Below, piece by piece: positions 1 through 64,000 of a stretch of 64,000 nucleotides of DNA; position 1 is the stretch's first letter, and each line of letters begins with the position of its first letter. The stretch lies in contig OZ005689.1 of assembly GCA_963930775.1 (NCBI GenBank), positions 29,403,079-29,467,078 of the forward strand, read 5' to 3'. This DNA is from Cliona cf. orientalis (taxonomy: Eukaryota; Porifera; Demospongiae; Clionaida; Clionaidae). The translations under genes and the position numbers were made by a program. The notes below the pieces were generated by a model. That model did no database searches, was not told the DNA's origin, and saw only the letters and a program-made list of their open reading frames with translations.

Positions 1-34
<34 letters not shown>
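1..34. repeat. (TA)n microsatellite
   Basis: The window opens inside a TA dinucleotide run. A shorter TA run stands at the matching left edge of the second duplicate near 10624, so the run lies at or near the boundary of the segmental duplication. Confidence 0.9.
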
Positions 35-36
<2 letters not shown>

Positions 37-308
37 TTGTACATGCATGTGTTTGTGGGGTACGTGATCACCTTAGTGAGGAGAGAGTTAAATTTTTAAC
101 ATGTAAGGTAATGGTTGTCATGCGCATGCTCATATGCCCGCACTGCACCCATCAATCTGAGAGAAAACTCAAGTGTAAAGGCAAGGCATAAAACTTGGAA
201 AGGTGAGTGCTGTACCACTCTGGCAAGGCTCAGGTCCACGATTAACATCACTGGTAGACTCCACTTTCCTGAGCATGAAGATGACTGCATGGAGGCTTAC
301 CATTCAAG

Positions 309-408
309 CTTGCCATTCTTGTCAGAGTCAGCAAAAGAGGCCTTGGGAAATAATGTGCACCCAACGTAACGATTTCGTGAGTTTGAGGGGCAATCCCTCT
401 TGAGTGCA
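309..408 (-). pseudogene. Exon-like fragment related to the Mutator/Ulp1 gene (zinc-knuckle region)
   Basis: On the minus strand this piece matches the intact gene at about 18745-18840 almost base for base. The frame of that gene stays open here, reading KRDCPSNSRNRYVGCTLF and onward to DSDKNGKLEW. The lower-coordinate end abuts GTAAGC, a good splice donor, exactly where similarity stops. It therefore looks like one exon, or exon remnant, of a second member of the family. No neighbouring exons were found, so it may be a relic. The same piece recurs in copy 2. Confidence 0.6.
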
Positions 409-1578
409 CCCCAATTAATGTAACTGATTTATTGGTATTTGGACCTCCATTCATCTAACCCTAACGGAACCCAAACTGAAAACTGCTATGAAGATACACA
501 GGTCTAAGAACTGACCCTCAGGGCCACCTTAGTGTATCGCTTCCAAGGCAGGCACAATCACACCAAAAAATTACACACTCAGCCATATTACATTGTGGTC
601 CGGTGTCAGCACAACCCTATAATATAGTGATAGCTTGCATAGTAAGCAGACACTTCAGACATTGTTGCTAGTTAGGTGGTGAAGCTATAAGGAATAGCAT
701 GGCATGGAGTGGCATTATGTCTTTCATGGAAGGATCTAGTGCAGCACAAACACCGCAGATTATATGCATTGAAGTTCCTGGTCCAAAGGAATCTCCCTCG
801 CCCTTGCTATTCACAACCCCATGCATCCGTCAGCTGTTAAAGACTACACATGTCTAAGCTCTGCTGGATGTATACAACTGAGTGGTGCCTTGATCTGTAT
901 ATATGGTACAATTCCCAATAGCTTCACCAACTACATGTAGCAAGAGTGTCAGACGTGTTTTGCTGTGTCATAACAATGGAGCACTCCATTTATGCTCAGT
1001 TTGGTTAGATTACAGCACAAGGTACAGGCTACAAAACAGACCAATACTTCTCAGATTACCGGCCTGTCTGCATGATAAAGAGGTGTAGCTGCTAAAACTT
1101 ACTAAGATGCATGTAAAAGATGATCTGAAACCTACGTAATAGCAGCTGAGACCATTACCAATTCTTACAAGGACCATATACTAAGTATCTATAACGAGCA
1201 TTGTCAGTTTTGGAGACAGAGAGAGATGTATACCACCGCATGGTGGGTATATGTAATCATTTTTTTGGTTGACTTGGCAGTCATGAAAATTCTACCCACG
1301 ATGATGGGCATGATCAAAAACATGGCAGCATGGCCAGTATTAGCAAGCAAGAGTAGCCACTGTCCTCCAGCTAGTAGTGTACACCAATATTCTTCTATCT
1401 CATGCTATTTGTCCATGTCTCTTTGCAGGTGTGGCTTGAAAATTGTGAGCGAAATTCAGCATGTGCATTGATTACATATCATTTGTGTAGCGCAACGCCC
1501 CTAGATTGGGTTGCCGTTATGAATAAAATAAACTCTGAGGGCCCTCTCTGAATTTCCACAAATTACCCACCACATATG

Positions 1579-1962
1579 CAAGGGCGTAGCCAGAATTTTT
1601 TTATACGGAGGCAGATAATAAAGATTGCGCACGAATTTTTTAGTCACGCCCCCTTAGTGGACAAACCACGCCCATTTTCGAGTGTCTACCGCGATCGTAA
1701 CAACATAGAAAGTCTTCTCGAGTGTAGAACGGTGCGCAAAGCCGTTTTGTCGACGTTACTTACATAATCTCAGAGAGAGGCATCCGTCTTGCTCTCTTAG
1801 AGATGGAGCTATGCAGTGAAAGTTCGAGTGCTTAGTCAGCAAACAAACTTATCATGGCATGCGCGCGGCTCGGTGAGTATTGTTGTGTATTTAAGTATAT
1901 AGCTGGCTGAATTGATGACCGAGGCAGCTGCCTCGGTTGCCTCTATGGTAGTTACGCCCTTG
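1579..1962. mobile_element. Small hAT-like non-autonomous element, copy 1
   Basis: The ends are imperfect inverted repeats, CAAGGGCGTAGCCAG on the left and the complement of CAAGGGCGTAACTAC on the right. They are flanked by the direct repeat CATATG (1573-1578 and 1963-1968). The C-A-(A/G)-G-G-G-C-G start is typical of hAT termini. There is no coding capacity. The copy at 12510-12895 is at the same place in the second duplicate, so this insertion predates the duplication. Confidence 0.75.
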
Positions 1963-4900
1963 CATATGGTACTGACTGCATTTCCTTAATTCTGCTGCAC
2001 ATTCAAACAATCCAGTCAATTTTGTACTTACGTATGTATATGCGCCGCTGCCATGCGTATATACTAGTAAATAAATCACACAATAATGCTGTGATAACAA
2101 ACAATTTCTTTTTGCTTGTATATGTAATCATATTATTTGCGCTGTATATATTACATATATGGAATTCTGAGGGGGGGGGATACCAGTGTGCCCTCCTCTG
2201 TATGCAACCCTGTATCATAATCATTGCTCATAGCAGTGGCTATACTCCAATATAATTATTACTTCTACTTTCTTGTTCAATTATAACCGCATACAATTAC
2301 ACAGATAAGCAAGACATTCCACGGGCAGCCACATGAAATTTATTTCAAGGAACATAATATGGAATGTACACAATACATAATTATACAGTCGCTTAATAAA
2401 CATTTTTATACTACCTACATACCTACATGCAGTCTACTGTGGTGGCCACAGTTTACCTACGTACACACATTACGTATCCTCTCTCCACGTACCTGTGACT
2501 AGGAGCAGCTGTTGTGTGACTACTTGAAGGATGATCTCTAATTGAAGGGGATAAGAGCACTCTGTTGACCTGCTTTGCTGTTCCAAGATACACTCTATCA
2601 TAAAATTAATAGTAGTACATATGAAACACTTCACCATATCCTCAGTAGCTGCATAGTTGTAGTGGTGCATGTGGTAAGAGGTTGTCAATAATAATTTATA
2701 TCAATGCGCAGATGTGGAGTCTGCTTGCAAGATATTCGCTCGATACATTCGTTATATACTTACTGATTTTTAAGTCTCAGAAAGGCTAGGCTCCATAGAG
2801 GCCCTGAGTTTTCTCATAATTGCCTCATAGATCACCTCATAATTACACCATAATTACCTCATAACCAGAAAAGTAAATCTATACACGGGATATATCACTT
2901 GTCCCTCATGAAAAGTATTACACCGCGCCACTGTACGCCACCATAATTTGAACTAGGACACCTCAACAAACAGTGCATGCTCCATATACGCGTATATTGG
3001 GGAGCGCAGCTCGGAGCCAGTTGATCCGGACGTGACCTCCATGTGCCATATGCTAGACTGAATAGGGAAATCCCCCCTAGTGCGAGCTCACCAAAGAAAG
3101 CGAACCAAGAAAATTGCCATATATCATTGATAGTCCATGATCTTCTTATACGCTAGGTTCAAATTCTGGGCCCCAACAAGCCTTCATGCGTGCTAAACAT
3201 TCTGAAACAGTCTTCACAGCAAATACATTACAGGTTTCATCAAAATTTCGTCATAGCAAGAGCCGAATTTTATTGATTGGGATTCGGGATGTATTTACAC
3301 CATAGCTAGGTTACATCATACATTATCATAGATTACACCATAATTACCTCACAACCACAGAAAAAAAAAAAATTGCTACTATATGAGGATGGGGACACAG
3401 AAAAGATATTACGGTCAGAATTCAACAACATACATCAGTCAATGGGGAGGGAGAGAGGTAGAGAAAGAGAGGGCTGTCAATACTGTTTGCAAAGCCTTAC
3501 CTAACAGCTCCCCATGAACAAAAAAATATTTCTCTCTCTCTCTAAAGAGACAGCGATGGTGTGCATCCTTTGGCTTCAGAGTTACATGTACAACAGAACC
3601 ACAAACTATAGTGAAGGGGTGATATGGTAGCTACTAGAACCTGATTATGGAGACATTTCTATGCACATGTAACTCCTATCCCAGGTCACGCCACGCGGAG
3701 GCAGATGCACAGGTGACCCTCGAGGCATTATGTCTACTACACAATGCCCCGGCTCAAATTCAAGGGAGAGAAAGAAGGAATGGCTGATTCCTGGATCGAA
3801 CTGTAAGCACACAAACTAAATATCTCCCCACCCTACTCTCATTACAAATCAGATGTGTACTCATAGCTGCTTTGGAAAACATTCTCTAGCGAAATCATCC
3901 AAAGCTGACCAGCCAAGAATCAGCCATTACATACATACCTACACAACAAGCCTTCACATTCGTCCCGACTGAGCTCTAAGAAGAGAGGAAAGATATAGCA
4001 CAATACAGACCATTCACTAACACAAAAACGCCACAGAAAACCAAGTCTGTATCAGTACATGCCATATATCTCCACTGACAGGAGCAACAAGTGCTCCATC
4101 ATGGACGGCTCAATCATGCTGTAACTGGAGGAGCTCGACATAAACACACACGATATTATAAAGAGCCCGGGCCACACTGCCTCGGTTTATGGAGGAAGCT
4201 AAATGTGTACAATGTACATACATATTGATGTAAAGATAGCGGCCTAAACATAATAGCAGCTGACACTAGTGTGAGCTTCCTTGACCCTTACACCTAGACA
4301 GTGTGACTACAAGCACCATGTTACAATGAGCACATCAACATGACTGCCAGTTTTCGAGAAAGAGAGAATGAGAGCTCTGTAGAGCACATACCCCGTGTGC
4401 ACAATTAGTAGCCTAGTGTGTGTTCTTGCATTCACTTACATGTACACGTCATATACATGTAGATGTGCAGTACACGGTTGAAACAGCACATGGCACACCT
4501 GATGTGATTTGTACAGTTTGTCAACATTATGAGGTGAAACAAACGTCAGCTTTGACATTTTTGATGAATATTATTATACTCACCACTCGTTAAGATTGCC
4601 TTTATGCTGATATCAGGTACATTTTTAGAACAGAGAGAGAAATATAAGTCGATGAGAAAACTAGAAGCCATCAACGATTCATCATGCCACCCGAGCTTCA
4701 GGCAGCCGACTTCAACGAGGAGAAAGAGAGAAAATGCCAAGCCACCCGAATACTTTACTATGCACACGGGGGTAATACCATAGTGTCCCAGGCAAGTGCC
4801 CATGACACTACAATAATATTATACTGATAGAGTACATGTACTGTAGAGCAGATAATATTTAGAGCAACATGATACAACTTGATATTACGTTTTCATTCAT

Positions 4901-5737
4901 AAAATTTTTGCTCGGTAACCTATAACTGTACCTACTGCTCTGTAATATAATCAGCTTTGAACAGGCAACAAACAACTGTACCAAGTGCCCAACACAAACA
5001 AGTATTGAGATGATACAGAGAGGGAGAATGCAGCCATACTAATACAAACATACATGTAGTATAGACTGGGATAGAGAACACAAAAGAGAAACATATCTCC
5101 AATGTGAAAACCAGAAGCCATCAACGACTCATCACGCCACCTGAAGGTGGGAGCTTCAGGCAACTGACTTCAACGAGGAGAGATACATGTACATCCAGCT
5201 AGATATTATGGCAGAGCAGAGAACAACCCTGTTTGCTGACATGGCATTTGTGTACTTCCTTATACTAAGTGTACTTTGGATGACTCTATAGTATGCTCAG
5301 GATAATACAAGCAAGTCAGCTGTTTCAGTACAACACCACAAAACCACTGAATTACCTTACATGGAATTGCACAATTACATGCCCAGTCAGCAAACATCTC
5401 AGTTTGTACTATGATGGAAAAACAAACTACCTGTACTCAGAGAAGTCTGATGGGTGTATGAATAGCTGCATAGTGGACAACAGTCTGGTTTGTGGCATCA
5501 TGGAACTGTACTACGGTTTTCTAAATTATATACTGGCCACTATATTATACACACTACCTGGAGCAGCTGTAGTGTCACTACTTGAAGCATTAACATCAAG
5601 GTCGTATTTTTAGCAATGTTTTTGCATGCAGGGTGGGTGGTGGGTGAAGTTTTGAGACAAAAGTATGCATACTCTTACTTTCTAGGAATTTTTTCAAAGG
5701 AGAGGGGAGGAAGATGAAAAACAATTACAAGTACATA

Positions 5738-5938
5738 CCGTAGGTCGGGTTTTTTAATTGCGAGTATCTATTAAATGCGAATTGCGAGTTTTCTACGTTT
5801 CGCAATTATTAGATTCGCAAACATAAACGTTCACGTATACTACAGTACGGTACGGGGTCGTCCATCGCAATTATTCAATTTGGCCTGACTTGACTAGAAC
5901 GCATTTATTAAATTACGCAATTAAAACCCGTCCTACGG
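5738..5938. mobile_element. TA-flanked palindromic MITE (CCGTAGG ends)
   Basis: The terminal inverted repeats are CCGTAGGTCGGGTTTTTTAA on the left and the near-complement ending in CCTACGG on the right. They are bounded by TA dinucleotides at 5736-5737 and 5939-5940. No coding sequence. A TA target duplication is the Tc1/mariner pattern, although other superfamilies also use TA. Confidence 0.75.
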
Positions 5939-6489
5939 TAAGGACCTAATTATTATTGAGAGGGTGAAGACAACTCTGTATGTGTGGGGAGGGGGGGGGT
6001 TAGAGCAGAAATGTAGCTAAAGGAGGAGCGGGGCCACACTGTACATGTGCGCAGTGACATACACACATACGTACAGACACACACACATGGATACATACAC
6101 ATACGTATAGAAGAGATGCATCCTAGTGGTGCATATTTAGCTCATGTTGCTTTACTTACTTTGCAATGGAGTACAGGCTCTATAGATTAGTATACAACTG
6201 CGTATGGTTGCCATATATTACAGTTTATGTGTATTTATGTGTGTATATGTGTATGTGTATTTTAATGATCAACTCACAAACAGGAAATATTTCTACGTAG
6301 CTCCTTGCTACTTAAAATCACCATGCGTGTTAACTACTTAAGGTGGTTAACAAGTCACAATCATGGAATAATGTGACTGAACACTACTAACAGCATGCTA
6401 TAGTACAATCGAGTGCCAGTTCGTACAGCGCACACGCGCAGATAAAGACCACATCCCATAACTGCAGGCCAAGAGTAGCTGATCAAACT

Positions 6490-6720
6490 CACCGTGTAAT
6501 GGCAACGTTCAAGCGGAGTGAGAACGTCGAATGAGGCTCGGTGGCCTGCCGAGCAGGCCTGTCAAAACGTGCGGCGCTGGCACCGCTCGCTCGAGCTCGA
6601 GAATGCATCTTTATGGGCCGTAGGCCCTGGCAACCTCGTTTGTACACACGGCACAACAATTTTGACCAATCGTGAGTCTTCTGAACTTGTAGGAGAGTGC
6701 ATCTTTTATGCCCTCCAGGA
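6490..6720 (+). repeat. GC-rich dispersed repeat
   Basis: Blocks such as gaggctcggtggc, aaacgtgcggcgct and tttgtacacacggc recur in inverted orientation at about 60790-61120. A shorter related piece is at about 25740-25880. The copies are clearly diverged. Frames in the two large copies are shadows of this repeat. Confidence 0.55.
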
Positions 6721-7161
6721 TAGGACACAAATTATACAAGAAAAATAAATTGTCGTCGCTCTGTTGTATATACATGTATATAATTACTTCTCAAAAATGT
6801 ATCCCCCATTGCAAAACACTAATTATAGGATGGATGAACTGCAATAGGTCCTGGAGAGAGGGAGAATAAGGGGGAGTGTGTATGAGAGAGAATGAAACAG
6901 AGGGGAGAGAGAGAACTATAGCCAGGTGATGGGATCCAGATGGCTAGGTACTGACACATAATCCAAAGGTGCATTCTGGTATGCATGAATATAATTTCAG
7001 GGGAATTGGACACTGGGTGCCATATCTAAATCAGAATGAACATAAATACACAGAAGGCTGTCTACACTCCCTGTAAATCGATCCTTACTTAAAAGTTCTT
7101 TGGATTCAAATAGTCCTTTCTATCACTCTCTAAAAAAGAATTAAATTGATAATACATGTTC

Positions 7162-7162
<1 letters not shown>

Positions 7163-7246
<84 letters not shown>
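7163..7246. repeat. (GA)n microsatellite
   Basis: About 80 bp of uninterrupted GA. The Ser-Leu open frames on the other strand are artefacts of this run. Confidence 0.95.
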
Positions 7247-7247
<1 letters not shown>

Positions 7248-7339
7248 GATAAATATACACACATACGTGTGCACTATTATGTATTTTGAATAGCTCTCTC
7301 TCAAGTGTACATGTCTGTAGCAGTAGAACAGTACACAGA

Positions 7340-7541
7340 TCACATGCGCAGCTAATCCTGCCCATGTGCTGGACCCAATTCTACCAATTAGGTTTCGGCC
7401 AATGCCAGGCCTCATCAGCAGCACTGTGGGCTTCGAATTCTCCAATGTCATCTTCATCCAGTTTAGTCACAACTTAGACCGAGTCAGCAACTGTACCGTG
7501 CTAATTCCACAGAGAGAGGAGTGTGTGGCAGCGTTGATAGG
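7340..7541 (+). other. Possible isolated exon of unknown gene
   Basis: The stretch is open in one frame (LDPILPIRFRPMPGLISS onward, ending EECVAALIG), has a less repetitive composition than its surroundings, and is followed by a GTACAT donor-like site. I recognise no domain and see no partner exon, so this is a weak call. Confidence 0.2.
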
Positions 7542-7804
7542 TACATACGTACATGTACATTGCTTTTTCTTTCTTCTACTATTATGGTGCATGTTAAGTA
7601 CATGTATCTATCTCTCAATATGTAACATTGTTGTATACTTAAGACTCATTCCCATAGACTCTGCAATAACAACATAACTGATGTTGCACAGGAAGTGATG
7701 TTGCATATGCAACATATTTTGCCCAAGGGTAAAATGCAGTCACTCCTATAGAAATAAGGTTGAAATGCCCTCATGTTTTTGCCAGAAGGGAAATACAACA
7801 AGTC

Positions 7805-7938
7805 AGTTATTACCCAAGAAATGGTACAACATGGGTTAGTTGCCCTCGGGCTGATGTTTCACTCGGGCTACGCCCTCGTGACAACATCCAGCCCTTGTGC
7901 AACATGACCCATGTTGCACCATTTCTTGGGTAATAACT
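7805..7938. mobile_element. Palindromic foldback element
   Basis: Arms of about 33 bp starting GTTATTACCCAAGAAATGGT are near-perfect inverted repeats around a short GC-rich core containing gccctcgggct. There is no coding capacity. It resembles the hairpin at 10502-10620 in layout and core (ccctcggg) but not in arm sequence. Confidence 0.65.
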
Positions 7939-10501
7939 ATTACGTAGAACAGTACATATATAGATCACAGCACTCACCCAGGCCTAAGTATTGTGCATGC
8001 ACACACTGTATTAGATGTTTGCTGACTTAGCAATTGTGCAAATATAAGGTAACTAAGTGGTTTTGTGGGGGTGTACTGAAACACTTCATGACTATTGCTG
8101 TGCATACACACAAAAATTAATGCTGAGTGTGCCAAACTCGAAATAAACGTGAATATATTTTCAAGCAACACATTATACATTTTTTCAGAAAAAAAGATTG
8201 TCGCAAAAAAGCATCAGTTACTGCACTGCGCGTGCACAAGCTAAGGCTGAACATGCAGCTGTTTATATCTATGTGGGCAACAATACCGTCACCATAACAC
8301 ACCACCTATGCTTGATAAGCTACCTCGAGAGTTATGTACATGTATGTGTTCCTTCCAGATACAACCCTAACCAAATGACCACTTCCACACACTCACATCA
8401 GCAATCCCCCGCTACAGGTGTGTAGTGTATAGCCATCATAGCCTTGTCCCCAGCCCACTCCTGATTTTTTTTCAATGAAGGGTATTCTTTGTGGCATATT
8501 TTTTTAAATTTTTTACTAGGACCCCAGGGGTCACAACACTCAGAGTAAATCCCTTAGAAACCAAGAAGTACATGTGCATGTAGGTACATACCTTGAGCCA
8601 AGCACTCCACATATAGATATGGACTGTCAGTCTATCCTCTGAATGACAGTACAACCCTGTGAGAGAGTGAGAAAGAGAGGGGCGTGCGGAGCATAGTGCT
8701 GTGTGTCTGATCATGAGCCACCCTTAGCTGCTTCTCCAGGAATACCACGCTCTGACAACATCCAGTTCAACCTTCTTAAGCCTACAGCAATCATAGAGGG
8801 GAAAAAGTAGATTAATTCGTATTATTATTAACCCTTGGCGCATGCGCGAGGGTTACGGTAGTCGTTCTGTGTGTAAGTGAGTGAGTGAGTGTGTGTGTCT
8901 GTTACCACGCTAACTAGGTGCCATTAGGCTTTTCGTCGTAGATACAATATATGCATTGTGTGGATTTCATTGAAAATGCTTTGTTCAAAAGTTCTGGCGA
9001 CATTTTCTGACCACCACGGGTTTCTTCCCTTCTTGTCAAGCTCTCGCTCAATGAAAGAGACAGTAGCCGCTTCATTTAAAGAAGATTAGTATGTAGCTCA
9101 AGTGATAGTTCTTGTAACTCGACTGACTCATCACTAGTCACAGAGGCCATCAACTACGCTTCTTGGCTTTACTTTGTACTAGATCTGCTGATCTGGCATG
9201 CACGTGGTACTATTACGTAATACCGTGCAATCGAGTAATACGTTCTTGTGGTTATAGTTACTCTCTACAACACTGCTAACAGCAGGAACAGTGCTGCAGG
9301 CTTAGCTTGCAAATTTGCAACATAAATCTCACAGCACTGAGGGTTTAGCACCAATGGTGTTCATGTAGGCACATACGTATATATATGTGCTACGTACCAT
9401 CTTTGAATACAGGGTGGGTGCATGAGGGAGACGAAGATCTGAACATAAATGTGAGAGGGGAAAGACAGCTGTGTGTGCATGGTGGTGTGGGGAATAAAAA
9501 AACATGTCTTGGAGGGACTGGCGATAAGCAATACTAAATTACCTGCCATTGGCTGGCCTTGCTGTTGACTAGTGTCATGATTTGACATGATTCGGAGTCT
9601 TTCCCCATGGTTGCTGACCTGACCCTCCAGAGGACGGCACTCCTCTCCTCCAACACACGACAGTGAGAGCCAGCCTTAGACAAGGCTACCTGGATGGTGA
9701 GGGATGACACAATAATGCATCAGAATTGCCAATATGTATTTCGGGGTGAGCCTGAGCGAGCACCGAATACACGAGGTACAGGAAGCAATTTTTTTTATAT
9801 ATGTATGGGTTTGGGTATATATTATATCCCGTTACTATGTTGTTGCTAAGTAAAATATACACCATAATGCACTTCCAAGAGACATGCAGTGCAATATGAA
9901 CACCCTCAGGTAAGCCACAGTGCAATATGAATAGCTCCAGGAAACCCACAGTGCAATATTAGTGGCTCAAGGGAAGTCAAAATGCAATATTAAATACTGC
10001 AGGCCTTGAATAGTAAACATGTTGGTAGCAACAAAGTAAAACTATCAATGGAGCGTCTCGCGAGAGCGTATGGTGGGAAAGCTAGGTAGCGGGAGATCGC
10101 CGGTTCGAAGCGATGGGCCATAGATCGATGCATGGGCGGAGTCGTGGATCGATCAATCGCGAGTCAACACGGTATAGGTAAGCTTACTGCGTAGGCACGT
10201 AGCCTTGTTTCTGGGATAGCCAACAGCTCGAGCTTTGTTTCTTGGCTTCTGAGCTCGACGTTGCAGGTCACGCTAACGATGGTAGTTCATCGTCAAGTGT
10301 CGGATGGCTGTTGCTGTGTGGATTTGACCACCCCCCTCTGTCACGAGACGTTCATGCAGAAGTTCAATTGACGTTCGAACGTTCGAGAACTCGGCTCAGA
10401 GAGCGGCTTTGTGTGTACGTTTCGAGTAAGATAAGCTTGCCTTTATTTCTTTTTTAGTGTTCTATGCGTATCTATGGCAGTTATGCCCACGGGATATAAA
10501 C

Positions 10502-10620
10502 TAGTTATATCACGCGCACTCGGGATGCATGGCATTTATTGCCCTCAACCCTCGGGCACAAGGCCCTCGGGCTTCGGTGCAATAAATGCCATACATCCCT
10601 CGCGCCCGTGATATAACTAT
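10502..10620. mobile_element. Palindromic foldback element at the duplication edge
   Basis: Arms of roughly 45 bp (TAGTTATATCACGCGCACTC and its diverged complement) enclose a core with two ccctcggg copies. The right arm ends only a few bases before copy 2 of the segmental duplication begins, so it could mark or have promoted the breakpoint (inference). Confidence 0.65.
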
Positions 10621-10906
10621 TACATATATATATACTTGTACGTGCATGTGTTTGTGGGATACGTGATCACTTCAGTGAGGAGAGAGTTAAATTTTTAACG
10701 TGTAAGGTAATGGTCGTCATGCACATGCTCATACGCCCGCACTGCACCATCAGTCTGAGAGATAACTCAAGTGTAAAGGCAAGGCATAAAACTGGTAAAG
10801 GTGAGTGCTGTACCACTCTGGCAAGGCTCAGGTCCACGATTAACATCACTGGTAGACTCCACTTTCCTGAACATGAAGATGACTGCATGGAGGCTTACCA
10901 TTCAAG

Positions 10907-11006
10907 CTTGCCATTCTTGTCAGAGTCAGCAGAAGAGGCCTTGGGAAATAATGTGCATCCAACGTAACGATTTCGTGAGTTTGAGGGGCAATCCCTCTTG
11001 AGTGCA
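10907..11006 (-). pseudogene. Second copy of the zinc-knuckle exon fragment
   Basis: Same fragment as at 309-408. One difference restores a serine codon found in the intact gene (KASSADSDKNG here, KASFADSDKNG in copy 1). The open frame and the minus-strand GTAAGC donor are retained. Confidence 0.6.
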
Positions 11007-11527
11007 CCCCAATTAATGTAACTATTTGGACCTCCATTCATCTAACCTTAACGGAACCCAAACTGAAAACTGCTATGAAGATACACCTAAGAACTGACCC
11101 TCAGGGCCACCTTAGTGTATCGCTTCCAAGGCAGGCACAATCACACCAAAAAATCACACACTCAGCCATATTACATTGTGCTCCGGTGTCAGCACATCCC
11201 TAATAGGCTATAATATAGTGACAGCTTGCATAGTAAGCAGACACTTCAGACATTGTTGCTAGTTAGGTGGTGAAGCTATGTATGGCATGGAGTGGCATTA
11301 TGTCTTTCATGGAAGGATCTAGTGCAGCACAAAGACCGCAGATTATATGCATTGAAGTTCCTGGTCCAAAGGAATCTCCCTCGCCCTTGCTATTCACAAC
11401 CCCATGCATCCGTTAGCTATTAAAGACTACACATGTCTAAGCTCTGCTGGATGTATACAACTGAGTGGTGTCTTGATCTGTATATATGGTACAATTCCCA
11501 ATAGCTTCACCAACTACATATAGCAGG

Positions 11528-11861
11528 CAGGGGCGTGTCCAGCGGGGGGCTCAGGGGGCTGGAGCACCCCCCTAGGGTCTGGCACAACAACCAACTTAGT
11601 AGCTGTGTGACAACTATTGTTACTGATAAGCAACAACTGATAGCTAAGACCAACAATAAACTTACTGGACTTGCTCCAAACGGCAGTTTCTCGTTGCTAC
11701 TAGGCCTAAAACAGCCTTCTTTGTCATCAAGCTGTCTTCGAGAACGCGTTAATGAGGGGCGTGGTCAACGTTTTGGGGGCGTGGCTAAAATTTTTGCGCG
11801 CGCGCGCTCCACGCGCGTCTGGATCAGCACCTACCTTCCTCAAATCCTGGACACGCCCCTG
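11528..11861. mobile_element. Non-autonomous hAT-like element with 5-bp target duplication
   Basis: The perfect 15-bp inverted repeats CAGGGGCGTGTCCAG / CTGGACACGCCCCTG are flanked by GCAGG at 11523-11527 and 11862-11866. The homologous place in copy 1 (near 935) has one uninterrupted version of the site, which confirms insertion after the duplication. A 131-codon frame running through it is spurious, since it crosses the insertion boundary. Confidence 0.9.
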
Positions 11862-12509
11862 GCAGGAGTGTCAGAGGTGTTTTGCTGCATCATAACAATG
11901 GAGCACTCCATTTATGCTCAGTTTGGTTAGATTACAGCACAAGGTACAGGCTACAAAACAGACCAATACTTCTTTAAGATTACCGGCCTGTCTGCATGAT
12001 AAAGAGCTGAGGTGCAGTTGCTAAAACTTACTAAGATGCATGTAAAAGATGATCTGAAACCTACGTAATAGCAGCTGAGACCATTACCAATTCTTACAAG
12101 GACCATATATACTAAGTATCTATAACGAGCATTGTCAGTTTTGGAGACAGAGAGAGAAGATGTATACCACCGCATGGTGGGTATATGTAATCATTTTTTT
12201 GGTTGATTTGGCAGTCATGAAAATTCTACCCACGATGATGGGCGTGATAAAAAAACATGGTAGCATGGCCAGTATTAGCAAGCAAGAGTCCTCCAGCTAG
12301 TAGCTTAGTGTACACCAATATTCTTCTATCTCATACTATTTGTCCATGTCTCTTTGCAGGTGAGGCTTGAAAATCGTGAGCGAAATTCAGCATGTTCATT
12401 GATTACATATCATTTGTGTAGCGCAACGTCCCTAGATTGGGTTGCCATTATGAATAAAATAAACTCTGAGGGCCCTCTCTGAATTTGCACAAATTACCCA
12501 CCACATATG

Positions 12510-12895
12510 CAAGGGCGTAGCCAGAATTTTTTTTATATGGAGGCAGATAATAAAGATTGGTCGCGAATTTTTTTAGTCACGCCCCCTTAGTGGACAAACC
12601 ACGCCCATTTTCGGGTGTCTACCACGATCGTAACAACATAGAAAGTCTTCTCGAGTCTAGAACGGTGCGCAAAGCCGTTTTGTCGATGTTACTTACATAA
12701 TCTCAGAGAGAGGCATCCGTCTTGCTCTCTTAGAGATGGAGCTATACAGTGAAAGTTCGAATGCTTAGTTAGCAAACAAACTTGTCATGGCATGCGCACG
12801 GCTCGGTGAGTATTGTTGTGTATTTAAGTATATAGCTGGCTGAATTGATGACCGAGGCAGCTGCCTCGGTTGCCTCTATGGTAGCTATGCCCTTG
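12510..12895. mobile_element. Small hAT-like non-autonomous element, copy 2
   Basis: Duplicate of 1579-1962, again between CATATG repeats (12504-12509 and 12896-12901). It moved passively with the segmental duplication. Confidence 0.75.
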
Positions 12896-13837
12896 CATAT
12901 GGTACTGACTGCATTTCCTTAATTCTACTGCACATTCAAACAATCCAGTCAATTTTGTACTTACGTATGTATATGCGCCACTGCCATGCGTATATACTAG
13001 TAAATAAATCACACAATAATGCCGTGATAACAAACAATTTCTTTTTGCTTGTGTATGTAATCATATTATTTGCGCTGTATATATTACATATACATGAATA
13101 TTATTATTATGGAATTCTGAGGGGGGGGGGGGATACCAGTGTGCCTCCCTCTGTATGCAACCCTGTATCATAACATAGCAGTGGCTATACTCCAATATAA
13201 TTATTACTTCTACTTTCTTGTTCAATTATAACCGCATACAATTACACAGACAAGCAAGACATTCCATGGGCAGCCACATGAAATTTATTTCAAGGAACAT
13301 AATATGGAATGTACACAATACATAATTATACAGTCGCTTAATATACATTTTTATATTACCTACATACCTACATGCAGTCTACTGTGGTGGCCACAGTTTA
13401 CCTACGTACACACATTACGTATCCTCTCTCCACGTACCTGTGACTAGGAGCAGCTGTTGTGTGACTACTTGAAGGATGATCTCTAATTGAAGGGGATAAG
13501 AGCACTCTGTTGACCTGCTTTGCTGTTCCAAGATACACTCTATCATAAAATTAATAGTAGTACATATGAAACACTTCACCATATCCTCAGTAGCTGCATA
13601 GTTGTAGTGGTGCATGTGGTAAGAGGTTGTCAATAATATATCAATGCGCAGAGATGGAGTCTGCTTGCAAGATATTCGCTCGATACATTCGTTAGATGCT
13701 CTATATACTTACTGATTTTTAAGTCTCGGAAAGGCTAGGCTCCATAGAGACCCTGAGTTTTCTCATAATTGCCTCATAGATTACCTCATAATTACACCAT
13801 AATTACCTCATAACCAGAAAAGTAAATCTATACTGGG

Positions 13838-14299
13838 CAGGGTTTTATACAGGATTTTTTCCCAAGGGGGGGAAAACGATCGATGGTAATACTATCATGG
13901 TGTGCGTAGCACGCCCAGACTAGGGGGGTCTGGGGGCATGCCCCCCCAGGAAAATTTTTAATTTTATAACCTCTGAGACTGCTTCTGGTGGCTTCTGAGA
14001 CCACATCTCAGTTTGGTTTGTTACTGCACATTTTCACCTTTTTCGTGACATATCTTGTGGGCATAACCACCCATTGATTAAAATTTGCACTTTTGAGGAA
14101 ATCTTGGACATATTTAAGGAGTCAAACAGGCGCATTTCACTTTAATTCTAGCTAGCAATAGGCAATGTGTTGTGCATTAAGCTATCAATGGCTGTTATTA
14201 ACAAATATTATTACTATAATATATGGCAGTTTTCAGGGGGGGAAAAGCAAGTCAGGGGGGGGAAATCCCATGGTTCCCCCCCCTCTAAATAAAACACTG
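13838..14299. mobile_element. Non-autonomous hAT-like element (CAGGGTTTTAT end)
   Basis: The left end CAGGGTTTTATACAGGA and the right end (complement CAGTGTTTTATTTAGA) form imperfect inverted repeats, flanked by CTGGG at 13833-13837 and 14300-14304. Copy 1 lacks it (near 2885). Internal G-rich runs next to both ends (ggggggaaa) parallel those of the intact hAT element at 48336-50880, whose ends begin CAGGGTTT. It may be mobilised by a related transposase (inference). Confidence 0.8.
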
Positions 14300-16910
14300 C
14301 TGGGGATATATCACTTGTCCCTCATGAAAAGTATTACACTGCGCTACTGTACGCTGCCATAATTTGAACTAGGACGGTTGACCTGGACGTGACCTCCATG
14401 TGCCATATGCTAGACTGAATAGGGAAATCCCCCCTAGTGCGAGGTCACCAAAGAAAGCGAACCGAGAAAATTGCCATATTATATCATTGATAGTCCATGA
14501 TCTTCTTATACGCTAGGTTCAAATTCTGGGCCCAACAAGCCTTCATGCGTGCTAAACATTCTCAAACAGTCTTCACAGCAAATACATTACAGGTTTCATC
14601 AAAATTTCGTCATAGCAAGAGCCGAATTTTATTGATTGGGACTCGGGATGTATTTACACCATAGCTAGGTTACATCATACATTATCATAGATTACACCAT
14701 AATTACCTTACAACCACAGAAAAAAATTGCTACTATAATATGAAAATGGGGACACAGAAAAGATATTACGGTCAGAATTCAACAACATACACCAGTCAAT
14801 GGGGAGGGAGAGAGGTAGAGAAAGAGAGGGCTGTCAATACTGTTTGCAAAGCCTTACCTAACAGCTCCCCATGAACAAAAAAATATTTCTCTCTCTCTCT
14901 AAAGAGACAGCAATGGTGTGCATCCTTTGGCTTCAGAGTTACATGTACAACAGAACCACAAACTATAGTGAAGGGGTGATATGGTAGCCACTAGGACCTG
15001 ATTATGGGGACATTTCTATGCACATGTAACTCCTATCCCAGGTCACGCCACGCGGAGGCAGATGCACAGGTGACCCTCGAGGCATTATGTCTACTACACA
15101 ATGCCCCGGCTCAAATTCAAGGGAGAGAAAGAAGGAATGGCTGATTCCTGGATCGAACTGTAAGCACACAAACTAAATATCTCCCCACCCTACTCTCATT
15201 ACAAATCAGATGTGTACTCATAGCTGCTTTGGAAAACATTCTCTAGCGAAATCATCCAAAGCTGATCAGCCAAGAATCAGCCATTACATACATACCTACA
15301 CAACAAGCCTTCACATTCGTCCCGACTGAGCTCTAAGAAGAGAGGAAAGATATAGCACAATACAGACCATTCACTAGCACAAAAACGCCACAGAAAACCA
15401 AGTCTGTATCAGTACATGCCATATATCTCCACTGACAGGAGCAACAAGTGCTCCATCATGGATGGCTCAATCACGCTGTAACTGGAGGAGCTCGACATAA
15501 ATACACACGATACAAAGAGCCCGGGCCACACTGCCTCGGTTTATGGAGGAAGCTAAATGTGTACAATGCACATACATATTGATGTAAAGATAGCGGCCTA
15601 AACATAATAGCAGCTGACACTAGTATGAGCTTCCTTGACCCTTACACCTAGACAGTGTGACTACAAGCACCACGTTACAATGAGCACATCAACATGACTG
15701 CCAGTTTTCAAGAAAGAGAGAATGAGAGCTCTGTACATACCCCATGTGCACAATTAGTAGCCTAGTGTGTGCTCTTGCATTCACTTACATGTACGCGTCA
15801 TATGCATGTAGATGTGCAGTACACGGTCGAAACAGCACATGGCACACCTGATGTGATTTGTACAGCTTGTCAACATTATGAGGTGAAACAAACGTCAGCT
15901 TTGACATTTTTGATGAATATTATTATACTCACCACTCGCTAAGATTGCCTCTATGCTGATATCAGGTAATTTTTTTAGAACAGAGAGAGAAATGTAAGTC
16001 CAATGGGAAAACTAGAAGCCATCAACGATTCATCATGCCACCCGAGCTTCAGGCAGCCGACTTCAACGAGGAGAAAGAGAGAAAATGCCAAGCCACCTGA
16101 TTACTTTACTATGCACACGGGGGTAATACCATAGTGTCCCAGGCAAGTGCACTATGATAATAGTATTATTATACTGATAGAGTACATGTACTGTAGAGCA
16201 GATTATATTTAGAGCAACATGATACAACTTGATATTACGTTTTCACTCATAAAATTTTTGCTTGGTAACCTATACCTGTACCTACTGCTCTGTAATATAA
16301 TCAGTTTGAACAGACAAACAACTGTACCAAGTGCCCAACACAAACAAGTATTGAGATGATACAGAGAGGGAGAATGCAGCCATATTAATACTAACATACA
16401 TGTAGTATAGACTGGGATAGAGAACACAAGAGAGAAACATATCTCCAATGTGAAAACCAGAAGCCATCAACGACTCATCACGCCACCCGAGGGTGGGAGC
16501 TTCAGGCAACTGACTTCAATGAGGAGAGATACATGTACATCTAGATATTATGGCAGAGCAGAGAACAATCCTGTTTGCTGACATGGCATTTGTGTACTTT
16601 CTTATAAGGTAGTGCAAAAAAAAATCAGTCAGCTGGTTTGGCAGTGTCACTACAAGCATACAGATAAGATTGATAACCAGTACCTGTACCCTATGACCTG
16701 ATATTCAGAAACCATTTTTAGCCCCAAAACAAAATTCAAAGAAGGTAGAGCCTACAACTGCATAAACCTTCCCTGTGTCAGGCTTATTGAGTTGACGTAC
16801 CCACTCAAGAAAACACAGGTATGAAGAGAATTAACACTGACAAAAAATAATATTATTATGGTGATAGACATGTACACATACATGTACATGTATTAGCATT
16901 GAGACGAGCA

Positions 16911-17144
<234 letters not shown>

Positions 17145-17270
17145 TAGATACATGTATATGCAGTTATACATGTACATGTATATAATAGAGGGAGAGGTAA
17201 TAATATCATATCCCTGAGAGAGAGAGGATGGATTGGTAATCAATACATGTGGCCACACCTGGATAAACTA

Positions 17271-17491
17271 CCGTATTTCTTCTAAAAATTCGGAATGAAA
17301 ATAATAATATTGCTTTAGCTTCGCCGAATTTTTAGAGGTTAATATTCAACATTCTGTCTGCATCCGCATTCCATTCCCGTTTATAGCATATACACAAGAC
17401 GACCTTTGCCAAAAAATTAAAGACTATATTAAATCATTCGGTAAAGGATGCCGAATAATTAGAAGGGCCAAATCTTTTAGAAGAAATACGT
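17271..17491. mobile_element. TA-flanked MITE (CCGTATTTCTTCTAAAA ends)
   Basis: The terminal repeats CCGTATTTCTTCTAAAA and TTTTAGAAGAAATACG lie between TA dinucleotides at 17269-17270 and 17492-17493. It sits just past the 3' end of the Mutator/Ulp1 gene. No matching end was found on the gene's far side, so it is treated as an independent MITE. Confidence 0.75.
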
Positions 17492-17519
17492 TATATACAA
17501 CAAAATACTAGGTAGAGTC

Positions 17520-20500
17520 TCACACTGCGGCACATGATTTACACTTCCAGGGGACATCTTTTTTTTCAAAAACATAGTTAGGAACGTCCATGCAGTGTTT
17601 GTGGTACCAGGTTTTACATACATCGCACTCGGCCATTTTATCACCTAATTCTTCGGGCAAGCGGCAGGAGCAGTGAAGGTCCACTGACTGGGTGTGCCTG
17701 ACACCAACAGTCCTGCGCTCACCGACCGCTGGGAAGCGAGAGAGGCGACATTTCTCCAAGCACTCTGCCAAGTGCTGCCTCATAGACCTGTGATCGTACT
17801 TGATCTTGCATGGGTCATTACCACTGCAAATGTCGTATGCAAATGCTAAGGCAAGGACTCCACAATCGGAACCATTTGACTGCCTTCCAACATCCATCAT
17901 TCTCACTACAAGCTGTTTAGCAGGACTGAACACAAGGCTTGCAATCAATTTTACCGTCCCACTGGAAGCACTGGAGTACATGCTGTCGTACACATTGACC
18001 ACTCCATCGTCACATCCAACATTGGAAATAGTACACCAGTGACAGCCTCCAACAAAGATGATCTGCACAAATTCTCCTCTGAGGATTTGGAACGACAGAC
18101 TCCTGTGAACTGCCGGATCTTGCAGGCCGGCTATGTTTGGGAATTCCTGCAAGATGAGCAACTGACCGGCCCTAATGACTGTGTCTGAGAGCCAACCATC
18201 AGATGAAACAATTTCCCGTTTCTTATCTATGTGCAAGGTGTACAGTGGAGTGGACACCCAGGTGTTGCTTACAACTGCAGAACCATCGGCTGAAGACAAG
18301 GCTGTGGGATCGTCAGTCAGGTCAACAACATGCTCAACAACAGGCTTGGCTAGGCCACAGTTACACACTTTGAGATTTGCAGAATCATTTGCTACATCTC
18401 GTAGTGAGGTCCTTCCTGCAGTTCGCCAGTTGTCTACTGAAATGGATGGATCACCGCTGATAGCCGTCAACTGCCCCTTTGCATAGCCAGTAGTGAGAAC
18501 TCCCTTGTGACAACATAGTAGGCATCGATCACCAAACACTTGCACAATGCAGCAAGGAAGGTGACATTTGCCCAATTTGCTATCATGCAAATTCACGCAG
18601 TCACCCACCTTGAAGTTGGGCCTAGGCTTTTTCGCTGGGGGAGGCTTCTCACCACTTGGTTTTTCTCTCTTTCCTCGACGAGTGGACCTCGTATCGATCG
18701 GCTTGCTTGCTTTAGGAGGTTTGGATTTCACACAATCATCATCCTTGCCATTCTTGTCAGAGTCAGCAGAAGAGGCTTTGGGAAACAATGTGCACCCAAC
18801 GTAACGATTTCGTGAGTTTAAGGGGCAATCCCTCTTGTGTGCTCGTCCGAGCGCTCCGCACACGCAGATACCACTTATTACGTCATCTTCAAAACACCAA
18901 CTAGTGTCACCAGTTGGGGTAGGCACACTTTTTTCCAAAGAAATGCTTTCTGCGTCTGACAGGGTATCCTCAGAATAGGAAATGACATCATTATTGTCAG
19001 ATGCTCTGTCATCCACAGAAACATCACTTCTCTGATTCTTTACGTTCAAAGGACATTCACTATGGTTGGTACGTAGGTGAGTGGTGGACCCACACTTACA
19101 CGTCCCTCCAGTTGTACGTTTCTTCTGTCCTTTACGTTTGAGTTCATCTTCGTCTATGTCACTGTCGTCACTGCCGTAGGTATCGTGGCCATGCTTCTTT
19201 GACCACAGCTTGCGACGCTGTGCATCCACTGTTCGCTCACTTTTCAACTGTATTCGCCTCCGCTTGGAGGAATCGGTCTTTTCCTGATCTAAGTACATCA
19301 TTCTCTGTCGATTGAATGTCTCCAGAGCAGCCTGAACACCATCAAACACAGGTAGCTTCAGACGCTCAAACAGCTCAACCACCCAATGATATTGTGGCCC
19401 ACGCTTCTCATACATGTATGTCATGTTGGATTGCAGCAGAGCCAGCTCGGTTGAAACCACATAGTGTAGCCTTTCGAGGAAGATGTGCTTTGGTCTGAAG
19501 CGAATGAACACATTGTGGGAGGCCTCCAACCAGTTGGAATGCCCCCTTTTAAGAATGGGGTGAACCAGCTGTTCGGCCATTTCTGCTCTCTCATGGCATT
19601 CAATTTCGTAAGCCAGAGAGTGGAAAGGACATGTCAGTGCATGCCTTGTGTGATAGTCTGTTCCTTCGCACTTTAGATCCTCTCCATCCTTACACTCACC
19701 ACAGTTGCATACTCGAAGTTGGTGAAAATCACACCTACCAAACCCCCAATCGTGCTCGTCGCGGGTATGTCTGGCCAATCCTTTCATCCTGGTTGCAAAC
19801 TCTTCGGCAGATTCACTCATCGACAAAATTAGCGAAAAGTAGTTTCTGGCCTTTTCAATAAACGCCTTGGAGAAGCAACCACATCCCTGTTTGTGCCTTG
19901 AGCAATGACAGACCACATCGCCAACAGAGGGAAAAGTGTCTTTATACTTTCTTATTAAATCAACAGTGAAGGACTTGATTTTCTGCAGCTTTTCCAGCTG
20001 CTTCTTGTGGGCCCTACCGGCATGCCCACCACAGATCATGATCTCTGCATTGGGAAAGTGGTCTGTCACTGCCTTCGCAGAGGAGGAGTCGGCATCTTGC
20101 CACTGAATGGCAATGTTCATCCCTTCCTCCTTGGCTTTTTTGAACGTAAGGCGTGCGGCATAGCCTTCGGCACCCTTGGATGTCCCCTGGTAGAGCTCTT
20201 CTTCAATTATGTCATCTCTGCCTTTCTGACAGAGATGCTTGCGGTAAAGAAGAGCTCCATTGTAGTAGTTTCGAATGCTGAAAGTAGCATTCTTGCTGTG
20301 ATGACCACGTGTCATCCACGTGCCGTCAGCGGACGTGACGGCACGACTCCACGAACCCAGTTCATTTTGGTCCATGCGTTGCATGTCATCCTTTGCATCA
20401 CTGCACATCTTATCGACCATCTCTTTGACAATAGGGTACATTCTCTTGATGGTCGAGTCAAACATTGGCCAACTAACTCCTTCAATCCCAAGTGCATGCT

Positions 20501-22435
20501 TCAATACCTTGTAATAAGTCACATGCGTGCAACCAGCTATGATAAAAGCCACCTGCGCAGCAATACCAATTTCGGTAGCACAGCCAAGTTCGTATTTAGA
20601 TGATGTTTCAAACAATGCCCACTGACTAGCACAACCGTTACAAGCATAGGTGATAGAAAGAGCACCACCCAGCCCAAGGCTTTTCACATGAATGGGACAC
20701 AATGCACCTTTACAACCAGGTGTGGCACAACAACGTATTTGATTCACTTGCTTAATGAACTTGTTCAATTGTTTCAAGTCCATGAAGCAAATATTTGATG
20801 GAATACATGACGTATTTTCTATCCTCTCTCTAACCTTTCTTTGAGGGGTTGGAACATACAGGGAGCCATCATTACTCTCCACTGTCACGTTGAGACTGTC
20901 AGTCTCTTCATCACCCTCCACTGTCACATTGAGACTATCATTATTTGACGTGGGAGTATCCTAAATGGCAAAGAAAACTTACGGTGATGTGCATGTATAC
21001 AGACAACTTCTTTCAACGCATACGAATGAACATGTACAATGTCATATAAGCAAAATGTATCAGCCTCCCAGTCTAGTGTACACCCACCAGGCCTCCCCCA
21101 ATAGCCAGACTTAACAAAAATTAATGGTAAAGCGTCATCACTCCAGTATGTAAAGTATATCCTTTGGAAGTCTCATGCCCGCCCACTGTGTGTCTGCCTA
21201 TAATTATGCGTAACTACATCTCTCCAGTTCTTCTTATTCTACCCAGGATTCCTCATACCGTAAATCTGGAAATTTTCGTTGTAAAAATATTTTCGTAGTC
21301 AATGGCGGCTACAAAAATTAATCTTACGAAAATTAGCATGCGCTATTAACGCTAATGCGGTAAGGGGTCGTTCCTACGAAAATTTTTTTGCACGAAAATT
21401 TATCATACGAAAGTTTCTTTACACGAAAATTTTCAGATCTATGGCATTAGTGGGACGTTTTTAACATTCTTACACCACTGAGAATTTCGTGTTTTTTTCC
21501 CCTACTATCGGGTTATATTTGTGCCCAAGACATGTCCTTATAATGCACAGAAGGGGGACAGAGGGGGGACATAAGAGGAAGCCACCAGCACCCCACTGGT
21601 ATGCCGCACCATCAAAATTATGAAATCACTGCATGCCATGATGTCCTGATGTGGGAATATAAGGTTCAGTATAATTATTATTATGAGGTTGATCCAAATT
21701 AAGGGGCTGAGTTTAATATTCCATCTCGCTACTAAGATAAGTTACTAAAGGATGAAAGATTGTTCCAGCCTTGAACATTGCATTTTTTTACACATTTTGC
21801 GTTTCTTGTCTGTCGCTGGTATCAAGCATGGAATTTGTGTAACCACTGACTTGGAGGAGCTGAATCTTTATGTTGATGACTGTGATCGCTATGATCTTCA
21901 GTCCAAAAAGAAAGAGTATCACTGGACGATCTTTGTGCTGATGTTGCCTCTCATCCGATATTCTGGTACAGAATTCGATTCTTATAACAGTCATTTTCCA
22001 TACATAGCTTTGTGTATGCCTCAACCATCAGGAAAAGCCGGACATGCTCTCAGCATAATTCTATCTTACATGGTTTGCTCATTCAACCGATTATAATTCC
22101 CCCCCCCCTCAGAATCATCAGGTGATATACATGTAATAATCTGCCTATGAACATTGGCGGAAATTAAACTCGGAGATAGGACCCAACCTCGTTATTGCAA
22201 AAATACTCCCCCCCCCCCACAACAAACTCTTATAACATGCGTTTGTCACCTTACCTTGATAATACTGTCTATCACCGACCTTTCTGGTGTATCACCAGAC
22301 ACAGTATTCATACCCAGTGTAACACACACATCCTGTATAAAAACAATAATAATTAAAGTTAATCGCTCAGGTCCGAGGCTAATCTTTTCTTCAAGTACTC
22401 ACTTTTTGTGCATCAGCACTCTCAATTGACTCCAT
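17520..22435 (-). CDS. Mutator-like transposase fused to Ulp1 protease and PHD finger, three exons
   Basis: Model: exon 1 22435-22403 (MESIESADAQK), exon 2 22332-22255, exon 3 20960-17520. All junctions are GT-AG and phase 0, giving about 1183 codons with no stop. The long frame alone starts at a GTG (20927), not a true start. Residues 114-147 form a Cys-rich zinc-ribbon-like patch. SADGTWMTRG (Asp about 249), WQDADSS (about 326) and NWLEASHN (Glu about 516) fit the DDE of Mutator-like transposases. Two CxCG-H-C zinc knuckles follow (about 658-673 and 736-749). A Ulp1/C48 peptidase has His 1011, Asp 1029, Gln 1064 and Cys 1070 all present. A complete C4HC3 PHD finger (1134-1180) ends the protein. 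It probably acts in the nucleus: DNA cutting by the N-terminal part, SUMO or ubiquitin-like processing and histone reading by the C-terminal part (inference). No inverted repeats were found, so it could be an intact element or a domesticated gene. Confidence 0.85.
21258..21444. mobile_element. MITE inside intron 2 of the Mutator/Ulp1 gene
   Basis: The ends CCGTAAATCTGGAAATTTTCG and their near-complement enclose further repeats of acgaaaatttt. TA precedes the left end; the right flank has CA. It belongs to the same CCGTA-ended group as 5738-5938 and 41247-41417. Confidence 0.65.
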
Positions 22436-23429
22436 ATCACTGCAAAAGATGAATAGATACAGTATCACCATGCAAGCACTCCATTATGGTCACAATCACA
22501 CTATGGTACGTATACTCACGTTAATATGTTGAATAACAAAACTTGGATGAACTGTTGAAATTTCCAACACGTAACAGACCATACACCTGTACATGTACCT
22601 TGAGTTTCAGAAAATTGTAGCAATAATAATAATATATTATGGATACACCCACATTTGATAGTAACCCAGTATTGCTCTGCAGACCTCTAAATGACCACCC
22701 CCAAATAAGATGGATACCCTTCTCACAAAATGACTACACCTTCCATAATTATGACACTAATATAGCCCCATACACATGCTGAGCTAGTGAACAGCACCAG
22801 GAACACATTACCAGCTCACATGCACAAGGGATAAAGTAATTGGTTTTGTCCGTCTGTCTGCCTGTCTGTCTGTCACCACAAAATCGCCAGATCTGGACAT
22901 CTAGGCATGTGAGCGACTAGTAAATATGACAAATCCATACAAGTCGTCCAAAATTTGTCTTCATTATGCTTCAAATGGTTTGGCAAGGCCCACGAGCATC
23001 GCAAACACTGCGTCTTTGTTGGCGACACCTATCGACTCGACCCATCCACGGCCATGTGTATACGTCAGCTACATACATGTATGCACACTTACTGCTGCAG
23101 CTCTCATTTCTATGCAAACAGATGTGGATGCAGATGCAATGTGCGACGGGTATGTGCTCTATAAAGCTCAAGTTGTTTCGTAGTGCACTGGGTATGGGCA
23201 AAATTATGCGTGACCCCTGTCCCTCACATAGCACATGGGTGGAAAACATTGCAAATGTGTGGTAGCAAGATTATTCCTGCCTTTGACTTGAAAGGCTTCA
23301 TGCTGGTATTAGGCAATATTATCAGGCCACGTCAGCAGATCTGATTATACATGTAGATAAATTTCACTGATGCAATGGGCAAAGCAGGGGCGCCGCCACA
23401 ATATTATGCAGGAGTGAATGATGTTGCAC

Positions 23430-23720
23430 AGCTCTGAGACTAGGATTATAGGCCTTGAAGTTGCTGGTCCAAAGGAAGCTCATTGCTATTCATAATCCAG
23501 TCAGCCGTTCACTTCTGGGCTACAAGTGTGTATAGGCTCTGCGGGATTTACACAAGTAAGTGGTGCTGTACGTACAATTCCCCATAGCCTTGCCAACTAA
23601 CTAGCAAGTAGCGGAAACGTTTGCTGTGTAAAACAATAGAGCACTCGAGTTTGTAGCTCAAGGTATAGACCAATGCTAGCTAGCTTGTCTGCATGACGAA
23701 AAGACCTAGCTGCTCCGGGG
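23430..23720 (+). repeat. Diverged third copy of part of the segmental duplicate
   Basis: Collinear with 745-1100 of copy 1. Shared landmarks are cctggtccaaagga, ttgctattca, gtacaattccc, caatagagcactc and tgtctgcatga. It is much more diverged than copies 1 and 2 are from each other. Confidence 0.7.
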
Positions 23721-24170
23721 GCGTATGGCAGCGACTCCCTTGTTGAGCACATAATTTACTCAGTTGGGCAAAGCGTAAACAATGTTCATCACATTGTCAA
23801 GCGCAAACAATAGGTATTTTCAGGTACATTTTCATCAGTTCTTGCTCATACACGGGCACAATGTATGGCTAGTTATAGCTTAGTTTTAGTTTCTGCAGAG
23901 ACTTTTTTCAACACTGTGTCTACTGTACTGTCACCGGTACCCAAGATTTAGTGCTTGGAGTACCGGAAGCTCTAATATTAGCTATAGCTAATAGCCACTA
24001 ATACTGAGTGCTAGACGGCTAGCGAGGCTAGTAGTTGGGGGGGGGGGGGTTTGGTTTCGCTAATCGGTTAGTGATGAGGGGTTTTGGATTTAGGCTATGG
24101 TTGTTGACAAAGGGTTAGTATTATAGTGACAAGGTGTATAAAGGTGACAAAAAACGACATCCAGCAGCAG

Positions 24171-24240
24171 CGAGCTGGGTTAGCAGAGCGGACTAGGGCT
24201 AGGGCTGGTGGAGCGGTGGTCGTGGGTTCGAAACCCGCTT
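24171..24240 (+). ncRNA. tRNA-like pol III sequence, possible SINE head
   Basis: An A-box-like TTAGCAGAGCGGA (24180-24192) is followed by GGGTTCGAAACCC (24224-24236), a near-consensus B box with T-arm pairing. A T-rich run follows near 24246-24260. I could not fold a full cloverleaf with a clear anticodon arm and acceptor stem, so a tRNA-derived relic is likelier than a working tRNA gene. Confidence 0.35.
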
Positions 24241-24827
24241 GATCTTTAGATTTCTTTTTTTATTCCACTTTCGAACAATTTTTTACGTTTTTTGGCGGGC
24301 TAGTTTGCCGGTACTCGAAGCGCTAAATTTTCAGTACCGGTGCCGGTACAGTAGACACAGCGTTTTTTCAATTGTTGCTGTTTGAGTTAGCACTGTACAT
24401 CAATCTGTGATGGTAATCTCGCTACAATGCATGGTGCAAGTACAAGCCACATTGAGACTACTATCCCCGTAATCAGTAGTCTCGTGCCCAGCCTCTATGT
24501 TGCATGCAGAAAATAAAAGTATGGTGAAATGCGCATTGTTCCGGCAATATCTCATTGCGTCCTTTCAGAATAGTGTCCGTAAAGTTCAGACGAGGGCAAT
24601 AAGCTCAAATGTAGCTGGCGAGGATGTGGATGATCCATGCCTACCTAATGGGACAGGAAAATCTCATTTATACAGCTGCCGTTTGATCGTCTGGTTGAGA
24701 ATCAGGCACTGACACACTCGGACTCCATAATTTGCCAAGATTGTGCTTTCAAGGCGTCGGTTGGGTGTAAGGCTGCGTGAATTGTGCATACAAGCAAAAC
24801 ATCGTGATAACGCTATCACTGATAATA

Positions 24828-25129
24828 CAGTGGAACCCTGCATGACGGACACCCCTCAACGGCGGACACCTGCGATATAACAGAAAATTCTGAATGTCCG
24901 GATTGTATTTCCATAGACTTCAATACATTCAAACCCCCTTAACAGCGGACACCCCGCTATTCCGTATAACGGACACTTATTTTGGTCCCGCAGTGATGCT
25001 TTATCATAGCTGGCCTCGATTTGATTGTAGGAGGGGCATGGTCAACCACTACCCCTGAGCTAAGGACACTTCGCTATAGCGGACTAAAATTTTGGTCCTA
25101 ATGGTGTCCGCTTTAGAGGGTTTCCACTG
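24828..25129. mobile_element. TA-flanked MITE (CAGTGGAACCC ends)
   Basis: CAGTGGAACCC on the left and GGGTTTCCACTG on the right are flanked by TA at 24826-24827 and 25130-25131. Internal motifs of the type ggacacc/ggtgtcc recur in both halves. The ends resemble those of pogo/Tigger-type Tc1/mariner elements (family knowledge). No transposase is present. Confidence 0.75.
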
Positions 25130-26594
25130 TATTTGTTTGCGTGTCATAATAATATTATGTCGTGTACATCTGGAACCAAAGTTGAAAAAACATTTCACCA
25201 CACTCTTTTTCCGATCTACGTATGGGTACGAGAATATGCAATCAGGTACTTGTAACATATCAGGAGAAGGAGGAAGGATCAGATTCTGGTGTTGTGCCCA
25301 TACTGGAGTTGTACCAGTGCTTAGCTGCTATGCCTGTGTGCAAACCTCACTCGTGAGATGTAGTCTAGTAGCCTAGCAAGCCCTGGTGATGACGTGGAGC
25401 AATCTGATTGAGCTCCACTCCTGGCTGCAGCAGGTACTAGTCTCGTATACATAGGTATAACACCAGAGCCTTCCTCCTCCCCAGTCATAACCCTAGCGTT
25501 CCAAGCAAGCCCAATAAATCAGGCGACATGCTAGCCTCGTCCCCAGGCCCCTCCCAACGCGGGGACGAGGCTACACATGAGGCTAGCGACATGCATACAG
25601 TTCCATAGTCAGGAAAGGCGAGAAAACTATCAGTAAGCCATATTATTATATTATGCTCACACAAATAGAGATCATCTCACAACTATGATCGTGTCACACG
25701 CATGGATACGAGTCGAGTTACCAGTAGCGATCGCGAAAAAAGCATGGATACGTGTGCTGGATACGCCCAGTTGCTATGCACGCGCAGCGCCGCCGGATAG
25801 AAAGTCTGTGTGGCTTTGCTTTTACGACGTGCCTCATTGGTCAGAAATTTAGGGCCGTGTGCACAATTGCGGAATTGCCGGAGCTACATCAAGGTCATCT
25901 ACCGTACTGTGCTGTCTTTCAAGATTTTGTCTCTGAGAGCTGAATCTTGGAGTCTTGGTCGTGGTTGCGAGGCATATGAGTGATTTGTTTGACAGAGTCG
26001 TTCTGAATTCAGAATAGTAAGTGGCTTCCTTCTCTTTTGGCATGTTCATGGATTCTTCTCTTTCAACGGGGAGCTTAGCAAACTGGGGTCGAATCTTGCT
26101 GGCTATCAAGACAGTTCATTCAAATCAGTCAAGGTGTAGGACTGGAGTCTTAGCTACCTCTACTGACACTTTAATACTCTGCAAAATAAAGGTATTTATC
26201 AACAACAAAAAAAACCAATTTACTCATGGGTAGGGGTAGGATAATATCCTGTTGTGTTTGGGGATTATTTTCAAATATTTTATACCTATTTATTGTAGTT
26301 ACCTTTAACCAAGAATATGGATATCACACCGGTATTCCTGTTAGTATAATTATACATATTTGTTGGCTGTTTTATTATTTGTTACGGTATAGCATTTGAT
26401 CACTTCTAGTCATTGTACTATGGAAGCAGTGTTTGAGGCAGGGTGTTGCATGCAGTTGTGACAAAAATACTAATTTAGTGGCACATTTATTGGTGGTATT
26501 TATCGTGTTTGTATCTGTGGATGTTATAGTGTTTTTTGCTGCTCATTGTTGATAGTGTTTTGTTCGTTGCTGCTGGGTATGTAGCTTATCCTAA

Positions 26595-27146
26595 ATGGTT
26601 TCAGTATCATACACTGATATGCTTAAAAGATTTTTCTTAAGGCTTTACCATTTAAAGGCTCTTTTTCATTTACTCTTGATGCTAAGTGGTGATATAGAAG
26701 AGATCCCTGGCCCTAAGACCAAAACAAACCGGCATACGGCAAAAGGTAGATTCCTATCTGATTTGAATGCTAATGCAAGCTTAAATCACTCTGATCCCAA
26801 AGAATAAGCTACAAAATACGATGTAAGTGTTGAAACTGTTTGAAGGTGGCTTAGGGACTGTTTACCATTAAGATTTACAAGTCGCAATCCTTTCTTTGAC
26901 AATCCTGAATTATTACTTGAGCGTGACGAGTTGCTATGTGAAAAATACAACGTACATGTTAGATCTGTTAAGAGATGGAAGCAAGACTACCAACATTCCA
27001 GGTTTATATGTAGTGTTGATGTAGATAATGCTGATAATAAAGTGTTGGTAAAAAAGTATAGTGTTCGAGCAGCAACAATCAACGTATGGAAAAAGGAAGC
27101 GGACGCACAATGGTCAATTTTGCATGAATATTGTGAACAAATGTGA
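26595..27146 (+). pseudogene. Decayed element ORF with 2A-like motif and three HTH-like repeats
   Basis: The first frame (26595-26807) contains LLMLSGDIEEIPGP at 26673-26714, close to the 2A ribosome-skipping signature DxExNPGP but with Ile replacing Asn. After a stop at 26805-26807, the reading continues to about 27146 with three similar units, KYDVSVETV-RW, KYNVHVRSVKRW and KYSVRAATINVW, which look like tandem helix-turn-helix modules. The frame is cut by element F2-a. It may be the 5' part of the Helitron downstream or a separate transposon; the link is not proven. At least two in-frame stops show it is dead. Confidence 0.5.
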
Positions 27147-27558
27147 CCGGATTTGAGAAAAGGGGGCACTTCGCGCAAAACGCGATTTTTGTCACTTTTC
27201 AACTTACCACCATTTCAAGGCAGTGAGAGCCTGGGCTTCAGACTTGGTTTGTTAGCAGTTTGGACCTTCTACTTCACAGATCCAACGTTAGAACCCTGAG
27301 CAAGCCTCCTGTCCCGAGCGGTGAGCCGCCAAAGAGGAGCATAAAACGGCTATTTTCGAACGCGATCGACGCGGCCGCTCGCTCCGCCCATAGAGGAAGT
27401 GGGTGGGGCCCGCAATTTGCAGAGAGTGTAGTAGGATGATGAAAGAATATTCTTACCAGGTTTGAAGTTCATAGCTGCTATGGTTCCAGAGATATAAGCG
27501 TCTTAAAACCAAAATTCGGGAAATGCGTAAAGTGCCCCCTTTTCTCAAATCCGGTCAC
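27143..27558. mobile_element. F2 element, copy a
   Basis: The inverted repeats of about 35 bp start GTGACCGGATTTGAGAAAAG. The target duplication is AAAT (27139-27142 and 27559-27562). No coding capacity. It interrupts the decayed element frames before and after it. Related copies are at 30874-31288, 42547-42968 and partly 35302-35540. Confidence 0.9.
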
Positions 27559-29247
27559 AAATTGTAGTGATGGGTTTGAGAGTATGTGCGAGTCGATTTG
27601 TATTTGTTGTTAATGTGGGATAATTTTGTTTCCATGTGATGTCAAATGGGTGGACAATAGGAAGAAAACCTCTCCCTATAGAGCCTCCAAGTTTGAGAAC
27701 CTATCCAATAGCCTAACTACTGTGACAATGGATAAGGATGGGGTGCTCAAAGTGGCATGTTGTAGACATGTGGTAACCTTAACTCCAGTGAACTCCAGTG
27801 AAGAGCTTTTTGATGATTTTGAGTCATTACCAGATTGTATTAAGGATGTAGCTGGGTTTGGTGAATCCCGTAGGCTAGCAATAGGAACATTATACTGTAG
27901 CACGTTCAAACCATCCAACTATTCCTATGTGCATAGTTCAGGTCCAATTGGATATGGTGTGTCTATAGATCATTTGAGGGGCAGGGATACTTCAATTTCA
28001 AAAGCACATTGGAGACAACTGTACCCTATGACAGAGAAGCCGTTTTGAAAGCCTTTCACTGGCTAAAGAAAAACAATCCCTTATATGAACAATTTTTGGC
28101 TCAGAAACAATATATGCTTACTTTCCAACAAAAACAACCATGATTGGAGCTGGGAATCCCCTTCCTATGAAAACTGGTGATATTGAAATAGTATCCGGTA
28201 AACAGCTTTCTGCTGATCTTGGGCAATGTGAAGGAATGATCATAGAAGCCGATCCACTAGCTGGCGTTGCGAATGCTCAGGTTCAATTGGGATAAATGAC
28301 TTGACATTGTTGGATAATGCTGGTGTACAAGGACGTAAAATAGCGATGAAGATTTGAAACTCCTTAGTACGTCATACAAAGATCCCAAAATTGAGGAGAA
28401 ATTGTTTCCACATCTATATCCATTTGGTAGAGGGGGCTTTGACATGACTCTTCGCTCATGTTCAGTTAAGGTGGTAACTCGATTATGGCCAGTATGCAAA
28501 AATCAGATTGATGCATGCTGATCCTACATGGCATGAGTACAACATGAAATGTGTTTTATCAGATTTGGGTAGTGGTGAGAAAGTGCATAACAAACTAGAT
28601 CAGTATATCCCCCCAACTCTACCAGGAACAAAGAAGTATTGGGCCAAAGAATACTTGGATTTAGCTGCATTTTGTGAAAGATGTGGTGTGCCAGATTTTT
28701 AACGGGAAATGACAATCGACCAGAACTGAAGAAGTTCCTTAATGGTGTAGTTCCACATTTTCGACCTGTGGAAACCACAGCCCTTTTCATGCAACGGTTT
28801 AGAGCTTTGAAACCTCTGCTATGGGGCAATAAAAGTGTATTTGGACACATTACTGATCACTGGAGTTCCAGAATAGGAGGTCTTCACATCCATATGCTTT
28901 TGTGGGTGGATAATTATGAATCAAAGGAAGGTAAAGTGTTGGCAGTTGTTCCTAGGGAAGTTGACGATGTCAAATTAAGAGAAATGGTTTTAAAATACCA
29001 GATGCATAGCTATCGATCTGGCCATTGTTTCAAAAAAGATGCCAAGCATACATTGTGCAAGTATGGTTTTCCTTATGCCTTATTAAAAGAGGATGGTCTA
29101 GATGAGTCTGGTATTCGAGATAATTATGCCAGAATCGAAAGTGAGGATGCCAAGGTAGTATTGAAGACATGGGATGGATACATCAAGGTACAGACAGTTA
29201 CTCAGTTGGGTTTAGTGACGTATTTGGTTAAGTATGTTTCTAAAATT

Positions 29248-29743
29248 GTGACTGTATCTGACAAAACCCAGCATATGGGGTCTGCGCGCTATTCGGGCAA
29301 TGCGCGCTTTTAGTACCTCAAGTCAAAAAAATGTCAAAGTTGAGTTTTTGTCATACCTTTCTAACAACCTTTCTAATAACCTTTGCCGTCGTCTACGGAG
29401 GCTAACCGTAAGTTACAAAGGCGAAATAAGCCTTCATTTTGACCTACCTAGTCTGTACAGCACGAAGCCCGTTGCTATGGGCACTAATTAGAATTCTCTA
29501 CCTAGATACAGCTAGATTCATCGAACTACTGTACGTTCGCTCACCTTTTTAGCTTATTGGGCATCTAAGGACAATCGGCTGTCGTCAGCAACGAAATTCA
29601 ACTCTTGCTCGATCTTTACGTTCATTTTGAACGACTCCGCCCTGATCCATTTTACTGATTTCCATAATGCGGAAACGCCAACCATACATAAAACTCAACT
29701 TTCACAAAAAAATCCCATATGCCGGGTTTTCTCAGACAGTCAC
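29248..29743 (-). mobile_element. F1 element, copy a (internally deleted)
   Basis: The ends GTGACTGTATCTGACAAAAC and its complement are flanked by AATT (29244-29247 and 29744-29747). At 496 bp it is shorter than other copies because part of the interior near 29670 is missing. It lies directly after the Helitron two-tyrosine motif. Confidence 0.85.
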
Positions 29744-29873
29744 AATTGAGCCTACATTCGCACTAAATGTAAAACAAAATAAGACCAAAGTTGAAAAATC
29801 TGCCCAATTACAGCTGCTAGCTTTTGATCCAGACAATGCAATTATTGTATCCAATAATGTCATATCCTTATAT

Positions 29874-30527
29874 GTGACCGTCTGAGAAAACCCGGCATAT
29901 GGGATTTTTTGTGAGTTGAGTTTTATGTATGGTTGATAAGCTCTACCATAGAGCTAATGCGCGTTCAAGTTTCAGACTGACTGTGCGCTTCGTTGTGGAG
30001 AAACAGCACTTTGTTTGCGATCGCGCCACACATCCAATAATCAAGAAATTACGGTCTAAAGGCGTTGCTATGCACGCGTATGGCGTTTCTGCATACTACG
30101 CATGACCCGGAAATCAATTAAATGGACTTGGGCGGAGCCGTTCGAAATGAACGTAAAGATCGAGAAAGAGTTGAATTTTGTTGTTGACGACAGCCGATTG
30201 TTCTTAGATGCCCAAGAAGCTAAAAAGGTGAGCAAACGTACAGTAGTTTCATGAATCTAGCTGTATCTAGGTAAATTACCGCCCATAGGAACGGGCTCCG
30301 TGTACGGTAGCTGTACAGACTAGGTACGTCAAAATGAAGGCTTATTTTGCCTTTGTAACTTACAGTTAGCCTCCGTAGACGACGGCAAAGGTCAGTAGAA
30401 AGGCTCTTTGGCATATATATGACAAAAACTCAACTTTGACATTTTTTGACTTGATATACTAAAAACGCACATTGCGCGAATAGCGCGCGGATCCCATATG
30501 CCGGGTTTTGTCAGATGATACGGTCAC
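29874..30527 (+). mobile_element. F1 element, copy b
   Basis: A 654-bp copy with ATAT target duplication (29870-29873 and 30528-30531). The interior holds the exon-like stretch ending AQEAKK at 30227, followed by the donor GTGAGC. It is in frame, with a three-base deletion giving VVDDSR. It is inverted relative to copy a and only about 130 bp from it. Confidence 0.9.
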
Positions 30528-30873
30528 ATATGGGTTACAGCCTCCCATGCATGCAGTCCAATTCTGTTCGCGTTGAGCCTACAACTTCATGTATACACCT
30601 TAAAACCATTCACCGTAGTTCCTGTACTGTCACATTTGTAGATGCTTTTGGTCTGTGTGAACCCTTCATCCACTGACTTGCTAAAGGAAGTTACTGTAAA
30701 TGACATGGGCAGGATTGAATGTATTTTTTTAGACTTACAATGCTTTTTGCTACCAACAGCAGTTTCAACAATTTTTTATCGATAATGAGAGTACTATCCA
30801 GCTGTTGATCCAAAGACTTTTTCCCTACAAGTTCCATATTCCACACAATGCTGTGTAACCGCGGATACATATA

Positions 30874-31288
30874 TGACCGGATTTGAGAAAAGGGGGCACT
30901 TCGCGCATTTTCCCGAATTTTGGTTTTAAAATGATTATCTCTGGAACCATAGCAGCTATGAACTTCAAACCTGGTATGAATATTCTTTCATCATCCTACT
31001 ACACTCGTTGCAAATCGTGGGCCCCGCCCATGTACGGTATGGGCGGGGCGAGCAGCCGCGTCCATCGCGTTCGAAAATCGCCGTTTTATACTCCGCTTTG
31101 GCGGCTCACCGCTTGGGACAGGAGGCTTGCTCAGGGTTTTAACATTGGATCTGTGATGTTAAAGGCCCAAACTACTAATAAACCAAGTCTGAAGCCCAAG
31201 GCTCTCACTGCCTTAAAATGGTGATAAGTTGAAAAGTGACAAAAAATCGTGTTTTGTGCGAAGTGCCCCCTTTTCTCAAATCCGGTCA
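30874..31288. mobile_element. F2 element, copy b
   Basis: The ends TGACCGGATTTGAGAAAAGG and its complement are flanked by TATA (30870-30873 and 31289-31292). It is inverted relative to copy a. The interior matches F2-a and F2-c closely (gcggctcaccgc, gatccaacgtt or complements). Confidence 0.88.
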
Positions 31289-31319
31289 TATACAGCTTTT
31301 TTATATTTTTTTCAAGAAG

Positions 31320-32900
31320 AGGATACACTAAGCAGAAAAAAAGCAGTGCTGAAATCACCACATATTTGAGCTGGATGCATTATAGACCCATACAATGCAA
31401 GCAGGCAGCCTAAATTGCAATTTTGATCAAAGTTGGTAATGGTAATGGTAATGGTCGTCACATTTATGTGCGCGCGTAGCCCCGCCCCTCACGTAGCGCG
31501 TGGGCGGAGAACAATGCAATTTCATGGCTTCCTATACAAATATGGGAAAACTTCAAAGGGCCGTAACTAATTGTAAGGCGTGAATCAAAATTCTTTCAGG
31601 TCAAATCTCTAGTTTTGACCTATTCTGCGTGCCTATGTAAAAATTATCCCCCCAAGTGTTCCCAAACCCCACATGAATTAGATTATTTATTTAATAGTTC
31701 GTTTTTTTCTACTTAGCGTATAATTTCAAGGGGACCACACACTAAGCAGAAAAAAATGGTCCGAAAACCACCACACAGTCGAGCTGGATTCATGAAAGAG
31801 CCATACAATGCAAGCAGGCATCTAAATAGCAATATATACATACATACATACAATGATACAATGGTTGGTAAAGGGTCGTTAACGTACACCGCGCACCCGT
31901 AATTTTTATTATGGGCTTCCTATACAAACATATGGAGAACTTTAAAGTGCCATATCTCTAATTCTAAAGTGTGAATCAAAATTTCCCGCCATGAATTTTT
32001 TAGTTTCGACCCATTCTACATGCCCATGTAAAAATTATCTCCCCAAGTGCTCCCAAATCCTCTGTGAATTACATATTCTTTTTCTTTCTACTTAGTGTGT
32101 AACAAGCAAGCCTATACACTAAGCAGAAAAAAAAATTGTCCGGAAACCACCATAATTATAATCGAGCTGGATGCATAGTAGAACCATATAATGCAAGCAG
32201 GCATCCTAAACTTCAATTTTGTCAATAATTGGTAAAGGTCATCACGTTTATGTACGTGCGAGGCCCCGCCCCTCACGTAGCGCGTGGGCGGAAAACATTG
32301 CAAAATGCATGGCTTCCTATACAAACATATGGGAAAACTTCAAAGGGCCGTAACTTTAATTCTAAATTCCCCATGGTCAAATCTCTAGTTTCGACCCATT
32401 CTGCGTGCCCATGTAAAAACTATCTCCCCAAGTGCTCCCAAACCCCCTAAACATTCATTAATTATATAAATTCTTTTTTTTTTCTACTTCTACTTCTTAC
32501 TTACAAGGGGACCACACACTAAGCAGAAAAAAATGGTCCGAAAACCACCTCAGAGTCTAGCTAGATGAATAGTAGAGCCATACAATGCAAGCAGGCATCC
32601 AAATAGCCACATATTCACAATGTATGTTTGGGAAAGGGTTGTCAACGTACCCGCACGCCCGTAATTTTTTTATGGTTAAACATTGCAAATGCATGGCTTC
32701 CTATACAAACATGGGGATACTTCAAAGGGCCGTAACTTTAATTCTATGGTGTCAATATAAATTTTCTCATGTCAAATCTTGTGTTTTGACCCATTCTGTG
32801 TGCCCATATAAAAATTATCTCCCCAAGTGCTCCCAATCCCTCCAAACATTATTTACTGTAAAGAAATATTTTTTTTTCTACAAGCTAACCACACACTAAG
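31320..32900 (+). repeat. Four-unit tandem array, unit about 375-415 bp
   Basis: The marker cactaagcagaaaaaa recurs near 31329, 31742, 32119 and 32517, with a degraded form near 32890. Each unit also carries tgcaagcaggca, gcttcctatacaaa, gggccgtaac and ctccccaagtg. Units differ by substitutions and indels. No frame is conserved between units. A single related fragment lies near 62915-62955. Confidence 0.85.
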
Positions 32901-35301
32901 ATAAAAGAGATGTAACGAGCTGTACTTAAATAAACAACATGTTCAAATGTCAGGTACTTACACTACCCTAATGGCAACACAGCCATATAGATGAATCAGC
33001 TTGAATTGTACATTGCTTAAGAGCCATGTCTCCTTTGCCGACATGTGAAGGGAAAGCCCATTGTTGGGGTACCAAGGCACATACTATTATTCTCTGAGAG
33101 TACATGTACATCTGGGTACCTGCAATGTATGTGCATATGTGTGTAATACACTGATTGAGCGAGAAGACCTTGGTTAACTTGAACCCTTCGTCACATTTGT
33201 GAAAGAATTCCACAATAAAAGCTGCATGCACAATCTTTAAGTGGACAGGTACATTGTGTGTGTATTGTACTAGCCCCATACTTACCAGCTTAAGCAGTAG
33301 GAATGACAGTCATAGGCACAAATCAAAAGGGGGTTCCTACAGCAGTTAAGAGGCGGCCAGTTGGGAGTGTCCATGCCTATTGGTCTGATGACAGCGGTGT
33401 GACATCCTCATGCTCATCTGGATAAGCAAAGGATTGTGAAGCTGAAGAACATACATGTACATGTACATATACTAAGTGTAGGGGAAGTATATACATTGTG
33501 TACATGTACATACATGTACACAAGTGATGCCTTTTCATAAAAAATTAATTATGTTTACATGTTACATGCGCAATAATATTATTATTCTACGTATGTACAT
33601 GTATATGCCACATACATATACCACTCACATGTCCACTTACAATAGATCCAGCCAGATGAAGTTATAGCCAATAGAATCAATGGAACACCCCTGGGTTATG
33701 ATGCTGTTTGTCGATAAACTGGATCAGTTTAGCAGCTATAGATTGTTATACACGAGTGCATGTGAAGTGGTGGAGGAAGATGCTCCAGGTCGCCATCAAC
33801 TTTTTATAGGACGTCAGCATTGCAAGGGCAGCAATCAATGAAACATCCCATCAGGCTCTGATATCAATAGCTTATCGAGGTCCACCACCGTCTTGGAGTT
33901 ACTATAGAAGGGTTGCGGCGGAAATGGACTGACTGTTGTGTATGCAGTGATAGAACACCAGGCGATAAAGTGATGGCACACCTCTGCTGTAGTACCATTG
34001 TGTTATCTGCAGCACCAAGCCTAGCCTCTTTCCCAGACCCTTCAAGAGGAGGAGAAAGGGCCTGGTACATACTGCACACGCTGGGGTCTCCATAGTGACC
34101 GGTCGCGTTACCATAGTGATCATTCACGGGTTCTGCATGACGTACAGTTCTATGGACGATAAATGGAGAGTATATGATAGTATCCGATTGCCCCACATTT
34201 TCTGGGGTCCCCCGGTGCATGCGCATGCAATGTGTACCAGGCCCTTTCTCCTCCTTTTGAAGGGCCTGGGTACGAGGCTACATCAATTAAGCCCTCCCTC
34301 TACCAGGGTTTGAGGCCTATCATACTCAAAGGAACTATCATAGCTACTTAGCCACATTATTACTAGTCTAGCTAGCTACATCACAATAATAATTCATACC
34401 ATGCATACTTACACTGTACTGAACGAGCTGATACTTTCTAGATATTAAATTTCTCACTGTGTGACACTGCTGTCACCCCTGGCACTCGATTAGACGCTCT
34501 AGTCATCGAGCACCAATTATAATAAATACTACTTAATACTTAAAGCTTCTACTTCGTACACGCACGCACACATCGTGATTTATGATCAAACTAGCTTACC
34601 TTCCATTCGTCACAAACTAGAGGATCGCTTCAGTTGACGACCATCGGTACCGTTCTTCGTGCCCAATGTTGCTTCCAAGCCATTCCATAGGCTTTATTCT
34701 CTCCTTTCACCGCTATGAACAACGGAACATGTCTACCACGCCAACGAACTTGACCTCATTCTCCTAGGTGCCACCTCAGAGCTCGTTCATTACATTTTTC
34801 AATTTAGGTGGGCGTTACCGTACGCGAAACGTCGCGGCATACGATCGAAAATGTACTGGCGCTATGCACGTACGTACAAACAGGGGCTTTCCCCATGTCT
34901 CTGGCACAATAAACGCGGCGTTTTCTCAGATGTGAAAGTGAAATTTAAAGGTTTTATACATTTCATTTTCTGTATTTCTTCCATTCTTCACCTGCATATA
35001 AAAATTTTTGCATAATATCGTTCCATAGGCCCCAAGAATTATTTATTTATATTACATTACATTACATTACATTACTCATACGGAAATTCTTTTTTCTTAG
35101 TGTGTAACTTAGTGTATAATTATTATTTATTATCTTATTTTATTACTTACTTAGTGTACTTAGTGTATTAGTGTATAACTATAATATTCCTGCACAGTGC
35201 AATAGATGCATGCATGAAATAGCCATAGGCTATTACGTGCATGCACCTATACAAAAATAAAATTCAACTAATTAGCACAAAGTAGAGAATAAAAATAAAT
35301 G
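32901..35301. other. Gene-poor stretch
   Basis: No supported gene. It contains tgtacatgtaca-rich sequence near 33450-33650, a TA-flanked MITE (34024-34278), and AT-rich sequence with short repeats (ttacattacatt; acttagtgta) near 35050-35180. Open frames on both strands are short and overlap the MITE. Confidence 0.5.
34024..34278. mobile_element. TA-flanked MITE with long inverted ends
   Basis: Arms of about 50 bp begin GCCTCTTTCCCAGACCCTTC on the left, with their complement on the right ending gggtacgaggc. TA lies at 34022-34023 and 34279-34280. The short palindrome at about 25530-25580 (agcctcgtccccagg) may be a relative. Confidence 0.75.
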
Positions 35302-36299
35302 TGATAGGATCTGAGAAAAGGGGGTAATTTCGCGCAAAATGCTAAATTTTGACATTTTTCAAGTTGCCTTCACTCAAAGGTACCAAGAGCCATAGGCTTT
35401 ATTCTTGGTTTATAAGCACCCCAGCCCTTCTACTAAAGAAATCCAACGTTAGAAAGCCTAGCTATGTTCTTACATGAAATGGTGGAGCTCCAAAGTGAGG
35501 TATAAAACGGCCGATTTTCGACCGCGCGCAATACGGGCGATCGCCACGCCCACACCGGAAGCTGGAGGGGGTGTGGGGGCATCATCACCACCCGGAGCCT
35601 GAGGGGATGGGGGGGGTGCACCTTCACCCACAGAAGGAGGTGGGAGGACATCTTCAGGTGCCGGGGCATCTATTCCCAATTTGAGACCAAAGTATTAAAC
35701 AATAATAATAATACCTACTATTGGAGACTCAATTTACCTTCTTTGTTGCCCGGGGCCCGGTTCAAGCGTCTGGATACTGCATGCAAATAATATAAATAGT
35801 GTTTGATCCTACTTGTAACAAACACAGTGAACTGATTGGTTGAATTGCAATTCTAACCTTCATAAAAGAAACCTTGGGCTTTGTTGCTAGATCTAAAGTA
35901 GTTATAGACACTTCTACATGATTTAAAAGAACTCAAGGCTCAATAGAATCCTTGGGATTCCTTTGGGCTTTCTAATTCACATACTAATAGAAACCTCCTA
36001 AATAGTGTCTAACTGTTATTAAATTTTAGGAATGTGTCCAGCTAGCCTAACAGCAAGTGAACTAATACACTTACGTATGGATCTTATAATCCAGGGCCCT
36101 GCCACGGAGGCGGCCAGTGTTAGCCAAGGTATCTATACATACGTATACAATAGTACAATAAAAAAAATCATAGAATAGACAATGGATGAATTATTCATGC
36201 TTACTGGACTTTGATATTTTTTGACTGTTGATACTAAAAACACGCATTGCGTCATATGCGCGTTTGACAAATATGCCAGGTTTTCTCAGATCCAGTCAC
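35302..36299. mobile_element. Composite of F2 left half and F1 right end
   Basis: The left part (35302 to about 35540) follows F2, starting GTGATAGGATCTGAGAAAAG. The right part (about 36206-36299) follows an F1 end, finishing CTCAGATCCAGTCAC. Both ends carry ggatctgag variants that pair with each other. The 35570-36190 interior is unrelated and contains a GC-rich ggtgcacc/ggggg stretch. The flanks AAAT and AATT do not match exactly. It may be a recombinant element or two nested relics. Confidence 0.5.
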
Positions 36300-36672
36300 A
36301 ATTTTCATTTGTACCAACTCTGCCCGACATGCTCCATAGTAATATCAATGCACTCATGTAATTTGTTTCTGCATATAGTTAAACCGAATTCCCTTTCTCT
36401 TCATCCCAGAGACCTGTATCAAACATGTCTTATTAACCAACCATGTCATCTTTGAACAAATTATTTAAAGATGATGTGGTTGATTAATACCGCTCTATCG
36501 TCAAATGATCTGTCGAGCTAACACTTTTATGTGGACGCTTACCTATAACCGTTCTGATGGCTATGGTACCAGCAACTCCAGCATGATTCAGCAATCAGAG
36601 TGAAACTTCCAAAAACTGAAACTAGAACCATATTTTCATTGCTTTCACCACTCATATTCACTGACACTAAAT

Positions 36673-37338
36673 GTGACCGTCTATGGGAAAACCCGCCATA
36701 TGGGATTTTTTATGAAAGTTGAGTTTGATGCATATATGATAAGCTCTACTATAGAGCTAATTCGCGTTCAAGTTCTAGACCGATCATGCGCTTCGTTGTG
36801 GAGATACAGCGTTTTGTTTGCGATTGCGCCACACCCTCAATAATCGAGAAATTACGGTCCAAAGGCGTTGCTATGCACGCGTATAGCGTTTCCGCATACT
36901 ACACGTGATCCGGAAAGCAATTAAATGGACCTGGGCGGAGCCGTTCGAAATGAACGTAAAGATCGAGCAAGAATTGAATTCATTGTTGAGAATGATAGCC
37001 GATTGTTCTTAGATGTCCAAGAAGATAAAAAGGTGAGTGAACGTACAGTAGTTCGATGAATCTAGCTGTATCCAGGTAGAGAATTCTAAATAGCACCCAT
37101 AGCAAAGGGCTCCAGGTACGGCAGCTGGGCCGACTAGGTGGGTCAAAGTGAAGGCTTATTTCGCCTTCGTATAGCACGACTAGCCTCCGTAGACAACGGC
37201 AACAGTTAGAAAAAGGGTTGTTCGACATGTATATGACAAAATCTGGACTTTGACAAATATCGACCTGAGCTACTAAACATGCGCATTGCGCGAATAGCGC
37301 GCGGATCCCATATGCCGGGTTTTCCCATAGACGATCAC
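36673..37338 (+). mobile_element. F1 element, copy c
   Basis: A 666-bp copy with ends GTGACCGTCTATGGGAAAAC and complement, flanked by AAAT (36669-36672 and 37339-37342). The exon-like stretch is frameshifted in this copy after QELN. The donor is GTGAGT. Confidence 0.92.
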
Positions 37339-39959
37339 AAATAGTACTGGTTAGTGATAGCGCTTGAGCTCGGGCAAAACTTCCAGAACCATTCTAATTG
37401 CAGCGCTTAGGCGTCACCCTAATATAGGCGCCCTATGACCTGCTCGTGAATTTTTCGGTTCTAATTAGAGGTGCCTGTGGGAGGCCTATATGTGACCGGA
37501 TTTGGGAAAACCCTCCGTAAGGGATCCGCGCGCGATTCGCGAATGCGCGTTTTAGTAGCTCAGGTCGAAATTTGTCAAAGTCCAGATTTTGTCATATACA
37601 TGTCGAACAACCCTTCTAACTGTTGCCGTCATCTACGGAGGCTAGTTGATCTATACAAAGGCGAAATAAGCCTTCATTTCGACCCACCTAGTTGGCCCAG
37701 TTGCCGTACCCGGAGCTATGGGTGGTAATTAGAATTCTCTACCTAGATACAGCTAGATTCATTGAACTACTGTACATTCGCTGACCTTTTTAGCTTCTTG
37801 GGCATCTAAGAACAATCATCTGTCGTTGTCAACAACGAAATTCAACTCTTGCTAGATCTTTATGTTCATTTCGAACGGCTCCACCCAGGTCCATTTATTT
37901 GATTTCCTGGTCACGCGTAGTATGCGGAAACGCAATACGCGTGCATAGCAACGCCTTTAGACCGTTGTCGGAGTATAGTTGGACCCCCCGGATATTTGGA
38001 CCCCGGGTCCAAAGCTCCAAGGATATTTGGACCCCCAGTCCATCCGTAACGAGGCATGAATGGACCCCCCCCCCTGGATGAAATGACCCCCCTCTCCAAA
38101 CTCGCGTGCGTGCGCGCGCAATCATGTGTTTATAAATACGTTCAGCTAACCGCTGGCAGTTTGTTAGGCTGCCTGGGACCTCGTTTGGCACTTGCTGTCA
38201 TACAATGGATGAGTATGACGATGTTTATACCTATCTAGAAAGTGGTACATATCCGGAAGGGTTATCTAAAGATGGCAAGCGAAATTGGCGTCGCAAGTGT
38301 AAGGAGAACTTCAAAATCGAGAATGGGCAGCAGGAAAGGGGAGAGAAACCCATTGAATGAAGAACAGGAGCAGCAAGAACCTGCATGGAGACTGTGTATT
38401 AAGACAAAGGACGAGAAGGAAAGGATTTTGAGGTATTCCCATTTCACTGCTACTGGTATGTACACACGTGTATGACATTTTAATAGCAATTTTTAATAGT
38501 GAGGAGCTTGATTCATACTAGTATTATGTACAGGAGGACACTTTGGGCGTGATAAGACAATTGAGGTGTGCAGTAGATGGTACTGGTGTAAGAACATGAC
38601 GGCTGAAATTTTGGATTATATCAAGAGATGTGATGTGTGTCAGCGAGTGAATGACAGATTTCACAAACCCCCTGCCACCCTCCATCCAATTCCAGTGGCA
38701 CCTCAAGTGTGGAAACAGGTATAATGATACTGTGCATTTATCATAATTTATGTGATGTATTATGATATCGTATAGGTTGGAATAGACCTAGTAGGCCCTT
38801 TACCCACCACAAATAGTGGGAATAAGTACATCGTCACAATGATTGATTATTTCAGCAAGTGGCCTGAGGCAGCAGCTCTTCCTGACAAATCAGCAAAGGG
38901 AATTGCAGCATTCCTTTATCAAACTTGCTGCCGGTGAGTATGTGTGGCTACACGACTAGTAATCGTACTATATAGCAAAGTATTGTCTATATTATTTAGG
39001 CTTGGATTCACTGAGGTCATAATCAGCGACCAGGGGCGGGAATTTGTTAATAAAGTCAATGAAGAATTCATGGCACTGGCAGGTATGATGGGCAGCCATA
39101 CTTGGTTACATAACATCGGTGATTCTTTCTCATAATAATTATTGTGTAGGCACTGACCACAGAGTGACGTCTGCTTATCACCCACAAACTAATGGCCTGG
39201 TGGAGAGATTGAATCAGACAGTACAGAATGCTCTCTTGAAATTAGTAAATGAGTACCAAAACAACTGGGATGACCTTCTGGATACCACCCTCTTTGCCAT
39301 AAGAACTTCAAAATAGAAATCAACTAAGTACACACCTTTTGAGATGATGTTCAACAGGTATCTACAATGTCATATTAGTCAAGGTACGTTGGCATGTGTT
39401 AACTGTGTTGTTAATCTTTTCAAGGAAAGTGAAGCTGCTAGCAGAACTGGAAATTTCTTCAAGCCCTGATGATCAAATCTTGGAAGAGGATTTGGAGGCT
39501 CAAGTGGAAGACAGAATACAGAAAATGATAGCTTTCCACCAAAAGATGTTTACCGATGCTGAGACCAACATCAAAGATGCTCAAGCTAGATACAAGGATT
39601 ATGACAGAAAAAAGGAGTCACTGTGAGGTATATGTGTAATATCAGATTAATTTTGTTTACTTTCGTGTACAACTCCTCAATTATAACATTCGTTGTCTTG
39701 CTACAGGAATTTAGTGCTGGTACATTGGTCCTCCTCCGTAATAGCAAGCGTGATTCAAAGAAAGGTGATAAAATGCAACAGAAATGGCTTGGCCCTTATG
39801 CTGTAGTCTCCAGTATGGGAAAGGATCTCTATCAAATTAAGAATACATCTACAAACAAGGTTCTTAAGCAAGCTGTGAACTCTGTGCAACTGAAACCATA
39901 CCTCACAGCAGACTCCTCAGCTAAACAATCACCCTCACTCTCATCTGTCACTGGGTCAT

Positions 39960-40600
39960 CTTCACCTCCACTCTCGTCTTTGGGTCCACTCTCCTCATCC
40001 TCCACCACCGGTTCATCTTCAGATCCACCTGACGGTTCAGGTCCAACAGGTTCATCTTTGGGTCCACTCTCCTCCTCCTCCACCACCGGTTCATCTTTGG
40101 GTCCACTCTCCTCCTCCTCCACTGCCGGTTCATCTTCAGATCCACCCGACGGTTCAGGTCCAACAGGTTCATCTTTGGGTTCACTCTCCTCCTCCTCCAC
40201 CGCCGGTGCATCTTCGGGTCCACTCTCCTCCTCCTCCACTGCCGATTCATCTTCAGATCCACCCGACGGTTCAGGTCCAACAGGTTCATCTTTGGGTCCA
40301 CTCTCCTCCTCCTCCACCGCCGGTGCATCTTCGGGTCCACTCTCCTCCTCCTCCACTGCCGATTCATCTTCAGATCCACCCGACGGTTCAGGTCCAACAG
40401 GTTCGTCTTTGGGTCCACTCTCCTCCTCCTCCACCGCCGGTGCATCTTTGGGTCCACTCTCCTCCTCCTCCACTGCTGGTTCATCTTCAGATCCGCCCGA
40501 CGGTTCAGGTCCAACAGGTTCGTCTTTGGATCCACTCTCCTCCTCCTCCACCGCCGGTTCATCTTCAGATCCACATAGTGGTTCAGGTCCACTCTCTACT
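39960..40600 (+). repeat. Coding minisatellite in the Ginger gene
   Basis: Tandem units of about 39 bp encode GSSLGPLSSSSTA-like peptides, organised into higher-order units with SSSDPPDGSGPT. The frame is kept across all units, so it is a translated low-complexity linker between the GPY/F module and the C-terminal domains. The acidic frame on the opposite strand is an artefact. Confidence 0.9.
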
Positions 40601-41246
40601 GTCAATAACCTAATAGGTATGCACACGTAATAATAATTATTATGATTGTAAAGATGATGTTTATACTATTTGTACAGACATGGAAACACTAAAAGAGCAG
40701 CTGTTCTCACAATCTCTCTTACGATTATGGAGAACTGGTGCTCAGATATTTGCGTATACTGCCGAAGAAGATATAGACATTGAGATTTAAACTTACATGT
40801 AGACAGCATAGAATAATTTTAATTACTATAGCTGCCAGGGCATATTCAAGATCCACATGAATATGGGCTCAGTTTGGACGTTGATGTGTCTTTGTGGATG
40901 GATTCAATGGCCTATAACAAGCAACCACCTCTCCGTAAATACTGTGACTTTGTTTTTGTCACACCAGAGCTCCATAATGACTTTGATTCTTTCCGTGAGA
41001 GGGAGACAAGCCCTTACAAAAGCTTTCTTCCTGTGGTTGCACTTTTAGAGTATTGGAACATAAGGAGACCTGTTCCCTCTCCAATGATCACCAAATATGG
41101 CAAGTCGTACCTACACCTACATAATCATGAAATTGATGAATTGTGTCAGTGGATCTATGACACAAGAGAGACAGGATTAGATCCAGCAGACAACAAGATA
41201 GAGCTTGTCCACACCAGTAGGTGCAAATGTCCAATCATGCATAATA

Positions 41247-41417
41247 CCGTATAGCTGGAAAATTTGGCGGTTTGGTGGTCTATTATTACAACCGCCAAAA
41301 TTTCCTACTATGGCGATCTGTACCTAACTGCCAAATTTAAATCCGCCAATATTCTTGCAATAGCAATTTTGGGCTCAACCACCAAATTTAATTCCCGCTA
41401 ATATTTCCAGTTATGCT
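41247..41417. mobile_element. MITE in a Ginger intron
   Basis: CCGTATAGCTGGAAA on the left and tttccagttatgct on the right, next to TA dinucleotides, enclose inverted cgccaaattt repeats. It lies wholly within the intron between 41216 and 41450 and so would not disrupt the protein. Confidence 0.65.
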
Positions 41418-42336
41418 TAATTATGTCACATAATATTTTGCTATCATAGAAGATGAAGTGCCAAGAATGATGACAGATAACTCCTGGGCCAGTTCTGACC
41501 ATGGGCACGCTGTCCAGAAAAGAGATCGGTCACCGTACCCTGAATCAGATGTGCAACAGAAGAAGAGACTAGGGGACTCAAAAGTGAGTTAATTATGTTC
41601 TAGTGGTCACCCCCCCCCCTCCCCTGATAGAAATCCGAAATTCAGCCTATTTGTGCATGTATGCAGGAGAGCTCAATTGATGCCGAGCAAGTGAAGACAC
41701 CCGAACCCACAGTCTACTGGCTTCCAGAACTTCATCTCACTTTTGATGATGAAGAGATTCTAATGGGTGGCCGCTGGTTGACCAGCAGACACATAATATC
41801 TGCAGTACACTCCCTTCTGAAGCAGTACCCTGAGCAGAATGGTCTATAGGACACACTGCAACTTAGCAATAAGTATAGATGGGCGTCAAGCAGCAAAGAT
41901 TTTGTCCAAATCATTCACATTTCCCAAAATCACTGGGTGTGTGTGTCCAACCCTACTGACACCAGAGGGTGTTGTAGAGGTGTACGACAGCTTGCCTCCG
42001 ATCTGCAACAACACTCTCATAGGGCAGGTTGCCACTACCATGCAATGCAGCAGTCAAACGTTCACTGTGCGCTGGATTAATGTACACCTTCAGAGTGGGG
42101 GAGATGACTGTGCTCTATTTGCAATCGCATTTGCAGAGGCCCTGTGTGCTGGTCGGGATCCGTTCATCCTGAGCTTCGATCAGTTACAAATGAGGCAAAA
42201 TTTGAAGCTCTGTCTAGAGCGTGGTGCAGTGACGAAGTTTCCTGAATCCACCAGACAAAAAAGAGGATGTCGCTCACGAATGAGAATGTCAAGAAAGGTC
42301 TACATATATTGCACATGTCGCCTACCTTGGAATAAG

Positions 42337-42400
42337 GGGTGTCTTTATTCAGTGGAATGGAACGATGGAATGGAATGGTGGAATGGAATAGTGGAATGAC
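42337..42400 (+). repeat. Short GGAAT-type simple repeat
   Basis: tggaatggaacgatggaatgg and similar units begin exactly where the PHD finger of the Ginger gene is lost. Repeat insertion or expansion may therefore have caused the truncation (inference). Confidence 0.7.
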
Positions 42401-42546
42401 CACGCCCACCGAGCTCGTTCCGTGACGACCTATACTGATAATATTGAGCACAATAGCAGGAGTCTTCCCAAACTTGGGCAAGCCAATAGTATTAGTGGAT
42501 CAAATCATGAGTTTGAACTGATCCAGCAAGAGTAGAGATCAAAAAT

Positions 42547-42968
42547 GTGAGCAAATTTGAGAAAAGGGGTAACTTCGCGCAAAACGCGATTTTTGTCACT
42601 TTTCAACCTACCACCATTTCAAGTCAGTAAGAGCCCTAGGCTTCAGACTTGGTTTGTTAGCAGTTTGGGCCTTATACTTCACAGATCCAACGTTAGAAGT
42701 CTGAGCAAGCCTCCTGTCCCGAGCGGTGAGCCGCCAAAGAGGGGCATAAAATGGCGTTTTTTGAACACGATCGACGCGTTTGCTCGCCCCGCCCATACCA
42801 GAAGTGGGCGGGGCTCGCGAATTGCAGCGAGTGTAGTGTAGTAGGATGATGAAAGAATATTCATGCCAGGTTTGAAGTTCATAGCTGCTATGGTTCCAGA
42901 GATATAAGCGTTTTAAAACCAAAATTCGGAAAATGCGCGAAGTTACCCCTTTTCTCAAATTCACTCAC
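42547..42968. mobile_element. F2 element, copy c, inside Ginger
   Basis: The ends GTGAGCAAATTTGAGAAAAG and complement are flanked by AAAT (42543-42546 and 42969-42972). The interior is a close match to copies a and b. It inserted into Ginger after Ginger had inserted into F1-d. Confidence 0.88.
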
Positions 42969-44759
42969 AAATGTGTGTAGTCTGAAACTGTCACGGTGAT
43001 GAAAGTGTAATTTGAAAGAGTCACCAAGTTCAGTATCGTAGCTACAGTTGAAATTACGCATTCTGCCATAAATTATAGCTCCAATAGCTCTGCTTGTTAA
43101 GTTAACAATGGAATCACATAGCAGGCACCATTATAATTAGTAACCTCGTTTAAATATAACTTAGTGATCGATGTTCATTGAAACTCACACCCAATGCCGG
43201 GCTTTTCAAGTTGTCCCCCTACTCTATCGTATTCTATTGTGCTTATGCTTTGTCTATTAAACGTCATGCAAATCTCCTCATAGCTCTACCATAGATTATG
43301 TATTCCCCTCGCAATCATTGGAGGCTTTCAAATGTCCAGTGTATGGACCCCCCCCCCCCCCCCCATGTCGACATCGCTGGCTATAGAGTAGTGTCCCCAT
43401 TCATGTTAGTGCTACAGGGATCAATATAGCTTAGTGCACTGAAGATACCCACCCTCTAGCCAGGCTAGTAACGAAAATTCAAACGGGGGTTACCTGTATC
43501 AGCAGCCAGTCTGGTGTGGCTGGGAAAGGCAGGTACCAATATCTCTTCTATACCAGTAATAAATTGCGGCTTGACATTACAAAGGCTAGCCTACATATAC
43601 ATCCCAAAAGAGACACAATCTGGCCCATGGAAGAGAGCGGGGCAGCACACCAAATTCTTGCACAAAGGTGTGAGATCATTCGATGTTGGAAGCTGAATAA
43701 ATATTATTATCCATTTTATTTCTTTATTCTTCTCCTGGATCAGCTTGTGCTCGTCCTTTCTTTAACTACTACCACTGGCTTACCATAGTTCGAGAAGGCC
43801 TGTGTGTCTTATAATAATAATATAGGCAAATACAATTGGTATAGGTCGTCACAAAACACACGTGGTGGGCGTGGTCATGCAGTGACTGTGAGAAGCTCTA
43901 GCAAGTTTTTTGGTCTCAGGAACTCTACATGTAATATCTATATCTATACAATATCATAATAATATTATTATTAGCACAACTTTGGTTGCCTTGCGTTTCA
44001 ATTGATTTATTATGAATTTTTTTAGAGTAATATAGCTACTTGTAACACTTGAAATATTGTGATCTGATTGGTCACTCTGAGGTCAAGTCTACAAGTTCTC
44101 AGGCCCTTTAAAGTAGCACCCTCGCTGTGCTCAGAATGCTACAGCCTCGGGCCTTCGATCTCTTAAAAATGCGCTGAGACCTTGGACTCTGTCTAACTAT
44201 TATTTAATGTGTAACTATTATTTAATAGGTTGGGTTGGAGATCGAGCCCAGTGGGTAGTATGCAAGCGTTGATTCGAAGTGGGGTCCATTCCTCCAGGGA
44301 GGGGTCCACGGAACCTAGGATCATTGGACCGAGGGGGGTCCTATCATCCTAGTACGACTGGACCCGGGGTCCCTTAGCGGGGGGGGGGGGGGGTCCAATC
44401 ACACTGCGACACCGTAATTTCTCGATTATTGGGGGTGTGGCGCGATCGCAAACAGAGCGCTGTATCTCCACAATGAAGCGCGTGATCGGCCTAAGACTTG
44501 AACACATATTAGCTCTATGGTAGAGCTTATCAACCATGCATCAAACTCAATTTTCTGAAGACATCCCATACGGAGGGTTTTCCCAAATCCGGTCACATAT
44601 TAGAAACTAAACGGTATGCAATTTGCCACATCTTAATCTGTGTTCAAAATCCTACTACCTTAACCTACATTCACTAAATTCCCTCACCCCCAAACTTACT
44701 ATCATTTCAAGTACTCGATATTTGATTTTCTGGTTTATACTTTACTAATGTGCATGTCT

Positions 44760-44873
44760 TGTATGTGTATGTATGTATGTATATATGTATGTATGTATGA
44801 TTCCCTCACCCCCAAACTTACTATCATTTCAAGTATTCGATATTATTTAATTTTCTGTTTTATGCTTTACTAA

Positions 44874-44904
<31 letters not shown>

Positions 44905-45390
44905 GTACATGCACGTATATACTTTTCCCCTGTAAACAAAATATCGCAACTTTTTATTTTGCTATTTGCCACATCGTTCAAAATCCTACTACCTAAACCT
45001 ACATTGTACACCACATTCACTAATTTCCCTCACTCCCAACTTACTATCATTCTAAGTACTCGATATTATTTAATTCTTTTTTATACTTCACTAATGTGTA
45101 TGTGTGTATGTGTATGTGTGTGTATGTGTATATGTATGTGTGTGTATGTGTATGTGTGTGTATGTATGTATGTATGTATGTGTGTATATGTATGTGTGTG
45201 TATGTGTATGTGTGTATGTGTATGTGTGTGTGTATGTATGTATGTATGTATGTATGTATGTGTTGTATGTATCTATGTCTGTGTGTATGTATGTATGTAT
45301 GTAGGTATGTATGTGTGTATGTATGTTTGTATGTATGTATGTATGTGTATGTGTCTGTGTGTGTGTGTGTGTATATATGTATGTATGTGA
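44760..45390 (+). repeat. TATG/TGTA tetranucleotide arrays with intervening duplicated unit
   Basis: There are GTAT-type runs at 44762-44800, 44873-44908 and 45095-45388. The sequences between them (ccctcac..caaacttactatcatttcaag; tttactaatgtg) are also repeated two to three times. Cys-Val-Tyr and His-Thr-Tyr frames here are artefacts. Confidence 0.92.
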
Positions 45391-45964
45391 CCCAAGCCGT
45401 CGCACTTGGGATCAATATGGAGCCCACAATGTAGATTGGACACTTAGTTCCGATATAATAGACATGTCTATGTTCATTCGACACATACATGATCATTTGA
45501 AGTTGTGTGTGCAAACTTGCTACAATATTATTATACCAGTACATTATATATTGTCTAGAGTGAAAAATGAGAGTAATAGAGTATCGAACGCACTATATGC
45601 TCCGCGTAAGATGTTTTCGAAAAGTCACACGCCAGAAATTCAAAAATTGACCAATGAGAATGCTTGATTCAAACAGCATGTTGTGGGTGTGGTCTCAGGT
45701 GCAAGCTAATGTGAGCACGATTTAGACTGAAAAATAATGCTAGCAGATCACTATAAAAACGAGCATTCTACTTGATGCGTTCACAAATGCTAGCAGATCA
45801 CTATATAAAACGAGCATTCATGATCAATCTACTCACGAAAAATGCTTCCATTCCGTGCTAGCGTGGAAGTGCAAGCTCTTCCGGAGTACTCAACCAAAGG
45901 AGAGGTACATGTTGCGAGCGATTGTAAACTGAATACTGTAATTTTATTGTCTCCTCCAACTTTA

Positions 45965-47540
45965 GTGGGTTGTTACTGATGCACGGTATGATTCCACGGC
46001 CAATGCATACCACAGTACAGTGCCATGCTTGTCTGGAAGGTATGCATGTAAAAGTTTTGGGGTTCTTGCCATCAGTTGATAAAATTTTTGTGTCACAGTA
46101 CGCACAAGATTGTTGGTATCAGTACCATCTCTTGAGCTGCTCATGCTACTGCACAGACAAGGGAGTTAGCTTGTACCAAAGTTGTTCTGCCGCAGGTTAT
46201 TGACCAAGGTTAGTTATTGTGTTTGTATCGGATTTCGTGTGAATTGAGTATACATGTATACGTGCGATATAAATATAGGTCTCCATGTTGTTGAAGTTGC
46301 TCATGACATCCAGGCGCAAGTGGCCAAGTATATTAGAGAAACGCTTGGGCTAATTAACTCTTACGACATTTGGTATGGTATGGTATGGTGAGGTGTTCAT
46401 AATTTTATTACGTTATAATTAGCTATTAGTGTTTGTTGTGATGATGCATAGGAACAAAGAATGTGGCCAGGGAGATGAAGATCACTGAAGGCCGAGTGAA
46501 AGACAAGGGGAAGACGTGGTTCCCACAGCTTGTGGACAAACGTAAGGATATCTGTACTACTAAAGTGACATTTTATGTGTATTCACATTAATAATAGGAA
46601 GGAGTGTGAAGATACATCTCTACTGGGCCATGAAGAATTGCAGTGATTCACCCAGTAAACTCCAGGAACTGATTATGAATATCCCCTGTCACTATCAGGT
46701 ACATTTGCACATTCACAGGGCGAGCCTGGCCCCACAACAGGCCTTGCGTATCACCATGACATATTATTATGGCAGTGTACTTACAATTGTGTCATGTTAT
46801 GTACATGTCATGATGTGCACACATGTATGCATACACAGGGCCAGCACTCCAAATGCCCATCTACCTCCCCTTGCCACACGGAGGCCTACACACCGAGCAA
46901 GATCAAGCTGGACAATGAGAAGGCCATCGAGAGCTTACGCCAACAGCTGAAGTCCACCTACATATACCGCCGTGCTGAAGATTTTTGCAGAGTGAGGAGC
47001 ACGTGTACAGTGAGATTATTGCTTTATTTCCATCTACTGTTCAGTGTCGTGACACCTACTGGGTAGAGTCCTTCAATCATCAGCTGTTGACATACTTGCC
47101 AAAGCAGATTCACTTCTCGACTGTGACGTTCAATATGAGAATGAATTTGGCAGTTTTAGACTGGGTTAGGATGTTTGATACCTTCGCATAACAATAATAT
47201 TGTACATGTATACTTGACTAACTGTAGAATGAGAACGTGAATTGTGCTTACACCAGTGTACGTAAGGTGAAAGACCTCAGGTGACCAGATTGGCGCACTC
47301 CCTTGAAGGTGCTGGTGAAGAAGTACAACTTTGTGGAATTGCTCTGGGCTATGTTCGTCACTCGAAACAAAGTTGACTTGATGTAAGTACTTTTGTGCCT
47401 CACTTTAGAGATGACTTTATTGAAATTTTATAGGGAAATTGATGATGAAGATGAAGGTGGTGGTGACGATGGAGAGGAGTTTGAAGATGGGGAACAACTA
47501 CCACCTGAATCAGACTCAGATGAAAGTGAAGATGAGTGCT
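45965..47540 (+). pseudogene. Decayed multi-exon DDE transposase, Kolobok/Mutator-like
   Basis: Spliced pieces read in order WVVTDARYDSTANAYHSTV (catalytic Asp region, about 45965-46035), HKRELACTKVVLPQVIDQ (near 46155-46210) and GLHVVEVAHDIQAQVAKYI (second Asp region, 46278 onward). Next come GTKNVAREMK, KIHLYWAMKNCSDSPSKLQ (46605 onward), a HxKCP-type Cys patch at 46845, and YWVESFNHQLLTYLPK (Glu region, near 47055-47105). The gene ends in an acidic tail EDEGGGDDGEEFED at about 47435-47539. Introns have GT-AG borders. An in-frame TGA near 47280 and missing or shifted segments indicate decay. The superfamily is uncertain: layout fits Kolobok-like or Mutator-like enzymes. No terminal repeats were identified. 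Confidence 0.6.
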
Positions 47541-48335
47541 AAAGGTATGTATGCTAAATCTACTAGTATCTCCATGTACATGACCTGTATCTGTAGTCAA
47601 TAAGCTCTGAGGGGAACTGCTGCTGAATAGTCACTACCGTACGTGTACCTGAGTTACTGTACCTTTTCCTGCGAAAAGAATGTAAATACACCAGATACAT
47701 TTTGCATGACTAGCTGATATGTGTACATGTACATACAGGAACTGATATCTCTTTTGTCACTCAATTGCCTACAAATCCCGTTCTGTGTAGCCTTCACCTG
47801 TCATAGTGCCGAATATGCACTGCTGTCCAATACATAAGTTAAGTGTGTACGTAATATTATTTGTATCACAATGCACATTCTGTAACGTCACACTTGTGAA
47901 TATGTGACCATCTATGGGAAAACCAGCCATATGGGATTTTTTGTGAAAGTTGAGTCTGATGCACCTATGATAAGCTCTACCATAGAGCTAACTCGCATTC
48001 AAGTTCTAGACCGATCATGCGCTTCGTTGTGGAGATACAGTGCTTTGTTTGCGATCGCGCCACACCCTCAATGATCGAGAAATTATGGTCCAAAGGCATT
48101 GCTATGCATGCGTATGGCGTTTCCGCATACTACGCGTGACCCGGAAATCAATTAAATGGACCTGGGCGGAGACGTTCGAAATGAACGTAAAGATCAAGCA
48201 AGAGTTGAATTTTGTTGTTGACAACGACAGCCGATTGTTCTTAGATGCCCAAGAAGCTAAAAAGGTGAGCGAACGTACAGTAGTTTGATGAATCTAGCTG
48301 TAGCTAGGTAGAGGATTCTAATTAGCACCCATAGC

Positions 48336-50880
48336 CAGGGTTTCATCCAGCCCAAAATTTTTGGGGGGGAAGCTTGACATTGAAACTTCAGTGAACTTGC
48401 GATGCTGTCGACCATTACCATATACCTAGCATTTCTAATTAAAGCACATGCCACGTGGTAGCTAGCTAGCTAGCTAGGCTACAACTAGCCTAGCTAGCTA
48501 GCTGTATACATATAGCTAATCAAGATGGATAAATTTGTAATCAGGACTAAACTTCGACGGTCATCATCAGAAAGTTGCAACGATAATTCTGATGAGTCTA
48601 CCACACCCTCTGCTAAAAGAACTTGCAATTCCCAGGCTACTACAGGAGATAGTAATGATTCTGGTGCCAGTTCTAGCAGTGATGCTAGTTCACGAATGAA
48701 AACCTACAAGAGTAAGCTGCGATATAACCCTGAATGGCGATCGAAATGGCCCTGGATTGAATATGATGATGCTGGAGAGGGGATGTTGTGCTCTCTTTGC
48801 AAACGGTTTGGAAAGCCTCCCACCCAAGCTCATGGTGCGTGGGTTACTCGGCCTATTTGCAATTGGGTGAAAGCTACTGAGCTTCTCACAAAACATGAAA
48901 AATCTGACTGGCACAGAGCATCAGTTGAATCTAGTGCAATGGCTGAAATGGCAAAGAAACAGGGAGACATAATAGAACAGATGCGCAGTGCAAGTGAGGA
49001 AGAGAAACGAAAAAATCGCGCAATGATAATAAAGTTAATCAGGTCACTATACTTTCTAGTTAAACATCGTATACCACATACTACAACATTTCAAGATTTG
49101 ATAACATTGCAAATTGAAAATGGAAATGAGCAGCTTAAAGTACACTTGAATTCATGCCCCAACAATGCAACTTATCTCTCTAAAATGACCACTGCTGAGC
49201 TACTAAGAAGCATAAGTGATCACATTGAAGAGAAATTACTCAGCAGATTAAAAGAGAGTCCATATTTTTCAATTTTGGCAGACGAAAGTACAGATATTGC
49301 CTCTAAAGAGGAGCTTTCGATTTGTGGAAGATGGCTAGAAATAGGAAAACCTGTCGAACATTTTTTGGGGATGGTTCACATAAAACAAGTGGATGCTAGG
49401 AGCATAACTGAAGCTCTTCTACAATTCTTACATACTAAAGGTATTGATCTGAAGAGATTGCGTGGTTTAGGATTTGATGGTGCTAGCACAATGTCTGGCT
49501 GTAGGAGTGGTGTACAAATGAGAATGAAATGTCATGCTCCCAGTTCTCTCTACATTCACTGTCACTGCCATCGACTTCAACTGGCAGCAGTAAATGCTGC
49601 CCATGATCACAGGGAAGTTAGTAAAGTGTTTGGTACACTTTTGACCATGTGGAAAACTTTTCATTATTCACCTAAAAAAGCCGAAAAATTGATTGAAATT
49701 CAAGCAATTCTCAATTCTCCAGAATTGAAAGTCACTAAACCCAGTGACACAAGATGGTTGGCAAGGGAGCGGTGTGTTCGTTCCGTTAGGCAATGCTTAC
49801 CTGCTCTTGTTCGTACGTTTGAGGAACTCTATGAGGAAAATGGTGATGCTGAGGCATATGGGTTATCGAGGCTTTTATGTACATACAAATTTGTTGCATG
49901 TTTGTATATGTTATGTGACATCCTCCACACTGTTGCTAAACTTCAAGCAAGTCTTCAAGCCAAGGAGCTAGACTTGGCATCAGTACCAGTGTTGGTTGAT
50001 AGTACACTATCTAGACTAATTGAATTGAAAGAAAATCCTTCGTCTACTACATGGTTCAAAGACCACAGAAATGTTTTTACTGACTCTAACCTACTTGGAG
50101 AACGAAATATTGATATTTCAGATGAACAAGAAGAACAATTTATCACACATATTTATCGTCCGTACATACAAAGTGTTATTGATCGTATTTCATCTAGGCT
50201 TAACTCCAGTGATCTTATATCTGCTTTTTCTATTTTTGATCCTCGACACTTACCAGAGAAGGAAGAGGAACTAGCTACATATGGTGTGGAGACACTAAAA
50301 AAATTGACCGATTTTTATGGTAAGGAGCAGCGTGCAATGTACGAGGATAAAACTGGAGTCTCACAACCTGATGTCGTTGCAGAGCAAGCTGAAGCTGAAT
50401 GGAAGATATTTCGAAGAGTCATGTTTGTCCAATTTAGGAGTACAGGTTTAGAGAATGTAACGAGTAATCTCCTGACAAATCCTACACTGTGTGCTGGTTT
50501 TCCTAATCTTGTACGGTTAGCATCACTCTCCCTCGTTCTGCCAGTTACAACATCAACTGTTGAGAGAAGCTTCAGTGATATGAAACTGACAAAAACTCGA
50601 CTACGAAGCAGATTGGGAGAAGATACCCTCGACCAAACTCTTAGACTATGTATTGAGGGTTCACCTACTCTATCAGATGAAGAACTTGATTCAATTGTAA
50701 GAAATTGGAAACAGCAGAAACCTAGACGATTAGTAATATAAACTGACATTACTGTAGTAACACATTATTATTATATTATTCATGGTATTAATTAGATTAT
50801 TATCAAAAATTTTAGGGGGGGAAGCTTGGAGGTTTGGGGGGGAAGCTTCCCCCCTGTCCCCCCCACTGGATGAAACCCTG
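48336..50880 (+). mobile_element. Complete autonomous-looking hAT transposon
   Basis: Perfect 15-bp inverted repeats CAGGGTTTCATCCAG / CTGGATGAAACCCTG, with G-rich runs and aagcttg just inside both ends, are flanked by a 5-bp target duplication ATAGC (48331-48335 and 50881-50885). Other F1 copies (for example 37088-37100) show the uninterrupted site. Classical hAT elements make 8-bp duplications; 5-bp subgroups are known from repeat catalogues (recalled, not checked). The leader at 48450-48510 contains a gctagctagc palindrome. Identical ends and an intact gene suggest recent activity. Confidence 0.93.
48525..50741 (+). CDS. hAT-family transposase, intact
   Basis: 738 codons, single exon. The start MDKFVIRTKLRRSSSES lies 189 bp inside the left end, and the stop 139 bp before the right end. 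The N-terminal 70 residues are Ser-rich and basic. A TTF/BED-like zinc finger follows (Cys 89, Cys 92, His 124, His 130). The RNase H-like core has ILADESTD (Asp about 253) and LGFDGASTM (Asp about 318), then CHCHRLQLAAV. The C-terminal dimerisation block carries TSTVERSFSDMK (Glu about 680) and ends with RLRSRL..LCIEG. It should cut and paste the surrounding element and possibly the CAGGGTTT-ended MITEs. No stop or frameshift is seen; length is normal for the ZNF862/ZMYM-like branch of hAT proteins. Confidence 0.93.
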   Translation: MDKFVIRTKLRRSSSESCNDNSDESTTPSAKRTCNSQATTGDSNDSGASSSSDASSRMKTYKSKLRYNPEWRSKWPWIEYDDAGEGMLCSLCKRFGKPPTQAHGAWVTRPICNWVKATELLTKHEKSDWHRASVESSAMAEMAKKQGDIIEQMRSASEEEKRKNRAMIIKLIRSLYFLVKHRIPHTTTFQDLITLQIENGNEQLKVHLNSCPNNATYLSKMTTAELLRSISDHIEEKLLSRLKESPYFSILADESTDIASKEELSICGRWLEIGKPVEHFLGMVHIKQVDARSITEALLQFLHTKGIDLKRLRGLGFDGASTMSGCRSGVQMRMKCHAPSSLYIHCHCHRLQLAAVNAAHDHREVSKVFGTLLTMWKTFHYSPKKAEKLIEIQAILNSPELKVTKPSDTRWLARERCVRSVRQCLPALVRTFEELYEENGDAEAYGLSRLLCTYKFVACLYMLCDILHTVAKLQASLQAKELDLASVPVLVDSTLSRLIELKENPSSTTWFKDHRNVFTDSNLLGERNIDISDEQEEQFITHIYRPYIQSVIDRISSRLNSSDLISAFSIFDPRHLPEKEEELATYGVETLKKLTDFYGKEQRAMYEDKTGVSQPDVVAEQAEAEWKIFRRVMFVQFRSTGLENVTSNLLTNPTLCAGFPNLVRLASLSLVLPVTTSTVERSFSDMKLTKTRLRSRLGEDTLDQTLRLCIEGSPTLSDEELDSIVRNWKQQKPRRLVI

Positions 50881-51410
50881 ATAGCAACGAGCTCCGTGTA
50901 TGGCAGCTGGGCCGACTAGGTGGGACAAAATGAAGGCTTATATCGCATTTGTATAGCACGACCAGCCTCCGTAGACAATGGCAACAGTTAGAAGAAGGGT
51001 TGTTCGATAAAATCTGGACTTTGACAAATTTCTACCTGAGCTACTAAAAACGCGCATATGCCGGGTTTTCCCGTAGACGGTCACATATATCCATTCTCAA
51101 TTATCATGTACTGTTATGCCTTCTTTCTTGCTAGAAACTCCTCTGGTGCCACTCTCCACAAGTATTCTGTGTATGACGTACTTACTCTGGCTTGTGGATA
51201 TTCGTATTACGTACGTGTACATGAAGATATGTTGTAATAATTCATAAGCATACATACATGTATATAATACTGTCTTGATGCCAGTACTGTGCACCAAATA
51301 GAAATTTCTTGTCAGTATGCTACATCACCCAGCATAATGCCATGTACTTTTTACAACTATTGTATAATAATAATATAATACACATGTAAATATAATGTGT
51401 ACATGTATGT

Positions 51411-51645
51411 ATGCAGGGCAAGCACTCTAAAAATAGCTCCAATTCTACGACGTTCAGGATGAGGATTTGGCTGAGGCTAGTGCGTAGGTTCTATTTTCGT
51501 GTTTATTCGATTGCAGAACCTTATATATTCATGTACATGTATGTATACTACGTCACTCACTCACTGAACACCAGATACATTTGTAACCACAAGGAAGTTC
51601 CCTCTTATGGAATCTCTCTGCACTACGCTGGTCAACGCATGTAAG
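51411..51645 (+). pseudogene. Weak remnant of a DDE transposase C-terminal part
   Basis: The frame opens with GKHSK after an AG acceptor, as does GQHSKCP in the decayed gene at 45965-47540. It later reads VTHSLNT and YGISLHYAGQRM, which loosely recalls the Glu-containing region of such enzymes. The similarity is faint and the frame ends without a clear domain. Confidence 0.25.
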
Positions 51646-51711
51646 GACAAGTATCCAAGCACATTCAAAGTTCATATTCGTTATGAAATACGTAAGTAAA
51701 CAGGGGAGGGG

Positions 51712-52140
51712 CTACAGCTGTTGCAGACTACTCTGCTGGCGGGAACTCGGCCTCAGGCTCACATCCTCTAGGCCTGCCTCAAAGGTGGACTTATAGTCAC
51801 AGTATTTTCCATCATCACTTGGGTACCTGGACCTGATCTCTTGGCAAGTATAGAGAAAGGTAAGGATTTCTGTCGTGTGGATACCGTAGTATACTTACAG
51901 TTACAACACATTTGGGCATTATCTCCCTTTTGTCGTGGATAACTGTCCTTCCCTCCTTCCTCCGCAGGTAATCCTCATCACACCACAGCCCAACGTCGCT
52001 CAGTAGCTTCCAAAAGAAGCTGTAGAGCCTGAATCTCTTCTCGTTGGCCGGATGAGGACTAGCTGACCCACGGAGGAAGTCGGGAGGTAGCTGGATTACA
52101 CAGGGAGCACAGAGACAGTAGTTGCAGTGATGTGGTCCTC
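51712..52140 (-). pseudogene. Two-exon minus-strand gene fragment, CxxC-type, family unknown
   Basis: The upstream exon (about 52140-51899) reads HCNYCLCAPCVIQLPPDF, later RFRLYSFFWKLLSDVGLW and DKREIMPKCVVT, then a GTAAGT donor. The last exon (51837-51712) reads IRSRYPSDDGKYCDYK and ends SSLQQL stop. The Cys patch and the 'IMPKCV..IR..YP..GKY' run recall C-terminal domains shared with P2X7-like proteins (tentative, from memory). No 5' exons were found. Confidence 0.4.
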
Positions 52141-52892
52141 AAAGCACTGGGTGCAGAGGATTCTCCTGATATCCACGAGGGTGACTAGCCTAATAACCTA
52201 TATGCAGTTTCAAGTCAGGCTTTGTGGTGAAACTTTAGTAACTTATCCCCTACTTGAGGTATCCACTGGATCATCAGATGCCGGAGAGGTAGTGTGATTC
52301 CACCTCAAAGCGACAGAGGAGGTTGGAGGCTGGTTTGCCATAAAAAAATCTGTAACCATGGCTACAAAAGCTGGAGGAACCTGGGCTCCTTTACTTTCTA
52401 CTCTCACCTATCAAGTGTGAAAGACCTTACATGTAGTTTTTATATTGAGTTACTACTCATTCTTACTGTTATTTCTGTCTATTCTGCCATGTCTGCTTTT
52501 AGTAGTAACAGTGGTTGCCAAAAAAGGTTTAAGTTGTAACCAGACAAGTTGCCACATGTTCAAGAGCTCTGACAGAGCTTACTGCGCGTGTGCGTAGCTA
52601 TGTGTAAGGGCAAACAGTGGAGGGAGTTTTGAAAGTTTGAATGTAGCCGCCATTTGCAGGTGCATACTAACGAACTTCCGGTACCGGGCCCTCCCCCTTT
52701 TATATCCCGCCCCAACCTCGCGACTGCGCGATCTCCAGCGCACAATCTGGTTTATTTTATGCGCGAGCTCCTCGTTTAAAGAGCCTTGGAAAATTGCTTG
52801 TGGCAGTTTGTAACACCAGCTAGTGTTAATTCCCTGCTCCTGCTTTTTCATGATTGCACCAAGGTATGTCACCCCACGGTCTAATATGAAAT

Positions 52893-53400
52893 CAGGGGCA
52901 TAGCCAGGAATCTAGAGAAGAGGGGGCAAAGGATATAATAAATGCACGCAAAGCGCGTGAAATTTTTTGAACCGGAAGCCACGCCCACTAACTAAATAAA
53001 TTACGTGAAAACGGATCATTCGTGCGTGTTTAATGTTTCTTGATGACTGAACACAATGGAGATAATAATAGATCGAGACTGAATTTGAGGAGTGAATGAA
53101 CAACGTAAGCAAATCAAAGGCAAGAGCTATCAGAGTTATGAGTCACACAATTGAATACACCTAGGATGACATCGAGAAAACTCAATGATTTCTTCAACGT
53201 TGACTGGTATGTCTTGATGCATGTGAAGCAGAGAGACGTTCGTTGCCCATGCTAGACCTAAGGTCAGTTTTGATACGCTTAAGTCCACTAAAAGACCTTT
53301 CTGCACTACAAGAGGTCACAGGGAGAGTACAGAGAACTGTAACAAGCGCTCGGATATTTGGATAGAATCCAGAGATTCGTGGTAGAATATTTTTCGTTGT
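52893..53400 (-). pseudogene. hAT transposase C-terminal remnant with one element end
   Basis: Minus-strand frames give LPVTSCSAERSFSGLKRIKT (hAT dimerisation block) near 53335-53270, a frameshift, then LLHMHQDIPVNVEEIIEF and HPRCIQLCDS stop near 53230-53135. CAGGGGCATAGCCAGGAATC at 52893 looks like the hAT terminus on the 3' side of the gene. The upstream transposase and other end are missing. It belongs to a different hAT lineage from the intact gene at 48525. Confidence 0.75.
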
Positions 53401-53821
53401 ATCATAGAGTTGGTAGACTCTATAAGTAGGGATGGCCCGGATATACCATATATGTAATACATTACAAATACCCATATATCTCAAAATAGGTAACTTTGTG
53501 AAATTTCTAAGTGAGAAAATCGGAATCTCCAGCAGATTATGCATCTAACAAGACCAAGATCATTCACCAAAACAATTGTACACGTCAGAACCAGACGTTC
53601 AATATACAGGCCATTTGTCAATCTTTCTTCTTTCTTTTTCATTATCAGGGCTAACTCAAGACTGCCTCCACCGCTCATCTTACATTGAGTATAATCCACT
53701 CTATTTTGTAGCGCGCAGTGCAGTGGCACACTAGTTTGGCGTTATCTCAACAGTTACGTAATAGTGGGTGTGTACGGCGCATTATCGAATGGGTGTGTCT
53801 AATACGCCATTTTGTGATATA

Positions 53822-54235
53822 CCGTATTTCCTCGAATAAAGGCCGCCCTCGATTAGTAGCCGCCCTCGAATAGTAGCCGCACTTGGAGCTCTGTGGAAAG
53901 AAATAGTAGCCGCCCTCGAATAGTAGCCGCACGCATGCGCAAACACAATTAAGTAGGCGTGGCCACGATAGCAAGCCATGAACGATTGTTAGTTCGAGGC
54001 AAGAACATGGCAGAAACGTCCTTGGCTTGGTTCTGCTGCTTATTTATCGATCATCTATCTCGAACATTCGAAAATCAGTCACGAAAAATCGAGTCTATTG
54101 TGTCAATGTCACCAAGAGGTGTTGCTTCAAATTAATAAAAGCTGCCTTCGAATAAGAGCCGCCCTCGATTAGTAGCTGCACTCCAGCAAAGCTCGAAATT
54201 AATAGTAGCCGCGGCGTCTGATTGAGGAAATACGG
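53822..54235. mobile_element. TA-flanked MITE (CCGTATTTCCTC ends)
   Basis: The ends CCGTATTTCCTCGAATAAA and complement (gaggaaatacgg) lie between TA at 53820-53821 and 54236-54237. The interior repeats cctcgaatagtagccgc several times. The ends are close to those of the MITE at 17271-17491. Confidence 0.8.
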
Positions 54236-54239
54236 TAAT

Positions 54240-54490
54240 GTGCATGCTCGGAATATGTTGCCATGGTGAAGTCATGTGATAGCGCCTGGCCCTGGCCCTA
54301 GGCGCTAGGCGAGCTAGCTATTACTAGCCAGTACATCGCTAGTGCGTGCAATGGTGCACTGGGCCGATCATGGATATGAAGGTTCAAGGCTTGAGGAGTG
54401 GTAAGGTGCTAGGTATAGGCGAGCTACTCGCTAGCACTTGCAGCGCTAGTGATATGCTGGATTGGTTATAGATATGAAGGAACAAGGCTC
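54240..54490 (+). repeat. Inverted repeat partner A
   Basis: Matches the complement of 56200-56440. Shared landmarks are tgttgccatgg, cctggccctaggcgc, gaaggttcaaggc, ctagcacttgcagcgctag and ggtgctaggtatag. The copies are 1.7 kb apart and diverged by substitutions and a small duplication of cctggcc. Confidence 0.8.
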
Positions 54491-54805
54491 GTGCAGCGGT
54501 ATTAAAACGTAGTACAGATCATAAATTATGCCGGGTAGTTAGCGTCGATGTAATATCACGTGCATAATATATAGCAATGTAAATCGAGAACAAATAGGCC
54601 GTTGGAAGATTTGGAGAGCATAAGGCAAGACTTAGTAAGTAGAAACCGCCTAGCATATGCCTATTTCTGTACAATATTAACGTACAAGGCTGATATGAGA
54701 GGCCGTCTAGTCAAGCACAAAATGTCCGCCCTACCACTCTCCTTTTGAGGCTTTGGAGGAAAGAAACGTTATTGACCCGACTATTGCTAGTATCTTACCT
54801 CATTT

Positions 54806-55469
54806 GTGACCGTCTACGGGAAAACCCGGCATATGGGATCCGCACGCTATTCGCGCAATGTGCGTTTTTAGTAGCTCAGTTAGAAATTTGTCAAAGTCCA
54901 GATTTTGTCATATACATGTCGAACAACCCTTCTTCTAACTGTTGCCATCTACGAAGGCTAGTCGTGCTATACGAAGGCGAAATAAGCCTTCATTTTGACC
55001 CACCTAGTCGGCATAGCCACCGTACACGGAGCCTGTTGCTATGGGCGGTAATTAGAATTCTCTACCTAGATACAGCTAGATTCATCGATCTAATGTACGT
55101 TCGCTTACCTTTTTAGCTTCTTAGGCATCTAAGAACAATCGGCTGTCGTTGTCAACAACGAAATTCAACTCTTGCTCGATCTTTACGTTCATTTCGAACG
55201 GCTCCGCCCAGGTCCATTTAATTGATTTCTGGGTCACGCGTAGTATGCGGAAACGCCATACGCGTGCATAGCAACGCCTTTGGACCGTAATTTCTCGATT
55301 ATTGGGGGTGTGGCGCGATCGCAAACAAAGCGCTGTACCTCCATAACGAAGCGCATGATCGGTCTAAAACTTGAACGCGAGTTAGCTCTAAGGTAGAGCT
55401 TTTCATAGATGCATCAAACTCAACTTTCACAAAAAATCCCATATGGCGGGTTTTCCCATAGACGGTCAC
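54806..55469 (-). mobile_element. F1 element, copy f
   Basis: A 664-bp copy with ATTT target duplication (54802-54805 and 55470-55473). On its minus strand the exon-like stretch is open (QKSIKWTWAEPFEMNVKIEQ onward to SRLFLDA) and runs to a donor-like site. A frame at 55490-55738 just outside it has no recognisable domain. Confidence 0.92.
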
Positions 55470-56045
55470 ATTTAGATAGACAAAAAGCGATGAGCTTCTC
55501 AGCGTTCGCCGTTTACAACGCCATTCTCGCTACCATCTCGTTTCAGATCGCCAGGGGCATGGCATGGTCAATTAAACAGCATTTTAATGCACGTGCGTTC
55601 AGGGCAACGTCATCAACGAGGACCCTGAATCCGTCTGGAGCAACTGACGGAAATGTTTGCTTCCGGATTTGGCGTTTCCTGCAAAACATTCGCAGTTCCA
55701 TGTATACACTGGGATTGCTAATGCATAAGGATGCATAAAATGTAATATCAGCTCTTAACTAAAAATTTCATGCAAGATTGAGTGCCTAACTTATGTTGGC
55801 CATATTTTATACTATTTTTGTAAATATCTCCAATACTATTTGTAGTTGAGACTTCATATTTGGTACAAAGGTGTGTCCTATTGGTGCCTATCTTCATCTC
55901 AAATCGGTATTCTTAACTATAATAGAGTGTTGTGATAGAGTGCCTAACGTAAAAAATCAATAATTTTCGGGACATTTTTGCATGCTGAAGCCCTATAAAA
56001 GGTGAGCTCAGCCTGCTGCTTGAAATGTAGATAGTCCATCCATTG

Positions 56046-56707
56046 CAAGGGCGAAGAACAGGTAGCAAAAGTGGGGGGGCTCAGACCTTTGACTGTGTAC
56101 TGTGACAAGCGTTAGGCTGTGGGCATATGCCCACACCCCACCTAGGGGGTTACCGCTGCTCGAGCCTTGCGCCTTCATACTATGATGGTATGACATCTAT
56201 GGTCGATCTAGAGTAGCACTAGCGCTGCAAGTGCTAGTGAGTAGCTCGGCTATGCCTAGCACCTTACCGCTCCTCGAGCCTTGAACCTTCATATCCATGA
56301 TCGGGTCCAGCGTGCTTTTGCACGCCCTAGCGATGTACGAGCCAGTAATTATTGATCGTGCATCTGAGCTAGGCAAGCGCCTAGGGCCAGGCGATGTCAT
56401 ATGACTTCGCCATGGCAACATATTCCGAGCACGCGCATTTCTGGGGGCATGCTCCCCCAGAAAATTTTGGAAATTTTGACTCTCTGAGAGCGTTTCTGAT
56501 GCAATCTGGCACCAGTTTTTGGACTGATTTTAGTAGCCATTTTTACTTCAGCACTCTTTGCAAACACCTAGAATTATGACAGAACTATGTTGCTGTAATT
56601 TTGTAGTATGGGCATGTGATAAAATGGGGGGGCTCAGCCCCGCTTGTTTCCAAAGTGGGGGGGCTGAAGCCCCCCCTGCCCCCCCCCCCCCTATTTCTCC
56701 GCCCCTG
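56046..56707. mobile_element. hAT-like element with 5-bp target duplication, composite interior
   Basis: CAAGGGCGAAGAACAG at the left and the complement of CAGGGGCGGAGAAATAG at the right are flanked by CATTG (56041-56045 and 56708-56712). Runs of gtggggggct lie inside both ends. The interior includes inverted repeat partner B (56200-56440) and no transposase frame. Confidence 0.8.
56200..56440 (-). repeat. Inverted repeat partner B (inside a hAT-like element)
   Basis: Complement of 54240-54490. Because it lies inside the hAT-like element, partner A may be a fragment of another copy of that element. Confidence 0.8.
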
Positions 56708-57394
56708 CATTGACCTAACTGGGTACCAAGTGGGAACAGAATACATGCAAGTTTCACCTGGAAAATTTGCAATAACCATACACATACACATACACTGGTA
56801 ATTATGTACTCCCTTGCTCAGTAGCTCATCGCTATTAAGGCCTGGGTGAGTGTGGGATGCATGGTATTTACTGACAACTTGAATGCTGTATATTTCAGCA
56901 TATGTAGATCTACATCCTATGAACTTCTATTATGCATCAACAGAAAGTTTGATCTTCACCCTTTCTTGTAATTAAATTATGTTAATTAACTCCTAGCCAT
57001 GACGTCACAGTGGGCGTGGTCGTGAATATATGTCTGTAAACAAAATCGAAAAAGGCGGCATATATGCACGGGTCTGAGGCCGACCTTAACTAGTTCATAT
57101 TATAGTGTACTAACATCTCACAGTAGAGATTAGCTAGATATTACTTACGTTTCGAGAAATGGCATGAAATGTACATTCTTGAGTATATCCAACTGCATAG
57201 TTCGTATTGAAACTCAGCGATAGTAGGTTCTTTCACAAATCTACACTATGATACAGAGGGTTGCAGAAATCTTGCAACATAGTAGTAGATAACGTTTTGC
57301 CTTCCTTATATGGAACGATAGTTAAGTACTGTGCATGCGCAGCGTACGCGGATATTAGCCACACCCTCCTTGTGACACGCGTCGAGATCCGGCC

Positions 57395-58346
57395 ATGGCC
57401 ACATCTTGTGAGAGCGAACGGTTGTCTGCGTACTCGGAGGACCTCCGTTGGAGAATCATCTATCAGGTCAAGGCTCTCAGTAAAGGTTGCCGTGAAGTAG
57501 CGCTTAGCTTGAATGTCGATACTTCTACTGTTCGTAGAATCAGTGAATTGTTCGACCACACCGGTGACGTTTCTCCCAAACCCCACCCTTCCACTAACCC
57601 TGGTACTGCCAGGGTTACCGAAATCGACAAATTCCTAATTCTGGAAGTGTCAGTTAACAAGCCAGGGATCTACCTTCGCGAAATACAGCAGTACTTGCAT
57701 GCACAAACAGGAACAGAGGTAGATGTCAGCACAATATGCCGTTTCTTGCATGCTTCTGGATTTACAAGGCAGAAACTGGTAATTACAGCAAAACAAAGAA
57801 GTGAGTTGTTACGTGCTCAATACCAGATTGACATGCAAGTGTATTTAGGACATCCAGAGTTACTTGTTTTCATCGATGAAACAGGTGCTGATAATCGTGA
57901 TTGCATGAGACGTTTTGGATATAGCTTGTGTGGAAAGCCTGCCAGAGCTCAAAAATCGCTATGGCGTGGTCATCGAGTATCTGCAATTGTTGCAATGTCA
58001 CAAACTGGAGTGTTAGATTGTCATGTAACAACTGGCACTGTGGATGCAGATGTTTTTGATCACTTTGTTAGAGATTCGCTTTCTACTGTTGTGCAAACTT
58101 TTGATGGGGTTAACCCAAACAGTGTAATCGTCTTAGACAATGCCTCAATCCACCATGTGAATAAAGTTGTACAATCCCTTAAAAATACCAGGTGTAATGG
58201 TGCATTTCCTCCCCCCATATTGCCCAGATTTGAACCCAGTGGAGGAGGCTTTCTCGAAAGTTAAATCACTCTTAAAGTCAAATGAAGGAATTAATTCAAT
58301 TACAGAACATGATTGTAAACAATGGATAATGCATGCAGGATATTGA
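57395..58346 (+). pseudogene. Tc1-like DD34E transposase, one frameshift
   Basis: The start MATSCESERLSAYSEDLRWR lies 140 bp inside the element. Residues 15-125 are paired helix-turn-helix DNA-binding modules (CREVALSLNVDTSTVRRI; VSTICRFLHASGF). Catalytic residues are Asp 161 (VFIDETGADNRD) and Asp 248 (VIVLDNASIHH). One extra base near 58187 shifts the frame; in the next frame PPYCPDLNPVEEAF supplies the Glu, with 34 residues between Asp and Glu, and the protein would end WIMHAGY at 58346. Only this single lesion is seen, so inactivation is recent or could be a sequence error. Confidence 0.9.
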
Positions 58347-58509
58347 AATCAATGTATGAATGCAAGATCATGTTTGTCAAATGTGTGGAGAGGAAATGGT
58401 CTCATCACCAGATTGCTCCCACAGCATGTTAATCTTGGCCTAAATGCTACAGTGGGAGCTATAGGGTAACAAGATTATGGTAGGAGAGGCATGAGTAGTT
58501 ACTTGCATG

Positions 58510-59794
58510 TTACTTCAGTGATTTTAGTGTTCCTAGGATCCTTCTCTTTTCTTCATCAAACTCTTGTTGAGTTAATACACCATCCTCCAACAAATCCTTC
58601 ACTTTTTTCAGATCTTCCAGACAGCCTCGTCGTAGCTGCGCAGCCTTTAAAGGTGACATTTGAGCTGGTACAGACGCACATGAGCTGCTACCTGTGGACT
58701 GAATCATTTTAACAACAGCTGTTGCAGCTCCAGTCAAGGCATCAGTAACACTCTCCTTTTTAGGTTTGGAAGATGAACCAGTTATTAAAGGAATGTTGGG
58801 TGGAGTATCATAATAATCATGATGGCCAGACTGAATTAGACGTGCCCACAGCCGTAGTTTAGGTGCAGTCATATCTTGATGCTTCGCTTTAAGTTGCTTG
58901 AATATGTCATCTACTTCTTCAAGCTGTTCACGTCTCGTACTCGTGACACTAGAACGTGACTTCTTTGCTGGTGGTGAAGGATCATTCTCATCTTGCTCAG
59001 TTTTCCCCTCACACCAAAGATTGATGGTCTTAGAACCTTTATCAGCAGATGAGTACATAGTCTGCAAGTCACGAGCTTCAAAAATCCAGCGCTTAGTACT
59101 TCCCCGTCCCTCAAAGTATCCAATTTTAAACTGAAGACTGGTAGGAAGGTCATTTGGAAAGTGCTCGACCAGCTTTTCTTTTAGACTATCAGGAGTGTCA
59201 AATCGACCCCTTACATCATGCCATGCCCGTACCACATAATCACTTTTTTCTTTGGGTTAATAATGCGAACAAAATAGGAAAATTGAGCAGTAGGTTCTTC
59301 TTCATTAGACGAATCACTAGGAGCTGGTGAGCCTGCATATGCATGCAAATATATTAAAGTTACATAGCTGAAGTTTGTAACTATATGATTGGGTGAGATG
59401 CATTCTCTGTACCACGATTAAAGAGTGACCTTGTATTCAATAAGCATCCCGGCCCCCAAATAAAAACGTGCATGGGCATTATTTAGAGTGACCGGCCCTG
59501 CCTCGTACATGTACATGCATGTACCAGCCTACCCTCCCTACCATGCCCAAGCCTAGTCAAAAGTAAATTACCTACACTGATGAATGGCTTAGTACCCAGC
59601 TCATATTATATTATAATTATAAACTTACATGGCCGCCTATTTTCACTGTGACCACCATGTATGGAGGGAGGTGATCGACTCCCACTTGCGTATGGCCCGA
59701 AAGAATACGGATAAGCTGATGGATACCAGAGCTGAGAGTAAGATGAAGGATACCAGTCACCGGGGCCCCAGTCTTGTGGCGGAAAGTCAGTCAT
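58510..59794 (-). CDS. Accessory gene of the Tc1-type element, two exons, unknown function
   Basis: Exon 1 (59794-59629) starts MTDFPPQDWGPGDWYPSSYS, is Tyr/Pro/Ser-rich and ends at donor GTAAGT. Exon 2 (59332-58510) joins in phase 1. It reads SPAPSDSSNEEEPTAQFSYF, then a compact alpha/beta-like region (VVRAWHDVRGRFDTPDSLK, FKIGYFEGRG, DLQTMYSS, INLWCEG). A basic linker PPAKKSRSS follows, then LRLWARLIQSGHHDYYDTPP, and a C-terminal helix pair LKDLLEDG-LTQQEFDEEKR that resembles a SHOCT domain. One base is missing or extra in an A-run at about 59244-59256, so this copy is frameshifted between the two parts of exon 2. The N-terminal fold could be ubiquitin- or PB1-like (inference). It is convergent with, and 160 bp from, the transposase gene. 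Confidence 0.7.
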
Positions 59795-60789
59795 TTTCCA
59801 GCACTAGCAAGCTATAGCTATGCTCAAACAAACTGCATGGCGCTTCAATTGCGTCATAGGTATTGCATCTGATTGGTCAATTTCTAATTAAATTTTGTGC
59901 GCGCAAGGGTGCGGTCCATCATGGCTCCATATAAGGAATGCTATCTATGCGCATGCGCAATACCTAGCATTTGGCCAGTCCGGGTAGCGTTCCATATAAG
60001 GAAGGCAATACAGTTAGCCAATGCAATGTTGCAAGATTTCTGCAATCCTCTGTATTATAAAACTACTTGATCTTAACCTATCTAGCCTCTCAACTTGATC
60101 TCTAGTCCTCTCTTTATATGCCGCCTAGCTGACTAACTAGCTAACTGCAGCTCATTCGTCATGTGACCGAGTGGCCATGCCCACTTCAATAATTTAGTTT
60201 TTGAGCAATTCTGGTCAAAATCGAGCAAGTCAGACGGTCTCTACTGCTGAAAACAACACAGGTAAGCTACTAAACATAGCGCATGTCACAATAGTAGGAT
60301 AATAAAACAATAAGAGCGAGAATATGATCGCTCGCTATTGTTTACTTGGCACGGTCGGTCATATGACCACCGTAGTTACCATAGAAACAAGTTCATGAAT
60401 ATGATTAACGCTTGCCCGTACGTGACCCAGGCCTTAACTACGCTGAGAGCACTGTATATGATAGTTGAATAGGGAACTTGATGGCACAATCAATGTCAAT
60501 CATGGAGTAAGCTTACCGTATAACAACAGGTACTTTTTCAGAGTGCATAGAGATAGTTTGTGTGATGGATGGTAGCTACAACACAAAAGTATTTGCGTTG
60601 CATCATAGATAATGGTTGCATTGCTTGCAGCTGTAGAGAAACAGAAGTATCGCAATCCTGAACTCGGTAAACACGGCACTGTGCAGGATTTCCTAGGAAA
60701 GTGATTAGCTATATTCAATGATTTAAAAGAAATTGCCATGTATTATTATATACTACATACAACGAAAAATATTTTCTTATATAGTCCAT

Positions 60790-61120
60790 GTCATTACATG
60801 AGGGCATGGATACGCATCTTGGATGCGCATGGTTGCTATGAACGCGCTGTGCGGGCGGAGAGAAAGTCTGCAATACAAGGCTCGGGATTGGTCAGAACTG
60901 TAGGGCCGTGTGCACAAAGAAGAGTGGCCTTAATGCCTCGGGCCATAGCTACAGCTAGAGACGCATTGTCAAACGATCGGCACGAAAGCGCCGCACGTTT
61001 CAAAAGGACTGCTAAGCATTGTCGAACTATCGGCGTGAAAGCGACATGCATTTCGAGAGGCTTGCTAAGCAGGCGCTGGCGCTAGCCACCGAGCCTCAAG
61101 CGAAACGAGAGGCGAAGTCT
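60790..61120 (-). repeat. GC-rich dispersed repeat
   Basis: Inverted relative of 6490-6720, sharing cgccgcacgttt, ccaccgagcctc and ggccgtgtgcaca in complement. Its first 110 bp also match about 25740-25880. The 115-codon frame over it is not conserved in the other copies. Confidence 0.55.
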
Positions 61121-61806
61121 GTTCATCATACCTGTAAGTAGTCCGGTAGCAATGTTTGAGCAGAGCAATAACGTTGCCATCGCACACTTACAATGTAGTT
61201 GGAGGTGCTTGCTATGAGGGGTGTGGCCTCTGCAACCGCTTCCATCTGCGCATGTGCACGGTACTAATGGGCCGCAATTTTGCCTAGGCAGGATACTATT
61301 TGTCAATGTGCATGAACTACGTCTGTATGTTTTGTGAGAATGTACTGTTGTTAAATAGATGATCATGCATGCTAGCCACATTATCCAATGATTGTAACAT
61401 TAAACATACTTGTACATGTATACAAAAACAGGAAGACTTCAGCCTCAGGCTTACTACTGGCTACCTAATTTGGCACAGTATTCTAAAAAGAAAGGCCATA
61501 ATATTATAAAGGCATTATTTTAACATCAGAGTCACCCTAATCATAAGATGCCCACTTATTATATTATATAGTGGGCATCTTACCTCCTGAGCTCGTTATC
61601 TTCAAAGACACTGCCTATATATATGTGGGCCATATCAGTAGATTTACAGCTGACATCGTTCTCAGCTGCTATCTGCATGAAATGAAGAAAGATTCAATTG
61701 ATAAAACTTGCCGACGTTTCGATTAGATGCTCTGGGCAAAAGTGAAGCGAGATGCGAAAAGCTGGTACTCTTATAGGCGTGGCTACTGTGCTCGCACACT
61801 TGGTAT

Positions 61807-62288
61807 GGCCTTCATTTTGACCCACCTAGTCGGCCCAGCTGCCGTACCCGGAGTCCGTTGCTATGGGCACTAATTAGAATTCTCTACCTAGATACAGCTA
61901 GATTCATCGAACTACTGTACGGTCGCTCACCCTTTTAGCTTCTTGGGCATCGAACAATCGGCTGTCATTGTCAACAATGAAATTCAATTCTTGCTCAATC
62001 TGTACGTTCATTTCAAACGGCTCCGCCCAGGTCCATTTAATTGATTTCCGGGTCACGCGTAGTATGCGGAAACGCCGTACGCGTGCATAGCAATGCCTTT
62101 AAACCGTAATTTCTCGATTATTGGGGGTGTGGCACGATCGCAAACAAAGCGCTGTATCTTCACAACGAAGCGCGCAATCTGCCTAAGTCTTGAATGCGGG
62201 TCAGCTCTATGGTAGAGCTTATCAACCATGCATCAAACTCAATTTTCAGAAAAAATCCCATATGGAGGGTTTTCCCAAATCAGGTCAC
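61807..62288 (-). mobile_element. F1 element, copy g, one end missing
   Basis: It starts abruptly inside the family at ttcattttgacccacc and runs to the right end ggtcac at 62288. The flank beyond is AATT. On the minus strand the exon-like stretch stays open (EPFEMNVQIEQELNFIVDND) with one three-base deletion (RLFDAQEAKR) before the GTGAGC donor. Confidence 0.85.
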
Positions 62289-62321
62289 AATTGGTAACAG
62301 TGACATCAAATAAGCTAAGAA

Positions 62322-62580
62322 GTGGTAGATGTATTTACAAAATTTTCTGCTGTGTTTCCTGCACTCGTAGTATCCTCTCATTTGATCTCTCTTATCGACT
62401 CCTCCCATAAAGCTATTGTAAAGGATGGTGGATCTGGGAACCATCTATCAGTTTCCTCGGAACGTCTCCAACATCTGATGGTTGATAGTTGGTACCATTA
62501 TCATCATGACCTTCCTGTCCTGCCAAGCCGAAGCAGACACTTTGCCCGTCTGCACTGCAGTGAATTCTCCCCTGTCGAGT
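62322..62580 (+). other. Possible exon of unknown gene
   Basis: An 86-codon frame (MVDVFTKFSAVFPALVVSSH onward, ending CSEFSPVE) reaches a GTAAGT donor at 62580. No domain is recognised and no partner exon seen. Because it abuts F1-g, it may be transposon-flanking host sequence. Confidence 0.25.
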
Positions 62581-62954
62581 AAGTAAATCGGCATTGCAAA
62601 AAATTCGTACTTGAGCAGCTCAGTGAGGGAATTCACTACTCATGATCCAAGACCTTTCTCAGGTGAGGCAGTTTTGCTTCAAATTTTGGAAAGTAACCAT
62701 CGGCATATATCGTTTGGGTGAAAACTTTGCTGATAGGTGGTTGATAATTGGACAAACCTTTCCAAGTTTATCATATTATACTGGAGAGCCCTGTGGTACA
62801 AGTGTTTCATTTTTGACAAAGTGGAGGTAACTGTTGATGTCGCGGAAGCGGTCCCTTGTAATTCTGTCTGCTATGGTTAAATAGTGAAGGGAAGGATCGC
62901 TTTTTTTTTTTCAAGGAGACCACACACTAAGCAAAAAAATTGTCCAGAAACCAC

Positions 62955-63450
62955 ATTGTTGAGGTCAGTGGACCAAAGTGGCCAACTGGTTTTTTGAGTC
63001 AAGATACATAAAAACGGCCACACTGTTGCTCTGCACATGGAATTTTAGTTTTCAACGTGAAAAAATATAGAAATTTATTACCTTGGATCAAAATGGCCGT
63101 TTCACCCAAACCATTGTGGTCCATAATTTTTCAAATTTTATTATGTTGGACCAAAGTGGCCAACAGATTTTCAGTGAAAATGCAACAGGCATAGACTTGC
63201 TGTTGCTCTCCATCTGGAACTCAGGCTTCCAGGTGTACAAAATTTGAATTTTGAATCACCTTGGACCAAACTGGCCATTCAATTTTGTGTATTTTTCTCT
63301 CCCAAAATCCATGTTTTATTATGTTGGACCAAAGTGGCCACTCAAATTCTGTGCTGAAATCCAGAATTTATTATGTTGGACCAAAGTGGCCACTCTAGTT
63401 CTGTGCTGAAATCAAGAATTTATTATGTTGGACCAAAGTGGCCATTCACT
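62955..63450 (+). repeat. Minisatellite based on ttggaccaaagtggcca
   Basis: The core recurs near 62967, 63089, 63155, 63260, 63325, 63375 and 63430. The last units (about 53 bp, with ctgtgctgaaatc and gaatttattatg) are nearly identical and the earlier ones longer and more diverged. No coding frame is maintained. Confidence 0.9.
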
Positions 63451-63863
63451 CATGTAACACCAATTGTCCCTTAATCAAACACACTTAATTGGAAAAATCA
63501 CTAATGTTTGAGTGTGGTGTTATAAACCACATGCATGCCTTCATGTAGTCAAATCACACAAGCAATGTGCTGAATGGTCAACAATGACATGCATGTGTAC
63601 CACCATTGATCACTGTACATGCATGATATAGTTAATATTATTATGCACCTGTCAACGTGATGCCCCACTATCCCCCTCCCGGGCGAAACCAAGGGGTACC
63701 AAGGGGATTTTACAGGAGAGGCTGGACCTAGGGTGGGGCTTTTGACTTTTCCGTACACGTTGTGGTAAACTATTTGTAAATTAAGGGGTGTGGCTCGCGA
63801 GACTACCGCGTACCGTATATTGCGCGGTACCGTACGTATACCATTGATTACCACGTGGTAAAA

Positions 63864-64000
63864 ATGGCCAAGCAAGTTCTTGTGCGAGTTGGTGAAAATA
63901 GTCGACCGGTGACCATCGAACCTGGAGACTTGTCGTCCTCGGACATCGAGAGACTGAAGCAGTCGATTTATAAGTGTTTTGACGTTGTTCTCAAGGTAGA
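63864..64000 (+). CDS. First exon of an unknown gene, runs off the window
   Basis: The frame starts at an ATG in the context aaaATGG and reads MAKQVLVRVGENSRPVTIEP, then GDLSSSDIERLKQSIYKCF and DVVLK. A donor-like GTAGA follows at 63996, so the exon may end there. The base composition is more coding-like than upstream. The start VLVRV..SRPVTI could be the first strands of a ubiquitin-like fold (inference). Upstream 63780-63860 has GC-rich gcgcggtaccgtacg that could be promoter. It may be a host gene or another transposon gene. Confidence 0.5.
   Translation, partial: MAKQVLVRVGENSRPVTIEPGDLSSSDIERLKQSIYKCFDVVLKV

Follow-up and report, generated by a model that had tools for sequence, protein, structure and literature searches.

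A Ulp1 protease-PHD finger cassette at the C-termini of unrelated sponge transposases, probably exchanged between transposon families

In the genome of the sponge Cliona cf. orientalis a C-terminal cassette, consisting of a Ulp1-type (C48) protease followed by a PHD finger, stands behind four kinds of transposase core: Mutator-type, Ginger1, pogo and MULE. Comparison of the sequences indicates that this cassette has been exchanged between transposon families rather than inherited together with the cutting enzymes, and an old transposon-borne module, repeatedly exchanged, is the most likely explanation. We give a probability of roughly 70% to the reading that such a cassette is passed between elements and aids transposition through chromatin docking and the removal of a protein modifier.

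The starting point was a window of 64,000 nucleotides of contig OZ005689.1, in which the first-pass annotation had described a Mutator-like and a Ginger gene with collinear C-termini. The motifs quoted in that description were located in both sequences, and the two C-termini are 32% identical across 198 amino acids. Their local alignment score was 257, as compared with a mean of 31.6 (sd 4.7) and a maximum of 54 in 1000 shuffles; on these sequence scores chance is excluded as the source of the likeness, and the two C-termini are to be regarded as homologous. The features of both elements are given in Table 1.

Table 1. Coordinates of the two cassette-bearing elements within the window.
Feature	Position	Strand	Remarks
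Mutator-type transposase gene	17520..20960	minus	single open frame, 1146 codons, C-terminal Ulp1 and PHD
PHD finger, Mutator gene, residues 1097-1143	17532..17672	minus	Pfam PHD, PHF2 match
Ulp1 (C48) domain, Mutator gene, about residues 917-1085	17706..18212	minus	Pfam C48, model
Mutator transposase core, about residues 60-600	19161..20783	minus	conserved alignment columns
Target site duplication CCGT, left	37962..37965
Ginger1 element, internal stretch inserted or replaced	37966..44411	plus	CCGT at both ends, ends common with copy L053
Ginger integrase pieces: H2C2-like finger, DDE region, GPY region	38205..39907	plus	split by introns or frame changes
Domain without Pfam match, between integrase and cassette	40850..41233	plus	also adjoins MULE-linked cassette L049
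Ginger Ulp1 domain and PHD start	41694..42339	plus	pieces 41694-41846, 41850-41963, 41962-42339
Ginger PHD remnant, first two cysteines	42301..42339	plus
Stretch without counterpart in copy L053	42337..43876
Target site duplication CCGT, right	44412..44415

The Mutator gene had been drawn from 17520 to 22435; the open frame up to 20960 held, while the upstream exon to 22435 found no confirmation. At least 200 of the first 700 residues of its protein are matched by 28 of 29 homologues. The Pfam Mutator domain PF20700 was detected in one of 14 homologues (E 3e-13) and is absent from the window protein itself. The full-length model is weak (mean pLDDT 60.2), and its use was restricted to fold matches; it matched the transposase of ISCth4 (E 1.9e-4), which we take to be a Mutator relative. 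Judged by these alignments and the model, the gene appears to carry the Mutator-type transposase domain that defines the superfamily. The superfamily is further defined by terminal repeats and a target duplication of about 9 bp, and a search for the element ends by comparison between copies found none; similarity between copies spans at least window positions 11759 to 21353, and the right edge sits within a repeat of 363 copies.

The second element is a Ginger1 element. It carries a Gypsy-like integrase with a GPY/F motif (WLGPY), with a score for SH3_Tf2-1 (20.4 bits) that is under the cut-off, and CCGT, one of the two target sites of Ginger1 (CCGG or CCGT), flanks it on both sides. The related copy L053 is flanked on both sides by CCGG, as assessed by eye. 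The left end of the window copy and the right end of L053 are 73.5% identical over 136 columns, and the two ends match over 30 bases at 90% identity in L053 and over 39 at 77% in the window copy; for Ginger1 the length expected of terminal inverted repeats is about 40-270 bp. The window copy is broken: its cassette runs into an in-frame stop (41847-41849) and shifts frame near 41962, and the PHD finger is cut off, as similarity to L053 ends at 42336 and restarts at 43877, with about 100 bases of L053 (the second half of the PHD) missing.

Profile searches had been proposed as a check. The PHD finger of the Mutator protein passed the Pfam cut-off (24.2 bits; cut-off 24), whereas Peptidase_C48 remained below its cut-off of 20.7 bits, narrowly so in the Mutator protein (20.6 bits, E 4.3e-4) and with 12.1 bits only in the Ginger fragment. 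In structure prediction the Mutator Ulp1 module was modelled with a pLDDT of 90.4 and matched SENP5 (E 1.6e-6). Other matches of the Ulp1 fold include Den1, which acts on NEDD8, and bacterial deubiquitinases. The active-site H, W, D, Q and C are kept in all 46 modules, and the His, Asp, Gln, Cys active site and the fold are those of peptidase family C48 (Ulp1/SENP); Pfam scores are often near or below the cut-off. Among solved structures the Mutator PHD matched that of PHF2 (E 8.1e-6), and the PHD of the module model matched the PHF2 PHD bound to an H3K4me3 peptide (E 1.1e-3). The Cys4-His-Cys3 ligands are kept wherever they are covered, except in one module (last Cys 38/39). At the positions that we presume to form the binding cage, Trp is found in 40/40 and Met in 36/40 modules, and the first position is Tyr in 20, His in 16, Phe in 4 and Ala in 1 of 41, with Mutator showing the His form and Ginger and pogo the Tyr form. 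Ulp1 and PHD distances are correlated (Mantel test, r=0.67, 0 of 5000 permutations; 26 of 40 eligible rows after thinning at 30% difference), also without the Mutator rows (r=0.33, 2 of 5000). Targeting, SUMO processing and chromatin reading are thus roles predicted from conserved residues and folds.

Elsewhere in the genome, a pogo core with psq-type HTH and DDE_1 transposase precedes the cassette in L057+L032, L056 and L074. In the L057/L032 family, to which the data on inverted repeats and TA refer, a 22-base end occurs 7 times and exact inverted pairs of it enclose 3 elements (control 0); TA flanks 6/6 ends of these complete copies, and the cassette lies inside the ends in 3/3. This is the only family with shown ends, and most fusions were read as neighbouring frames on one strand. 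The cassette frame is separate from the core in 9 of the 11 non-Mutator lineages in which both could be read; in L027 and L061 it is in one frame with the integrase end. Some Ginger labels are indirect: L024 was named from its cassette alone, L026 from a 40-residue Ginger N-terminus and L036 from its near identity to L030.

We compared trees of the cassettes with those of the cores. Tree 1 comprised 46 modules and two host rows, for which near copies and broken modules had been set aside, along with 17 of 29 Mutator proteins; tree 2 was tree 1 minus 7 Mutator rows plus 6 of 8 further proteins (P0038 and P0039 left out), one row name (P0034_zswim_oyster) being our own label. The host side represents one SENP subfamily, as exons that we joined from two neighbouring near-identical genes, with SENP_B occupying half of the columns. 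In the integrase tree the five Ginger members group as a single clade opposite six Gypsy sequences (100/99), and a single clade of Ginger cassettes was rejected by AU tests in both trees (p=7.7e-6 in tree 1, 0.0024 with more rows), with core groups named before tree 1 was built. Within Ginger the cassette tree therefore conflicts with the integrase tree. Protein P0033, which contains the C-terminal part of the integrase only, has this integrase end from one Ginger lineage and its cassette from the other (p=0.004 and 0.0004, respectively); the P0033 and subgroup tests were picked after the trees had been seen. MULE-linked cassettes as one clade were also rejected (p=0.00025). Two arrangements were not rejected: a placement of L035 in the group of the window Ginger (p=0.092), and a clade uniting L043, L060 and L061 to the exclusion of MULE-linked L049 (p=0.42).

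In tree 1 the cassette of the window Ginger clusters with those of pogo (99/94); tree 2 gives weaker support, with 88/92 for the corresponding split. Constraining this cassette to the Mutator ones is disfavored (AU p=0.022). The window Ginger cassette is thus nearer to pogo than to Mutator cassettes, which makes a direct exchange between these two elements unlikely. Of the earlier proposal that a module was captured or swapped between superfamilies, what stands is one homologous family that has apparently moved between transposase types.

The strongest competing explanation, to which we give a minor share of the probability, is repeated capture from host genes, present or lost, of the Ulp1-PHD or HIRAN-Ulp1 type, without transfer between transposons. 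In tree 1 a group of HIRAN-Ulp1 genes (98/92), which are possibly host genes, lies among cassettes of transposons, the cassette of L008, whose core is uncertain, adjoins them (83/89), and plant Mutator elements capturing host Ulp1 figure in literature cited by PMC2836005. However, the P0033 conflict falls within one superfamily, and the 22 C48 matches in the genome gave, by our reading, SENP-like host genes at three loci only (L001/L004, L002/L006 and L003). Moreover, the window Ginger and MULE-linked L049 are also alike in the domain that precedes the cassette (46% identity) and in a short stretch ahead of it, as expected if the block moved between transposons. A viral origin of the cassette may also be considered: a scan of viral contigs with two peptide patterns gave 78 matches, none of them confirmed, and matches in a viral fold library were the unnamed protein Q6R2R7 (E 2.4e-10) and Feldmannia virus proteins.

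Less probable still is that each superfamily acquired the cassette once, long ago, and has since passed it on vertically, so that the conflicts would be artefacts caused by long branches or by wrong core labels. Consistent with this, the Mutator cassettes form one clade (100/94), as do those of pogo (100/99 in tree 1, 95/73 in tree 2), several long rows are flagged in both trees, and core labels are in part indirect. The rejection of a single Ginger cassette clade in both trees argues against it, both Ginger lineages in conflict have starred support, and integrase and cassette of P0033 were each placed with such support. Convergence, or ordinary likeness between unrelated C48 proteases, is refuted, since collinear similarity runs from Ulp1 into the PHD and cassettes of seven classes score 190-336 pairwise, far above their scores with the sampled host SENP-like protein (44-64; 300 shuffles at most 44).

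Exchange between elements could proceed with the cassette as a terminal exon that joins another transposase gene by splicing or by recombination; we infer passage from element to element because the cassette usually sits in its own downstream open frame. Once attached, the PHD finger would dock the transposase on H3K4me3-type chromatin, the protease would strip a modifier, SUMO or a relative of it, either from the transposase itself or from proteins of silencing or repair present there, and both activities may help transposition. A more specific version remains tentative: a terminal-exon module common to animal DNA transposons, with Ginger1, pogo, MULE and Mutator-type elements as the minimum circle of exchange, might both let a transposase that acquires it reach active chromatin and shield it from SUMO-dependent silencing.

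Ulp1-like domains had been described to us as known separately in plant Mutator-like elements and in some Ginger elements, but the joint unit is already in print. Bao, Kapitonov and Jurka (2010; PMC2836005) aligned Ulp1 and PHD across Ginger1 and Mutator transposases (Fig. 1e legend) and list Ginger1-9_HM with both domains; as here, the target sites are CCGG or CCGT. Their elements are from Hydra and lancelet rather than a sponge, and the available passages contain neither pogo nor a test of core against cassette trees, so that pogo and MULE cores with the cassette go beyond that account. Titles and the openings of abstracts, the depth at which most papers were covered, yielded no pogo element with Ulp1 and PHD. 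Cryptons (PMC3212892) likewise have Ulp1-type peptidases in two transposon groups, for which their authors consider domain shuffling a possible explanation, but these are oomycete tyrosine-recombinase elements with the peptidase partly a separate protein and no PHD in the searched text. Utopia/NeSL elements (PMC4640811) also carry a Ulp1-like cysteine protease, although they are retrotransposons with the protease at the N-terminus and, in the text searched, no PHD. Rehavkus (PMC6446971), of arthropods and annelids, combines a MULE-like transposase with a PHD finger, without Ulp1 in the portions searched.

In conclusion, accessory domains are usually viewed as a property of the transposon superfamily. 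Different histories of accessory unit and core in one genome suggest that DNA transposons evolve partly by exchange of parts. Some cassette-bearing copies are nearly identical and therefore recent, and the presence of one protease-PHD unit on transposases of unrelated kinds would offer a test system for the role of modifier removal and histone reading in transposition.

Our alignments bear out the first-pass annotation insofar that the Mutator and Ginger genes of the window end in a collinear Ulp1 (C48) protease and PHD finger, here called the cassette. The two C-termini are 32% identical across 198 residues with a score of 257, compared with a mean of 31.6 and a maximum of 54 in 1000 shuffles. 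The likeness also exceeds the ordinary C48 level: over the first 165 residues per module, pairs among seven cassette classes reach scores of 190-336, whereas one host SENP-like protein gives 44-64 and 300 shuffles at most 44. For the window-type Ginger cassette the score is higher against a pogo cassette (329) than against the Mutator cassette (259), and the cassette of another Ginger locus, L043, scores 336 with Mutator and 279 with window-type Ginger.

The Ginger gene carries the same terminal domains as the Mutator frame, but its window copy is broken (see table), and its PHD is mostly lost where 42337-43876 differs from copy L053 on contig C9, in which the cassette reads open throughout and 8/8 PHD ligands are kept. 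CCGT is one of two Ginger1 target sites stated in the accessible text of PMC2836005. The window Mutator family has probably been mobile recently, since another copy of that region is 99.2% identical across 6.1 kb; segmental duplication is a possible alternative source of that copy. Of 29 homologues of the Mutator protein, two bear an organism name; both belong to the sponge Halichondria panicea, like the predicted protein P0032, so the host is probably a sponge too. In the predicted Mutator structure a small all-beta domain lies between core and Ulp1 (residues about 785-835); its fold matches, of KOW/PWWP type, are weak (E about 0.4).

Features in the window (C1:29403079-29467078; positions within it unless a contig or locus is named) and elsewhere in the genome
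Feature	Position	Strand	Remarks
Mutator-type open frame	17520-20960	minus	C-terminal C48 protease and PHD finger
Repeat upstream of Mutator gene	21330-21353		363 genome matches at ≤2 mismatches; probably a MITE
Fold-back, about 1.1 kb	36854-37965		left of Ginger element, stops at its border; arms 82-98% complementary
Ginger element	37966-44411		CCGT on either side
In-frame stop, Ginger gene	41847-41849
Frame change, Ginger gene	near 41962
hAT-like transposase frame	48525-50741		738 codons; DUF4371 and hAT dimerisation domain
Pogo element 1	C2:8093752-8102345		exact inverted 22-base ends
Pogo element 2	C10:1738503-1747352		exact inverted 22-base ends
Pogo element 3	C14:2581884-2589988		exact inverted 22-base ends
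RING exon, pogo lineage L056	L056:3743-3955		Pfam
RING exon, pogo lineage L074	L074:491-742		similarity to L056

Searching the genome (216.8 Mb, 149 contigs) with the protease piece of Ginger gave at least 150 matches (150 of 292 candidates scored), some being two pieces of one locus. We read 1.5 to 6 kb around selected matches and counted cores upstream on the same strand. Besides the Mutator type, these comprised Ginger1 cores in five lineages (window/L053, L027+L055, L035+L058, L043+L076, L060/L061), pogo cores in three (L057+L032, L056+L030, L074+L029) and a ZSWIM-type MULE core (L072+L013; PF21056, E 3.5e-44). Two further cores scored under their Pfam cut-offs, another MULE-like one (L075+L049; PF10551, E 5.2e-5) and one of uncertain type (L073+L008; PF21787, E 0.012). 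Predicted proteins from an independent source agree in part with these pairs: by Pfam, P0032 has HTH_psq and PHD, P0036 MULE and PHD, P0031 and P0037 SWIM, C48 and PHD all above cut-off, and P0035 SWIM above but C48 and PHD below it. The ZSWIM-core form probably occurs beyond sponges, since P0034 resembles, as judged by eye, the Magallana gigas protein P0039 with such a core.

Other arrangements were also seen. Two of three pogo lineages have a RING-finger exon between transposase and Ulp1-PHD exon. Other genes combine HIRAN with the same kind of Ulp1 and no PHD (L065:3607-4641, by Pfam; L067, L068, L017 and L019, by similarity to L065). At L059, L062 and L063 the cassette lies downstream of a short frame that we take to be homeodomain-like; Pfam gave no match for those of L063 and L059. 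Both in the window Ginger gene (40850-41233) and beside the MULE-like core (L049:530-943), the cassette follows a domain of some 110 residues that has no Pfam match; it matches 15 places across the genome.

Cassettes and cores conflict in their phylogenies. In tree 1 (46 modules, two host SENP rows) the cassettes split from the host rows (100/100), and Mutator (100/94) and pogo (100/99) cassettes each form one clade; pogo support is 95/73 in tree 2, with seven Mutator rows fewer and six predicted proteins more. The window Ginger group joins the pogo cassettes (99/94; corresponding split 88/92 in tree 2). L043, L060 and L061 group with the MULE-linked L049 (98/100, tree 1), though a clade of the three without L049 is not rejected either (p=0.42, AU test, as below), so that the nesting of L049 is tentative. 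The proposed exchange between transposon types held in part: Ginger integrases (n=5) form one clade against Gypsy (n=6; 100/99), whereas the tests reject joining every Ginger cassette in a single clade (p=7.7e-6; p=0.0024 after adding rows), but the pairing of window Ginger with Mutator is itself disfavored (p=0.022). MULE-linked cassettes likewise resist one clade (p=0.00025). The integrase tree puts window, L027 and L035 on one Ginger side (99/98); for the cassettes, a place for L035 in the window group is statistically acceptable (p=0.092), which, like the result for L049 and the lower support in tree 2, counts against a simple story. The clearest single exchange, within Ginger, is that of P0033. 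Its integrase, represented by the C-terminal part only, falls on the L043/L061 side (99/98; forced into the window/L027 group, p=0.004), and its cassette on the window side (97/96; forced with the L043 group, p=0.0004).

In one pogo family the cassette belongs to the mobile unit. Two copies of the L057/L032 family on different contigs are 97.7% identical to a sharp edge, beyond which flanks are unrelated. A genome-wide scan located the 22-base end at seven places (reversed control pattern, 0), and exact inverted pairs bracket three elements, with TA at both borders in 3/3; the cassette matches on C2, C10 and C14 fall within them. A fourth copy, on C1, has a single end with one mismatch.

Structure prediction gave a confident model of the module (pLDDT 90.4, pTM 0.85), which matches SENP5 (E 1.6e-6), SENP1 and yeast Ulp1, and also Den1 (NEDD8) and bacterial deubiquitinases; the PHD matches PHF2 with an H3K4me3 peptide (3kqi, E 1.1e-3). 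Active-site H, W, D, Q and C are kept in 46/46 modules, and most zinc residues are conserved. Distances between Ulp1 domains are correlated with those between PHDs (r=0.67, 0/5000 permutations; 0.33 and 2/5000 without Mutator rows), as expected if both domains travel together. For the window/L047 Mutator pair, dN/dS was 0.15 in the core end, 0.25 in the linker, 0.18 in Ulp1 and 0.50 in the PHD (60 codons), which fits purifying selection on Ulp1, the case for the PHD being thin. The pogo pair L032/L038 gave 0.46 with very few changes; in the other six Mutator pairs and L030/L029, dS was >1 or not computable.

Ulp1 with PHD is already known from Ginger1 and Mutator, according to the accessible text of PMC2836005, and C48 shuffling between Cryptons has been suggested, according to that of PMC3212892. 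In the titles and abstract starts listed from the open-licence literature, we found no report of pogo with Ulp1 and PHD, nor of a tree test of cassette exchange. The cassette may have been transferred as a terminal exon, because its frame is separate from the core in 9 of the 11 non-Mutator lineages in which both were read (not in L027 and L061). The PHD could dock the transposase on chromatin, and Ulp1 could remove SUMO or a related modifier. In the accessible text of PMC2836005, Bao and colleagues propose that Ulp1 may act in transposition, e.g. on repair factors; our own suggestion is that its action would counter SUMO-dependent silencing.
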